Assembly: GCA_947034895.1 (NCBI GenBank)
Contig: OX344762.1
Coordinates: 32,840,760-32,904,759 of the forward strand
Direction: 5' to 3'
Origin: Rhytidiadelphus loreus
Taxonomy: Eukaryota; Streptophyta; Bryopsida; Hypnales; Hylocomiaceae
DNA length: 64,000 bases
The position numbers and the translations under genes are program-made. The notes under the pieces were generated by a model, which saw only the letters and a list, made by a program, of their open reading frames with translations, made no database searches and was not told where the DNA came from. The first letter of the stretch is position 1. Every line of letters starts with the position of its first letter. Shown one piece after another: positions 1-64,000 of this stretch.

Positions 1-3000
1 TGCGGACTACTGGAACTGTTGCTGCTGAAACTCTTCTAGAAGACATGTTCATATACAAAATGTCTTTTACATGTTCAGCATCGACACTTATATGGCACAC
101 ATTTTCTGCTTCAGAGATCAAGTGTAATATTTGCATCCACTTCAAGCTGTCTGTATCGGCCCATAAAGGCATGTCCTCCCTGTCTTTATGAACGCAGTGT
201 CTGCCTTTCGTGTCATTACTTGAAGTTTGGATTTGCATATTTTTCCATATCTTCGGAAATAGTTTGCCATTATTACGATTTGATTTAGTTTCTTTCATTT
301 CAACAACGATTATTGAACATGTCTTTTCCTACAATAAATGAAAACTGCCTGTGCACTTTGGAAATTGAAGTTCTAGCGTACAATGTCTACGAAGTGCACA
401 TTGTACACTTTCATTATTCACAGAGTTCTTCATGAACATTCATGTATTCTACATTTATTTCCAATGTTGCTGAAATTCATACATAGTGCAGGACTTCGTG
501 TTCTTGCTGCAGAAACAGTGAATTTTTTGTTCCATGCATGAATAACCCTCTTCTGTGCTATACATTCAGGAGCAACAGCTTTTGGTAAAAATCCTCTGGA
601 ACTGTGCACTGCGAAATTCTCGTCCGACTATTTCGCTCTTTTTCTGCGATTGAGAAGTTTGTAAGTACTCCTTTCCTCCTACTTTGTACAAAAAACTGCT
701 ATTCTAAACTAGGCATTCTATTGAGGAGGCTATAGAAGAGGAAGAAAACTTCAGTGATGTACAATAACTTTGGATTTGAAGGCCTTAGACTGCTGCACTC
801 TGGAACGAGTAATAAATGAATGCTTCAGTGTCATTTCTGTTCAACATATTGTATGTGGACGTGCAATGTGGTAAATATTAAACCGCTTGATGGGTGCATA
901 TCACGTAGGCAACATTGCTAGCAATCATTCAATTCTCTAAACGTAAGGCAGTGAACATACCTTACCATGCAGGCCGGACAAAAACATTAACATTCTCGCT
1001 GTCGGATAAAAGTGACATACATAGAAGGCAGAGTGAACTTTCTAACAGGTTCTACAAACTATTCCAAGTACAAGGCACTACCGTGAATTGTGTAAGTATT
1101 TCTAGCAAAAGTGCTTCGTCCACAGTTCATTTGTACGCACCACACAGAAAGTAAGGTCTGTGACAAGAGTACGTCAATTAATTCTGTTTCTGTGTTTAGT
1201 TCTTCACTTGTTACGTAGATATATTTGTAACTGTTGCTAATGATCAACAAGAACTCTTCCGTGACGAAGCTACTTCGTTATTCGTAATCCATGCTCCTTT
1301 CAAAGAAGTTCTTCACAGTTCTTGCACAGAAATGTGTGTCGAAGTCTAACGTACCCTTCTGTTGGTCTCATTAATGGATAGGTACGTGCTTTACAGTTGC
1401 TGAAGTTCACGACATCAAGAAGTCGTTCTATACATTTCCAGCCCGCATTTCAGACGAATTCTGCATACATATAATAGATTTTTCGACACTTCCACTGTAA
1501 GTCAAAAAAACTTCAGGAATGCACAGAAGGGTCTTCATATGTGTGGGTTTCTATATAGAAATGTTAGTTGCGCATTTATTTTTTCATGCTTCGTATACAT
1601 GATAAACGTCTTGTGCTTCATTTCCACGTAGACGTGGCATGGTATAAATGTCAGGTCCTTTGAACTTGCTATTTCAACAGTGTTGAACAATGAGAAGTAC
1701 TATTACATATTCAAGATAAATTTTGTTTAAAGTGGCTGCCTTTTCTACTGAAGAGAGAAAAATTTCCATGAATTAATTCGAGCACTCACTGTCAATTTGT
1801 CATAGGAGTTTCTTTAGCCATTTTTTAATATGCTGAAGAGGACGTTGTTTCCTGACATAAACATGTCCACGTTCTGTGGAATTCTTGTTTGTTTTGACGA
1901 TTGCAGTATCAACAAGTACTGTGTATTCAAATTATCGTCTACTTGTACTAGGCGCGTGAATCCAAAGACATTGTCTTACTTGTATGCAAGTAGTTTGGAG
2001 AAATTGACAATCACAATCTAGTTGTCCTACGATGAAGAAGAGTCCACGACAATCCCAGAGCAAGGTACTACTCCTCTCATCAATCCTCGGAATTACTTTT
2101 TTTTTCCATTTCCTTGGTAGAATGACATGAAATTAAATTATTTATGCAATATAGTTGAATTGGTGCTCAAGAAACGGTGGCATTTTAGAGAAGAAGCAAT
2201 AACAACAGTAAGTACAAGCGCGGACACGAAGTCATGCAAGTCCTTTTAGAGTGGTTAATCCAGTATAATACAGAGAACTGGAATAAGTACACATGTAAGA
2301 CGTGGACGATTGGGAGGCTTGCGTTGGCCACTCCGCATGGAGCCCGGACTTGTGTTGAGTGGTCTAGTACCAAATATTATCGACCCATTCAGTGGAGTCG
2401 TGTATTTCTAGATGTTTAGTTTCATGCGTTCAAGATGTGCATGTGAGGTAGTGGATGTCAATGGCGTTAGTATTAACATGCCATGCATTCCTGTATGCAT
2501 GTAATATGGGAATTGCGCCTAGAATGAAGGTAAATTTGGACTACCACTTGTTCACTGTCAACGGACAGTGGCAACGTGAACATGTCTTCTGTGATACCTC
2601 AAAATACAAATGTATGTCAAAGAACGTGCAATTACTGTACAGTTAATGAAAATGTTTTAATTATTTGTACGGTCCTATCTTACAATACAAAGCAGTGTCT
2701 ACTCAAAGAATTTAATGTACTGAACGTTATTGATTTTAGTGAGATCAAAGTACAAGCTGTTCCTCACTGTCATGCTGTTGTGAAAATGTGTAACAGCTCA
2801 TGCATCCATTATCATGTGACGTACTTGTAGTCCTCCAGTTTCTTCTCTGTTAATTTTTTTTGCGCGCTCTTGCGAACTGTCATGTGAATGAAAGTGAATG
2901 AATAGCACACATAACACATTGCCTATTAACAATCTAGTGATACTGTTCTGTAATGTCGTGCCTCATTGTTTGAGGAGGTGGAATTGCATCAAAGCATGCA

Positions 3001-4100
3001 TTTGGTGGACAACCTATATATGATGTATAGGAAGGATGGCATGTGCGTTTCTGCTATGCGTTCTCGTCACCTCAGTTCTAAGTAGTATAAAGTACTGTGA
3101 GTGACTACGTACAGTAGTCAACTACAATGGGAACTAGAAGGTGAAGAGTAGTCAACTACAATGGGAACTAGAAGGTGAAGGGCAGTCAGCGGATGTGGCA
3201 AACATCACTCCCAAAAAAATTCAGTGGACGGTCCGTAGGAATATGTCTTCTTACTTCGTATGTGTTTCAATGAATTTTCTTTCCATACAATTATTCATTT
3301 CATAGAAGTTGCATTGTTGAAGGAATATTATACATGACTAGAGCAGAGAGAAGAAGTGCTTAAGCAAAATCAACTATTTCTGGCGCTGGAATATATCCAG
3401 CATAGAACGTGCGAGTCTGCGAGAGGAACATGGCATTTTCTCTGTGTTCGTGAACGTGGACAGTGCACCTTAGCTTGCAGTACCTTGAAGACTGAAGCAC
3501 CTGTAAGTTTCTTCATCTTTATAAATTTTTTAAATTATGCTGAAACGTTGTGTTCAAGTCAACTGAGTTAAATTCATATTCATGTCCGTTTGCAAATGGA
3601 AGACATGGGTATTGTGGGCAATCAGGAACTGGAAGTGAGTGTGCTACTGACATCTCTGTTCTTTTCAGAGAATTCATAGACTTGTATTGCCATCGTTATT
3701 ATAGGGTTCCACATGCAAGAATGTAGTGGAATAGGCCTGCATGCATTTATGTTAAACCTATGCAATTTCCATGGAACATTAAAAGAAGGCAATAATAATT
3801 ATAATTTGTGGCACATGTGTTTGCCGAGGTCCATGTAATTTGTTCAGTGCCTTCAATCACTTTGTGAGTGAACAGCGAATCCAGGAATCTATGAAGTCGA
3901 AACACATCAGAGATGTACTGTTCAGGAGTTATGGAGAAGTATTTACGAATTCTCAAGATGGATGCAAATCAAATCATCCCTACTTTGTAAAGTACTTTAC
4001 TTTCATAGTGCCTGGATTTAATAAAAAAATTCTTGAAACAGGCATTTCACTGAGAGCAATACATCGAATTACATTTTCGTTTGGCGAGAGCATACACATT
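1..4100. other. AT-rich spacer, no gene recognised
   Basis: Short open frames are scattered on both strands, but none shows a recognisable domain, codon bias or splice structure. The stretch lies upstream of the decayed CACTA transposase and could be part of that element's 5' region. I looked for CACTA-type termini and found none I would defend. The only clear local structure is a perfect 34-bp direct duplication at 3113-3180, listed separately. Confidence 0.5.
3113..3180. repeat. 34-bp perfect tandem duplication
   Basis: Two adjacent identical copies, 3113-3146 and 3147-3180, each starting AGTAGTCAACTACAATGGG. This is probably a recent slippage or repair duplication; I see no functional implication. 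Confidence 0.9.
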
Positions 4101-4110
4101 CATATAGAAG

Positions 4111-7100
4111 ATGAGATGGAAGGCAAGACTGTCTGCAACCTATCACATCGAGAGGTCGATTGCATGCCGGCAAGGATTATCGGAGTACCTCTGTGCATGT
4201 AGAAGTTGTAGAGGAGGTCGAGTTCGGAAGTTGGAGATTGTCGCCAGACATCATAGGCTACATAGGCGAGATCCTTATTTACAATACCCTCTGCTGGTAA
4301 AGTCCGCATCTACTATTATTTTTTGGCATTACTTTGTATGTAGAAAATGTTGGACTGATTGCATGCAATTCATGATTAATACAAAGTCATTGGTACATGG
4401 ATAATGCCATTCTTAAGCATGAATTGGAAAACATGGTTTGTTTGTTTTTTGAAGACAGAAGATGGACATAGCGTGAGAGGTCCCACAAATGAAGGTTTTG
4501 GAGAAGATGGTGAAAATTACTTTCATGAAGGAAACAGTAATGCAAGAGATGGCCAAGAATTCGTGTGGCCCGAAGGTACCACTGTGGACGTAGATGCCGC
4601 TGTCCAAGATGCATTTGCACGTGTGGACGCCATCCACAGAAACATGCAGGATGCGGGAGTAGCTGAAGAAGATGAAGGAGAAATGGATGACGAATTCAAA
4701 TTCTTCGGCCCAGATTTCGATGAGTTGGTGCACGAGTCAAATGAGCGAATTTATGACGGTTGCACTATGAATCGCCTATAAGCTGCCATAGTACTCATCA
4801 CAATGTGTAGTTTGTTTTCCATTCCTTATGCCTTTCTTGACGAGCTACTCAGATTCCTCTCACAGGACTTGCTACCCAAATCGAACAATCTACCTCGAAC
4901 TTCATATGAAGCTAGAAGAATGGTTCTGAAGTTAGGACTGAAGCATGAGGCCATACATACTTGTCCTGATGGTCATGTTCTATTTCGAGGGGACAAGAAA
5001 GACCTACTCACATGTCCACATGTTGGTTGTGGAAAATCAAGATATGTAGAGGGTTCAACAACAATTCCATACAAAGTATTAAGGTATTTTCCAATTATAG
5101 ACCAACTTCGGCGAATGTTCCAGTGCCCCTAAGTAGCAAAGATGATGAGGTTTCACGAGAGTAACAACTCTGAAGAGCCATTGATGAAGTCTGTGGTCGA
5201 TGGCGAACAATGGAAGCACATAAATGAAACGTACCCGGACTTTGCTGCGGTTTCAACAAACTTGAGATTAGGTCTTGTAGGTGATGGTGTTAATCCATAC
5301 GGAAACCAATCCACCAAACATAGTGTATGGCCTTTCTTGATAGCTATTTACAATTTGCCTCCATGGATGACAAGTAAGACTTTTTTTTTGAAGTTAGTGT
5401 TGTTAATCCCAGGTCCTCAAGCACCGTCAGCAGAGGTCATTGACGTTTATATGGAGCCTTTAGTTGAAGATTTATTAAAACTATGGGAGGGAGTGCCTGC
5501 TGTGGACATGTCAAAACCGAATGGACGTAGACGCTTCACTCTACAGGCCGTACTGATGTGGCTTGTGCATGATTTTCCAGTGTATGGACTGTTGTCAGGC
5601 CAGCAGACAAAGGGTTATAAAGGTTGCCCACTGTGTGGAGAGCAAACATGTGCTGATTATTCTGGCAGTTTGAGGAAAATGACTTATTTGGGTGCCCGCC
5701 GCTTCCTACACTTGCAGCATCGATATCGAAATGCAAAAACAACATTCAATGGCCAGGTGGAGAGGGCACCCGCTCCAAGACGTCAGAGTGGACACGAAAT
5801 ACAGGCGAAAGGCTTGGAGTGCAAAAGATTTCTCAGAGAAGGTGGAGTGGAAGACTGTCACGAAGACCCTGTGAAGAAGCACAGAGTGAAACGTGTCAGC
5901 ATTTTCTTCAAACTACCTTACTGGGCAGTAAGTTCACCATCATTTCCAAATTCCTAGGATGAAGTTAATTTGCATTTACTGGAGAAAATGTGTGCAGCAT
6001 GTCTTTCATTTTCAAATTAAGATGACATTGGATTCCACCATATGAAAGATGTTAGGAAGAATGCTTTGCTAGAATGAATTATGGAAGTTTGGATTTGAAT
6101 AGAAGAAGGCGATTTACATGGAAGAAAGTTATTTGTGTGTAATGAAAGATATTTAGGATCGAATAAGTTGTGAACAATGTAATGACAATGGTGTTCATGT
6201 CCACATGACGCCCTGAGCAGTACACTGTATACCTCGAAATACTGAGTCCTGACACATATTTGGAATGTTTGTAGTGCATAAGTGAAGCCATTTTTGCTTC
6301 AATTATCCTTAGTGTAATTAGTAGGTCAGGTACATGGTTGGAATTGTATAGCACTTGTTGAAGAAGAAAGCAATTGAGGTGTACAAAGAATTAGAGGACA
6401 TCGTGCATTTTTTTTAATTTGGTAGTGATGTCATTGCTATATGAACGATGAAGCAGTGAATAACAGTAGGCACAGAATTTAGTAGTTAGCAACATTGCAA
6501 TGGAGAGCTCAGTGTGGCTAAATGTTATGTGAATACTAATCGTGATGAATTATGAAGAGAGTAAGGCTATTGAATTTTTGGATTCAACATTTAAACAGAG
6601 CTTTCTTATTCTCAAAAGTAGTAATACAGGAATAGGTTGTGACGTAGGTCGTCTATTATTTTTTAATGATCCCGCAAAAAATTTAAAGGATTGTAATGGG
6701 CTGAGTACTATTGGTGTTGTCCTGCATAGAAGGTGAAGTGTTTCTGTTGATGACATCGTCCTGAGGCCCCTATAGGAATTGCTGAAGTGCATGGCAGGAG
6801 CCCAGAAAATTAAAACAGTGAGAGTACTGCACCGTAGGCTAGGTACCGCATGAAAGCAGTGAATATTGTAGGTCAAAATTTTTTGTGTGTTCATATGTTT
6901 GAAGAAAAGTACGATTGCAGTAGTGTGGTGGACGAGTGCATATGTCATTAGCTTATATTTCAAATTTTCACTTTGTCCACATGAAGATCGCAATCTTCAG
7001 GAGTTGGTTACACGTGCAGTTGAGGTATATTCGCGTAGGTAAAGCAATAAAAATATGTACTCGCAGTAGTGACTGCATATTTGTAAGACTGAAGTGTGCG

Positions 7101-10052
7101 ACGATTAGAATGATGTCCACATTTAATTTTTGAGTATGTTCCAGCACATTGAAAAAAAAGTTGCATTATGTATTTATCAGCAGTTGTAACTTTTCATTTT
7201 GATCTGAATAGTAAGAGTCATGTCCGCAAAATAAGGTATCAACTTAAGCAATCATGTAAGAAGCGAATTTCAATGTTCTGGAAATAGGTAAATATGTATA
7301 GTAAGAATCAGAAGTTCATAAATACACTTCCAAAGAGTGCCATTCAGGAATGTGTGGCATGACTAGCGTTTCAGAGTCACGGTAAGTGAACATAAGGACA
7401 ACATATTACATTCGCAGTTCACTGTTGTAGATAGTGATTCGTGGATGTCTTCAATTTTTTATTCGAAGCACCGTTTCAGTAGAAAGCATAGTGTCAATTT
7501 GAGTGTGGTAGCACAACATTCAATTTGATGTAAAATTTAGACATTTGTAACATGTGCATGCATTGATGGTAGTTCTATTTGTTTTAGTAAAGGAAGGCAT
7601 GCGTCCATGGATTTCAATCTGATGGGTTTTTTTTTTTAGGGACTTCCATGCAGGCACACCCTTGATGTGATGCACTGTGAGAAAAACGTGTGCGAGATTA
7701 TACTTAAATTTCTTCTTGGGGAAAATGATACACCCGCGGTAAGACTAGATCTCGAAAGTCGGCAAGTGAAGAATCACCTGTGGCTAGAAGAGACATTTCT
7801 TGGTAGCAACAAGTACGTAATGGCAGATGCAGAGTATGTTCTTTCTGCAGCAGACAAAGCAAAGTTTTTCCGGACTTTGAAAGCGATGAAAACACCAAGC
7901 CGATATGTTTCCAATCTTCGACGAAGAGTGGAGAAAATGAAGCTGCAGGGCCTCAAATCTCATAACTTTCATGTTATAATGCAGCAAATCCTCCCAGTGT
8001 GTGTACGAAACATTGAGAATCAGGAACTAGCAGCTACTATTATAAGATTGAGCAGGCTGTTTCAAAGAGTTTGTGACAAGGTCATAAGCAAGGACAGCAG
8101 AGATCAACTTCTGGAGGATGCGGCGGAGACAATGGTGTTACTAGAAAAAATATTCCCGCCAGCGGCATTCATAGTGATGATGCATTTGCCGTACCATATT
8201 GTGCAAGAGCTATTTATTTGCGGTCCTGTTCATTGTCGTTGGATGTATCCATTTGAACGGTACTACCGGGGCCTCAAAAGTTTTGTAAGGAACTTGGCGA
8301 AACCCGAAGGGAGTATGACGGCCAGTTATGAGCTTGAGGAAGCGGCGGGATATGTCTCTGAGTACATGTTGAACTACAAATCAACATGTGCACAAGTGTG
8401 GGATTCAGAGGAGGACCCAAAAATGACAGATGAGGTCTTGGAAGGCCAAGGAATTTCTAAAGTAATGTCTGAAGAAAGGAGAGTGCTTTTTCACAATTTC
8501 GTCATCGACACATCTGGTTATTTCGAAGAGCACCGTGAGTGAGTAATATTCCTTTTACTATCATATGTCGTTTGTAATTGTTTTTCTACAGGAGTTAATT
8601 ATTGCAATTGGAACGAAAAGCTGGAACCATGTAAAGCAGACCATTGAAAGAGGTAAATGAAAGGTTCAACATGTCTGTAACCACTACATCAGAGAAACGG
8701 AAGAACACAGACAATGAGTACTTCAATGATTTAATAAAGGCTTGAGAAAGTGTGGGTAACGTGTTATAAGACAAGTACAGGGATGCTACATTGTACACTG
8801 TAATGAAGTGGAAGGAATACGATGAGCCTAATAGAAATAATAGTTTTCCAGATTCAGGAGTTGTCTGCAATGCAATCTGAAGTGAAGTAAAACTATTGAA
8901 TGTTTAGGTTCTTAAGCAATGCCGGTTGCAACTCACTGAAAATGAGGAACAGTCGGTGCAATGCATTGAAGTTCAGGACGTCTAGGTATTGCATGTAGTC
9001 AACGAATGCAAATCATGGGAGACAGGGATTTGTAATGGCAATGCCGAGGTCTCATGTCTCAATCAAAATGGTAGTGGTAGCTCAAAATAAAAAAATTTAC
9101 GGACATGATGCATGTTTTTTTAAGATTTTGTGGAATGCGACTACATCATGATAAATGTCATCGAACTTCATTGTGCAGACGATATGCAGAACAAAAGTCT
9201 GAGAGAGAGGAAGGGAGGAGATTATGGCATCGCCAACATCCAAATAGACATGGGAGAAGAGGGGCCGTGTACTTGGAAGAGCTATGTGAATTTCCTTCGT
9301 TTGCAAAGTGGTTGGAGGATGATGTGAAGGCATCAACAGATGCGGGACTTGAAGTTCCAGAAATTGTGCAGGACGTTTCTATTCCACCAAAGTTTCAGTG
9401 CAAAAAATTCAGAAGCATGTGGGCTTTTGGTTATCGATTTCGAGTAGCTAGTTATGAGAGCAAATTGGGAACTCAGGATTCGGGTGTGGCAGCAACTTTC
9501 AGAAGACTATGGCGATCAAGTGTAAGGGATCGCAATGTTGTTGAAGCAGACGTGGAGTACATAGGCGAGCTTCAGGAGATAGTGGAGCTCGACTACAGAA
9601 GCACTTGCGTAGTAGTTTTAGTGTGTAGGTGGGTGAAAGCGAAGTATCGAGGACCAAATGCCACAGTCAGGAAAGACAAGTGGGGATTCACACTAGCAAA
9701 TTTTCAGTCATGCGAACGCTTCGGGAAAGAATCATTTGCATTTCCTAAACATTGTGAGCAAGTTTTTTTCAACGATGCTTCAGAATCGCCCGGTTGGAGA
9801 GTTGTACTCAGACGGGAGGTCCGAGGGAGGAGAGTCGACAATAGTACTTCTGCAACAGAAACTTCTGAGTGCTTTGCAATAGGAAGGCACAACGAATATG
9901 AAGGTCTTTGTCCTCCGCAAAGCATAACGGAGGACATTCCCGACCGCGCAGTAGCATCGAGAGAAGTGAACAGGGAAGATGTATTTCATGAGGCGGAAGG
10001 GCGGGATGAATTCTACGATCGTGACTTAGGAGACTCATCGGAGTCGGAGTGA
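4111..10052 (+). pseudogene. Decayed CACTA (En/Spm-like) transposase gene: Tnp2, DUF4218 and DUF4216 regions
   Basis: This is the transposase gene of a CACTA-type DNA transposon. A first exon to 4296 encodes a Cys-rich motif (CACRSCRGG) like the N-terminal domain of Tnp2-type transposases. It joins in phase 0 (donor GT at 4297, acceptor AG at 4453-4454) to 4455-5927, which encodes an acidic linker and the Tnp2 region (motifs TCPDGHVLF, CPHVGCGKSRY, NLRLGLVGDGVNPYG, VWPFLIAIYNLPPW, KGCPLCGE). A 1.7-kb intron (5928-7639) follows, also phase 0, and restores IFFKLPYWA/GLPCRHTLDVMHCEKNV. The 7640-8540 segment is DUF4218-like (KSHNFHVIMQQILPV, GPVHCRWMYPFERY). 9180-10052 is DUF4216-like (IVELDYRS, KWGFTLANF, QVFFNDASESPGW). 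Two in-frame TAA stops, at 4779-4781 and 5130-5132, lie inside conserved sequence with the frame continuing on both sides, so the gene is dead or sequenced from a mutated copy. No terminal inverted repeats were found. Confidence 0.85.
5928..7639 (+). other. Intron of the CACTA transposase gene
   Basis: A phase-0 GT-AG intron is inferred from the donor GTAAGT at 5928, directly after codons for LPYWA, and a poly-T acceptor ending in TAG at 7639, directly before codons for GLPCRH and TLDVMHCEKNV. Joining the exons restores a block conserved across Tnp2-type transposases. The intron is AT-rich and holds no further gene. Confidence 0.75.
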
Positions 10053-11838
10053 CTGCAGAATAATTTGAATTGGTTGCTTCTAGTGTCGAGAGCATGTGGT
10101 AAAGCATGTTCAATGCTATTTCTTATGACCTCCAGTTACTGCTTCATGTCATTCAATAGCACTTCTAGTGGATGAAAAGTATGGAAGAGAAGTAAAGTAT
10201 AGAGACAACAACCTCCGCAAATGATGTAGGCTTTCCAGGTTGTATGGGTTCTACATGTGGGATCTATATTTACGAATTGTTCGATGAATGTAGGCAACGG
10301 AAGCACATGAAGCCGGTTGGAAGGACCACATACCTTGCATCTGTAAGTACATTTTTCTGCTTTTGCTTGGCTAATTTGTCGTTTACAAAAGGAACTAATG
10401 CATAGATTTTCTACATTTGCATGTTTTGGCAGGAGTTTAAAGTTTTATATAGTGTATGAACTTGAAGTCTTTGAAGGAAGTGTCATTCTGAAATTGGTAG
10501 GTGGAAAACCAAGGTTCAGAAAATTATGTTTGGTGGTGGTCTGCTGGACAACATAGTGCAGTAATGGAGAATGCAGAAATTAGAAGGTCAAGTAGTAGAA
10601 CGACATGCTTGAAGAAATGTTGTCTATGTAACTCAATATTTTCTCAATTTTAGCATACTGGCATTATTAATTCATTTCTAATAGTGAAGTAGACATTAGT
10701 GATTGACTTGCTTTGTGTCATTTGTGGCAGTTGACTCTGAGGAATGGATATTTCCTCAATTATTAAAAGCGCTCTGATAGTGATTGAAAACAGAAATATC
10801 CTTGAAGAAGCAGTAGAAGTCATACAACAATGGACTATGTGCTTTGTATACAAGTGTATAGGATGAAATGGTAAATGTTTTCTCATTACAATTAGCGAAC
10901 GTGTAGTGAATTTTTTCTTGGTAGTGTTTTTGTGGCAGTGAACGTTGCCTACTCGTTAGTGAACATTGTATTGAACATGGTCTGCAGTGTATGTAACGGA
11001 TATTTCGTTCAGATGGCGGTGTTGTTCTACCATTTTTCCATTCGTTCTGTAGGACAGCTTTACATTTTACAGAACATGTTCTAAATCTGGAAGTGCCAAC
11101 TTTGAGTAATATTGCTATCTTCATTAAAGATTTGTTATGTTGTCTTTCGAAATTGTGAATTCCGAATACATTGTGAACAGCATTGTTGACCTGTGCTTCT
11201 GGAATGCAACAGATGAAGAAGGGCATTGTAGAAGTGGAGGACAAGAGGATAGATAAAAGCGTATGTTTGAAGCAAATCACAGTAATTACTGAGAAAAGAC
11301 TACGTACGTCTGTGTAGAAAGTGAATTTCTGATAAACATGATATTGTGTTTTCCAATAAACGTTTGTCTTCAAGAAACCAGAATTGAAATTGTGGAAGTC
11401 TTTAATGCAATTGTCCTTCTTTTACCATTGCTGCATTGTTTATGGATGCTTTATTCACATTACAAAATGGTTTTTTGGCATTACTGGATGGTTTACTTGC
11501 ATTACTGGATGCTTTACTTTGCAACACTGCATGGTTTATTTCCTTTTTTTTTGTGCGTTCTAGCCATGAATGGAATTAATGTATGTATAGTAAATGTTTT
11601 AATGTATAGTAAAATGAAAATGATGCATGAAATCTCATTCCCGAATTTACAAGATAGTAATGACTATTAATGTAAAGAGTATTTTTCTATCATTTAATAA
11701 GAAACTAGTATGCAGAACCCTACTATCTTTCATATATACAGCATTCACACTAACTAGTCCACCATCTAAAAACCAACAGAAACACTTCAAGATCAACAGA
11801 AAGCCTCTTCAACAAGTTCAAGAAAATGTGATTTTCAA
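10053..11838. other. Spacer, possibly 3' part of the CACTA element
   Basis: No gene recognised. A 205-codon frame on the minus strand (10756-11373) has no similarity I recognise and looks like chance. At about 11,440-11,535 there is a degenerate tandem repeat of roughly 24 bp (GCATTACTGGATGGTTTACTT and variants). Confidence 0.5.
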
Positions 11839-13317
11839 TCAATTTTTTTCCTCATGTTGGTACCAATAAAAATGTCTTGGTTCTCTGCTGGTTTTTATAG
11901 GACCTCTGGTAGTGAACCAACTCTGCTTCGCCACTTCTTTGCAACGAGGACAAACGGCCCTACCAGACACTAGTTCGCCCCACAAGCACCACGGGTGAAA
12001 CAGGCAACCACATGAGAAAGGCACAGCACAGTTGGCAACAAATAGATGCGAGAAGCTTCCACATGGTGTGTCTACCTTCAGATTTGGAGCAACACCCTCT
12101 TCCAACACGTTAATCCCAACAGGATGTTTCGGCTTCATGGAGTATTGCGATGCTTTCTCAGCTGCCCATTTCTTTCGCATCGTTTCCAGGTCCTGTTCAC
12201 AACGCTCCTGTTGAGTGCGATCACGCTCTAAGGTCACCTTCAATTTCTCCAAGGACGCCTGGTTGGACTCCCAAAGGTCATTGTTAGCTGCAATTTGTTT
12301 GCTAACCTGACGTAGTTGTTTGTCACACTCGGCCTTTTTTGTCACCTCCCCGGCTATAGCATGGCCCTTGCTCTTCTTCCGTAGGTCCTCCTTAACTTCA
12401 TTGAGGCGCTCATCCTCAGCTTCCAACTCCCGACCGGTAGCTTCAACTTTTGTAGTCCTTACCTCCAGGGCTTGAATTGCCTGCCCGGATTTTTCCAGTT
12501 CTCGAGTCCTCGACTGGATCTCCTTCAAGAGCTGCTCCACCTTCCGCACTGCACTGTCGCCACTAATCTCTCCATTGGTACCTCCACCCCCACCACTACC
12601 AGCTCCAGTAGCACCTCCACCTCCACCAATGCCCCGACCTCCACAATGCTGATTGATATACCTTGCGCACTCCTTCACAATGCCCGCCAGCTGATCCTTC
12701 AATGCTGGAGGACCCAATTTCTGAGGGTTGTTTCCAGCATGTTTTCCGCGGTCTGCAATCACCTTAGCAACTGCAACAGCCCAATTGACCATGTTCACCT
12801 TGTCTTGGTAATAAAACACGCACGCACGGAGGAAGGTCAAGCTAATCGCCTTGTTGTCGGGGACATTGCCGTATACTCTCTGGTAAAGTTTAAGGAATAA
12901 ATCTCGGGCAACTGGATCGCCACACTTATCGAGCGGGAACCTCGATTTGTTCGCACCCTCCCCAGCAATCCAGTCGTTCTCGTAGAGCTCCGATGGAACA
13001 TGGATGTCCGTCATGTCTTTGGGCAGAAGACCGGTGTTGCAAAGTCCTACCACTTTGTGAAAAAACTTCTCATCGTAAATTGCGTTCTCTCTTCCTAACA
13101 AGCATGGTGCCACCGCAACCAACGACCGTCGCAACTCCTTTGGAAACCCCGCTAAGCCAAATGGCTCATCCCAAACTAAGCCACTTCCACCGTCGTTGGT
13201 GACCACCTTCTTCGGTTGTTTCCTTGTAGTCTTCGGAGACATCCGCTCCTTTTCAAGAAGAGCCGCTTTGTCTTTCACAAGGCTTTTTGATCGTGAGCTC
13301 TTGCCCCCAGTAGTCAT
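11839..13317 (-). CDS. Coiled-coil protein with degenerate RING-like C-terminus (family member 1)
   Basis: Intact single-exon frame of 492 codons from the first ATG at 13315-13317 (MTTGGKSSRSK); the frame extends upstream to 13440 without an ATG. A basic start is followed by an alpha-helical domain (VVGLCNTGLL, KLYQRVYG, LTFLRACVFYYQDKV, NWAVAVAKV), a Gly-rich linker, a long heptad-rich coiled coil, and a C-terminal Cys/His cluster (CGCLFHPWC, then CPRC) resembling the second half of a RING finger. The first Cys pair is reduced to a single Cys. It is a clear paralogue of the gene at 40,275-41,750 and shares a weaker pattern with the genes at 19.7, 30.8 and 34.3 kb. Function is unknown; a protein-binding or ubiquitin-related role is only a guess from the RING-like tail. 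It lies just outside the left end of the giant element. Confidence 0.75.
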   Translation of the reverse strand: MTTGGKSSRSKSLVKDKAALLEKERMSPKTTRKQPKKVVTNDGGSGLVWDEPFGLAGFPKELRRSLVAVAPCLLGRENAIYDEKFFHKVVGLCNTGLLPKDMTDIHVPSELYENDWIAGEGANKSRFPLDKCGDPVARDLFLKLYQRVYGNVPDNKAISLTFLRACVFYYQDKVNMVNWAVAVAKVIADRGKHAGNNPQKLGPPALKDQLAGIVKECARYINQHCGGRGIGGGGGATGAGSGGGGGTNGEISGDSAVRKVEQLLKEIQSRTRELEKSGQAIQALEVRTTKVEATGRELEAEDERLNEVKEDLRKKSKGHAIAGEVTKKAECDKQLRQVSKQIAANNDLWESNQASLEKLKVTLERDRTQQERCEQDLETMRKKWAAEKASQYSMKPKHPVGINVLEEGVAPNLKVDTPCGSFSHLFVANCAVPFSCGCLFHPWCLWGELVSGRAVCPRCKEVAKQSWFTTRGPIKTSREPRHFYWYQHEEKN

Positions 13318-13733
13318 GTTGGAAGCATAGGAAGGCAAGAGAGGCTTTCTATACAGAGAACAACGGCAAAGGAAGAGAGAAGAAGGCGCAAAGGAAGAGA
13401 GAAGAAGGCGATGGCAACAAGCAGCGGAGAGAGAAAACAAGGTGATGGAAACAAGTAGCAGAGCTCCAAAGCTGTAGACACAGAAAATAGAATGGTATTT
13501 GCATTCTCTGAAGCATGCTTGGCGTCAGGAGGAAGATGGGTTCAGGGTTTTACAAGACAGAAATTAATTACAGTAGTGGCTCTGGCAGTAAACATAGCGG
13601 GTACGAGTTGACATCTTAAGCTTATTTTAATCATGTACTTTGATGGAAACGGGCGAGTGGACCTCTTAAGCTTATTTTAATCATGTACCATGAGGACTCA
13701 TGATGAAGCAAACCGAACACCAAGACATGGAAG
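13318..13733. other. Spacer 5' of family member 1, left flank of the giant element
   Basis: This stretch contains the untranslated upstream region of the minus-strand gene. It includes an imperfect duplication of about 30 bp around CTTAAGCTTATTTTAATCATG, near 13,613-13,640 and again near 13,665-13,690. The last 8 bases, 13726-13733 (CATGGAAG), match the right-hand flank of the giant element at 37578-37585 in 7 of 8 positions. Confidence 0.6.
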
Positions 13734-13744
13734 CAGGGTTGTCT
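13734..13744 (+). repeat. Left terminal inverted repeat of the giant hAT-type element
   Basis: CAGGGTTGTCT, mirrored by AGACAACCCTG at 37567-37577. It is close to the 10-bp ends CAGGGTTGAC of the 6.1-kb element at 43,965-50,091, and to the Ac-type hAT end CAGGGATGAAA. Confidence 0.7.
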
Positions 13745-13919
13745 TGTCTGACAGAATTTCGAGTTTTTGTGTCTAATAGACGTCGCATGTCGCATGTCGA
13801 ATTGTCGAGTTGTCGAGTAAGGGCGGTTTTTGTTGTCGTGTACGGATTTCGGATTTCAAATTTTTTTACCCCTTGGTAAAACGGACTGTCCTACGTGGCT
13901 ATGACGTGGCGTGCTTCCT

Positions 13920-14134
13920 GAGGGGTGACCGCGAGTAGGGGCGACCACGGGTAGGGGCGACCGCGGGTACGGGGGCGACCACGGGTAGGGGGCGACCACG
14001 GGTAGGGGGCGACCACGGGTAGGGCGACCTCGGGTCCAAAATCCTGGGCGACTGCGGGTCTGAATCTAGGGCGACCGCGGGTCTGAAATCCAGGGCGACT
14101 GCGGGTCCAAAATCCAGGGCGACCGCGGGTCCTA
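13920..14134 (-). repeat. Left subterminal array of the ACCCGNNGTCGCCC repeat
   Basis: About a dozen imperfect units read GGGCGACCGCGGGT or GGGCGACCACGGGT on the plus strand, spaced 15-30 bp. The array begins about 190 bp inside the left terminus and is inverted relative to the right subterminal array at 37,205-37,412. Such multiple subterminal motifs are typical transposase-binding sites in hAT elements. Confidence 0.75.
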
Positions 14135-14656
14135 CTTCATGGGCTACAAGTCTGGGGCCCCCACAACATTTTTTTTCCAATATTTATTCTTCAACCAACA
14201 CATTCCACGGCAAATTGGCAATATATAAGCATTGAATTATATGCTCGGTACATACCAAAGCAAATGAACATGCATTATGTAATGATATATCATGGGACAA
14301 TCAATTCATAAGCCTAAAACATAATAATAATAAAAACCTTGGACAATAATCATATTAATTTAAATGGAACTGCGTACATACCTACGGATGATCTTCACAA
14401 TTGAGTACCAAGACCACTCCTGTTTGAAATTGTACACTTATTTGCAAAAAATACGAATACCTTCATTAATCATCATCGTCAACACCAAAGTACCTTTTAC
14501 AATCTTCCTGACTTTGTAAAGCCAAGTGATGGACTACACAAAATTCAAAATCTACCTATTTCATTACAAGCTTTGGCAACAAATCTTCACTACAAGGCAT
14601 TGATGTTAAATCCTTATAGTACTATTTGAAGGCCTCCACATCTATAATGCAACACA
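14135..14656. other. AT-rich 3' flank of the hAT transposase gene
   Basis: AT-rich sequence between the subterminal array and the stop codon of the minus-strand transposase frame. No gene or repeat recognised; it probably holds the 3' untranslated region and polyadenylation signals. Confidence 0.45.
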
Positions 14657-17600
14657 TTACATTGTGAAGGTAGAATCGCTTTCCACTTCATCTGCATTGG
14701 GGTCGGTGTCTTCATGTGGCCCACTACTGTCACTAGCTCCTGAGACCTCGTTTTCATCATCCTCTCTGCTTGTAGGTTGAAGGATCACCTCACGTTCCAC
14801 CTCAGAGTTCAAATTTCGCACTTGCGTTTCTAAACCACCAACAACTTCGGCTAGCACTAATCGCTTTGTCGGCCTCGATGCATCAGTGGTTCCATTGATA
14901 ATAGGGCCTGTCGGTCGCTCAAGCACCTGCTGCCCAACATGTTGACGCTCTGCTCTCGCTGCTGCGCTTGATGGCCAAGGATTACGAGTGGAATTTCGTT
15001 CTCCAATGACAAATGGATGGATCGCATGGTTTTGACGCTTGGGGTTCCGTGTCAGTCTGTCTTGCGTCTTGCGGGTTCGTTTATTTCCTGATTTGGAGTG
15101 TTCACGCGATCGCCTGGATGATTCTCCAGGGCCTGACATCAACGAGGCCGGAGTAGGTTGTGGAGCTGAGCCATGCACTCCTTCATCAACGATTTGTCGT
15201 AGATCATTATGTGTCAGCGACCTTGTTAGAGGAGTTGGTACTATCCTCGATGTTGTGGCAATGTCTACACTTGCAGGGCGATTAGACCCACGGGTACGGG
15301 TCTCGTTGAATACCACTTGCAATGGCGCATCTGAATCGTACACCCTAGTTTCTGTTGCAGTGTTGTTGGACGGTGCTAAACTTGGACGAACTGCAGGTAC
15401 CTCTTCAATATGCGACACCTCTTCTTGCCTTTCACCCTGTACATTAACTCGTGCACCACTTCGGAGGTTCATTGGCATACTAGGCGGCAGACATGTGGCA
15501 ATTGGAGACCTTACAAGCTCCACTTCATCTGCCACTGGAATATCTGCACCGTCATTGTTGTCATCAGGAGTTCTTTCCCTCGTTGGATCTGCATTGATTA
15601 CCGGAAATGCATCCCAAGCCGACACATGAGGGGCTTCGTCTCTGCGGTGGTGCGACACCTCTGGAGAGCTCAGTCCATCATCATCACCCACAAAAGTGTT
15701 GTGGTATCGTCCTCGTGGAGGACTACCTACACGGGGCACCATACCAGCCCACCTATTTCCACGGAGGCGTTCTTCTACTACCACACGTCTTTGTTCTTCT
15801 CTCAAATCTCTAAACCTAACTTCATCTTCGTCCCCCGAAGAATATGGTTCCTCATTCTCTTCATCTGTATCTCCATCTACAAGGTACTTTTCGTAGAATA
15901 GTGCTGGATTGTGTCCTTGTTTTTCACGTTCCAATTTGCTGTTGGTGTAGATATACACCAACATCTCAGCCTTCTTTGTGGCTAGGCGATTACGCACTTT
16001 ATCGTGTACAAACGAATACATGCTCCAGTTTCTTTCACAAGATGATGCTGAGCATGTCAGAGACAAAACTCTCCTTGCTATTTTTGGAAGAGCGTTCCCA
16101 CCCACACGATTCCACCATTGATGAGGCAACAAGTTACATCGAGTAACATCTGGAGCCTCTTGTAATGGATCAAAGGGACCCGACTTCTCTTCAAATTCCG
16201 TCAACTCAGCAATTGCTTCATCTTCATCCACATTCAATGGTCCGCTCAATTTTCTGATGACTCAATTCAATGCCCGCTTTGCCTCTCCATTGTTATGAAG
16301 CTCTTCCACATCTGTCAAATACGGGTTCAACAATGCCCCTGCATAATGGAGGTCCGTGCGCATCAACTTCCAACGAGCATCAAATTGTTTTAGGAACTTC
16401 GTCGCGGTCTGCTCATCAAGAAAGAACGGAGCCTCCTTTAAAGTGCACACGTGCTGACGAAGGCTACTCATTATTATCCAAGCTTTCGGCATCGCCGGTA
16501 TTTTGCCATCGAACTGGCGCAGAGCAAGAATCACTGGAAGAACCATGTGCTAGAAATTACCGCATTCCACCCAAAACACTTTCGAAACTATGTCCTCTCG
16601 CGCTTTACGGGCCCGCTCTCTTGTAATGAGTCCGTTTGTTCTGCTGACCAAACTATTCTCAAATGGCATATACGTCTCTTCCCCCACCACGAATTGAAGC
16701 GCTTGTTTGCACTCTACCAAACGGTCTATCATGAGAAAATGCACTGCGAAGCGTGTGGCCGCAGGAAGTCTCAATGACTTCTTCGGCGAGTACTTACGGA
16801 AAAGACCCAAAGTCAAGTGGTATTTCTTTATAAACTTCACAATTGCCCTGGCCTTATCCACTAGATCTTTGATCCTTTTTTCCTTTCCCCAGTCTTCCAA
16901 AAGTAAGTCCAATATATGTGCGGCACATCCTTGCGTATACATGTGGGGATACCTTGCTTGCAACTCGCGCATTGACCCTGTCATTACGGAAGCATTGTCT
17001 GTACACAATTGGACAATATTTCCTGGTCCCACCTGCTCTATGTAGGTAGCCATTGTATTCACCGTATACGCCATGTCTTTCCTCTCTCCTGTGGTGTCAA
17101 CCGATCCCAGGAAGACATCACCCGCAGGGCAAACGAGCATCATATTCAACAAGGGACGGTGATTCGTATCTGACCATCCATCTGAACAGATAGTGGCTCC
17201 ATATTGGGTAATAGAACTCTTTGTTCGACTACTGACCATTTTCGTAACAGCCTCCTTCTTCACATCAAGTAGTTTAGTGCGCACCGCATTGTACGATGGC
17301 GGGGAATATGGAAATCCACATGTCAAAGTTGCTTTCACAGCATTCACAAAGGCTGGGTGCCGCACCACATTGAATGCAATGTTAGCCTCATAAAAGAAAG
17401 AAGCCCATAGTCTATCCAAGTTTTGTCTTTCATTGACCCGGAATGATTCATCCATGCTTTGTTGACGAGAAATCGAGGTTGAGCGCATCCTTCTCACCGT
17501 CACAGGAGTAGAATTCGTTGAATCTGGATTACGAGGCGGTGCATTAGGTGCTTCTGTCCTGTCGCTTGGGTCCACAGACCCTTCCACTGATGCATCCACA

Positions 17601-17944
17601 GTATACCCTGCAACGGACTCAGCAACAACATCAACCTCAAGATCTACTCCATGCATCTCCTCCAAACTCATTTCTTTTGGTACAATCCCTTCACAGTTTC
17701 TGAATAATTCGAGGACTACGGATGGAATACGTTTACAACGTTTCACTGTTGATGTACGGGGGTAACCAAAGTGACCAAATGCCCGCTTCCGCACGAAAAC
17801 TTTGTTCCAACCACAAAAAATACAAGTCCTCGTATTTGCGGAACGAGCGGGGTTTGTTTCAATAACCAACCAGGGATCCCACTCCTTTGTGGCTCTTCGA
17901 GTATCATTTATGTTCGTCCTCCTCCCCGCTCCTCGGTTTGCCAT
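14657..17944 (-). pseudogene. hAT transposase gene with two in-frame stops
   Basis: A single uninterrupted reading frame (same phase throughout) runs from ATG at 17942-17944 to 14657, broken only by TAG at 16550-16552 and TGA at 16262-16264. Order of parts: N-terminal BED-type zinc finger (CIFCGWNK, GHFGYPRT); DUF659-type catalytic region (GATICSDGWSD, VQLCTDNASVMTG, YPHMYTQGCAAHILDLLLEDWG); helical region; C-terminal hAT dimerisation domain (WWNRVGGNALPKIARRVLSL, SASSCERNWS, KVRNRLATKKAEMLVYI); then a long acidic and low-complexity tail. Both stops lie inside conserved sequence, so the gene is probably non-functional as it stands. TAG would arise from CAG and TGA from CGA by a single C-to-T change. 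It lies at the left end of the giant element and is the natural candidate for its original transposase. A TATA box and a repeat array lie upstream. Confidence 0.88.
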
Positions 17945-18163
17945 ATTGTTTGTCTGATATGCGTTATTCCAAACCGAAACGTATATGTACCCAAGTACTT
18001 CGGAAAAAAAAGTTATGACAAAGCCACCGCTTCGAGTAGTTTTCTAACCACTCAAAGCAAGGTTGTTGCCCTCTGAAGAATATAACATTGCATGAAGCCT
18101 CTTGAGAAGATCCAAGCCATATGTTCATCAACAGAGCAATGGAAATCCAATGTTGTTCCTCTA

Positions 18164-18171
18164 CATTTATA
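18164..18171 (-). promoter_or_regulatory. TATA box of the hAT transposase gene
   Basis: TATAAATG on the minus strand, about 220 bp upstream of the ATG and about 75 bp downstream (in gene direction) of the repeat array at 18,243-18,520. Position fits a core promoter, but no expression data are available. Confidence 0.45.
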
Positions 18172-18242
18172 GTGCTTTCGGTCTTCCCTCCACAAGCTCC
18201 AAAGATGGTTTTAGGGCGCCGCTACCAAACTGTATTACACCC

Positions 18243-18520
18243 GAGGTCGCCCTACCCGATCGCTGGTCCACCTCCAGGCATATGGAGGCGCGCGCCTTTG
18301 CAGTAGTCGACTTCGGGTCACATGGTGCGAACGTGGGTCCGGCAGGCGACTTCTGGTCTGAAATAGGGCGACTTCGGGTCCAGAGAGGGCGACTTCGGGT
18401 CCCGGATGGGCGACTTCGGATCTCAGATGGGCGACTTCGAGTCCCACATGGGCGACTTCGGGTTTCATGGGAGACTTCGAGTGCCATGGGCGACCTCGGG
18501 GGAAAGAAGGGCGACTTCAT
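18243..18520 (-). repeat. ACCCGNNGTCGCCC array upstream of the hAT transposase gene
   Basis: About ten units, mostly GGGCGACTTCGGGT on the plus strand (ACCCGAAGTCGCCC in gene direction), spaced about 20-25 bp. The array lies 300-575 bp upstream of the start codon. Confidence 0.8.
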
Positions 18521-18540
18521 GTGCATAAAGATTAACTTAA

Positions 18541-18900
18541 CCCCTAAAGGACCATTGTCCCCTCAAGGGACAATATGGATTTTGGGCAGGTTCCTATGAT
18601 CTCAATTTTTAATGAATTTTTTGGAAACTATCTCATAATATACAAGAGCTTATTACCTTTATGGGAATATAAATTTTGTTGCAATTGGTACCCGGGATTC
18701 CGGGAACAAAAGTTATGGCATCTTTAACATAATTTGTAAAGAACGTCTCAGGGCAGAAAAAGAAATCTACAAGAATTTGAAATTAATTTTTTAATTTTTT
18801 TCTTCTTAAAGGTCATATTTTTGTCTACATGTGTAGCTTTGATTCATTCCATTTCGATTAGTAATGTGAAAGTTATGAACAATATTGTTTGGCAAGCAAT
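18541..18900 (+). mobile_element. Partial TTAA-flanked miniature element
   Basis: Preceded by TTAA (18537-18540), it starts CCCCTAAAGGACCATTGTCCC and continues similar to the complete element at 60,475-61,589, including the shared GCTTTGATTCATTCCATTT block. I did not find a matching right end, so this copy is truncated or diverged. Confidence 0.6.
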
Positions 18901-19708
18901 CAAAATGAAATGATTCAAAGTTTTTCACATAGATATAAATCATAAGAAATTAAGAACCAATTTCAATATCAATTTTGTTATTGGAAATGCCTTGTCATTT
19001 GTGAAGAATATCATTAATTTTTCGGGGGACCAACTGAATGCTAAGTATTGAAAACTACTTATCATACAAAAACATTTGAACCACGTAGTGAGAAGTTCTA
19101 AAATTGGGTAGGCTTCGAATTTAATCCTTTAAAAAATGTTGTGCCAAAGGAGATACTACAAATTTTATTCATGTTTCCCTTCTAAATATCACTATGATGC
19201 CAAAACAAACTATTTCACTCCTTACGGGTTTAGGATTTAGGAATATCTTCAAATCTATAGTAAACTTTATTTATTTTCACATCGTAGGAAGATCTTGCAA
19301 TTGATGTACATGGCAAACTAGAAATTGTATGAAGTTGTTCAAATATAAATAATTGTTTGGATGTTCGGTATGAATTTCTTAAAAAGACAATGGTATTATT
19401 ACATTGTTGGTATTTTGTGTAAATGAAAGCACAAAAGTCTACGTAGAAAACTGACCTACAAGTCTACAACACATGCAATAAATGTATTTGACATGTGTCT
19501 AATCATCAAGAATTAGATCTTCAAAACACATAAAGGCTAATTCATATAGGAATATTTATATATCTTTATTGAAGAAACAAAACATGGACCCCATTGTACA
19601 ACATGAGGTGGTTCTAAAGGTCAAAGCAACCCTTCCGATACACACAAGTTTAGAAAAACAACTACCTATTAGTCTATTATTTACTAGAAGACTACCTCTA
19701 GCCCAAAA
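18901..19708. other. AT-rich spacer
   Basis: No gene recognised. It probably includes the 3' untranslated region of the downstream minus-strand gene, and perhaps a diverged remainder of the miniature element starting at 18541. Confidence 0.4.
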
Positions 19709-21286
19709 TCATGCAACATCCATATTGGCCTCCTCTTCCCTTTTCTTCTTCATGACTTCAAGCTCATGGGCCGCAATTCTATAAGCACTCTTCAAAAGGG
19801 GTAGGTCATGGTTCCACATCTTGTTTTTTATCCAAAAATTCTTGAACATTCTCGCACAACCGATGTGTGCAGTCTGGAAATCTATGTGCTTTTGAAACTG
19901 GTGTTTAAGCTTCTTCAAAGAAACTAACTTTTGCTTCAAGGAAGCTACCTCTGATGTCAGCACACAATGCTCTTCATCTACTAATAATGCATCCAAAGCC
20001 ATTGGAAGGTCAATGGGGCCTACAACCGTGGTTTCTTTTAGGTCATTCAACCTTGACTGCGCCTCTTCCATAGCTTTCCTTTCGGTATTCAATCGGTTTT
20101 CTTCTGCCAAACACTCTTCCATTATTTTGGCCATTCGTTTATCCAAGAACGGGGTGGAATTTGAGGTAGAGCCTCCATCTTTGCCTTTATTGAATTTCAA
20201 ATAAAATTGCTCCAGCTCGTCCATTTCCTTTTGTTGAACTGAAAAACGAACTTTCCCACTTATGATTAGTGCTTCAAGGGTGTGCTCATCGTTGTCCTCA
20301 ATGTCACCACCAGTGCGTTCACGTTGCCTTTCACATTCCATTCCTATTTCTACCAGTCTACCAAGAATAGCCTTCAACTGGGCTTTATAAGCTTCTTTTC
20401 CTTGCCTCCTCGTGTCTTCAAGATATAATACTTCCCTTCCTGCTTCTTGAAGAGGTAGTTCTTCACATGAATCAAAAATCACCAATGCTTGTTCAGCATC
20501 TCGTTGCAACCCGATCTCGCCCTCCTCCTTGTCTTCCTCCATTTCTCGCATGCGTGCATATACATGTTGAAGAACTTCGTCTTCCTCAGGATGACGGAAG
20601 TGCATTGGCTCCAACGATCTAAGAGGCGCGACATGCAATACTACTGCCCCTTCTGAGTCTCCAACAAAAGGTACCACCGCTGCCATATTTTCTTCAAGTA
20701 TTGGATCTTCATTTGGGGGCATAGGGTCTGCAATGTCTTCTTCATCCGAGTCGGTGGAGGTGGACGACTGGCCCCAATCGTAGTCTTCATCCGACACTTC
20801 TTCTTTGAAATGTTTTTTGGGCCCTAATCCATCCCTCGGATTATTTGATGGATCCGCCCTTGGAATGTCTTTGGTAGTGGGAACTATGCTATTGGGGGTT
20901 TTCTTAATGGTCCTCCAATCCACAGTTCGTCGCAATTGTAGCTCTGCATAGACCATTTGGCATATACCAAATGAAACTTGACTCCCCTTCACTGTTGGTT
21001 TTTGATATAATGTCCGGTAAACTTCGATGCACCGTTGCACAAATGCATCATCTCTGCAGTAGTGAAGATTAGCATTGTTTTGGCTGATATGGACATCGTG
21101 CCGGAAGTAAGGGAATAGCTTATCGATATGGCACCACCCTACGTAGGCCTTGCAAGTGTTGAACGTCCAATCCGATTGCACGTTTTGCCAATTTGGAAAT
21201 GCCCTTGCTGTTGGGTCCAAAAGGATGGCTACATTCTGACTATGGCGCTCTCCTTTCTTCTTTGCCTTCTTAAAGGGGGGGGCCAT
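19709..21286 (-). CDS. Coiled-coil protein of the WCHI(D/N)KLFP family (family member 2)
   Basis: Intact single-exon gene of 525 codons, ATG at 21284-21286. A Lys-rich start is followed by a conserved helical domain, residues about 17-125: AILLDPTARAF, WCHIDKLFPYFRH at 51-63, RCIEVYRTLYQK, MVYAELQLRRTVDW to 124. Next come an acidic Ser/Asp-rich linker (about 165-200) and long coiled coils to the end. There is no zinc finger at the C-terminus. The N-terminal domain is shared with the genes at 30,830 and 36,766, and less clearly with those at 11.8 and 40.3 kb. I do not recognise the family and assign no function. A 1.6-kb intact frame inside a transposon implies recent activity or selection. 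Confidence 0.75.
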   Translation of the reverse strand: MAPPFKKAKKKGERHSQNVAILLDPTARAFPNWQNVQSDWTFNTCKAYVGWCHIDKLFPYFRHDVHISQNNANLHYCRDDAFVQRCIEVYRTLYQKPTVKGSQVSFGICQMVYAELQLRRTVDWRTIKKTPNSIVPTTKDIPRADPSNNPRDGLGPKKHFKEEVSDEDYDWGQSSTSTDSDEEDIADPMPPNEDPILEENMAAVVPFVGDSEGAVVLHVAPLRSLEPMHFRHPEEDEVLQHVYARMREMEEDKEEGEIGLQRDAEQALVIFDSCEELPLQEAGREVLYLEDTRRQGKEAYKAQLKAILGRLVEIGMECERQRERTGGDIEDNDEHTLEALIISGKVRFSVQQKEMDELEQFYLKFNKGKDGGSTSNSTPFLDKRMAKIMEECLAEENRLNTERKAMEEAQSRLNDLKETTVVGPIDLPMALDALLVDEEHCVLTSEVASLKQKLVSLKKLKHQFQKHIDFQTAHIGCARMFKNFWIKNKMWNHDLPLLKSAYRIAAHELEVMKKKREEEANMDVA

Positions 21287-21464
21287 GGTGAATATAGGAT
21301 GTGTTGGTATCCTCCAAGTGCTCAGAAAGTATGGTCTTCCACAATCGACGACAACACAAAAAGTGTCCTAGACACAAGATTCCAGTGCACGAACACGCAT
21401 CCAGACACTTGAAAGCATATGGAAGCCGATGCACAGCACTGGAAAAGAAAGTGGCAGCTCGCGT

Positions 21465-21672
21465 CCGTGGCGACCGCATTTGTACCCGAAGTCGCCTTGG
21501 GCGCATGTGGGATCAGGGTTTAGGGGGGCGAGTGCGTTAAGTGGGGCGACCGCGGGTCCAGGAAGGGCGCGTGCAACTTCAGGGCGACCGCGGGTGGGGC
21601 GACCGTGGGTCTTGGAAGGGCGACCGCGGGTCTTGGAAGGGCGACTGCGGGTAGGGCGACCGCGGGTCCAGG
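21465..21672 (-). repeat. ACCCGNNGTCGCCC array upstream of family member 2
   Basis: Units of GGGCGACCGCGGGT and relatives on the plus strand (ACCCGCGGTCGCCC in gene direction), 180-390 bp upstream of the ATG. The orientation relative to the gene is the same as for the other cargo genes. Confidence 0.75.
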
Positions 21673-22970
21673 GAAAGGTAGCAGACTCAGGAAATGGACA
21701 GGGAGAATTGACCCCCTCATTGCTCCCGTCAACTTAGATTTGAAAAAAAAGCCCCCTATATTCTGCCAATTTTTGGGTAATTCTTGCATCTCCTAGAAGT
21801 AATTTGGGGCCTCTGATTGCAAATATGATTTCAAAATTCCCAAAAAAATTAAGCAGTGCAAATAATAAATTCTAGGGCAAGCCCTGGATGGGCAATGAGG
21901 GAGTCAATTCACCCTGGCCCTCACAAATGGCTCATCTCAAGACTGATCTCCCTTTTTCATGTATTTACTTCAATGAAAATATTTTTAGATCATTTTTCAG
22001 ACAAAGAAAAATAAAAGAGGAATCTAACACAAGTGATTTCATTTTTTTTAAGTATTTTTTAATTAATTGTAAATTTCCAAAGGACTTGTGTCATAGGTCC
22101 CTACTTATGCCCCTAGGTCTCCCGTAAAACGTTCACTTGCAACTTCTAAAGAAAAATGGGGAAGTAAAGAGAATGAATTGGCTTTTACAATTGATAATTT
22201 TTTTTTCTCGAATCATTTAATGATTATGGAGGTCAATTTATGAACTACAGTTTGTCCATTTCAAAGCCACTTATAGAGTCCATTTTTAATGCCCACTCCA
22301 TTTTAGAGCCTTCTACCTTATATTTACTTTCACATCCTCACAAATGGAGAAAGGAAGTACAATTTATGTATCAATGAATAGGTGGTAGTAAAATCGTGGG
22401 CCACCGCAATTAAATAGCTTAACATGTAATGAGTTTAATAGCTTTTTCAAGTGATATTAAGTTTTGGAAGAGAACATTTTAGTGTGCCAATATAATTTGT
22501 AGTTCTTCATTTCAACTCCAATCCCAAATTTATTTTTATAAGCAATACACTCAACCATGAAAAAGTAAATTTGGTAGATTATCATCTCACAACTCTTATC
22601 CAATATTGCACCTTCAGAAAACGTGCATACTAATACACAAGCTAATTAAACATTCCTATGGTTAGGTTCTTGTTTCATAAAACTTGCTTCAATGGAAATA
22701 ACTATAAGTCCATGCTCTTTTCATAAAGGAAAAATACAGTTGGAAAGGCATAGGCACTTAGGGGTTCATTAGTAATGCATTCTAATTGTTAAGCTAAACT
22801 TATCTTTTGACTCTAAATAGATTATGCAAACACCCCTCTTCTAAAATCAAATTTCATTCGCAAGTACATCTTCGTCATTGTCCATAATGACGAACAATTC
22901 TAATTAAATAATGATTTAGCACAAGTGAATTCTAAAATACTCTATATCATTACAAATTAGTTACTTTAAA

Positions 22971-23280
22971 GTTTCAAAAATTCCCGTAAAGACCTCGGTC
23001 TAGGCCAGGTGTCGTGCTTCGAAGGTTTGACCAAAGACCTTCTCGACCTCCACAGTGAGATGTTTTCTATCTCACTGCGGAGGTCGAAGAGGTCCTTGAC
23101 CGAACCCATAAGCCCAAACCAGAACCTCGTACATCATGTACACCGGGTTGGAAATCAAACCGTAGACCTCCCAGACTCCACTTGAATTCGAAGAAGTTGA
23201 CCCTTGTCTGAGAATCCCTTCCACTACTTCACCTTCTCGTTGGTCACATCGGGAATCACCTTCGATGCACCACTCCTTGT
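22971..23280 (-). repeat. SINE-like unit with hairpin, copy 1
   Basis: Read on the minus strand: an A-box-like TAGTGGAAGGG, a degraded B-box-like GGTTTGATTTC, then a hairpin (arms about 23,035-23,066 and 23,074-23,106), then a T5 run near 22,978. The stem core GACCTCCACAGTGAGAT pairs with ATCTCACTGCGGAGGTC (one mismatch). Homologous to the copies at 24.65 and 28.7 kb, but with a different stem sequence. Confidence 0.5.
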
Positions 23281-23369
23281 CCATTCCATCTTTATTCATT
23301 TTTTTCTTTGATTCTACGGGGCTTCAAAATACCATCAGCCGCCCAACAAAAATTAGTCTCCCCATTTTG

Positions 23370-23625
23370 GACCCGAAGTCGCCCCACCCGAAGTCGCCCC
23401 ACCCGAAGTCGCCCCACCCGAAGTCGCCTTACCCGAGGTCGCCCAAGTCCCAGAAAAGAGGGAAGCAAAAATGCGTGAGTTTTTCCCTCCTCTCTGGACC
23501 CACGGTCGCCCCACCCGAAGTCGCCCTACCCGCAATCACCCCAGCCGTGGTCGCCCTAGCACCGCTGAAGGAAGTCCCCAATTTCCCCCTTCTCTGGACC
23601 CGCGGTCGCCCCACCCGCGGTCGCC
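23370..23625 (+). repeat. ACCCGNNGTCGCCC array, no downstream gene
   Basis: Four close units of CCCGAAGTCGCCCCA at 23,370-23,430, then more widely spaced ACCCG(A/C)(A/G)GTCGCCC units. It reads in the forward direction, but no gene follows on the plus strand. It is the inverted counterpart of the array at 28,440-28,676. Confidence 0.8.
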
Positions 23626-24640
23626 CCTACATCAGTATTTGAAAGAGTCATCTAGAGAACATTGCTGTCATCAATGGTAGGTGAGATCATAGAATATTTT
23701 CTACATAGCTTACAATTATAACACATGATCATTTTATTAAATGGTCCCTAACAAGGCTTCAATATCCTCAAGCCCTACAGTCATAAACTCCAAACCTTAC
23801 AAAGCCCTCGCAAACTAGAACCCATACCCAAACCTAAACCCTTGAATGCCCAACCCATTTTAGGATGTTTTATGAATGTGCTTTAACATCAACAAGAAGC
23901 CAACATTTTGAATTATAGAATCAATTTCTTTGTACTTCTTCATTTTTCCTCCAATGCCAAAAAACTTTATTTGTGCAAATTATCAAATTGTTGTGGAGGG
24001 GGATAATACACTTGAAGTAAAAAATGTACATTTCTCTTATTCTCTTGTTATAATCTTACAACACTTACGCAATTTTGCACTCAAAATTAACGTGCACACT
24101 AACAAGCAAGTTCTTTAAACATTCATACGGTTAGATTCAAAAATAAATAGGAAACTTGCTTCAATGGAAATTACTATAAGTCCATGCTTTTTTTTAATAG
24201 GACAAATACAAGAGGGAAAGGCTTAGGCACGTAGGGCCTAATTAGTAATGCACTCTAATAGTTAAGTTAAATTTATCTTTTGACACTAAATAGATTATGC
24301 AAACATCCTTCTTGTAAAATCAAATTTCATTTACAAGTATTTATTCATCATTGTCCATAAAAATGAACAATTCTAATTAATTAAAATTTTAGCACAATTG
24401 AATTCTAAAATACTCTATATCATTATGAATTAGTTACTTTAAAGTTTCAAAAAATCCCATGAAGACCTGAGTATAGGCTAGGTGATGTACTTTGTGGATT
24501 GGGCGAAGGACCACTTTGAAATGAGAAGTGAAATGTTTGTCATTGTCCATAAAAATGAACAATTCTAATTAATTAAAGATTTAGCACAATTGAATTCTAA
24601 AATATTCTATATCATTACAAATTAGTTACTTTAAAGTTTC

Positions 24641-24950
24641 AAAAAATCCCGTGAAGACCTCGGTCTAGGCCACGCGACATGCTTCGAGGATTGGGCCAAG
24701 GACAACTTCGAATTTAGAAGTGAGATGTTTGTCATCTCACTTCTGAACTCGAAGTGGTCCTTGATCGAACCTATAAACCAAACCGGAACCTCGTACATCA
24801 TATACACCGAGGTTGGGAATCGAACCACAGACCTCCTAGACTCCACTTGAGTTTGAAGAAGTCGACCCTTGTGTGAGAATCCCTTCCACTACTTCACCTT
24901 CCCGTTGGTCACATCGGGAATCACCTTTGATGCACCACTCCTTGTCCATC
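24641..24950 (-). repeat. SINE-like unit with hairpin, copy 2
   Basis: Read on the minus strand: A-box-like TAGTGGAAGGG (24,885-24,895 region), perfect B-box GGTTCGATTCC (near 24,815-24,825), a hairpin with 31-bp arms and only three mismatches (about 24,694-24,762, loop TTTGT), then GGGATTTTTTG, a T6 run like an RNA polymerase III terminator. A broken copy with only one hairpin arm lies at about 24,505-24,540. Confidence 0.55.
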
Positions 24951-25037
24951 CCATTTTTATTTTTATTTTTTCTTTGATTGTACGGGTCTTCAAAACACCA
25001 TGAGCCGCCCAACACAAATTAATCTCCCAGTTTTGGA

Positions 25038-25305
25038 CCCGAAGTCGCCCCACCCAAAGTCACCCAAGACCCAGAAAAGAGGGAATTTCAAATGCGTGAG
25101 TTTTTCCCTCCTCTCTGGACCCGCGGTCGCCCCACCCGAAGTCGCCCCAACACCACAGAAAGAAGTCCCCAATTTCCCCCTTCTCTGGACCCATAGTCGC
25201 CCTACCCGCGGTCGCCCCACACGAAGTCGCCCCACCCAAGGGCGCCCCAATACCGCAGAAAGAAGTCCCCAATCTCCCCCTTCTCTGGACCCGCGGTCGC
25301 CCCTA
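25038..25305 (+). repeat. ACCCGNNGTCGCCC array, no downstream gene
   Basis: About eight units such as CCCGAAGTCGCCCC and CCCGCGGTCGCCCC, interleaved with a recurring AAGTCCCCAATTTCCCCC spacer. It is the tandem-repeat copy of the array at 23,370-23,625. No gene follows it on the plus strand. Confidence 0.8.
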
Positions 25306-25758
25306 CATCAGTATTTGAAAGAGTCACTTATAGAAGACTGCTGTCATGGTAGGTGAGATCATAGAATATTTTCTAGATAGCTTACAATTATATCACATGA
25401 TCATTTTATTAAATGGTCCCTCACAAGGCTTCAATATTTTGAAGCCCTACAATCATGAACCGAAAACCCGACAAAGCCCTCGCAAAGTAGAACCCTAGAA
25501 TCCAAACCGTAACCCTCAAATGCCCAATGCATTTTAGGATGTTTTATGAATTTGCTTTAAATTGTACAAGAAGTCAACATTATATGTGCCTACTAACAAG
25601 CAAGTTGTTTAAACATTCATACGGTTAGATTAAAAAATAAATAGGAAACTTGCTTCAATCCCAATTACTGTAAGTCCATGCTTTTTTTTCATAGGAAAAA
25701 TACAAGAGGGAAAGGCTTAGGCACATAGGGCTTAATAATTAATGCACTCTTATTGTAA

Positions 25759-26551
25759 TGCACTTCAAGATTTTTTCTCAAAGTAGCCAAAGTGACGGTT
25801 TTTAGTGGTTCTGAACCTATAATGGTCTTCGAACTTCAGGGGTTAAATTCACATCTAAAGAAACTTTGATTAGTTTTCGATTATGGCTCAAACATATAGA
25901 TCTTGCAAGAATATTTTGACCTTGTATTCAAAAGTAATGAACCTGGAAGAAGCCTTCAAGGTACTCTTTGTAAAAATGTTTTGTGAAACATTAAAAGGCA
26001 AATTCAAAATTTAATTTTTAATCTGTAGACCAAAATGGTTTTGTTGAGAGAAAACATAATTTCTACATATAAAGGTGTAATTAATTTCACCTAAAAATGG
26101 TGTATTGCATTTAACCCTTATGTTCCTATTTTTTCTGCCCATTCAAACCAATTGAGAAATGTCGTTTTTATTGCCAAAAACCTATTAAGATTACAAGAAA
26201 GTCATCCCTTTTTGCCGGATGAACCAATACAAGTGCCGATTGTCAATGCTTTTTAGAAAGAAAATGGGCTCCATTATTCCAAGGCTATATATCTTACTGT
26301 AGGATATCTTACTGGAACATTGAGCCTATTTAATTCATTCATTGCAGCAAAATACAAACATTGATATGAGAGATTCAATACAACATACCATGAAGAATAA
26401 ATCCACAATATTGCCAATTTGGGGAAAATGGCACTTCATATTAAAATTTGATTACATGTACTAGAAGTACTACTCCAAAATGATACTATGGTATTCTTCT
26501 ATCACACTACAACACAGAGTCCCGAAAAATTAATTCTGGAGGCTTCATATT
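25759..26551. other. AT-rich spacer 3' of the kinase gene
   Basis: No gene recognised. It probably contains the 3' untranslated region of the minus-strand kinase gene. CAGGGGTTAAATTC near 25,837 and TTTAACCCTTATG near 26,110 loosely resemble ends of the TTAA-flanked miniature elements, too weakly to call. Confidence 0.4.
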
Positions 26552-28147
26552 CTAGGGTGGAAGCATGAGTGAAGCTACCACCTCAGAGCATGTGAGTCTC
26601 GTCTGTAAGTCAAGATCCATAAGCGCACGTAACTTCATTGTAAAGAACTTTCCCGACTCAGGGTTTTTGAATAGTTCCCTGTCATATTCACCCATATAAC
26701 CAATTTTCATGTTCCAAATCAATTTACCAATAGAAAACGAATCAGACTTAACCGTATACTTGTGCCTGGCTTGCATCTTGTCAAGGCTCGTTTCTGAACC
26801 CTTTGGCCCAAACACATAGAACAACTCTGGAGCCACCCACCATCTGCCTTTCAACATGTCATCCCTCTCTTTCGTGGTTTTGTATCCAAAATGTGAGGGA
26901 GCTCCCTCTTGTATACGACTGGCAATTCCCCAATCGCAAATCCCAATGTTTATAACATCATCCGAGTACGGCGGATAATGGATTAATATGTTGTTGGGAG
27001 ACAAATCGTTGTGTAGAACACCTTCATTGTGTACAAGACTTGTCACATAAACAAGGGCCCATGCCAACTTCGCCTTGTGCCTTCGAAAGAGGCTAATTTG
27101 CTTCACCTGCTCTTGTTGAAGTTCCTTCACCAACTTGATTTCGTGCCAATCGGCATGTGGCACGACCTTCTCATTCAAGCGAACAAGTTTGTTCAAATTA
27201 CCACCATTCCACCACAACGTGTAGGCCTCCATTGTATTGGCGTGGATAGCCACAAATTTAACAATGGCTGGGTGATTTAAAGGACACACCAAGGCCTCAA
27301 TGGATCGTTCATATCTCGCATCACGCGTGTTCGTTTGCTTTGACACCTTCCCCGCAAAATGTACATGCTTGGGTATTGTAGACATGCCATCAATGTATAC
27401 CTTACGCACCTTTCCATATCCCCCTTGTTGGTCATATCCACTAAGTTGAACCACTTTTGCACTAGAATTGATCCACATGAGAGATGATCCACTGTTTTGA
27501 GAAAGAGCAGCCGTCAATGCGTCCAACTGCCACCCCATCGCCCTAGATACAGTCTTCGATAGTCTAGACGCCGCTTTCTGCCACCATGCCATTTTTGCGT
27601 GGAATTCGATGGTCTCCTTATTTTCACACCCAGGAACTATAGGTCGGTGCTCTACAATGATTTTTTTGGTATTGAAAATGATTTCCATGAGCACGTTCTC
27701 CATCCACTTCTCATAGTTGCCAAAGTACGTTTCATCCACGTCAGCATATTTCGGGGATTCTTTGCACTTTTTTAGAATAAAAGTGCTCAAATCTCTCTTC
27801 AACTTAATGATGCCTGATTCTTTATGCCTCAAGTATGTAGACTCTAGGAATTCCACAGTGCGTCCCTCGTACCATTCGAAACACACTCGCTGTGCAAATA
27901 TTGAATAATCACGTGGAGGATAAGTTGGGTCCTTATCATGTGCCGTCTTTGACTTCTTCGACTTTGATGATGACTCTCCACCCGTTGACTCGTACGAGTC
28001 AATAGTCACTTGGAACTCCGCGGGATTGTCAAGGTCGGTGCCCCTTACATATTTCCTTGTAGCATTCTCCCATTCCCGGGGGTCATCGTGGTTAATATCC
28101 CATAGAGACGGACGCATTGTACTACTTCCTTCTCCTGGATTAGACAT
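26552..28147 (-). CDS. Atypical serine/threonine-type protein kinase carried in the giant element
   Basis: Intact single-exon gene of 531 codons, ATG at 28145-28147. Residues 1-230 are a region I do not recognise. A protein kinase fold follows: Gly-loop GGYGKVRKV (242-250), ATP-binding Lys (AGK, 267), a likely alpha-C Glu (284), catalytic loop LHNDLSPNNIL (HND at 379-381 instead of HRD; Asn386), metal-binding DWG at 405-407 instead of DFG, VAPELF (APE-type) at 438-443, and the subdomain IX Asp in SDSFSIG (469). Ligand residues Lys, Asp, Asn and Asp are all kept, so activity is plausible; the missing HRD Arg suggests no activation-loop phosphorylation control. The C-terminus ends soon after the kinase domain. 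It lies between the arms of the internal inverted repeat, with a 14-mer array upstream. Role in the element is unknown. Confidence 0.82.
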   Translation of the reverse strand: MSNPGEGSSTMRPSLWDINHDDPREWENATRKYVRGTDLDNPAEFQVTIDSYESTGGESSSKSKKSKTAHDKDPTYPPRDYSIFAQRVCFEWYEGRTVEFLESTYLRHKESGIIKLKRDLSTFILKKCKESPKYADVDETYFGNYEKWMENVLMEIIFNTKKIIVEHRPIVPGCENKETIEFHAKMAWWQKAASRLSKTVSRAMGWQLDALTAALSQNSGSSLMWINSSAKVVQLSGYDQQGGYGKVRKVYIDGMSTIPKHVHFAGKVSKQTNTRDARYERSIEALVCPLNHPAIVKFVAIHANTMEAYTLWWNGGNLNKLVRLNEKVVPHADWHEIKLVKELQQEQVKQISLFRRHKAKLAWALVYVTSLVHNEGVLHNDLSPNNILIHYPPYSDDVINIGICDWGIASRIQEGAPSHFGYKTTKERDDMLKGRWWVAPELFYVFGPKGSETSLDKMQARHKYTVKSDSFSIGKLIWNMKIGYMGEYDRELFKNPESGKFFTMKLRALMDLDLQTRLTCSEVVASLMLPP

Positions 28148-28181
28148 AGCTCTTCCTTCACAAAGTTACCTACAATCGATG

Positions 28182-28191
28182 AATAAATAGA
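28182..28191 (-). promoter_or_regulatory. Possible TATA-like element of the kinase gene
   Basis: CTATTTATTC on the minus strand, about 35-45 bp upstream of the ATG. It is close to the start, so it may equally lie in the 5' untranslated region. Low confidence. Confidence 0.25.
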
Positions 28192-28304
28192 GTCGTGGAA
28201 AAAAAGGGCAACAAGTCCACCCCCCAATCACCGCCTTGGCCCACAAGCTCGCATTCAGCCACTACAAGGTGGATGAAAGCCGTAGCACAGGACCAAGACT
28301 AGCG

Positions 28305-28676
28305 AATGCGGGTGGGGCGACCGCTTAAGTACCCGCGGTCGCCATAGGGGCGCGTGCGGGTAAGGGCGACCGCGGGTACCAAAGCGGTCCTGAAACCTGA
28401 ACCCGAGGTCGCCCCCTACACCCGAGGTCACCCTGGAACTTGGGACTTCCAGCTTTTTTGGTGCTGGGGCGACCTCGACTGGGGCGACTTCGGGTAGGCG
28501 ACTTCGGGTGGGCGACTTCGGGTGGGGCGACCGTGGGTCCAGAAGTCGTGGAAAATTCATGCATTTGTAATCCTCTTTGGGGGATTGGGCGACTTCGGGT
28601 GGGGCGACTTCGGGTGGGGCTATGGAGCCGTGGGGCGATTGGGAGACTATTTTGTGTTGGGCGACTTCGGGTATTT
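28305..28676 (-). repeat. ACCCGNNGTCGCCC array upstream of the kinase gene
   Basis: The gene-proximal part (28,305-28,440) has units in both directions; the distal part (28,470-28,676) reads GGGCGACTTCGGGT on the plus strand, i.e. ACCCGAAGTCGCCC in gene direction. The array starts about 160 bp upstream of the ATG. Confidence 0.8.
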
Positions 28677-30130
28677 TGAAGCCAATAGAATCAAAGAAAA
28701 AAATGAATAAAAATGGGATGGACAAGGAGTGGTGCATCAAAGGTGATTCCCGATGTGACCAACAGGAAGGTGAAGTAGTGGAAGGGATTCTTACACAAGG
28801 GTCAACTTCTTCGAACTCAAGTGGAGTCTGGGAGGTCTGCGGTTCGATTCCCAACTCCGTGTGCATGATGTAGGAGGTTATAGTTGGGTCTTACGGGTTC
28901 AGTCAAGGGGCACTTTGAATTTCGCACTGAGATGAAAAACATTTCAGTGCGAAATTCGAAGTGCCCCTTGGCTCAATCCTCGAAGCACGTCGCGTGGCCT
29001 ATACCGAGGTCTTCACGGGATTTTTTGAAACTTTAAAGTATCTAATTCGTAATGATATAGAGTATTTTAGAATTCAATTGTGCTAAATCTTTATTTAATT
29101 AGAATTGTTCGTCATTAGGGACAATGACGAATAAATACTTGTGAATGAAATTTGATTTTACAATACGGGGTGTTTGCTTAATCTATGTAGGGTCAAAAGA
29201 TAAGTTTAACTTAACAATTAGAGTGCATTACTAATAAAGTCCTAAGTGCCTTAAGCCTTTCCCCCTTGTATTTTTCCTATGAAAATTGAGCATGGACTTA
29301 TAGTAATTGCCATTGAAGCAAGTTTTATAACCCGAAAATCTAACCGTATGAATGTTTAATTAGCTTGTGTATTAGTATGCACGTTTCCTTTGAGTGCAAA
29401 ATTGGATAAGAGTTGTGAGATGATAACCAAGAAAATTTTCATTTTCTTTATTGATTGTATTGCTTATAAAAGAAAATTGGGATTGAAGGTGAAATGAAGA
29501 ACTACAAATTATATTGGCACTCTAAAATGTTCTCTTCCAAAACTTAATATCACTTGAATAGCTATTAAACTCATTACAGGTTGGGAATATTTTTAATTCT
29601 AGTGGCCCACGATTTCACTACCACCTATTCATTGATACATAAATTTTTTTGCTCAGGCAAGGGTGTGCATTGAAGCATTTGACACTCAAGGAAACACTAT
29701 CGTAAATATTTTTTTAGTTGGGGAGTTTCTCCAAATCCGACGTCCATTGGATTTTAAAGAGGGTTCCTTTCTCCATTTGTGTGGATGTGAAAGTAAAGAT
29801 AAGGTAGAAGACTTTGAAATGGAGCGGGCATTAATAATGGACTCTATAAGTGGCTTTGAAATGGACAATTTGTAGTTCATAAATTGACCTCCATAATCAT
29901 TAAATGATTCGAGAAAAAAAAATTATGAATTGTAAGAGCCAATCCATTATCTTTACTTTCCCATTTATGTTTAGAAGTTGCAAGTGAACATTTTGCGGAA
30001 GACCTAGGGGCATAAATAGGGACCTATGACAGAAGTCCTTTGGAAATTTATAAGTAATTATAAAATACTTCCAAAAATATGAAACCACTTGTGTTAGATT
30101 CCTCTTTTATTTGTCTTTGTCTGAAAAATC
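28440..30130 (-). repeat. Right arm of large internal inverted repeat
   Basis: Reverse-complement counterpart of about 21,992-23,640, carrying array, SINE-like unit, hairpin and AT-rich part. At 30,131 it runs directly into another 14-mer array that serves as the upstream region of family member 3. Confidence 0.75.
28730..29025 (+). repeat. SINE-like unit with hairpin, copy 3
   Basis: A-box-like TAGTGGAAGGG near 28,776-28,786, perfect B-box GGTTCGATTCC near 28,842-28,852, then a long hairpin at about 28,903-28,975 (5' arm core CACTTTGAATTTCGCACTG, 3' arm core CAGTGCGAAATTCGAAGTG), then a T6 run (GGGATTTTTTG) at about 29,017-29,023. The layout matches an RNA polymerase III unit with internal promoter, hairpin body and oligo-T terminator. 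Not a canonical tRNA: no acceptor stem or anticodon arm can be drawn. Confidence 0.55.
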
Positions 30131-30470
30131 ACCCGAAGTCGCCCAGGGACCCGCACCCGAAGTCGTCCAGGGACCCGCACCCGAAGTCGCCTAGGGACCC
30201 GCACCCGAAGTCGCCCAGGGACCCGCACCCGAAGTCGCCCAGGGACCCGCACCCGAAGTCGCCCAGGGACCCGCACCCGAAGTCGCCCAGGGATCCGCAC
30301 CCGAAGTCGCCCAGGGATCCGCACCCGAAGTCGCCCAGGGATCCGCACCCGAAGTCGCCCAGGGACCCGCACCCGCGGTCGCCTTGTAGACCCGTGGTCA
30401 CCTGGGTACCCGCAGTCGCCCTTGTTCGGTCGGGGGACCCGCACTCGCCCTACTTGGAGGATCCGCACTC
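30131..30470 (+). repeat. ACCCGNNGTCGCCC array upstream of family member 3
   Basis: The most regular array in the window: about ten head-to-tail 24-bp units (ACCCGAAGTCGCCC followed by AGGGACCCGC), then diverged units to 30,470. It ends about 360 bp upstream of the ATG of the plus-strand gene. The uniform units suggest recent expansion. Confidence 0.9.
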
Positions 30471-30784
30471 ACCCTCCCGCGACCACTAGTCCCAGTACAA
30501 ATGGGGTGGGTGGACTTGCGGTCGTCAGTCCCCCTGCTTCTGTGCAAAGGCTGTCATCCACCTTGCAGTGGCTGACTGCATGTGCGTGAGGCAGGGATTG
30601 GGGAATGAAGGAATTTCATTCTTCTCATTCCATGCATGTCTAAACCGCGGTGTTTCGTAAACTTGACCCTATCCGCTACGATCTTTGAACCTTGAACATC
30701 TACTTTTGCTTCGATATTTGTAAATGTGTCACACATATGATTACTAGTTTCACTTAGTTAGAGTAAGTATTTTGGCATCGAGAC

Positions 30785-30800
30785 TTTTATATAGTATATA
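30785..30800 (+). promoter_or_regulatory. TATA-like region of family member 3
   Basis: TTTTATATAGTATATA lies 30-45 bp upstream of the ATG at 30830. It could be the core promoter of a very short leader, or only AT-rich leader sequence. Confidence 0.3.
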
Positions 30801-30829
30801 TTGTTTAGTTATACATACGTTGTTAAAAC

Positions 30830-32323
30830 ATGGAGCGTACGACCTCGCCATCTCATCCTACCATACCTACTCCATTGACTCCACAAGAAAAAAGGGCGAT
30901 GAAGGACAAGGGTCGAAAACGGTCAGGCAAGAAGCACAAGAAGCGCGTGGCCATATTACTTCATCCGAAGATTAAGGCTTTTAAGGGTTGGAGGGATGAA
31001 CCAGAGCCTTGGAGTAACCGGACTGTTGCGAAGTATGTGGATTGGTGCCACATCAACAAGTTATTTCCGTTGTGTCGTCACCTTTTGCACGTTCAAAACC
31101 AAAAGGTTAACCTTGCGTATGCTACGGACACAAGGTTCATGCGTAGATGCTGCGAAGTATGGACCCTTCTATATTTGGAGACCAAGGTGTACAGAAACGA
31201 TAATTTCAGTTTCTTTCTTGTACGAATGGTGTATGCCGAAGTTGTTTTGAAGAAGGTAGTCGATTGGACAACACTCCCAGAAATGCCTATTGCGGTCCGT
31301 CCGGACCAAAAAGAGTGGGAGGAAGCCTCCAACTTGTGGGCAAAGTATCCTCTTGATATAAGCAAGATGATGACACCGATTAAGCGTGGAGCATCATTTG
31401 TTGCTGATGAAGAAGTAGTTTGGTCTTCCACTTCTTCCTCGGACGAGCACACCCATGAGTACAACGGATATTCCTTCTCTAGCGATGATGAAGATGTTTT
31501 TGTCACCGAGTCCAAGAAGTCTTTGGATGTGGGCCTTCAGAAGAAGAAAGATCGTGGAAAAGAGCCCATTACCTCAACCAGCCATGAAGAAGTCTTGGAA
31601 AAAGTTGACCCCATGGAAGTGGAGGACTTTTCCACAGAGGAGTGTGCGATGCTAGAAGGTGATAGTGATTCATCAGACAATGAGGAGACCTTGATTGCCA
31701 AAATCAAGAGTGCACGTTTATCATTGAGTACAAAGAGTGAGGAACTGAAGAATTTGAAGGAACGTGAAGTGTCTTCTCCCACTGAAGCTTATTTGAAGCA
31801 ACAATTGAGGTCTCTCAACCAAATACTCAAAGAGAGAGATGACGATTTTGTTGCTTTTAAGAAGAATGGAGACCAATATTTAACTAAGCAGAGCACCGGG
31901 AAATTGTCGCAAGCTGACCATTGTTTATTGTGGGAATCAAAATTAGAAACCCTGCAACGCAGACGTAGGAAAGCAGAGAATGAACGGCGAGCACTGCGTG
32001 TTCAAATTACCGAAGAAGAAAAGAAATATTACGAAGCGGCCAAAAAACATGTCAAGGAGGTGGACGTTTTGGCAACGGCCTCGACATACGGTAATCTTCC
32101 AGAGGAGTTAGAAATGCTTCGGAATTTGGTGAAGTTCCATGAGACTAGAGTACAAGTGTTGGAAGACGAGTTTGTGGATCTGAGAGCCGAAAGCGAGTAT
32201 TATACGCAGTGGATGAAGTGGATGAAGGATACAACGGGAAAGAGAGGTGAAGAATACGAGAAAGTGGGTCCTCCTCCTAATATGAGTGACTTCCTAAACC
32301 AAAAAGAGGTTTTTAGAAAGTAG
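30830..32323 (+). CDS. Coiled-coil protein of the WCHI(D/N)KLFP family (family member 3)
   Basis: Intact single-exon gene of 497 codons from ATG at 30830. Lys/Arg-rich start (KGRKRSGKKHKKR, a likely nuclear localisation signal), then the family domain at residues about 39-146: AILLHPKIKAFKGW, WCHINKLFPLCRH from 72, RCCEVWTLLYLE, MVYAEVVLKKVVDW. An acidic Ser-rich middle (about 205-310) and long coiled coils follow to the end; there is no zinc finger. It is the closest match in this window to family member 4 at 34-37 kb and is about as long as family member 2. Function unknown. A strongly regular 14-mer array lies upstream, in the same relative orientation as for the other genes. Confidence 0.75.
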   Translation: MERTTSPSHPTIPTPLTPQEKRAMKDKGRKRSGKKHKKRVAILLHPKIKAFKGWRDEPEPWSNRTVAKYVDWCHINKLFPLCRHLLHVQNQKVNLAYATDTRFMRRCCEVWTLLYLETKVYRNDNFSFFLVRMVYAEVVLKKVVDWTTLPEMPIAVRPDQKEWEEASNLWAKYPLDISKMMTPIKRGASFVADEEVVWSSTSSSDEHTHEYNGYSFSSDDEDVFVTESKKSLDVGLQKKKDRGKEPITSTSHEEVLEKVDPMEVEDFSTEECAMLEGDSDSSDNEETLIAKIKSARLSLSTKSEELKNLKEREVSSPTEAYLKQQLRSLNQILKERDDDFVAFKKNGDQYLTKQSTGKLSQADHCLLWESKLETLQRRRRKAENERRALRVQITEEEKKYYEAAKKHVKEVDVLATASTYGNLPEELEMLRNLVKFHETRVQVLEDEFVDLRAESEYYTQWMKWMKDTTGKRGEEYEKVGPPPNMSDFLNQKEVFRK

Positions 32324-32650
32324 TGTACCGCATTTTGGTGAACAATATTGTAAATTTGTAAGTAAGACCCAATTCTGGATATTGCGGCTCTCTCGTGATT
32401 TAGTAAAGAATATGCTACAATTTTTTTGGCATTCAAAGTTCACGTGGTTTTTTAATAATTATTGTACACTTTGTAATGTGTATTGCAGATTTCTGAACTT
32501 AGTGTATTCGCGAAATATTTAGTCACAGCTTTTGAAACCAATGTAGTACAAGAACAGAAGACCTAATGTTGCTCAAATCAGTTTTGTTATGTCATTTTAT
32601 TCTGGATTTGTACTAGAAATGTTTATCTTGATATTTATTGGGTGAAAACA
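32324..32650. other. 3' flank of family member 3
   Basis: AT-rich, no gene; probably the 3' untranslated region and terminator signals of the upstream gene. Confidence 0.4.
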
Positions 32651-33726
32651 TAGCCCTAAAGACCTAACCCTCTACAGTTAAAATAACCAATTGCTTCTTT
32701 TTCTAGCTAATTTCCATCGCTACTTACATGGCTTGGTGAATTTTCAAATGATTCCAATAGGTTTTTTCCATTTCCAGTGTTTTTCTAAACCCATAAAGTC
32801 CGAAGGCCATTTTTAGGTGAAGAAAAAATCAAAACTGTTATTTCTATAATTCTATTGTGTTTGTCCAAAGAAAAAACTTAACTTTTGTGGAACTGAAGCT
32901 GAGGATCTTGAACTTCACTTGTTTAAGATTTTGTGGTTAAAATTGTACGATGTTTGACTGTACAGATTTAGAGATATGAGCATTCAAAGTTGAAGAAGCA
33001 ATTTTTTTGCAACACTGGACTACACTTTCAAACGACTTTGATTGCTATTTCTTCCAAAAATGTGCACTATGGAATTTTAATTTAAAATTTATTGTGTTGA
33101 AGAATTGAGTTGGGAGTGTAGGAAAAAAAATTCAAAAAATAATAACTTCCTTTTCATACTTCAAAAAATTGTCAAGTAGAAGTAGATCCAAGGTTAAAAG
33201 AAAAACTAAATTGATAATAGCTCTTACATGGAATTGGAACACAATAATCCGTTAGTTCCAACGGTGAGATTGTTGTAGGAAGCAAACTTCTCCTTTAAAA
33301 TAAACTAATTAGAGAAAATTTGAAAATTGCATTTTCAAATGAATTCTATAAGTTATTTTTTGAAATATTTGTTTACATTGCCTTAAAAAGAACAGGGTTC
33401 TTAACTTGCACATCACTAATGAAAATGGAATGAATGAAATCTTTTTATGTAGACAAAAACATAATGTTAGCAAAAACATGAACAAAATTAAATCTATTTT
33501 GGATTTTTGCAATGTTTTTTGTACTGCCTGCCGAGTTTAGTTCTAAGTATTTTGTGGCGTAACTTTTGCTTCCGGACACCAATTGAAATAAAAATTATAT
33601 TCCCTCAAAGCTTATCAGATTTTCTCTTTTCACAAAAAATTTCAAAAAATTAGGGTACAATTTCAACCCATAGAAACTTGCCCAAATTCCAAATTGTCTC
33701 TAGAGGGGACAATGGGACTTAAGGGG
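32651..33726 (-). mobile_element. TTAA-type miniature element, inverted and diverged copy
   Basis: Starts CCCTAAAGACC at about 32,651 and ends GGGACAATGGGACTTAAGGGG at 33,726. In reverse complement it is collinear with the element at 60,475-61,589: the block ATCTTAAACAAGTGAAGTTC and the end-proximal GGAACAATT-like and GGACACC-like stretches occur in the same order. Length (about 1.08 kb) also agrees. It carries no coding region. It lies inside the giant element, so it inserted after that element formed, or moved with it. Confidence 0.5.
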
Positions 33727-34285
33727 TTCATCATGTTCACTTTTTCTGTTTATGGAACTAAAATGATAACAATTACAATCTTCCATGAAATGAATTGAGA
33801 TAATGAGATTGCTTACAATGATATACAATTTTGAATTCTAAGTAATAAAATTTAAAGTTTACAGTTGAATTAATTTTAGAAGCTTAAATGTCAATGCAAA
33901 TGACAATGTCAAAGTGAACTTCAACTTTAATAGCTCTTTGATAATAAGCTTCATACAATCAGTTGTACCACATATTTGATTTTGTTCGAACATAGTGAAG
34001 TCTTTGGAGTAGAAAATAATGTAGAATATGTTTCAAAAATGAAGGCACTGTAATATTCTCGGTAATATTGCAATACAAATGTGTAGCATACAATCATAGA
34101 AGGCTCGAAGTTGGCCTATGTGGAACAAAACAAAAAGACTGAGAGCTACACGCTTCTACCATATATAATACGCTTCTATATACTAGGGGTTTGACATTAT
34201 ATATCCTTGGACGTAAACCAAGTAACCAAAGGAGAAATGAAGTCCATCATTAAATTCTCAGACGTCAAATCCATTTGGATTGTTT
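33727..34285. other. AT-rich spacer
   Basis: No gene recognised. A short duplication around TACGCTTCTA(C/T)...ATATATAATACGCTTC lies near 34,148-34,175. Confidence 0.4.
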
Positions 34286-36766
34286 TTACTTCTTAGAAGA
34301 ACTTGCTTCACCATGTGAAGGTTGAAGTGCCTCTTGAAGGACTATCTTCTTCTTTGCACGAGTTCGTGAAGTTGGCCCTTTCGCATTCAAAATGAATTCC
34401 AGGACGTTGGAATCTTGGAGAGCTTGTAGGGTCCTTGTGGTTTGTGGAGAATGTGCTTCCACAAGATAGTCCAATGCTTGACTTTGGTAATAAGGTCCAT
34501 ACGTAGAGTCCATGCAAGCCATGTTAGTCATGTCTTCAAGAGAGGCAAATTGATTGCGATCGGGTCCCCTTTTACCTTCATTATCCCAACGGTGTCCTTC
34601 CGGATGAGGACCCCATTTGAATTCTCCCGAGCTCTTCTCGAAGTATCCACCAAGGCATTGGTAGAAGAATGCCCTTCTCCCTTCATTGTGTGGACCTTTT
34701 CCCATCAACTTCGGTGCCACTTTGACAATCTCCGCCGGGTCAGTTTCCCAGTTCAATTGAGAGCTACTAGGTGCCTTTTCATCATCATGTAGCCCTTGAC
34801 GCTAGCTCCAAACGAGGTCACGACCCCACAGTGTCGTATTAGTCGTCGTTTCAACGCTATGTTCCCAAGAAGGTGGCATGTATGTCATCAAGTTGAACAT
34901 GGCATACAAGCGATTATGGAATGGTGCTGAACAAAGTACACAACGTCGTCTAATGAGGCATCCCATAAGGAGGCATTGAGGATGGTACACATGTGCACAT
35001 GACCCGAGAGCCCAACCACCTTCAGGGCCAAATTGCTCTTGACAAATGGGGCATTTTGTATGGTCGAGTACGAAAGCTGCAGGTTGTGGCCATAGTAGCT
35101 TTTGGTCCTTCACCTCCATGTGACTAGACATTTGCTTTGCATGGTCCTAGCCCTGTTGTGCCCAATCTATAATATTTGTGTCTGCCAACATCGGCATGTT
35201 TTCAGGAAACATGTCATCTAAGAGTGCCCAGGATGTGAGTCCATTCTCACGTTTAGGTAAAGCTGCAACAAAATTCTTTGAAACCTTATCTAATTCCTTG
35301 GCTATTTGCTGTGATCTGTCCACGGAGAGAATGCACGCCACCTTCCAATGGTAGTACGTGGCAACCAATTGATCCAACCGTTGTTGAAGCTTTTCGTTCT
35401 GCTTTTCAAGGTCTCTTTCTTTGTCACTCTGCCTTGATTGTTGAACTGTTGGAAATGAGAGTGAATCTTGGGTCCCATGAATATCGTTCGTGTCAGTGGT
35501 CGTGTCTCCGCCAATCGTAGTGAGGAACGCACTTCGATTATTTTGCAAAACCTTAGCACGCTTGGAAGGTGGTGGATGGCAAGGAACATCGTTGGTAAGG
35601 TCCCCCACAACTTTGTATAGATGATGTGGATCATGGTCAACAAAAGCCTCATCCATATCTAACAAAGTAAAAGCGCCAGCCTGATTTTCTCGCAGGGCTT
35701 GAAGCTCGGTAGATTGTCGTGCAATGAGAGCATCTTTCAGTTGGCACTGTCCTTGCAATTTCTTCAAGTCACTTTCCAATGAAGCAATCTTGTTGTCTTT
35801 GATCTGTATGAGGTTTTGAGCCTTTGCTAGGGTCAGAGTGTTGTGACCTACATCCACTCGGGATTGAAGAGTTGGTGCACCAACAATTGTTTCACTGGGC
35901 CCTTCATCGTTGCAACTGAATTCGAAGACATCACTTGGGTTCTGTGCAGGCAATGGTGGATTCGAAGCTGATGGAGAAGCCCCTTGTGGTCCAATTCGTG
36001 TAGTGGAACGTCGCACTCTTGACGATTGTCCCGATTTACGTCCCCGTGATATTCCGACGCCGTGGACAATTTCATTCTGATTTGGGGGGAGGCCGATAGG
36101 TAGTTCCGTGGCTCGTTCTACCCAAAGCACCCGCGTACCATCTGAATTGTCATCCTCTTCTGATGACTCTGTGTCAATTTCAACCTGGGCCTGATTCCTA
36201 GGAACACTTCGAAAAGGACCCAATCCACCCTCTGGAAAAAGGAGAATTCCTTTTGGTATGCACCCGTCCTCTGGACGGGTTACATGAGGACTAGATTTGA
36301 TCGTGCTCCAATCGACTTCTTTCTTCAATGCCACTTCAGCATAGGCTCCTCTGGCAAGGAAAAGAGGGGCCTCATTCCTTTCTACAGAGGCCGTATTGTA
36401 GAGAGCTTGCTACAATTCAATGCACCTGTTCACGAATATTTCATTCTCACAGAACTTCAAGTTCGCCTTGTTGGTGTGTCGATGATGATGATGACGCCAT
36501 GCTGAAAAGAACTTGCTGATGTGGCACCACTCAATGTAATCTTCGCAAGTTTGTATTGACCATGGCTCAGGCTCCTCGTTCCACCCCTTGAAAGCAATGT
36601 GGTCAGCACTATTCAACACATGCAATCGCTTTCGGTGACAAGTACCCCTACGCTTCCGTTCCTTGTCTTTTTGAATCTTTCGCAATCCCAAACCACGACG
36701 TGGACGTGGAGCCGGTGGAGGGGCTTCAGCAAGAAATTCTCCAGTGGTATTGTCTCCACTAGCCAT
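34286..36766 (-). pseudogene. RING-H2 coiled-coil protein of the WCHI(D/N)KLFP family with three in-frame TAG codons (family member 4)
   Basis: One reading frame runs from ATG at 36764-36766 to 34286, broken only by TAG at 36410-36412, 35147-35149 and 34802-34804. Order of parts: Pro/Arg-rich start; family domain (AFKGWNEEPEPW, WCHISKFFSAWRH, then NRCIEL-stop-QALYNT and GAYAEVALKKEVDW); acidic linker; coiled coil; a textbook RING-H2 finger (CPIC, 14 residues, CAHVYHPQC, 10 residues, CVLC); then a C-terminal region ending in basic residues. The first stop splits the conserved domain, so it is a mutation rather than a true end. Each TAG can derive from CAG by one C-to-T change. RING-H2 fingers are usually E3 ubiquitin ligase modules. 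Its layout suggests that members 2 and 3 lost the finger. Array and TATA box lie upstream. Confidence 0.8.
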
Positions 36767-36957
36767 GGTGGGTTGTTGAAATGAAGGTCCTAAAAAATGT
36801 AGAGGGATTGTTGAAATCAAACCACTAGAAAAAGAACCTTGGATGAAAGTAGTCAATAGTAAATTTTCAACACCAAATGCTTATGCATGTAGCCAGAAAG
36901 GGATACAAGCCAAGAAGCCTTAGTGATGAACATGGGAGAATGAAGATTCGGCAACTT

Positions 36958-36968
36958 CATATATAGGC
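36958..36968 (-). promoter_or_regulatory. TATA box of family member 4
   Basis: CTATATATGAAG on the minus strand, about 195 bp upstream of the ATG, and directly downstream of the 14-mer array in gene direction. Confidence 0.45.
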
Positions 36969-36969
36969 G

Positions 36970-37195
36970 AACCCGGGTGTGGATGCAAAATGGGCGCGTG
37001 CGGGTCACGTAGGCGACCAACGGTTCTGGAGGGGCGACCAGCGGTCTTGGGGGGGCGACTGCGGGTCCTGGAGGGGCGACCGCGGGTTCTGGAGGGGTGA
37101 CCGCGGGTCCTGGGGGGGCGCGTGCAAGTGACGAAGGGCGAGTGCAGGTCTTGGATGAGGGCAAGTGTGCCGACGGGTGCGGGTATCGGCGACCA
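36970..37195 (-). repeat. ACCCGNNGTCGCCC array upstream of family member 4
   Basis: Units such as GGGCGACTGCGGGTC and GGGCGACCGCGGGTT on the plus strand (ACCCGCGGTCGCCC in gene direction), 205-430 bp upstream of the ATG. It meets the oppositely oriented right subterminal array at about 37,200, giving a large palindrome-like junction. Confidence 0.8.
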
Positions 37196-37204
37196 CGACC
37201 TAGT

Positions 37205-37412
37205 ACCCGTGTTCGCCTAAGACCTGTAGTCGCCCCATACCTACAGTCGCCCCTATCCGAAGTCACCCCGGACCCGCGGTCGCCTCACACCCGAAGTCGC
37301 CCCCACCCGAAGTCGCCCCCACCCGAAGTCGCCCCCACCCGAAGTCGCCCCACCCGAAGTCGCCCTCACTCGAGGTCGCCCCACTCGAAGTCGCCCTCAC
37401 CCGAGGTCGCCC
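37205..37412 (+). repeat. Right subterminal array of the ACCCGNNGTCGCCC repeat
   Basis: About eleven units, mostly ACCCGAAGTCGCCCC with a period of 15-18 bp. It ends about 165 bp inside the right terminus and is inverted relative to the left subterminal array at 13,920-14,134. Confidence 0.85.
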
Positions 37413-37566
37413 TACATTTGCCACGCGGCTGCCTCATGGCAGCCAGGTAAGCCTAGGTAAATGGGGGGTAAATTCCAGAAAAGTCAAAGGGTAAAGTTGA
37501 CTCTATTAGACGGACGGGACCCTCTACTAGACGTCTTCGACGTCGAGTTTGTCGAGTTGTCCGGGT

Positions 37567-37577
37567 AGACAACCCTG
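37567..37577 (-). repeat. Right terminal inverted repeat of the giant hAT-type element
   Basis: AGACAACCCTG, the exact reverse complement of 13734-13744, followed by CATGGGAG (7 of 8 matches to the left flank CATGGAAG). Confidence 0.7.
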
Positions 37578-37585
37578 CATGGGAG

Positions 37586-39705
37586 TAAAGCCAAGTGACT
37601 TCTTTCAGAGTGTACTAACTACTAAGTGAGAATTATGTTGTCAACATTAAGGCGAACCAACATTCACAATATCAAAGGATTTATTAGGGTTCAAGATTTA
37701 GTGCACTCTCTTAACCCCTTTTGCAGGAAGCAAGCACTTTTGGCCTACGATTCTGGAACTCAGCTGTTTCAGGTGTGGCATTAGGGTTTTGTTGGGAATA
37801 CGGAGAACTACATTGTTGTTTGTAAAGTAGCAAAGAAAATTAAAAAATTAAAAAAAAAATGCTCAAAATATAGAAGCCCGGCCTCGCCAAAGGCAGTTTT
37901 TGTTGTATTTCTCCGGATACAAGGCATCCTACGAGGTGGATCCGAGTATTCACGACAGTTTAGGGTATGTCTTCTACTTAGGGTACATGAAACGGGTTAG
38001 TCCGGTTGCTAGCAATTAGAGAGTACGTCTGCTGACGGTTCTAGAATAGAGATGTTTTCTTGGATTCTGCGTCAAGGGAGTCTTCAAGGTTTAGGTAAGA
38101 AGGTGGTGCATTTTTTTATGTCTTCTGAGAGCAAAGGGATCGGGAATGAATCTGAGGGTGCCCGCACAAGGTTATGGTGCTACTCTTGTAGGACTCGGTT
38201 GGACAAGTCGACATGCAAGTACACACTACAGTAGACTATGTTGACAACCAGGAGAACATCCCAGTGACCCAAAAAAATATTTAAAACAAAATGAAATTGT
38301 GGGCCTTACTTCAATGAGTACCATTCAAGTCTATTAGGTGGGTGCTTTGGAAGCAATTCTTCACAATGCACTCCCTTATCATCTTGAAGGGTAGATACAC
38401 ACAACTCAAAAAAGAAATGAAAAGAAATGAAATTGTGGGCCTTGCTCCGATGGGTACCATTCAAGTCTACGGGGGTGCTTTGGAAGCAATTCTTCACAAT
38501 GCACACCCTTGTAGTCTTGAGAGGTGGACAAAACCCATACAAAAATACACAAAAGTAAAAATTAACTTAAGAATTAGTAGAAACACCTTACAATTCCTTT
38601 GAGACTTCTTGGCTTAGATATTGGCTTAGATGTTGAATATTTGGTTTTCAAATTTAATGAAATGGAGTCCCATTTATTCAATTATTTTAAATTAATGAAT
38701 TAATAAAATTCCATTTTTGCATATAAATATAAATCTATACATATTTTATATATAATGTAAATATATATGTAATTATATATAATATAGGTAGAAAACAAAA
38801 TGAAAAAAATAGATAAAAAATTCCAAGGTTAGTGCATATACCAAAGTGTACTTATGATTTCTTATGATAATAAAATCATGAAAAATTCAGAAATTTGTTA
38901 TAGCAAAAGAACCTTTTTATAATTTTTATAAATTACTAAACTAGGATTATTTAATAAATAAATGAAATTTATGGCTTCACTTCATGTATGGAGCTTGTTT
39001 CAAAGGATTATAGTGCAAAAGATGCAGCAATTGCATTTTTTGAGGTCATTGTCATTGCCACCATGAAAAATGCAAATTTATAAATATATTGAGTTAATTA
39101 TAGATGTTTGAAGCCAAAAAAACAAATTGCCATTATCCCTCAATCTATATTCATATATGTGTATGTATTTTTTTGATAAAAAAGTATTGATAACAAGATT
39201 AAAATAAATAAATAAATAAATAAAAATATATATATTCATTGGAGAACCTTATTTTTTATTTTAAACAAATTCTTAGAAAATTTCATCAAAAAAAATTTCA
39301 TTTCTTTTGCATTTCACTTTTGTCCTATAAAAATAATGATGAAAATATTTTATGAACTTATCAAAACTTGTCATGCCTAATTCAAAAATTATATATTTTA
39401 ATAAACAAATTTATATATTAAAGAACAAATAAGACATTTGAATGATTTTTTTTTTTTAAACTTTTAGATATCTTTATAATTTTGTTCTACTTATATCTAA
39501 GAAAAAACTTGTAACACAAGTAAATTACATTTAATACAATTAATACAATTTTGGATTCTTATAGTGAGTAGAATGAAAATTCCTTTTAGATTTTTTTGTC
39601 CACACTTTGTATTAAAATTTGGGTCAAAAATATGGAAATCTTTGCCCACATACACTGGCCCAAAAAAGTTTTGTTGCCAAAAAACGCACCTTGGTCCTTT
39701 AGGGG
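37586..39705. other. AT-rich spacer with a tandem duplication
   Basis: No gene recognised. About 38,292-38,417 and 38,419-38,545 form an imperfect direct duplication of about 126 bp (shared GGTACCATTCAAGTCTA and GCTTTGGAAGCAATTCTTC). An (AAAT)n microsatellite lies near 39,203-39,222. The end, CCTTGGTCCTTTAGGGG at 39,689-39,705, is the right end of a truncated TTAA-type miniature element. Confidence 0.5.
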
Positions 39706-39709
39706 TTAA

Positions 39710-39890
39710 TCCCTAAAGGACCATTGTTCCTTCGGGGGACAAATACGTTTTTGGGCAAGTACCTACGGGCTGAAATTTTGTCGTGATTTTTTGAAACTTT
39801 TTTTCAAAAAAGTGATAAGCTTTGTGGGAATATTATTTTTTTTATAATCGGTATCCGGGAACACAAAATGTTGGGCATTTCCACTTGACT
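39710..39890 (+). mobile_element. Truncated TTAA-type miniature element
   Basis: Begins TCCCTAAAGGACCATTGTTCC directly after TTAA at 39706-39709, and continues like the left part of the copies at 18,541 and 60,475 (GGGCAAGTACCT, GCTTTGTGGGAATAT). It shares its TTAA with the end of another copy on its left, so two elements abut at one TTAA. Confidence 0.6.
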
Positions 39891-40274
39891 AAAATTTTTA
39901 CAACACCCAACTATGATTACTCAAATCGCAATGATTTATAAGAGGTCTGTGACATGCTTCCACCATTCAGTGATTAGAGTCAGCATTAATAGCCTTTCAT
40001 ATGACCTCGACTTGTTGCCACCACACTGAGTACAAGCATTCAATAGTATCATCATGCCTCCAATGTTTGATTGTATGGGGTCTTCCTGGTTTCAGTTTTC
40101 CCAATCAAATTTGGTTCCGCCAATCGTGGACTGAGCCTGTATGGGAGTGTTCTGGGCGCCCTTTGTCAATCGGTTTTGGAGCAATCTCATCTGCTTGGAA
40201 CAATCTCACCTGCTTGTGAGCTCCCATTGCGAGTGGGACACTTCTGTTGATTCAAGGCTTTTTCATTGTGCTCC

Positions 40275-41750
40275 ATGAGTCCCAGAAGAAACACTCGAGC
40301 TTGTGCCGTGAGGAGGAGGCTGGGCATAGAAGATGGGAGAATGGTCATGGAGGATTGTGATTCTACACCACCCAATTTGGTCGAGGATGTGGTCCCTGAA
40401 GATGATGACGACGGTGGAAACATTGCAGTAGGCGTTATGAACGACGAATTCCAAGAGCCAATTCCAATGGAAGGAATTCCGGAATTGATGAAGCAGCACA
40501 TGTGTACTGTTGCACCCGTGCTTCAAGGTCGTCATGGTGTGTACAATGAGCAATTCTTTGGCACTGTCGTTGGTCTCTGCTCCTGTGGCATTCTAGTAGA
40601 CCAAGTATTGCAGAAGACGGGAGTTACTGACATTGAGATCCAGGAGAAGTGGAAGCACCAGGTAGATGACAAGTACAGGTTTCCAATGGCGTTGGCAACA
40701 GACAACGCCCAAGCGGCACAATTCCTGGAACACTATCAGCAAGTGTATGGAGGGCAGCCTTGCAACGACTCCTTTTCTTTGAGGTTCTTACGCGCTTGCT
40801 TTGCCACGTTCATACACAAAGTTGAAATAGACTGGGTGAAAGAGGCAGTCAAAAGGCGCAAGGTGCGCATGGAGCAGAAGAGCCTAAACCGACACAAATT
40901 AGGTCCTGTAGCAATGCGCCAACAACTTGCTACTTTGTGCGCAGCAGTATCTCTTTACTACCGACCTCCCGAGAGCACAACCAACAGTCAGTTGCCTATG
41001 TCTACAACTGTTTCCAACAGGTCTCCGGGGACCAGGCAGCACGAAAGCAGCAAGAGACATTCACATAGCAGGACAAGTTCTTCAGCAGTAGCAAGGGCGG
41101 AAAGCGAATTGCGTGGATTCCTGAAACTAGCTGAAGAAGCTAGAACCTCACGCAACCAACTCATGAAGGCAATGGATGAATCAGTTGAGGCTCTGGTTGC
41201 CCTAGAGAGAGATGAACGGGCCTTAAACGCGCAGTATACGGCTTTGGTTGACGAGGCTTATGCGATGCAACGCCAAGGCGCGCACGAGAGTGCCATGGCA
41301 AAGTTGAGGGAGGGACAACAATTGGTGGACAAATTGATTTCAACGAGGGAGATGCATGCGAAATCACTTGACTCTTGTTGGGCCAATCGAGCTTCAGCGT
41401 TGCCGGAGGCACTGAAGGCAGTTGCACATTCAAAAACGTGTGTTGCCACCGCTTTAGAGAAGTTTCGGCAGCTCAAAGGTTCTTCCTTTGCAATGCGACC
41501 AAGAGCTCCTTTTGTATATCCAGCATCTCGTTCTGAACCTCCATTGTCAATTACAGGACCCAAATTCTGTGCAGGTTGTAAGAAGAAAGGTTTTGTAGCA
41601 CGGGCTGTCATCATTGCTTTTTGTGGTTGTGGATTTCACCCTATATGCATTGCCTTGTTGCTGGAAGAGAATTCACATACGTGTCCTTTTTGTGAGACCG
41701 CATTCTGTGGAGCTTGGATGGCTCAATTTGGGGTTCCTCTTACAGCATGA
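40275..41750 (+). CDS. Coiled-coil protein with RING-like C-terminus (family member 5)
   Basis: Intact single-exon gene of 491 codons from ATG at 40275 (MSPRRNTRACAVRRR); the frame opens slightly earlier but without an ATG. An acidic start is followed by the helical domain shared with the gene at 11,839-13,317: TVAPVLQGRHGVYNEQFFG, VVGLCSCGIL, EHYQQVYGG, SLRFLRACF, VEIDWVKEAV, HKLGPVAMRQQLA. A Ser-rich linker, coiled coils, and a C-terminal Cys/His finger follow (CAGC, CGCGFHPIC, CPFC), more complete than in the 11.8-kb paralogue and resembling a RING. It lies outside the giant element and has no 14-mer array upstream. Function unknown; a ubiquitin-related role is inference from the finger only. 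Confidence 0.75.
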   Translation: MSPRRNTRACAVRRRLGIEDGRMVMEDCDSTPPNLVEDVVPEDDDDGGNIAVGVMNDEFQEPIPMEGIPELMKQHMCTVAPVLQGRHGVYNEQFFGTVVGLCSCGILVDQVLQKTGVTDIEIQEKWKHQVDDKYRFPMALATDNAQAAQFLEHYQQVYGGQPCNDSFSLRFLRACFATFIHKVEIDWVKEAVKRRKVRMEQKSLNRHKLGPVAMRQQLATLCAAVSLYYRPPESTTNSQLPMSTTVSNRSPGTRQHESSKRHSHSRTSSSAVARAESELRGFLKLAEEARTSRNQLMKAMDESVEALVALERDERALNAQYTALVDEAYAMQRQGAHESAMAKLREGQQLVDKLISTREMHAKSLDSCWANRASALPEALKAVAHSKTCVATALEKFRQLKGSSFAMRPRAPFVYPASRSEPPLSITGPKFCAGCKKKGFVARAVIIAFCGCGFHPICIALLLEENSHTCPFCETAFCGAWMAQFGVPLTA

Positions 41751-42583
41751 ATGGAGCAGGATGTTGGCAGCATGAAAAAAAGGCTGGAGGCTGAAGCACC
41801 CCTAAAGACAGGTGAGCTGATTCCACTGACCTCTCTGGCTAAGCATGCTTCTTTTTTTCTTAGTTCATTAATACCTAAACCATATGTACATGCATTGTAT
41901 GTCTTGCAGTCATGGAGCCAGGCCTTGAAGAAGTGAAGGGTGGGGAGCTAACCCTAAACCTTCCATACCACCAATGACGTGAGAGCTCGGTGATGGTGTC
42001 ACATTGGTTGATAATTGCATTGTAGAAAACTTAGGAGAGACGTTTTCAGCTGTGGTTGCTGCAGACGGACATCCACAACAGCGTCAGGAACTTCTAGCAG
42101 TAGCGTCTCCGAACTCTCCAGGGACAATGCGTTTCAACATTTCGTGGGATTCTCCAGGTGGCACCAACTTCCGAAAACTTTCAGATGGAGCTTCATCATC
42201 AAGACACTCTGAATTCAATCTTTCAATTGGACACGGGGAGGGAGATCTCCATCAACAGGAAACCTAACAATGGCTGAATGCTGCAGGATTTCAAATGGGG
42301 ACTGGTCCAAAGTAGTGTTTCTAGTATACTTTAAGTTTTAACTTACTTCAAACTTGCACTATCATGCTCAATGATATAAGCATGTACAACTCTTCACAAG
42401 TGACAGTTGTGAAAATGGATAGTTTTGAACATTTGAATTCTAGAATATATAATGTTAACATTCAGTGTTCTCAACATCACTATTGTAACTTATATGTCCA
42501 AACTCCTACACATCAGATGCTTCTACATGGTCCATCTAATTCGAGTACGTTGTCAACAACTACCTTGCTTCAATACTCCGATT
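41751..42583. other. Spacer between convergent genes
   Basis: No gene recognised. An 87-codon plus frame (42,004-42,267) has no similarity I can name. This may be 3' untranslated sequence of the plus-strand gene. Confidence 0.4.
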
Positions 42584-43956
42584 CTAGAGGCTGTTCATGT
42601 CATTGTCTTCAACACCCTCCTCTGCTGCAACTCTCACCCAAGCTCTCCCTTTTCGTGTTCTATTCTCCCTCCACCTTCTAGCTGCATCCAGCCCGTTTGA
42701 TGTACTATAGGCCATCCTCTTCTTCTGCAACTGGGCAGCCATTGTAGGGTCATTGTGCACTGTCTTGATGTTCCTCGATTCTAGCAAGTCCACCTTCTTT
42801 GCAAATCTATGTTGAATGTTTCTGTACCAATGTTGATATTGTTGCACGATGGCACTTGTTCTATCTTTGGTGCCACCATGCTGAGTGTGATGTTGATTAG
42901 CCGCCTTCGCTGCATGATGGGATTTTTCCATCCCTTGGTTGTTCCAAACAGCAAGGCTCCCATATGTTTGCACATACCATGGACCATGCCGCACAAGGTT
43001 ATGCTTCAAAGACAAAAATGACCCAAATTAGTCACACATCCTTAAGAAAATGGCACCCTACATCTGAATCATTCCGAAACAGTTTAGTTACTTTAGCAAT
43101 ACGCAACAGTAAACACTAAACCATAGAAAGCATAACTTCCATTTTAATTCCAACATCACCCTGAAAAAGAGTTACCATGCATGTTCAGAACTTACCATAT
43201 AATGAGTGACGTGGTCTTCTCCAAAGCACTTAACATAAAGGCGCCCCCAAGTCTCAATCTTGCCCTTGAAAGTGTCAATTTGCTCTTGATCCAAAGACAA
43301 ACCGACCAAATATGGATATATTGTTTCCAACGCTTTCCACATTTCTACTCGTTCAAGATATTGCCTACCTTGATTGAGTGTGTTGTTTTCTGAGCGCAAG
43401 ATGTCCTTCCAAACTCGATCTTGTCCTGACCAAGTGGATGGTTGGAACATCCTACCAGCAGTCACGCCACTGAGGGAGGGTTTGACAGGGACACTGTTGG
43501 AAGCACCACTGAGCACTGTGTCCTTCATTATGCGCACGCTGCCACCATGAAGCCCGGCTGCTGACAACGTCCTCTCCATATTTTCTATAGCAACCTGTTG
43601 ACAGGCCTCATTCTCCATGTTCCAAATGAACATGCAGTGCAAGTGAAGGATTTTCTCCATCATCCTTGTTAAGGCATGTAGTGTACAAATATGCACCCTC
43701 TCAAGTGGGATGGGCAAAATAGGTTTCCATCGAGATTCTTCTTCAATGGATACTGGTTTCGAGAGGACATTACCAGCAAATAGACCTCCATGCCACGTAT
43801 GCTTTCTTCTCCTAGCCTCTGAAGTAGCACTTGCCGATGTTCCCACCATTGGCTTTGTCCGCGCTTGGTTACAATAGATGCAAGAATGAATGGCATTGGC
43901 TCCATGCTTCAATCCGTACAGGCATTTGATGGTCTTCATATCCGCAAACAAATGCC
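42584..43956 (-). pseudogene. 3' part of a split gene of unknown function (C-terminal exons)
   Basis: Two exons in one protein: 43,956-43,196 and 43,003-42,584, joined by an intron with donor GTAAG at 43,195 and acceptor AG at 43,004. Splicing restores HVTHYM/HNLVRHGPWYVQTYGSL. Motifs include CIYCNQ, PLERVHICTLHALTRMMEKIL, FGEDHVTHYM, WNNQGMEKSHHAAKAA and a basic C-terminus. I recall broadly similar open frames of unknown function in other eukaryotes, but cannot name a family; the overall style is transposase-like. It is cut from its upstream exons by the 6.1-kb hAT-type element inserted at 43,957. Confidence 0.6.
43004..43195 (-). other. Intron of the split gene
   Basis: GT-AG intron with donor GTAAG at 43,195 and acceptor CTTTGAAG ending at 43,004. 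Removing it joins two conserved-looking peptide blocks, HVTHYM and HNLVRHGPW. Confidence 0.65.
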
Positions 43957-43964
43957 ACTGTACT
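43957..43964. repeat. Target site duplication, left copy
   Basis: ACTGTACT, identical to 50092-50099. An 8-bp duplication is the hallmark of hAT insertion. Confidence 0.9.
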
Positions 43965-43974
43965 CAGGGTTGAC

Positions 43975-44235
43975 GGATTGCAACGTCCAGGGCAAAATCA
44001 CGTCCATTTTTCGGACGTCCAGATTTTTCGGACGCGCGGACGATGTGGACGGCGACCATCGGACGGCACCTGTTGGACGTTCAGATAGTGCGGACGGGCG
44101 GTCGGCATGAGCAAGTGGACGGCCATCGCAGACGGGCGGTCGGCGCGGACGGCCATCGCGGATGGGCGGACGGCGCAGTCGGCGCGGACAGCCATCGCGG
44201 ACAGGCGGACGGCGTGGTCGACGCGGACGGCCCGA
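43975..44235 (+). repeat. Left subterminal GGACGG-rich region
   Basis: Many copies of GGACGG or GGACGGGCGG with variants such as CGGACGGCC. The inverse (CCGTCC) fills the right subterminal region. Probably transposase-binding sites, as in other hAT elements. Confidence 0.7.
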
Positions 44236-44239
44236 CTAC

Positions 44240-46865
44240 AGTAAAATGCCATAAAACATGATTTTCAGACCTCTTTTACGCATAGTAAAATGACTTTCTT
44301 CAAAAAACTTTTAACTCCAAAAAGGTTGAAAATGAAGCCAAGTTTCACCTTCAACAATCCGTTCCAAGTTTCAACCTTTCAACAAAAAGATATGAATCAT
44401 TTTCTAAGGCTGTGCTTGAAAATGGTCAAAAAATTGCCGTCCACTCCTCCGACCCGCCATCTGCCCTTTCGGACGGCCCGTCCGACCCTCTGCCGACCGT
44501 AGTAAAATGCCATAAAACATGATTTTTAGACCTCTTTTACACATAGTAAAATGTCTTTTTTCAAAAAACTTTGAACTACAAAAATGTTGGAAATGAAGCC
44601 AAGTTTTACCTCCAGAAATCCATTTCAAGTTTTAAGCTTCCAAAAAAAAGTTATAAACAATTTCCTAAGGCTGTTTTTGAAAATTACCAAAAAATTGCCG
44701 TCCGCCCTTCCGACGGCCCGTCCGACCCTCTGCCGACCACAGTAAAATGTCTTAAAACATGATTTTTAGACCTCTTTTACACATAGTAAAATGTCTTTTT
44801 TCAAAAAACTTTGGAATACAAAAACGTTGGAAATGAAGCCAAGTTCCACCTCCAAGAATCCGTTTTAAGTTTCAACCTTCCAGCAAAAAGGTATAGACCA
44901 TTTTCTAAGGCTGTTTTTGAAAATGGCCAAAAAAACGCCGTCCTCTCCTCCGACTCCCATCCACCCATCTCACCACCCAAAGGACCCTTTGAGTCTCCAA
45001 TCCTCCATCCGCCCTTCCCACCCGCCGTCCGCTCCTCCGACCCGCCGACCGCTCTTGCGACCCGTCGTCCGCCCTTCCGACGGCCCGTCTGACCCTCTGC
45101 CGACTGCAGTAAAATGTCTTAAAATATGATTTTTAGACCTCTTTTACGCATAGTAAAATGTCTTTTTTCAAAAAACTTTGAACTACAAAAACGTTGGAAA
45201 TGAAGCCAAGTTCCGCCTCCAAGAATCCGTTTTAAGTTTCAACCCTCCAGAAAAAAGTTATAAACCATTTTCTAAGGCTGTTTTTGAAAATGGCCAAAAA
45301 AACGCCGTCCTCTCCTCCGACTCCCATCCACCCATCTCACCACCCAAAGGACCCTTTGAGTCTCCAATCCTCCATCCGCCCTTCCCACCCGCCGTCCGCT
45401 CCTCCGACCCACCGTCCACCCTTCCGACGGCCCGTCCGACCCTCTGCCGACCGCAGTAAAATGTCTTAAAACATGATTTTTAGACCTCTTTTACGCATAG
45501 TAAAATGTCTTTTTTCAAAAAACTTTGAACTACAAAAACGTTGGAAATGAAGTCAAGTTCCACCTCCAAGAATCCGTTTTAAGTTTCAACTTTCCAACAA
45601 AAAGTTATAGACCATTTTCAAAGGTTGTTTTTGATAATGGCCAAAAAAGCGTTGTCTTCTACTCCTCTCTTCCGACCCCCGTTCACCATCTAACCACTTG
45701 TCCGCCTATTGTACCCTCCATCCAGCTGTATTGTATTGATGAATTTTAAAAAGTACAGATTCGCTTTTCAAGGCTTCCATTTAATACTACAAAGTACTAA
45801 AGGATCCTCCGAGTCTCCAATCCGCCACTCGCCCTTCCCACCCGCCGTCCGCCCTTCCGACGACCCGTCCGACCCTCTGCCGACCGCAGTAAAATGTCTT
45901 AAAACATGATTTTTAGACCTCTTTTACGCATAGTAAAATGTCTTTTTTCAAAAACTTTGAACTACAAAAACGTTGGAAATGAAGTCAAGTTCCACCTCCA
46001 AGAATCCGTTTTAAGTTTCAACCTTCTAGCAAAAAGTTATAGACCATTTTCTAAGGTTGTTTTTGATAATGGCCAAAAAAGCGTTGTCTTCTACTCCTCT
46101 CCTCCGACCCCCCGTTCGCCATCTAACCACTCGTCCGCCTATTGTACCCTCCATCCAACTGTATTGTATTGATGAATTTTAAAAAGTACAGATTTGCTTT
46201 TCAAGACTTCTATTTAATACTACAAAGTACAAACATCATATATAGCATTTATGTATACAAAGGAAGGATAATCCAAGTTAAACTTTCACACATTGAAATA
46301 TGCACTATAATTGTTATAATGTTATACCCTAAACCCTAAATCCTAGACCCTAGACCCTAAACCTTGAATTTTACATTTGTGAACAAACACATTGCTTTAA
46401 TGTGCAAAATATGTTTGACTTCTTATTCCCTTAAAATGTGATTATCATGATGTACTACATATGGATTTTTGCATAGTTCATAAGCTTATTCATATATGTT
46501 GTCAACATGTTCTTGGTATTTTCTACATCAATTATGATGTGCCAATTTACAAATGTCAAACATACAATTATAATTTGAAGTTTTTTTTCTTGAAGTTTTG
46601 TTGTAAAACGCATTAATAGTTTGAAACATCAAAGTATACATAGTACAAGCAATTATATTATTTTATAATTGTATTACAAGATGCTACGAAAAAATGCTTT
46701 AAATATTTTAATGTAATTTAATGTTGTTCAAGATTAAATATTGCATTTATACAACAAAAATATTATTGAAGTTGTTTTCCTACACCCTTATACTTATAAA
46801 TTATAAATCGTCAACTATATATCTCATATGAAAAATATTGGTGCTTGAATAGTTTAAAACATAAC
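44240..46865 (+). repeat. Left arm of the foldback, with about six tandem units
   Basis: Tandem units each start with a TAAAATG(C/T)C(A/T)TAAAACATG-type block and contain GACCTCTTTTACGCATAGTA, a GTTGGAAATGAAG block and a CGACCCTCTGCCGACC end, at about 44,240, 44,500, 44,750, 45,110, 45,460 and 45,890. The inner part (46,140-46,865) is single-copy and pairs with 47,870-48,600. A degenerate telomere-like stretch lies at 46,325-46,362. Confidence 0.85.
46325..46362 (+). repeat. Degenerate telomere-like repeat, left arm
   Basis: ACCCTAAACCCTAAATCC followed by TAGACCCTAGACCCTAAACC: about five units of the plant-type telomere heptamer CCCTAAA with variants. The mirror copy is at 48,374-48,412. Confidence 0.7.
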
Positions 46866-47869
46866 CGACGTTTGTCAAACATGAATACATGATGGCCCCT
46901 CATATGATCCCTCAACACTTTTGGGTTCCTTATTTTTACTTAAAAAGATTGAATTGATCATTATTTAATTAGACAAGAGATTTTATTGCAATTATATTGT
47001 GGAAGATCTAGCATGCTTGGTTAATTATATATATTAATAAAGTCAAACTATATAGTTTTTTGTCTTTTAATCCAATCGATATTGTATTCTTCAAGGTTTT
47101 AAATTACGGAATTTTCTATAAAATCATTTGTAAATGCATTATTTTATAGTGTTTCTTCAATTCTTTGGTTAAAAGTTTGCGGTATACATTTATATTTCTA
47201 TTTGTACTTATGTCTTCGGTTTTATTAATTTATATTGATAGTAGTATTGAATTTTTTGGCAAAAGTTAAAAGACTATTTTTTCAGATGATGTCTAGTATT
47301 TGTAAAGATACTGAGATACTTTTCTAAATTTTGAATGGCAAATTCTTGGTATGGTGAAATAAAACTCAATAGTTTGTAAACTAGGATTTTGTAGGATTAG
47401 GAGTTTATATATTTGTTACTTTATCTGATTGTCAAAATTTGAATGTCAAAAATATTTAAAAAAATTATTTATCAAATGTAGTTTAATAAAAAATGTTGGC
47501 AAACATAATGTTTTTCAAATGAAAGAAATAATAGAGATGAAAAGAAACATTTTCCATGACATTTCTAGTCTTTACTTTATATAAACAAATAGCCCTTTGA
47601 ACTTTTTTTTTTAGTGTTTATTCTTAGCAATTTAAAAAATAATAGAATCTAGTGTGATAAAGAACAAAACATATATTAAAATGATTCCAAATTTTTTCAA
47701 GATGAGATATAAAACTAAACTAATAATATAAATTATTAAATCACAATTGCACATGGCCCATTTACCACAAGATGAATTGAAAACATCATTATTGATGTAT
47801 AAATACATTACAAATATATATTAATGAGGGTCATCATAGTCATATACAAAAAATCATCACATTTGAAGG
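46866..47869. other. AT-rich unpaired core of the foldback element
   Basis: About 1 kb of very AT-rich sequence between the two arms, with no gene and no internal symmetry that I can see. Confidence 0.6.
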
Positions 47870-49480
47870 TTGATTATGTTTTAAACTATTCAAGCACCAA
47901 TATTTTTCATATGAGATATATAGTTGACAATTTACAATTTATAGGTATAAGGGTGTAGGAAAACAACTTCAATAATATTTTTGTTGTATAAATGCAATAT
48001 TTAATCTTGAACAACATTAAATTACATTAAAATATTTAAAGCATTTTTTCGTAGCATCTTGTAATACAATTATAAAATAATATAATTGCTTGTACTATGT
48101 ATACTTTGATGTTTCAAACTATTAATGCGTTTTACAACAAAACTTCAAGAAAAAAAACTTCAAATTATAATTGTATGTTTGACATTTGTAAATTGGCACA
48201 TCATAATTGATGTAGAAAATACCAAGAACATGTTGACAACATATATGAATAAGCTTATGAACTATGCAAAAATCCATATGTAGTACATCATGATAATCAC
48301 ATTTTAAGGGAATAAGAAGTCAAACATATTTTGCACATTAAAGCAATGTGTTTGTTCACAAATGTAAAATTCAAGGTTTAGGGTCTAGGGTCTAGGATTT
48401 AGGGTTTAGGGTATAACATTATAACAATTATAGTGCATATTTCAATGTGTGAAAGTTTAACTTGGATTATCCTTCCTTTGTATACATAAATGCTATATAC
48501 GATGTTTGTACTTTGTAGTATTAAATAGAAGTCTTGAAAAGCAAATCTATACTTTTTAAAATTCATCAATACAATACAGTTGGATGGAGGGTACAATAGG
48601 CGGACGAGTGGTTAGATGGCGAACGGGGGGTCGGAGGAGAGGAGTAGAAGACAACGCTTTTTTGGCCATTATCAAAAACAACCTTAGAAAATGGTCTATA
48701 ACTTTTTGCTAGAAGGTTGAAACTTAAAACGGATTCTTGGAGGTGGAACTTGACTTCATTTCCAACGTTTTTGTAGTTCAAAGTTTTTGAAAAAAGACAT
48801 TTTACTATGCGTAAAAGAGGTCTAAAAATCATGTTTTAAGACATTTTACTGCGGTCGGCAGAGGGTCGGACGGGCCGTCGGAAGGGTGGACGGTGGGTCG
48901 GAGGAGCGGACGGCGGGTGGGAAGGGCGGATGGAGGATTGGAGACTCAAAGGGTCCTTTGGGTGGTGAGATGGGTGGATGGGAGTCGGAGGAGAGGACGG
49001 CGTTTTTTTGGCCATTTTCAAAAACAGCCTTAGAAAATGGTTTATAACTTTTTTCTGGAGGGTTGAAACTTAAAACGGATTCTTGGAGGTGGAACTTGGC
49101 TTCATTTCCAACGTTTTTGTAGTTCAAAGTTTTTTGAAAAAAGACATTTTACTATGCGTAAAAGAGGTCTAAAAATCATATTTTAAGACATTTTACTGCG
49201 GTCGGCAGAGGGTCGGACGGGCCGTCGGAAGGGCGGACGGTGGGTCGCAAGAGCGGTCGGCGGGTCGGAGGAGCGGACGGCAATTTTTTGGTCATTTTCA
49301 AAAACAGCCTTAGAAAATTGTTTATAACTTTTTTTTGGAAGCTTAAAACTTGAAATGGATTTCTGGAGGTAAAACTTGGCTTCATTTCCAACGTTTTTGT
49401 AGTTCAAAGTTTTTTGAAAAAAGACATTTTACTATGCGTAAAAGTGATCTGAAATTCATGTTTTATGTCTTTTTACTGAG
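47870..49480 (-). repeat. Right arm of the foldback, with about three tandem units
   Basis: Reverse complement of the left arm, nearly identical over 47,870-48,840 and in two further units to about 49,480. It has fewer tandem units than the left arm, so the arms have changed copy number independently since they formed. Confidence 0.85.
48374..48412 (-). repeat. Degenerate telomere-like repeat, right arm
   Basis: GGTTTAGGGTCTAGGGTC followed by TAGGATTTAGGGTTTAGGG: the inverted counterpart of 46,325-46,362. Confidence 0.7.
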
Positions 49481-49619
49481 GCCAGACGGAGGACTAAGAA
49501 GACTGCAATCTTTGGAGATGTCCCATAGTTGGAGTTTTTGTCCAAATTGAATGGTTTATATACCATTGGAAAGCTATGAATGATATCTTTCCAATGGTAT
49601 ATTATGGTGCATATGAATG

Positions 49620-50081
49620 TGGACAGAACGTCTGATGGTCAGGCGTCCGACTAGATGAGCGAACGGTATTGATTCATTTGTTTTGCTGTCCGCTCGGCCG
49701 TCCGCTCCGACTGCAAGGCCGACCTCGTGGCCGTCCGCTTGGCCGTCCGCCATGTCTACTACATGGCCGTCCGCTTGGCCATCAGCCCTGTCGACTTCAT
49801 GGCCGTTCGCTTGGCCGTCCGCCCTGTCGACTTCATGGCCGTCCGCCGCTCCACCCAGCCGACCGCATGAGCATTAGTCCGTCGGAAATCCCGGTCGGCC
49901 CGTCCGCTCTCCGCTATCCGTCGGAAGCTTCGGTCGGCCCGTCCGCGATCTACCCGTCCGCTCGATGCCGTCAGAAGTTTTGGCCGTCCGCCCGTCCAGC
50001 GGTTGGACGGTAGTCACCGCCAGGTATGTCAAAAGACGTCCTGGGGTCAGCGTCCGTGGACTCTGGACGTCCGGACGCCTT
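49620..50081 (-). repeat. Right subterminal CCGTCC-rich region
   Basis: Repeated CCGTCCGC and GGCCGTCCGC units, including a run with a period of about 33-36 bp (GGCCGTCCGC...CCATGTCGACTTCAT-like units at 49,735-49,850). Inverted relative to the left subterminal region. Confidence 0.7.
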
Positions 50082-50091
50082 GTCAACCCTG

Positions 50092-50099
50092 ACTGTACT
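50092..50099. repeat. Target site duplication, right copy
   Basis: ACTGTACT, identical to 43957-43964. Confidence 0.9.
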
Positions 50100-51823
50100 T
50101 TGAAGTTGCCAATACCGTCAACATATAATAGCTACCCCCCTCTTGTGCCTTAATCAATGCTGGAAACTGTGTCTGTTTAAACACCCACTGGAGGACCTCA
50201 TGTGACTCCTTAGCAACCTCAAAGCAGGCAATAGGCCATATTTCAGTTTCAGATTGAACTGAAAAATACCTATCATCGGTTTTTAGAATGCTAGTGTCCA
50301 AGGCACGGTTCATGAGCGTCAAACTGACCCTTTCAAACTTCCTCCCATGCACAATCTCTGCTTCGTCCATCTTCAACACAAAAACCAATGGGTGGTCCCC
50401 AACTTCTGCACATCCAAGCACCATGATTTTCAATGAGTTAAAACCTTAAACTGCATATATCATGTATTGATTGTCCTAGATTAACTAAGCATCGTGTACA
50501 AATTTGTCTCATGCATCTAGTGTTTGGAGATACAAACAGTGGAGATTGAACTGATGAACTAGGGTGAGTAAGCCCAAACCTTGTGCGGATTCGGGAGGAA
50601 TGTTGGCTTCAAGCGGTTGTCAACAAGCTGCACTCTCCCTTTTATTGTCTTGTAGATCTCGCCATATCCTTTCTGTGACACTCCTGTCATGTCACATGCT
50701 GCCAGTATCGCTTCTGTACCCAAGTCCTTACCAATTTTGTCAAGGTAGTAGTTGGCCATTCGAGTTGCAACAAAAGTATTATTAGGATTTGATACCAAGG
50801 CCACTGTCTCCCCTTGCGACAGTAATCGCCCAATGGCATCGCCTGTCCCCTCTTGTGTATCCCTGTCGCCACACAAGCGCTTCTTACCGCCTCCACTCTT
50901 GTTTCCGTCTTGTATAGACTGAACAACTCGGGGTTGCAACAAGCTTCTAATTTTTGCTACACGAGCTCTTGCAGCGCCACCAGTCTTGGATAATTCAGAC
51001 AAACCCTTGCTTGCTCTTAGTTGTGCGCCTAGTGGAGTACTCACCATCCTCTCCATTTTCTTCTTTAACTTCCACAACGCCTTCCTGACTTCCGTAAGTT
51101 CTTGTTTCCCACACGCAAGCTCTTCATGGTGTACTTCATGCACTCGCACCAACTCTTTGGCTGCCTGCAACATCCTGGACTCAAGTTGTTGCTGATGTTG
51201 ACCAGTAGCTTCTTGATGCTCTTGTTGGAGAATCACAAGGTTGCTCTTGTAACTAACCTCATTCCTCTCCAACTCTTGTTCAAGTGTTGTACATCGAGCC
51301 TTCAGAGATTCCGATTCACTCTGGATTTCAACAATCTCTTCTCTGCTAGCAGTAAAAAGGTCCTTTTCACGCTCAGCCCAAATACTGTTAACAACATCAA
51401 GATCAGCCACATGCTTTGCAATTGAATTTTGCAATATTACTTTTTCAAGAAGACAGTTCGCTCGTGTCTTTTCTAATTCCTGTTCCTGTGTTCCAAGCCT
51501 TTCATTGCATCGTTAGTGCTAAGAAGGTGGTTAGTGTATCCTAAGAATCCAGATTCACCGTGACAAAGGAACTCTATGTAAGTCTTTAATGTTTGAAATT
51601 GCGGTGGCTTCCTAGTAACTGGATCCGGTGGGTAGAGATTGCCATCCAACCACAAATCCATGTTGGTGGCACCTAACGCTCTAAACGCTGGAAACTCAGA
51701 TTTAGAAAGTTGTTGGTCCACTCGAATGCCTTTCTTCACAATAGGTGCAAATCTATTATGAAGAGCTACAGATGTCGTGTAGGAACTACCCTTCTCCTTG
51801 TTTGTAACATCCTGAAGTGCCAT
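50100..51823 (-). pseudogene. 5' part of the split gene: N-terminal region, coiled coil and following exons
   Basis: Starts at ATG 51,821-51,823 (MALQDVTNKEKG). The first block (to about 51,500) encodes a globular region. The reading frame then shifts by one base near 51,500 into a long coiled coil (51,480-50,900; QEQELEKTR, LEQELERNEVSYKSN, LQQEHQEATG) and a region ending TFLPNPHK at a probable donor near 50,576. A downstream exon from about 50,411 (VGDHPLVFVLKMDEAEIVHG, FKQTQFPALIKAQEGG) must shift frame again at or near the G6 tract at about 50,128-50,133 to read YVDGIGNFKVQWHLFADMK across the insertion site into 43,956. Two frame breaks plus the 6.1-kb insertion make it a pseudogene unless the breaks are unrecognised introns. 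Function unknown. Confidence 0.55.
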
Positions 51824-52968
51824 CTCTGGAACTAGATTAAAGTTCCGGCACTAGACGTTGGCAACATGAATGAACCAAACTCCCGCAGTAAATGCAGCAA
51901 TGTGAATGAGCCTAAACTCCCGCGATATCTGTGGCAATGTCAATGAGCCACCTCATTTGGCGGGAAACAATTCCAACGAACTGTACAATGTGTTCCTTGC
52001 GAGCATCTAGATGTTGACCACTTTCAATTCACATTCCCCCACGATCGTCAACTAGTGTGTACAGTGCGAGTACAATAATTTCAGATGGTGGATTCTAAAT
52101 CCCAACTCCTAAATCCCTGTCTACACTTACATCCTAAGTCATTTGGTACTTGTAGGTTATAATAAAATAGTTGCCAAAATACACTATTCAATTAGACATG
52201 TTCAGTACGGGCAGTGCTGAGGTACACACGGCTCTTGCCAACTCAACGGTACTCTGCCTCTCTATTGCCAACTCGGCCTATGCCGCCTTATTCCCATTGG
52301 CCCATAGAATTGATGGCAACTTCTGAAAATGACTATTTGTTGGGAATTAAGGCTTTTGCAAATATCAAACAATTCATTTCTATGGCAAAAGTACTAGGCA
52401 TGTAGAGACCCGAATTTTGCTCTAATGGTCGATACAGTGCCCACATTAACAAAAAATTGATGATTTTTTGTTGATTTGGACATCATTTTCTACTAGTGTG
52501 TAATTGAAGACTTCAAGGCATGAATGAATGCACTTGTAGCAATCAAAGCATGTATGCAATGGAATGGAATTAAGGCAATTTCAATTAACTAGGCACACTT
52601 TTTATAGCCCCAAAGTGAAATGCATCTTGAAAAGTGCCAATTTATGAATTTCTACCAATTTAACACAATTGACACTCTTATCTTTAGTTTCAATAGTGAT
52701 AGAAGATGTCAAATAAGTGGCTCAACGCTAGAATGTCTAATTCAGGAGCCTGATTCTGACATTTAAATGACAAAATAATGTTTTGGAAGATGTAAAGTGC
52801 TAATCATTAGATGAGATTCAAGGGGGTTGGAGGGCTGTTTCAAGCTTGTTCCTAGCTCTGTTCCCCCCGGTCTCATCAAACGCCGATGTCAAATATATAT
52901 ATTTTTGAAAAAAAAATGAAAAATGAAAAATGAAAAATCTTTAAAACGAAGAACAACAGTTTATTTAT
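51824..52968. other. Spacer 5' of the split gene
   Basis: No gene recognised. The first part (51,850-51,980) has a short duplication around CGGCA(A)TGT(G)AATGAGCC and CCCGC, about 60 bp apart. (GAAAAAT)n-type and (TTTA)n microsatellites lie at 52,908-52,942 and 52,960-52,984. Confidence 0.45.
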
Positions 52969-53247
52969 TTATTTATTTATTTTTACAAAAAAGTGACCTG
53001 GCAATCGCTTGGCTAGGTCAACGCAGCTTGCGAACTGCGGGTTCGGTAGGTTTTCAGATGAGAACTCACAGCCCTCCAGAGTAGGAAAAAAGCATGTAAT
53101 ATTTTCATGCACATTTTTAACATGGCTCCATTGCCTTTTACCTTCTATTACACTAAAGAATATTATCATGGGATTGTTGTCTACTTTTGTATAAAATTTG
53201 AAGCTTGTGCAATAGATCTCCTTGTGTAGGTTATGAGTCTTAGCCAT
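52969..53247 (-). CDS. Small open reading frame, possible gene
   Basis: A 92-codon frame from ATG at 53,245-53,247 in very AT-rich surroundings. The product (MAKTHNLHKEIYC...) has mixed composition, unlike the biased peptides translated from nearby spacer, but I recognise no domain, and the end runs into the (TTTA)n microsatellite. It could be a remnant of an exon or chance. Confidence 0.2.
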   Translation of the reverse strand: MAKTHNLHKEIYCTSFKFYTKVDNNPMIIFFSVIEGKRQWSHVKNVHENITCFFPTLEGCEFSSENLPNPQFASCVDLAKRLPGHFFVKINK

Positions 53248-54997
53248 CTTTTTTTAATTCAATTCTAACCAAATAAATAAATTCTATCAATTATATTTTC
53301 TACTCCAATTTGAAAATTTGGAAAAATTCTAAAATTGAATGGTTCATTGCAATGTAAATGGTGTGCCTATAACCACGGTCTATTGATTTTTCAATTGTAG
53401 AATGAAAGGAAGTTTCGTTTAATATACCATGATGTTCCATACTATAATATACACCTATGGTAAAATTTCATATTGTTTAAGCATATTTTGTTTTCAAAAT
53501 GAAAATCCTTCATTTTTCTTCAGAAATTCATGATAATTTAAAATCTTCAAATTTTTTTATGACTTATAGAAGACATGTGGTTTCATCTCTAAAAAACAAA
53601 ATAAAAAAATTTCATTTTCTTATTGTGACAAAATGAACCTACATAGTACAATGCAATTTGCAATTATAGTCAATTTCATTCAAACTGATGGTATTTCACT
53701 ACTTTGCCACCCTCCAAAATGTACATTCTAAAACATAAATCCATACTAGTCCTAGATTTAGACCTTCATTTATATATACATATGTATGTCACAATCTAGG
53801 GGAGGACACTCTCACTACATTTGGGGTACCCACGTGTGGCGGAGTGATTTTTTGACCCCCTATTTACTTTTGAATAAACTATAATTTCATCCTAAAATTT
53901 TGAGCTTTGTTTAATAATGACTAAAGGTTTCTATTGACAAAAATTTCAATTCCAAATAACCTAAGATATATTGTCTAGAAAGGGTTGAAAAATGAACTAA
54001 AATGGCACGTTCTCCAACTCAAATATTTATACAGCTCACATGAAGATGACTATTGCATCAATATTCAACCAAAATAAACTTTCAATAGAAAGTTATTTTA
54101 TAGAATTTTTTTTTCATTTTTTTCATTTTTTTTTCTTATGTAATATAGAGGTGTGAAAGTTATTTTAGCTTTATAGTGTATCTTTTTTCTTAAAAAATTT
54201 ATAACTAATTACTATTAGCATTAAAAAATACCAATAATTCAAAATATAAACTTTTAAAGTAGTAAAATCTATCCATAAATTTTTTTTTGAAAAAGAAATT
54301 AAATTTACCGATGTATTACTTGTATTACTTTTTCCGCTGCATGTAGGTTGCTAAAACATGGGGAGTGTCCTCCCTGGGGTCACAATTTTTGGTGCCAAAA
54401 TTCTAGAAATATAACAAAATTGACCTATGATTTGAGAACATGGTCATAGGCTCACTCTGTCCTTCTAGAGTTAAAATTATGTGAAACAAATAGCTTACAA
54501 CCAACAAGTTTTTTTAAGTGATATTTCACTCATAAGTCAAAAGTAATATCCCAAAAATTGGAGGGAATATTATTGAGTGATATATTCTCCCATATCCAAT
54601 GGATGAAATCACTTATTTGTTGCATATTCTAAGGACAATATCGCTCTTTTTTGGATGAACAAACACTGCTTTGGATGAGTAATTGAAGTTCCATCCGTCC
54701 ACATTTTGCATGTATCATCCATTTCTCCACCGCCGAACATAGTCGAAGGAAAAAAACAATCCCTGATCATACCCTGACTGGTGATTATGATAATCATCCG
54801 AGAAGGAGACCAACGATCCTCCGGACCGGCTTCTTCATGGTCAAAGAATGTGGAAGGTCAATCACATGCCTGCTCTGCTCCGAATTCCCCAGACTAGTCC
54901 CAATTCCGATCCAGGAAGACGGCTCACTCCATAACAAGCTTCAAAGTGTCTGCTACACAATCATTTAGGTTCGGAGTACCAATTCTTTGATCAGTGT
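53248..54997. other. AT-rich spacer
   Basis: No gene recognised; many poly-A and poly-T runs. The block ATGTGGAAGG(T/C)CAATCACAT near 54,848 recurs near 56,990, each followed by ACTAGT and a GATC/GATCGAG-like stretch, suggesting an old duplication. Confidence 0.4.
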
Positions 54998-55073
54998 TTG
55001 CACAGTTTAAGTTACACTTCGGCATTGCATTGTTTGCTGAGCCTGGTGCTGCTGCAATTTCACTGTACTAACC

Positions 55074-55353
55074 ATGACTTCGGAAATGCAACTCACATGG
55101 TCGGAGATCATGAACTTGGTGCCCAGCGGCCTTCTGTCGCCAGAAGACAAGGGCAAAGTGAGCTTTCACGTTTTAATCGAGAAGTCCGTTTCAGCTTCCG
55201 ATCTTCAGGCAGCTGCTGTTGCCCTCATCAAATCCAGAGTATGCAGCTTTGAAGACAATCAGCATCTCCTGGATACTGAATGGAGGGCGATTGCGGCTCT
55301 CTTCAAGGCGCTTCTCACTGCTGCAGATAATCGAGCATCCGGAGTTTTGAAAA
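55074..55353 (+). CDS. Candidate first exon of an unrecognised gene
   Basis: An ATG at 55,074 opens 93 codons of well-mixed, helix-forming sequence (LTWSEIMNLVPSGLLSPEDK, SASDLQAAAVALIKSR, EWRAIAALFKALLTAADNR) that ends at a good donor GTATGT near 55,353. G+C content is clearly higher than in the flanks. I recognise no domain and could not identify a second exon in the following 2 kb. It may be a host gene fragment. Confidence 0.35.
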
Positions 55354-55370
55354 GTATGTACGTATTTTAA

Positions 55371-58176
55371 TTGTATAACATTCTTGAACTTCAAGGAAGA
55401 GACTGGAGTCTTTGCTCAATCATACGAATCAAGGCTTCAAGAAAATTCTTGAATGCAACCGCTTGCCCTTGAATTGAATTGTGGCCTTGTGGGTCATTGT
55501 AACACAAATTGAATGTTAATTCTTCATAAAGTGACATTGTAAGACGAACCTAGTCCTCCATGTTCAAGAATCTCTATTCAAAGTCTAATGTGATGTGATT
55601 TCAGGGCTTGCAATTTGAGAAATTCATCATATGCTACCCTCCCTGTTGTGCCTCCATTAAATTTAATGAATGTTTTGTTGTGGGTTGGGGGAGCAGTGGC
55701 AAAGATCATAACATTCTTGACCCAGTTGGAAGCTCAGGAGGTCACGAGTTCATTTGAGTAAGCCCTAACCTGATCAGGAAGGGTGATTGTAAGAAAATCT
55801 TGTCACTTGTTTATAGTCCCAAGCTTTCTACGAGCGGTGGTGTATGGCCATAACTTTCATGATGTACCTCCAAATGATCTTCAAGGTAATATATATTCTG
55901 AATATATAAGATGGTTTGGAATTGTTCCATTTACTATTTTCTAGGCAGAGAGAGAGTGAATAATATTAAGGATCACTTAACTACTAGAAGGTACTAATTG
56001 TTCCATAATTGTAAGTTAGATATATAGTACAATTTTACACTTTACATGATTTTTTCATATTTCTCAAAGAAATTTTACTACTTATGATTGGCCTTGATTG
56101 GATGTTTACTTTTTCCATTTCGGAGGGTTTTGTACATTTTTTTTTTTTGCCCAAAAAGGAAATTTGGAGGTAAAAATGAGATTCGAGGTCATCAGTAATG
56201 ATTTCATACTCTAATAACTAAGAAAGAGGCTTTTTAGATAAAAGCCAAATCTTCATCTTGTGCATGTACTCTAAATGTGTTTCTTCTGCATCACTTCAAG
56301 GATCATAGAGTTTGGCAAATCACCAATGGTGTTTTTTTACAAGAATCAAGGAATTTTGCAAAACATCAACGGCTGTTTTTTACAACGGCTGTTTTTTACA
56401 ACGGCTGTTTCTTACAACAACCTGGAAGCGCACATTCGATCTTGGGGTCATTTAATAGTTTTTAGTAGGTCAAATGAGACTTTCTTTTGTCCAATTTTAT
56501 TTACTTTTAATTGAACAACACATGCTGAATGGTGTTTGATGCTTATGGGAAAAGTTGACCTCATTGGAATTGGAATTTATCACAATACATTCAATCCAAT
56601 CATCCATTTTGAAATCATTAATCCCTAAAGGTTAAGAAAACAAGGTTAAGGAAACACCTTGCAATGATGAAAGAATGTAAATGTTTTTAACATCAATTTT
56701 GTTAAATTGACAAAACTCCACCACTTTCAATTGGCACTTTTACAGCTGAAACGTAAACTCTGAACCTGTCAGTCCTAATTATTAGAGCTTTCTGCGGAAG
56801 AATTGTCACAGTTTTTGGCTCCTAGAATCGTGCCAATTTCACAAAATTGACGATCTCTAGACTCAAGTAACTGAATCAGACTTTACCTTCGATTGTTACG
56901 CTCTTTGGCAATTCAACTCCAAAGCATGCGTGGTGCTGGCATGAATAAAAGGGCACTACCATTTCAGATCTCCCTTCTTTATGTTGAAGTATGTGGAAGG
57001 CCAATCACATCCAGGGACTAGTTCCAGATCGAGGATCTCCACACTTCAACTACACTACAGCCACTAAATCAGAAGAGCTTCCCAAACGTATTGTCGGAAT
57101 TTGCCCTTTAAAGTCTTGGATAATGAATTGCAGCCTTGATATTCATAATGCCACATCGTGTGCATCTCTACCTGTTCAACCTCCAATCTTGTAGAGTATG
57201 CTATATTGGATCACTCTAAGTATTTTTACATGTAATGTCAGTTTCGTTTAATTGGCGATATTCCATTACTTTGGCGCGGTTCAGGATGCGCGGCCTTAAA
57301 CCAAAATCTATCCCTGTCCCTGTCCTGAAATTAGACCTTTGCGAAGATATAAGTCGCAATTTTTGACTCTGCGATTATTCGTCAATTTTAACGAAAATTG
57401 ACGTTACATGTGAGTGCAATTTGGGGGAGATTTGTAGAGATATCTTTGGTAAAAGAGTGAAATCTATTGAGATAAGATTTTCATCAGTAAGTATTTGTCA
57501 AATTTCTTATGCAATTTCATTGTGATGTATACTTTGTAGATTACCACACGTGAGAGTAGACAAACCTATTTCAATTCAAAGATCAGTGGACATAGACTTC
57601 CACTTAGCCAAGCCGTGTTTACACCACTGCGAATTGAAGGCGGTCAGTCAAGGTATTGGAAGAGAGGAGACGCTCTTGGAAGCAGTTCTCGCATCCTACT
57701 TTCGATCTAATGTTGTGTTGTTGGTTGGTGAGAAGTGGCAAAGATTCATCAGTTGCAGGAGATTTTACAGACTGAGCCAGCTTCATGACTAAAGGTAATT
57801 CCATAAGAGATCAAAACGATGCGCAAAGAATTCGAAATGAAAAAGAAAACTTAAGAAAAGAGTCGACGCCTTCTGATCGATGACAAGGTCCTCTGTTGCA
57901 AACCTTCAAACCTTCAAAAATCGATTCCCACATACACGTGCACCTTCACCATGTATCTCTACAGGCGAAAGTGACAGGCAAATTTTATACAAATAGAATG
58001 TACGCACGCTCAAAACTGACAGAGCTGCTTCTCAGACACAAAACGCAACACTATATGGACGTCGCAGATAGTCGGAAGCTCTCCATTGCTCGCCACAGTT
58101 CGGCCGCAGTTCAGTCCCCAAACCAAACGGGCGAGCTCATATCTAGAATACAAATTCCATGTCAAGATCGCATTCT
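55371..58176. other. Spacer with small repeats
   Basis: No gene assigned. A perfect 16-bp unit (CAACGGCTGTTTTTTA) is repeated three times at 56,367-56,414 (last copy one change). A plus-strand frame at 57,550-57,792 (EETLLEAVLASYFRSNVVL) is mildly protein-like and could be an exon, but has no recognisable partner. A duplicated block linked to 54,848 lies near 56,990. Confidence 0.4.
56367..56414 (+). repeat. 16-bp tandem repeat, three copies
   Basis: CAACGGCTGTTTTTTA at 56,367 and 56,383, with a variant copy at 56,399 (one T changed to C). Confidence 0.85.
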
Positions 58177-59635
58177 CTAGTACCGGAACTGCACATGGCT
58201 ATCATACAGAGCTCCAGGCTGGAACCACTCCGGAATAGCTTGCCACGCCACCACGGTGTGCTTATTCAACAACGCCGTGATCTTCACATGAAACGGTCCC
58301 TTAAACGGCTGCCCTGAATAATTTATCAACATCCAATTCGCCCCCCAACTATGCTGCGCTTGAATGAACTTCCCGTCCTCCCCAGCGACTTCCACGCTTT
58401 CGATGTCACCCGGTCCACCCATGTACTTCACGGTGAACGACAGCCAATAGGGGCTTGCACCGAAGTCGAGCTTGAATGCGATGTTCTGGTTGGGATACTC
58501 ACACGGGACGCGCTTGTACTGCACATCGTAGAGTCCGATGTTTCGAAGCTCGCCATCTCTGCCAGGGAGAGCCATGGCGGTGATGGCGGCGCCGGAGAAG
58601 TCGAAGGCGGGGCTGCCCGTGCTGCAGTAGGTGCCGCCAGGGCAGAGGTCGGTGATGACGATGCGAGTGGGAGAGGGGTTGCAGGAGGGGTAGCTGCATT
58701 TCACGTCGTAGCATTGGCCGCAGCCTTTGCCTTGCTGGAAGATGGGGGCGTTGCCAGCTGCGATTTTGGTGCCGATGGGGGTGCCGGCGAGCTCCGTGTA
58801 ACCGCAGGCTCCTCCTGTGGAATGCAGAGTAACGTTCAGCGAGTTTAGAATTGTTGCTTTTGAGTAGCGCAGCCTAACTGATGAATTTGAAAAACAGATG
58901 AGCCAATTCTGGGCCACGGCTACCAGAAAACAAGTGCAGGTTTCGAATGCACCGAACATACACAAAAACGGGTTAAAACAGAATCAAGAGCAGCGGTGAC
59001 ATTACGAAGAACCTCGTGACCCGCCAACATAACGATATCGACGTTATATTTTCTAATACCTTTACTGAAACATATGTAAAACTCTTTGTGGTAGCGCTGT
59101 TTCTGGCTCAATGTGAGATCCAATTGGTGGTCCAGTATATGCATTCTTCGGAGCTAGAAAGAGTGGAATCTTTAGAGATAGTCTATTTAAGATTCACATT
59201 GTGTTGACACCAGCAAGAAAATCCACGGAAAAATCAAACGAAAGGTCGACATAAAGAAGGGACCGTCAAGCATGTGTTCCCCCACAAACATTTGCATTCT
59301 TTGGAGCTACGCAAAATGGGACTGAGCTTTGGAGGTCGGTCTCCCGGGAGACCCAAAAGCGACCTAACCAACAAGAAACTCTTTCGAAAATGAAAAATTT
59401 CTGAGAGACCGACATGGGCATTCACACGCTCAACACAATAAAAAGGTCGGGAGATGAGCGTACCGCTGGAGCCTTCACCATAAGGGTCACCGTACCAAGT
59501 GGCGTGCCCAGCCATCCAGTCCTCATTGTAACCATTGACACTAAGGCTTGCATCATTCGGCACTGTGGCCAGAGCTTCTCGCACTCCCAACAACAGCAAC
59601 ACAATACAGAAAACTGCCATTGCCGAATCAAACAC
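58177..59635 (-). CDS. EXPB: Beta-expansin (cell-wall loosening protein)
   Basis: Two exons, 59,635-59,464 and 58,814-58,177 (stop TAG at 58,177-58,179), with a GT-AG intron 59,463-58,815. Splicing joins GEGSSG to GACGYTEL across a split Gly codon, and the total of 269 residues is normal for the family. A hydrophobic signal peptide (AVFCIVLLLLGVREALA) is followed by the GH45-like domain (HATWYGDP, GGACGY, GKGCGQCYDVKC, VITDLCPGG, GLYDVQYKRVPC) and the C-terminal grass-pollen-allergen-type domain (WGANWMLINYSGQPFKGPF, VVAWQAIPEWF). CPGG after ITD is a beta-expansin mark. The usual HFD motif is AFD here: the Asp is kept, the His is not. Secreted to the cell wall, where expansins loosen polysaccharide contacts without hydrolysis. 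The start could also be the second Met at 59,618-59,620. Confidence 0.92.
58815..59463 (-). other. Intron of the beta-expansin gene
   Basis: Donor GTACGC at 59,463 and acceptor CATTCCACAG ending at 58,815. The join completes the invariant GGACGY motif of expansins, so the borders are secure. Confidence 0.9.
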
Positions 59636-59803
59636 AAGCCGGCTCCTCTAACTCTGCCAATCTTCCTACAATGCTATGCTGAATGCAATAATAGCGCGAG
59701 CTTCTGGGCACCCCAATCCACTGCACCAGCCAGCTCCACTCGAACTCTATGAAATGAAATTCGTGAGGTACTCGTGAATGGTGTTGAATGCGAATGACCA
59801 GTA

Positions 59804-59812
59804 TTTTTATAT
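59804..59812 (-). promoter_or_regulatory. TATA box of the beta-expansin gene
   Basis: CATATAAAAATAC on the minus strand, about 170-190 bp upstream of the start codon; a good match to a plant TATA box at a sensible distance. Confidence 0.5.
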
Positions 59813-60470
59813 GCGATGTGTGGTGATGCTGGTTGAGAATCCAAGTGGACTGACTGCAAAGGGGTTGAGAAGAAACGCCGAGCAGTGTGTTTTGGATGAT
59901 TCCCATGAATCAAGGAGCAGTTACGAAATGTTAGGGAGGGGTGTGTGTTGTGTGTTGATGGATTGATGGAGTCAACTGGATGGTGCCAATTGGAACTTGC
60001 AATTTGTGGTAAGTTGGAGGCGGGGACGCCGATAACTCCTTTTATGGTTCGCGCTGATCAGCTGTTTCCAATTTGAGGAAGGTAACTACTAACTACACTT
60101 GATTTCGACCACTTTCTGAAAACGACCAGTAGAGATTCTTGCCTAAAATGCACTCCCATTATTCATGAGAAATTGTGGTCGGTTTTAGAGATACCTATTT
60201 TCAACAATTTGAAAGTTTGTAGTTTATTCATACAATGTTCAAAAAATGCATTCTAAGAGAATCTAGAATCGTTTTTTACTATGACCTTGATCCCATAGAA
60301 AGTTTTTCAATATAATAGTAGGTAGGAACTATGTTGAATTGTTTATTTGTGTGATTTTAGGTCTAGTTACTCTATTGGCTCTAGACTAAAGCCCAAAGAA
60401 AAAGAAGCCTCATGAGAGTCAAGGCATCCCTTGCATCTTGCAAAACACATTTGGAAAGATGCCAAGGAAT
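59813..60470. other. Upstream region of the expansin gene
   Basis: No gene recognised. It presumably holds the expansin promoter; I see no specific motif worth naming beyond the TATA box. Confidence 0.4.
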
Positions 60471-60633
60471 TTAACCCCTAAAGGACCATTGTCCCTTAGG
60501 GAGACAAATGGATTTTGGGCAAGTTCCTATGATCTCAATTTTAGTGAAACTTCTTGAAACTTTCTTGTAACATAGGAAAACTTATTAGCTTTGTGGGAAT
60601 ATAATTTTTTTTTCAATCAATGCCTAATTTTTG

Positions 60634-60810
60634 TTCTTAAAGATCATGTTTGAAGAACATTTGAAATTAAATTTGAAATTTTTTTGTTCTTAAAGATCAT
60701 ATTTGAGAAACATTTGAAATTAAATTTGAATTTTTTTTGTTCTTAAAGATCATATTTGAAGAACATTTGAAATTAAATTTGAATTTTTTTGTTCTTAAAG
60801 ATCATATTTT
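60634..60810 (+). repeat. About 52-bp tandem repeat inside the miniature element
   Basis: TTGTTCTTAAAGATCATATT recurs at about 60,634, 60,685, 60,738 and 60,790; each is followed by GAACATTTGAAATTAAATTT or its start. Confidence 0.85.
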
Positions 60811-61325
60811 TGTTTAAATGTGAAGCTTTGATTCATTCCATTTGGATTAGTAATGTGAAAGTTATAAACAATCTTGTTTTGGGGGCAATTTGAGCATCTT
60901 CTCGAAAAAATAACTTATAGGATTCAATTTTGAATGCAATTTTCACAATTTTTCAAAAAAAATTGTTCGAGAAGGTTAAGTTTTTTAGCTAGAACAGTCT
61001 CACTGTTGAGATTATTGTCTTTCAATTTCATCTTAGAGCTATTAACGATTTAGTTTTTTTTTCAATCTTGAATCTACTTCTATTTAACAATTTTTTAAAT
61101 AATGAAAATTAATTGCATTTTTTTTTTAAATTTCTAGACTTTCAACTCAATTCTTCAATACAAAATTTTCTAAATTCAAGGTCCATAGTGCAAAAATTTC
61201 AACAAATGGCAGTCAAAGTCATTTGAAATTGAAAACTAAAGTCAAAGTCATAGTAATTGTCAAAGTCATTTCAAAAAAACTTTTTTTTCTAACTTTGAAT
61301 GCTAATATCTTCCAATCTGTACGAT

Positions 61326-61484
61326 CAAACTTCATGAAATTCTTATCGCATGATCTTAGACAAGTGAAGTAGAAGATACAAACTTCATGAAATTTTTACC
61401 GCATGATCTTAGACAAGTGAAGTAGAAGATACAAACTTCATGAAATTTTTACCACATGATCTTAGACAAGTGAAGTAGAAGATC
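61326..61484 (+). repeat. 53-bp tandem repeat inside the miniature element, three copies
   Basis: Unit CAAACTTCATGAAATTTTTA followed by CCGCATGATCTTAGACAAGT and GAAGTAGAAGATA, starting at 61,326, 61,379 and 61,432, with only a few changes between copies. Confidence 0.9.
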
Positions 61485-61795
61485 CTACGGTTAGATTCTA
61501 AGAAAAGTATATATTTTTTTGAATGAATGTATCAGAAATGACAATTTTGAGTAGTTTTTGACAGAAAAATGACCTTGGTCCTATAGGGGTTAATAATAAA
61601 TAAATAAATATTTTTAAATTGCAATTGTACTTCATTAGAGCTGACACTATTTTCACGGGATCTCATGTGCAATTATAACTTCATTAAAAAAAAATTTAAA
61701 ACAAAAAATTAAATTCTTTTATCTAAAAAGTAGCAATGCAGTCCTACTACGGGCATCATTAATGTCACCAAGGTCTCTACAGAGTCTAAGCTCTT

Positions 61796-62157
61796 ATTGT
61801 TTTAGGGGACTTAGTTGGATTGAAATATCCTTGTAACATGGCCCCATTTCATTAAAACCTCTTTTTCAACCAAACAAAAGTCTTGGCATTTTTAATATAA
61901 AACCATCAAATACAATTATTGTTTTAGGGGACTTAGTTGGATTGAAATATCCTTGTAACATGGCCCCATTTCATTAAAACCTCTTTTTCAACCAAACAAA
62001 AGTCTTGGCATTTTTAATATAAAACCATCAAATACAATTATTGTTTTAGGGGACTTAGTTGGATTGAAATATCCTTGTAACATGGCCCCATTTCATTAAA
62101 ACCTCTTTTTCAACCAAACAAAAGTCTTGGCATTTTTAATATAAAACCATCAAATAT
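61796..62157 (+). repeat. 122-bp tandem triplication
   Basis: Three almost identical copies begin ATTGTTTTAGGGGACTTAGT at 61,796, 61,918 and 62,040. The identity implies recent expansion. Confidence 0.9.
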
Positions 62158-64000
62158 GTATTCAGAGGATGTTCAAATAGTGGCATATGTAGTATAAACT
62201 AGAATGTTATTAAAGCAAGTGCAAGGTTACTAGATAAGCAATGCAAAAAATACAAATAATCATACGTAAAAGTACAATAACATAGAAATATATGTTCGGG
62301 CTTAAAAAAGAGCTTATTTCCAAAAAATGATTAATTGAAAACTTTGGACCTAAAGACTCAACCTCACCTATACCCTTTTGAAAATTCAATACAAACCAAT
62401 GAAAAAGTTAGTGAGGATGCATGAGGTGTCTTCACTTAATGTCAATTACTATTCATGTCATAGATCCAAATAATCCTAAAAAATGAACATCAAATGTTAC
62501 AAATCATAAAATAAATCTCATTCCGCTAACCACACTGTAGCTCTAAGAGACCTTTGCCATTACAGTTCAAGCTACAAGGTGGAAGCTTAATAGTCACACT
62601 TGTCCTTACAACTCCAATAATAGTGGATTGCCACAAAATAAGAAGTGAGAATAGGTAGCTAGGGAGGAATCACTATATGTTCACTTAGTTTGGAGATAAC
62701 CCCATGTAGAAGGTATTTAATGGGGATAATTACATGTAGTAAATAAGCCTTGGTTTGTGGAATAAGCCTAATTAAATATCCATCCATAGTGGGTGGGTAG
62801 GTGGTAATGTGTACTTGACATGCTAATTTAAATTTTGAAATTTGAATTCATACGTGTATTGGGTAGCCCCAACATTGTGATGAATGATCATGGATCAAAC
62901 TCATAGTGCATATCAAACTTAGGATATTCACTAATTAACTACTAGGGTTGCTTCAATTTATAAATTAATCTCATTCAGAGAAAAAATTATATATATACTA
63001 ATCTATTCTAAAAAATACACAATTAAGAAAAATGGAGATAAAATAAAATGTATAAAATTTGCTTTGTTAATATATTCACTAAAGGTATAAAAAATGAGTC
63101 AAGATTGGAAATTTAAATTATTAGGTAAATTAACAATAACCAACAAAGATGTGTAGTTTAGTACATCACATGGCAAGGAGTCATATGGTTTTCATAGATC
63201 TAGTCATAGATTCAAGTATATAATTAGGGTTTTTTCCATTACTTTAAATGAATGATAGTTGAAGAAGAAGATCAAGATTTGAGCAAAAAATAACAAGAAA
63301 TATGGTTTATGCTCTCACAATTGAGCACACTCCCCCATCCTCTTCTTTTCAAGCTTAGTGACAAAATTTGAGTAGCAGTGACACAAACAAACATGTTATC
63401 AACTTTAGTGAAGTTGTGGATGATTTTGTAATTGCCCTTTGGGTTCAGTATAACCTTCAAAAACCTATTGTAAATTGTTCCTTCAATCATGGCTCCTCCT
63501 ATTGTATTGACAAAATCTATCTTGAAAAAATTTGAGTAGCTACCTCACTACATAGACAAAGCTTCTTAAAGCTTAATTGCTTGTTTAAAGGCCATCAAGC
63601 ATTTACTTTTAAAATACTAGACCAGTTGGCTCATGTTGTAAGGAAAAATTTCAAGTTCCGCAATTTGTCTTTGAAAGATTAGGCTTTGAAGGTAGTGTGG
63701 AGTAAAAGGACGTAGAAACTATGGCTAATGTATAGTTTCAGTATATTTTTAAAATTGAGGTAGTTCATAATTTTGAGGTCTTTTTAAATAGTTAGACATA
63801 AGTCTTTTAGTCCAAGTGTTTCTAAAACTATAGTCAAGTCTACTTCTATAGATGGGCTTGACAAAAATCCCAAGAAACTCAAGGTTTTGCGCATTTTTTG
63901 CTATAGAAGACAAAAGTATTAATTGTTAACATCAATTTTTCCCTTGAACTTGAAATTTTGAGTGTAAAATTACATTCCTTGGTCTTCTCAATTTTCAAAG
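62158..64000. other. AT-rich spacer
   Basis: No gene, RNA gene or clear repeat recognised on either strand up to the window end. Confidence 0.5.

Follow-up and report, generated by a model that had tools for sequence, protein, structure and literature searches.

A five-gene hAT transposon family with a kinase and coiled-coil genes in the moss Rhytidiadelphus loreus

The element and its genes

The window analyzed here, a 64,000-nucleotide stretch of Rhytidiadelphus loreus contig OX344762.1, holds a single hAT element at 13,734-37,577 (Table 1). Each strand of the window has a single CAGGGTTGTCT sequence, located at 13,734 on one and at 37,567-37,577 on the other, and the octamers bordering the two ends, CATGGAAG and CATGGGAG, are identical at 7 of 8 positions; the inverted CAGGG-type ends and octamer flanks reported in a preliminary description of this DNA were thereby confirmed. 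At 11 bp, the terminal inverted repeats fall inside the range of 5 to 27 bp given for hAT elements in the account available to us (PMC12506042). An 11-bp inverted pair whose flanking octamers agree at 7 or 8 positions is not rare on its own (0.48 per window simulated with a first-order Markov model). CAGGG-started pairs of at least 9 bp with such flanks, in contrast, were found in 0 of 60 simulated windows versus exactly 2 in the real window, and genome-wide CAGGGTTGTCT occurs 1,353 times versus 67 for a reversed control pattern.

Just inside the left end, where the same description had placed it, lies a hAT transposase gene with its end 923 bp away from the tip on that side. When its frame is read with X at the two stops, both Pfam hAT domains are present, i.e., DUF659 (PF04937; 124.3 bits, cut-off of 34.7) and Dimer_Tnp_hAT (PF05699; 31.0 bits, cut-off of 21.4). 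There was no Pfam match to a BED domain in this protein, whose N terminus is Cys-rich by eye only. The window copy is defective.

The kinase gene has an intact frame, and its product matches Pkinase at 57.1 bits (cut-off of 31.7). In an alignment of 30 sequences, K267, E284, and D405 are invariant and D381 is conserved in at least 90%, and the 50 matches listed by a Foldseek structure search are all kinases (TM scores of 0.53 to 0.65 by target and about 0.35 by query). The protein has the features of a eukaryotic protein kinase fold with the catalytic Lys, Glu, and Asp and the metal-binding Asp. The three coiled-coil genes (CC1, CC2, and CC3) have a common N-terminal domain (31 to 46% identity), and CC3 carries a RING finger that scores 22.9 bits against zf-RING_2, below the cut-off of 27.3. 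This gene content, a kinase and three coiled-coil genes of which one bears a RING, agrees with what had been described, and the hairpin units noted earlier correspond to repeated and inverted spacer units.

Table 1. Coordinates of features of the element within the window
Feature	Position	Strand	Remarks
Left target-site duplication CATGGAAG	13726..13733	.	7/8 match with right flank
Left terminal inverted repeat CAGGGTTGTCT	13734..13744	+	End type L1, then TTGTCTGACAGAATT
Left subterminal array, GGCGACYNCGGGT	13921..14132	+	Forward
hAT transposase	14657..17944	-	1,095 codons, single frame, 2 in-frame stops; DUF659, Dimer_Tnp_hAT
Array upstream of transposase start	18239..18518	.	
Dispersed repeat family piece (TTAACCCCTAAAGGACC end)	18534..18919	+	Within blocks collinear with other copies
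CC1, coiled-coil gene	19709..21286	-	525 aa, open frame
Array upstream of CC1	21484..21667	.	
Spacer repeat units	21992..25756	.	Reverse arrays at 23371-23627 and 25037-25301
Octamer at sister element's empty site	25419..25426	.	
Protein kinase	26552..28147	-	531 aa, open frame; Lys267, Glu284, His-Asn-Asp 379-381, Asp-Trp-Gly 405-407
Array upstream of kinase	28331..28672	.	
Inverted spacer-unit copy	28435..30129	-	About 2.4 kb more here in four other copies
Array upstream of CC2	30130..30420	-	
CC2, coiled-coil gene	30830..32323	+	497 aa, open frame
Dispersed repeat family, second copy	32780..33728	-	
CC3, coiled-coil and RING gene	34286..36769	-	827 codons, single frame, 3 in-frame stops
Array upstream of CC3, merging into right subterminal array	37054..37412	.	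Forward, then reverse
Right terminal inverted repeat CAGGGTTGTCT	37567..37577	-	End type R1, then ACCCGGACAACTCG
Right target-site duplication CATGGGAG	37578..37585	.	

Other copies and a sister element

The hAT elements are generally small, usually single-gene transposons, and a multi-gene unit that jumps as one is unusual for this class. Does everything between the ends travel together, as the preliminary description proposed? A survey of the moss's own genome (407 Mb) bears this proposal out: four further copies of 25,928 to 26,449 bp were read through, each with a perfect and different 8-bp duplication and each with the genes in the constant order transposase, CC1, kinase, CC2, and CC3-RING (86 to 99% amino acid identity per matched stretch). 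These copies align collinearly with the window copy; nucleotide identity is mostly 95 to 97%, with 87 to 94% in some array and spacer blocks, counting only blocks longer than 300 nucleotides and above 85% identity. About 2.4 kb of spacer present in all four is missing from the window copy, and the size of 23.8 kb given at the outset holds for the window copy but not for the family, whose four other copies measure 25.9 to 26.4 kb. Three larger end pairs, of 29.6, 39.5, and 39.7 kb and read at their ends only, also have perfect duplications. Of the 12 L1-R1 pairs (minor variants included), 10 have perfect duplications, as expected of a hAT element, the window pair matches at 7/8, and one is mismatched at 3/8; none of the 6 pairs that combine other end types has matching octamers.

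A more distant sister element (G000:C1:1815347-1830729; 15,383 bp) has a perfect TTGTTAGG duplication and lies inside a copy of the window family (family 1). It carries homologues of the transposase, kinase, and CC-RING genes, and its RING finger, at 28.5 bits, exceeds the Pfam cut-off; its transposase pieces are only 35 to 46% identical, and both its transposase and its kinase are broken into pieces. The joined flanks of the sister element match all five family-1 copies read and thus give its empty site, with a junction that runs without a break in the two alignments inspected. In total, independent copies show the ends, duplications, gene order, and collinearity of the five-gene unit, together with an empty site for the distant sister.

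Could the transposase, kinase, and coiled-coil genes instead come from separate transposons, nested or neighboring between two hAT ends? Pieces of a dispersed repeat family lie in the region, the sister shows that nesting occurs in this genome, and of 8 pairs fetched in full, 2 without matching octamers contain genes of more than one lineage. Against this idea stand the five copies, which lie at different sites yet are collinear and have identical gene order, and the end-pair search of the window, which found no further CAGGG-type pair within the copy. Linkage across the genome also counts against it: among the matches listed, CC2 lies divergently upstream of 52 of 81 kinases, where random placement gives 0.2, and the spacing is near-constant in 47 of the 52. 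The kinase and CC2 lists hold top scorers only. Of the 81 kinases, 29 have no listed CC2; blind probes beside 20 of these 29 found a transposase match in 16 and none in 4. The genes were not seen in separate elements with ends of their own, the pattern that had been named as telling against a single unit. We consider a nested origin very improbable, and in our view the collinear copies, with their perfect duplications, already refute it.

The state of the genes differs among copies. All 81 kinase matches scored in the genome are full length at 98 to 100% identity, and 64 of the 81, a sample biased to the best scorers, have stop-free frames; within family 1, the kinase is stop-free in 5 of 5 copies, one of which has a deletion in this gene. 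In many copies, the transposase, CC2, and CC3 genes are interrupted by stops, and an intact transposase was not seen in family 1, where each of the 5 sampled copies has at least one stop. Because of these stops and the fragmented transposase and kinase of the sister, no autonomous copy was seen. Three stops are common to two separately inserted copies, which suggests that defective copies such as the window copy may move in trans. One additional stop is common to the window copy and another partner, and recurrent mutation or exchange could therefore mimic common descent of the stops.

Arrays and accessory genes

All 62 GGCGACYNCGGGT motifs in the window lie inside the element, with 0 in the remaining 40 kb, and the mirrored subterminal arrays were as first described. 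Arrays also precede 5 of 5 genes, 184 to 410 bp upstream. In 20,000 trials each, rotation equaled this placement 158 times and random placement 9 times, under a 450-bp limit that was chosen after the distances were seen. Three 7-kb non-autonomous derivatives retain arrays near both ends. The layout recurs in the sister, where a different motif, GGACGG, is positioned as in family 1; in both families, each gene has arrays upstream of it, and the ends carry arrays as well.

Based on these observations, we propose, with a probability of roughly 0.88, that the window holds one copy of a five-gene hAT family of about 26 kb that moves as a unit, with arrays acting as recognition and promoter sites and with accessory kinase and coiled-coil proteins. 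In this model, the hAT transposase would cut at the CAGGGTTGTCT tips and would recognize the GGGCGAC(Y)NCGGGT arrays. Because the same arrays stand upstream of every gene, we posit that an array-binding protein, either the transposase or a coiled-coil protein, might also control the element's own promoters. We infer that a single element-specific DNA-binding protein may act in transposition and also in promoter control or anti-silencing.

The arrays might alternatively be structural satellites or silencing targets, i.e., GC-rich tandem repeats that replication slippage has spread, and not binding sites. Tandem arrays expand easily, and some also lie in the spacer repeats, away from start codons (23371-23627 and 25037-25301); against this stand the mirrored arrangement at both ends, the arrays upstream of all five genes, their retention in the 7-kb derivatives, and the different motif that the sister puts in the same places. 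We judge the satellite explanation unlikely, though a serious contender.

The kinase and CC/RING proteins would, in the five-gene model, be accessory functions that modulate transposition or host silencing and not chance host cargo. Could they instead be passengers, host genes that were captured, travel along with the element, and decay? Plant transposons often bear pieces of host genes, the stops that interrupt the transposase, CC2, and CC3 genes of many copies fit such decay, and CC1 has a near-neutral dN/dS of 0.87. In contrast, the pooled dN/dS values of 0.41 to 0.87 (without a significance test) favor retention, the transposase, kinase, and CC-RING gene types are found again in the sister despite its divergent transposase, most scored kinases are stop-free (with the bias toward best scorers mentioned above), and each gene has its own array. 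Metagenomic relatives also count against passengers: relatives of the kinase and the transposase were found on contigs of equal size (15,563), as were relatives of the kinase and a coiled-coil protein (6,460). In jittered simulations, a kinase-transposase size match above 10 kb arises by chance in 0.1 to 0.2% (any match, 7 to 8%); for kinase and CC, the corresponding values are 0.4 to 0.5% above 5 kb (any match, 22 to 27%). We rejected these matches as proof that the genes share a contig in other species; the two proteins on the 6,460-base contigs are listed from different sources, which counts against one contig, and another kinase-CC match, at 2,045, belongs to the kind expected by chance. 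Overall, the passenger explanation seems quite improbable to us. Three scans of viral contigs yielded no confirmed relative, and 19 loci from the one genome-contig scan (best segments 24 to 79% identical, many short) carry bacterial record titles; we read them as ordinary bacterial kinases.

More tentatively, and at somewhat less than even odds, the family may belong to a previously undescribed clade of hAT transposons with several genes, in which the transposase, kinase, and CC/RING genes form an old co-inherited module, the family-specific array motif is both transposase-binding end and shared promoter element, and the kinase and RING proteins make up a self-encoded regulatory or anti-silencing system. 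If true, plant cut-and-paste transposons can build multi-gene, possibly self-regulated genomes, here from a high-copy hAT family that retains kinase and RING/coiled-coil genes. With two lineages that place different array motifs in the same positions, co-evolution of the motif and a putative binding protein becomes directly testable.

Comparison with known systems

As far as the accounts available to us go, Ac/Ds and other plant hAT elements resemble the window family in their 11-bp ends, subterminal repeats, 8-bp duplications, hAT transposase, and non-autonomous derivatives. Ac encodes one protein in 4.6 kb, whereas the window family has five genes in about 26 kb. The 4.6-kb Ac element is described, in the portion of the source at hand, with 11-bp ends and some subterminal repeats (PMC3260210). 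The Hermes transposase, as the available text puts it, needs several subterminal repeats, which are read by BED domains (PMC10368747). In that description, the Hermes repeats are close to the tips, whereas the window family has long arrays before each gene as well, and Hermes reads its repeats through BED, for which the window transposase has no Pfam match.

VANDALs are Mutator-type elements, whereas the Pfam matches of the window transposase are of hAT type. Like the window family, the VANDAL/VANC anti-silencing elements, so far as the partial account goes, have element-specific motif arrays; a protein bound to the arrays here is putative. Their tandem repeats of short motifs, element specific and located in non-coding regions, are described there as differing in motif between related families (PMC10398659).

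ToxhAT, a well-known element with cargo that used to be classified as a hAT, has now been placed elsewhere. According to the part of the report available, this 14-kb DNA transposon (also ToxTA) of wheat-pathogenic fungi has a TA duplication and 74-bp ends and was refiled by its 2025 authors as a likely non-autonomous Tc1/Mariner element (PMC12506042). It shares cargo with the window family but differs from the latter's 8-bp duplication and 11-bp ends. None of the five genes has a Pfam match to the tyrosine recombinase captain (DUF3435). Starships, in the descriptions at hand, are fungal and use a tyrosine recombinase, whereas the window family is from a plant and has a hAT transposase; the two are alike in being large, cargo-bearing, and eukaryotic and in having their transposase gene at an edge of the element.

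Five genes in one mobile hAT unit

The hAT element of the window is one mobile unit carrying five genes, which encode a transposase, a protein kinase, and three coiled-coil proteins (CC1, CC2, and CC3, the last with a RING domain). The preliminary description had proposed such a unit, and the proposal is borne out by collinear copies with the same five genes and their own perfect duplications. The ends, flanks, genes, and arrays (i.e., tandem runs of a short motif) that it reported were all found in the window, where CAGGGTTGTCT occurs once per strand, at the positions it had assigned to the ends. The transposase frame holds DUF659 and Dimer_Tnp_hAT, both above Pfam cut-offs, and all 62 copies of the array motif GGCGACYNCGGGT in the 64-kb window fall within the element interval. 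Inverted ends of 11 bp with octamers matching at 7 or 8 of 8 positions are expected 0.48 times per simulated window; CAGGG-started pairs of at least 9 bp with such flanks numbered 0 in 60 simulated windows versus 2 in the real one.

Across the 407-Mb genome (contigs C1 to C5 of 94.4, 89.9, 84.8, 75.1, and 50.7 Mb), CAGGGTTGTCT occurs 1,353 times versus 67 for the reversed pattern. A subset of facing ends was matched by eye among the 100 places that were listed first, which all lie on C1; 8 pairs were examined in full and 10 pairings, 2 of which have an end in common, at their ends only. Where the preliminary description had proposed looking for other copies with the same ends and gene order, four of the eight pairs fetched whole proved to be full copies of this family (family 1), each with the order transposase, CC1, kinase, CC2, CC3 and with a perfect octamer duplication that differs from copy to copy. 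When only blocks of >300 nt and >85% are counted, all four run collinear with the window copy, with a nucleotide identity that is mostly 95 to 97% but 87 to 94% in some array and spacer blocks; the window copy lacks ~2.4 kb of spacer, near 28.5 to 29.3 kb, that is present in the other four.

Family 1 pairs an L1 end (CAGGGTTGTCTTGTCTGACAGAATT) on the transposase side with an R1 end (CAGGGTTGTCTACCCGGACAACTCG) on the CC3 side, with minor variants. The octamer duplication is perfect in 10 of 12 L1-R1 pairs, the other two being the window copy (7/8) and a pair mismatched at 3 of 8 positions. Mismatched end combinations are a built-in control for this end rule, and none of the 6 pairs with other combinations has matching octamers. 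Three longer L1-R1 pairs (29.6, 39.5, and 39.7 kb) were examined at their ends alone; the first encloses listed kinase and CC2 matches, and the second encloses a listed CC2 match.

Locations of elements, genes, and repeats. Stops are in-frame, in the order transposase/CC1/kinase/CC2/CC3.
Feature	Location	Octamer match	Stops
Window copy	window 13,734-37,577	7/8	2/0/0/0/3
Copy 1528	C1:1528804-1555252	8/8	3/0/0/0/2
Copy 1703	C1:1703411-1729504	8/8	3/0/0/2/2
Copy 14706	C1:14706050-14731977	8/8	1/1/0/1/0
Copy 21264	C1:21264259-21290344	8/8	5/0/0/0/3
L1-R1 pair	C1:6112327	mismatched at 3 of 8	
Pair with more diverged ends	C1:2163010	7/8	
Sister element	C1:1815347-1830729	8/8	
Empty site of sister element	window 25,419-25,426		
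Diverged gene group	C1:26224877	outer octamers do not match	
Inverted kinase pair	C1:86278158/86313805		
Inverted kinase pair	C2:39455853/39511464		
Inverted kinase pair	C3:70929102/70976667		
Inverted kinase pair	C4:74892520/74928157		
Second hAT-type element	window 43965-50091	8/8	
Left coiled-coil gene	window 11839-13317		
Right coiled-coil gene	window 40275-41750		
Dispersed repeat pieces	window 18534-18919, 32780-33728, 39692-39860, 60471-61594		
CACTA-type candidate	window 4404-10052		
Expansin gene	window 58177-59620 (ORF 58177-58959)		

A sister element and genome-wide linkage

One family-1 copy is interrupted by a distant hAT element of 15,383 bp (the sister element), whose TTGTTAGG duplication is perfect. 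The sister transposase is divided between two frame pieces, 35% and 46% identical, in which Dimer_Tnp_hAT passes its cut-off and DUF659 is split. The sister kinase is 30% identical over 462 aa, with Pkinase above cut-off and 298 aa in its longest open piece; the coiled-coil/RING protein, open over 744 aa, shares 30% identity with CC3 across 366 aa and passes the cut-off for zf-RING_2. Joining the sister flanks through a single octamer gives a sequence that matches the window copy and the four other family-1 copies over 399 to 400 of 400 bases (93 to 97%, at most 15 gap columns), and the empty site in the window differs in one of eight letters. In the two alignments inspected, the junction is unbroken, the window gaps lying at least 127 bases off and the sole gap of the best alignment 18 bases off. 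Based on the duplication and the matching empty sites, a hAT element that carries kinase and CC-RING genes has moved as one unit. Elsewhere on C1, diverged transposase (57%), CC1 (39%), kinase (52%), and CC2 (43%) genes lie together, adjoined by a second transposase (42 to 43%).

Genome searches scored only the top candidates, the best 81 of 1,358 for the kinase and the best 86 of 2,344 for CC2. All 81 kinase matches (window included) are full length at 98 to 100% identity, 64 without an internal stop. A listed CC2 lies divergently upstream of 52 of the 81, window and copy 21264 included (random placement, 0.2); lower coordinates are 6.36 to 6.82 kb apart in 47 of these pairs (~5 kb between genes) and 4.1, 4.3, 6.0, 7.9, and 16.7 kb in the remainder. 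No CC2 was listed upstream of the other 29 kinases; probes of 1 kb, taken 9.5 to 10.5 kb downstream of 20 of them, matched the transposase in 16 cases (95.9 to 98.5% identity), just a 36-aa CC3-like stretch in 1, and none of the five genes in 3. Some kinase copies form inverted pairs, 36 to 56 kb apart; within those on C1, C2, and C3, kinase scores, CC2 scores, and CC2 stops are identical, a pattern that points to large inverted duplications or to artefacts of assembly.

State of the proteins

Pooled dN/dS point estimates (dS 0.015 to 0.030) are 0.55 for the transposase, 0.87 for CC1, 0.56 for the kinase, 0.41 for CC2, and 0.47 for CC3, and some of the five copies have indels, among them one in the kinase of copy 1528. 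Copies 1528 and 1703, at different insertion sites, share three stops, two in CC3 and one in the transposase, which suggests that already broken copies moved in trans. Recurrent mutation or exchange could instead have produced the common stops, as another transposase stop, common to the window copy and copy 1703, would allow.

The kinase keeps its catalytic residues, with His-Asn-Asp and Asp-Trp-Gly, which we take to stand in place of the usual kinase motifs, and its predicted model matches kinase structures. Public data list 76 kinase relatives (27 to 61% identity) and, among the matches listed, 12 for CC2 and 33 (best candidates) for the transposase; relatives on equal-sized contigs suggest that the kinase may be linked elsewhere with a transposase (15,563) and with a CC protein (6,460). 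The kinase may modify the transposase, the CC proteins, or host factors. Literature searches, judged from their listings, yielded no hAT element with a comparable gene set; the cargo-bearing ToxhAT, formerly filed as hAT, has been refiled as Tc1/Mariner-like (excerpt of PMC12506042).

Arrays and neighbouring features

In family 1, every one of the five start codons has an array 184 to 410 bp upstream, and mirrored arrays occupy both tips; the window copy has two more within spacer repeats, remote from any start codon. With a limit of 450 bp, chosen after the distances were known, all five genes had an array upstream in 158 rotations and in 9 random placements, out of 20,000 of each kind. The sister element has 85 copies of GGACGG and no family-1 motif. 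Tandem arrays occupy its two tips, and others stand upstream of the CC-RING gene and of the kinase, whose start was placed by alignment; the array at the left tip also lies upstream of the transposase. Three derivatives, 6.8 to 7.4 kb long and each with a perfect duplication, retain the ends, motifs close to either tip, one inner array, and a remnant of the kinase (114 aa, 36 to 37% identical); the other four genes were not found in them.

With Hermes as the model (excerpt of PMC10368747), we infer that the transposase binds the arrays. The mechanism that we prefer, with odds that we put at roughly even, is that the arrays would in addition place the five promoters under common control as one regulon, perhaps to counter silencing, a role that we liken to that of the anti-silencing VANC proteins of VANDALs (excerpt of PMC10398659).

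The second hAT-type element of the window, 6,127 bp long, has CAGGGTTGAC ends and a perfect ACTGTACT duplication. It contains a large fold-back bearing GGACGG-type arrays, and no ORF of at least 120 aa is listed for it; the arrays use a motif similar to the sister motif, the sole further match being a telomere-like repeat. The two coiled-coil genes outside the family-1 element share 25% identity across 449 aa and are at best marginally similar to CC2, and the right one has a weak RING match. A dispersed repeat family, whose inverted ends resemble TTAACCCCTAAAGGACC, has two pieces inside the family-1 element, in blocks collinear with the other copies of that element. The expansin gene, the chief indication that a land plant is the host, has an ORF with Expansin_C and DPBB_1 and an upstream exon recognized by eye. 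Candidate ORFs resembling a CACTA-type transposase region were likewise recognized by eye.
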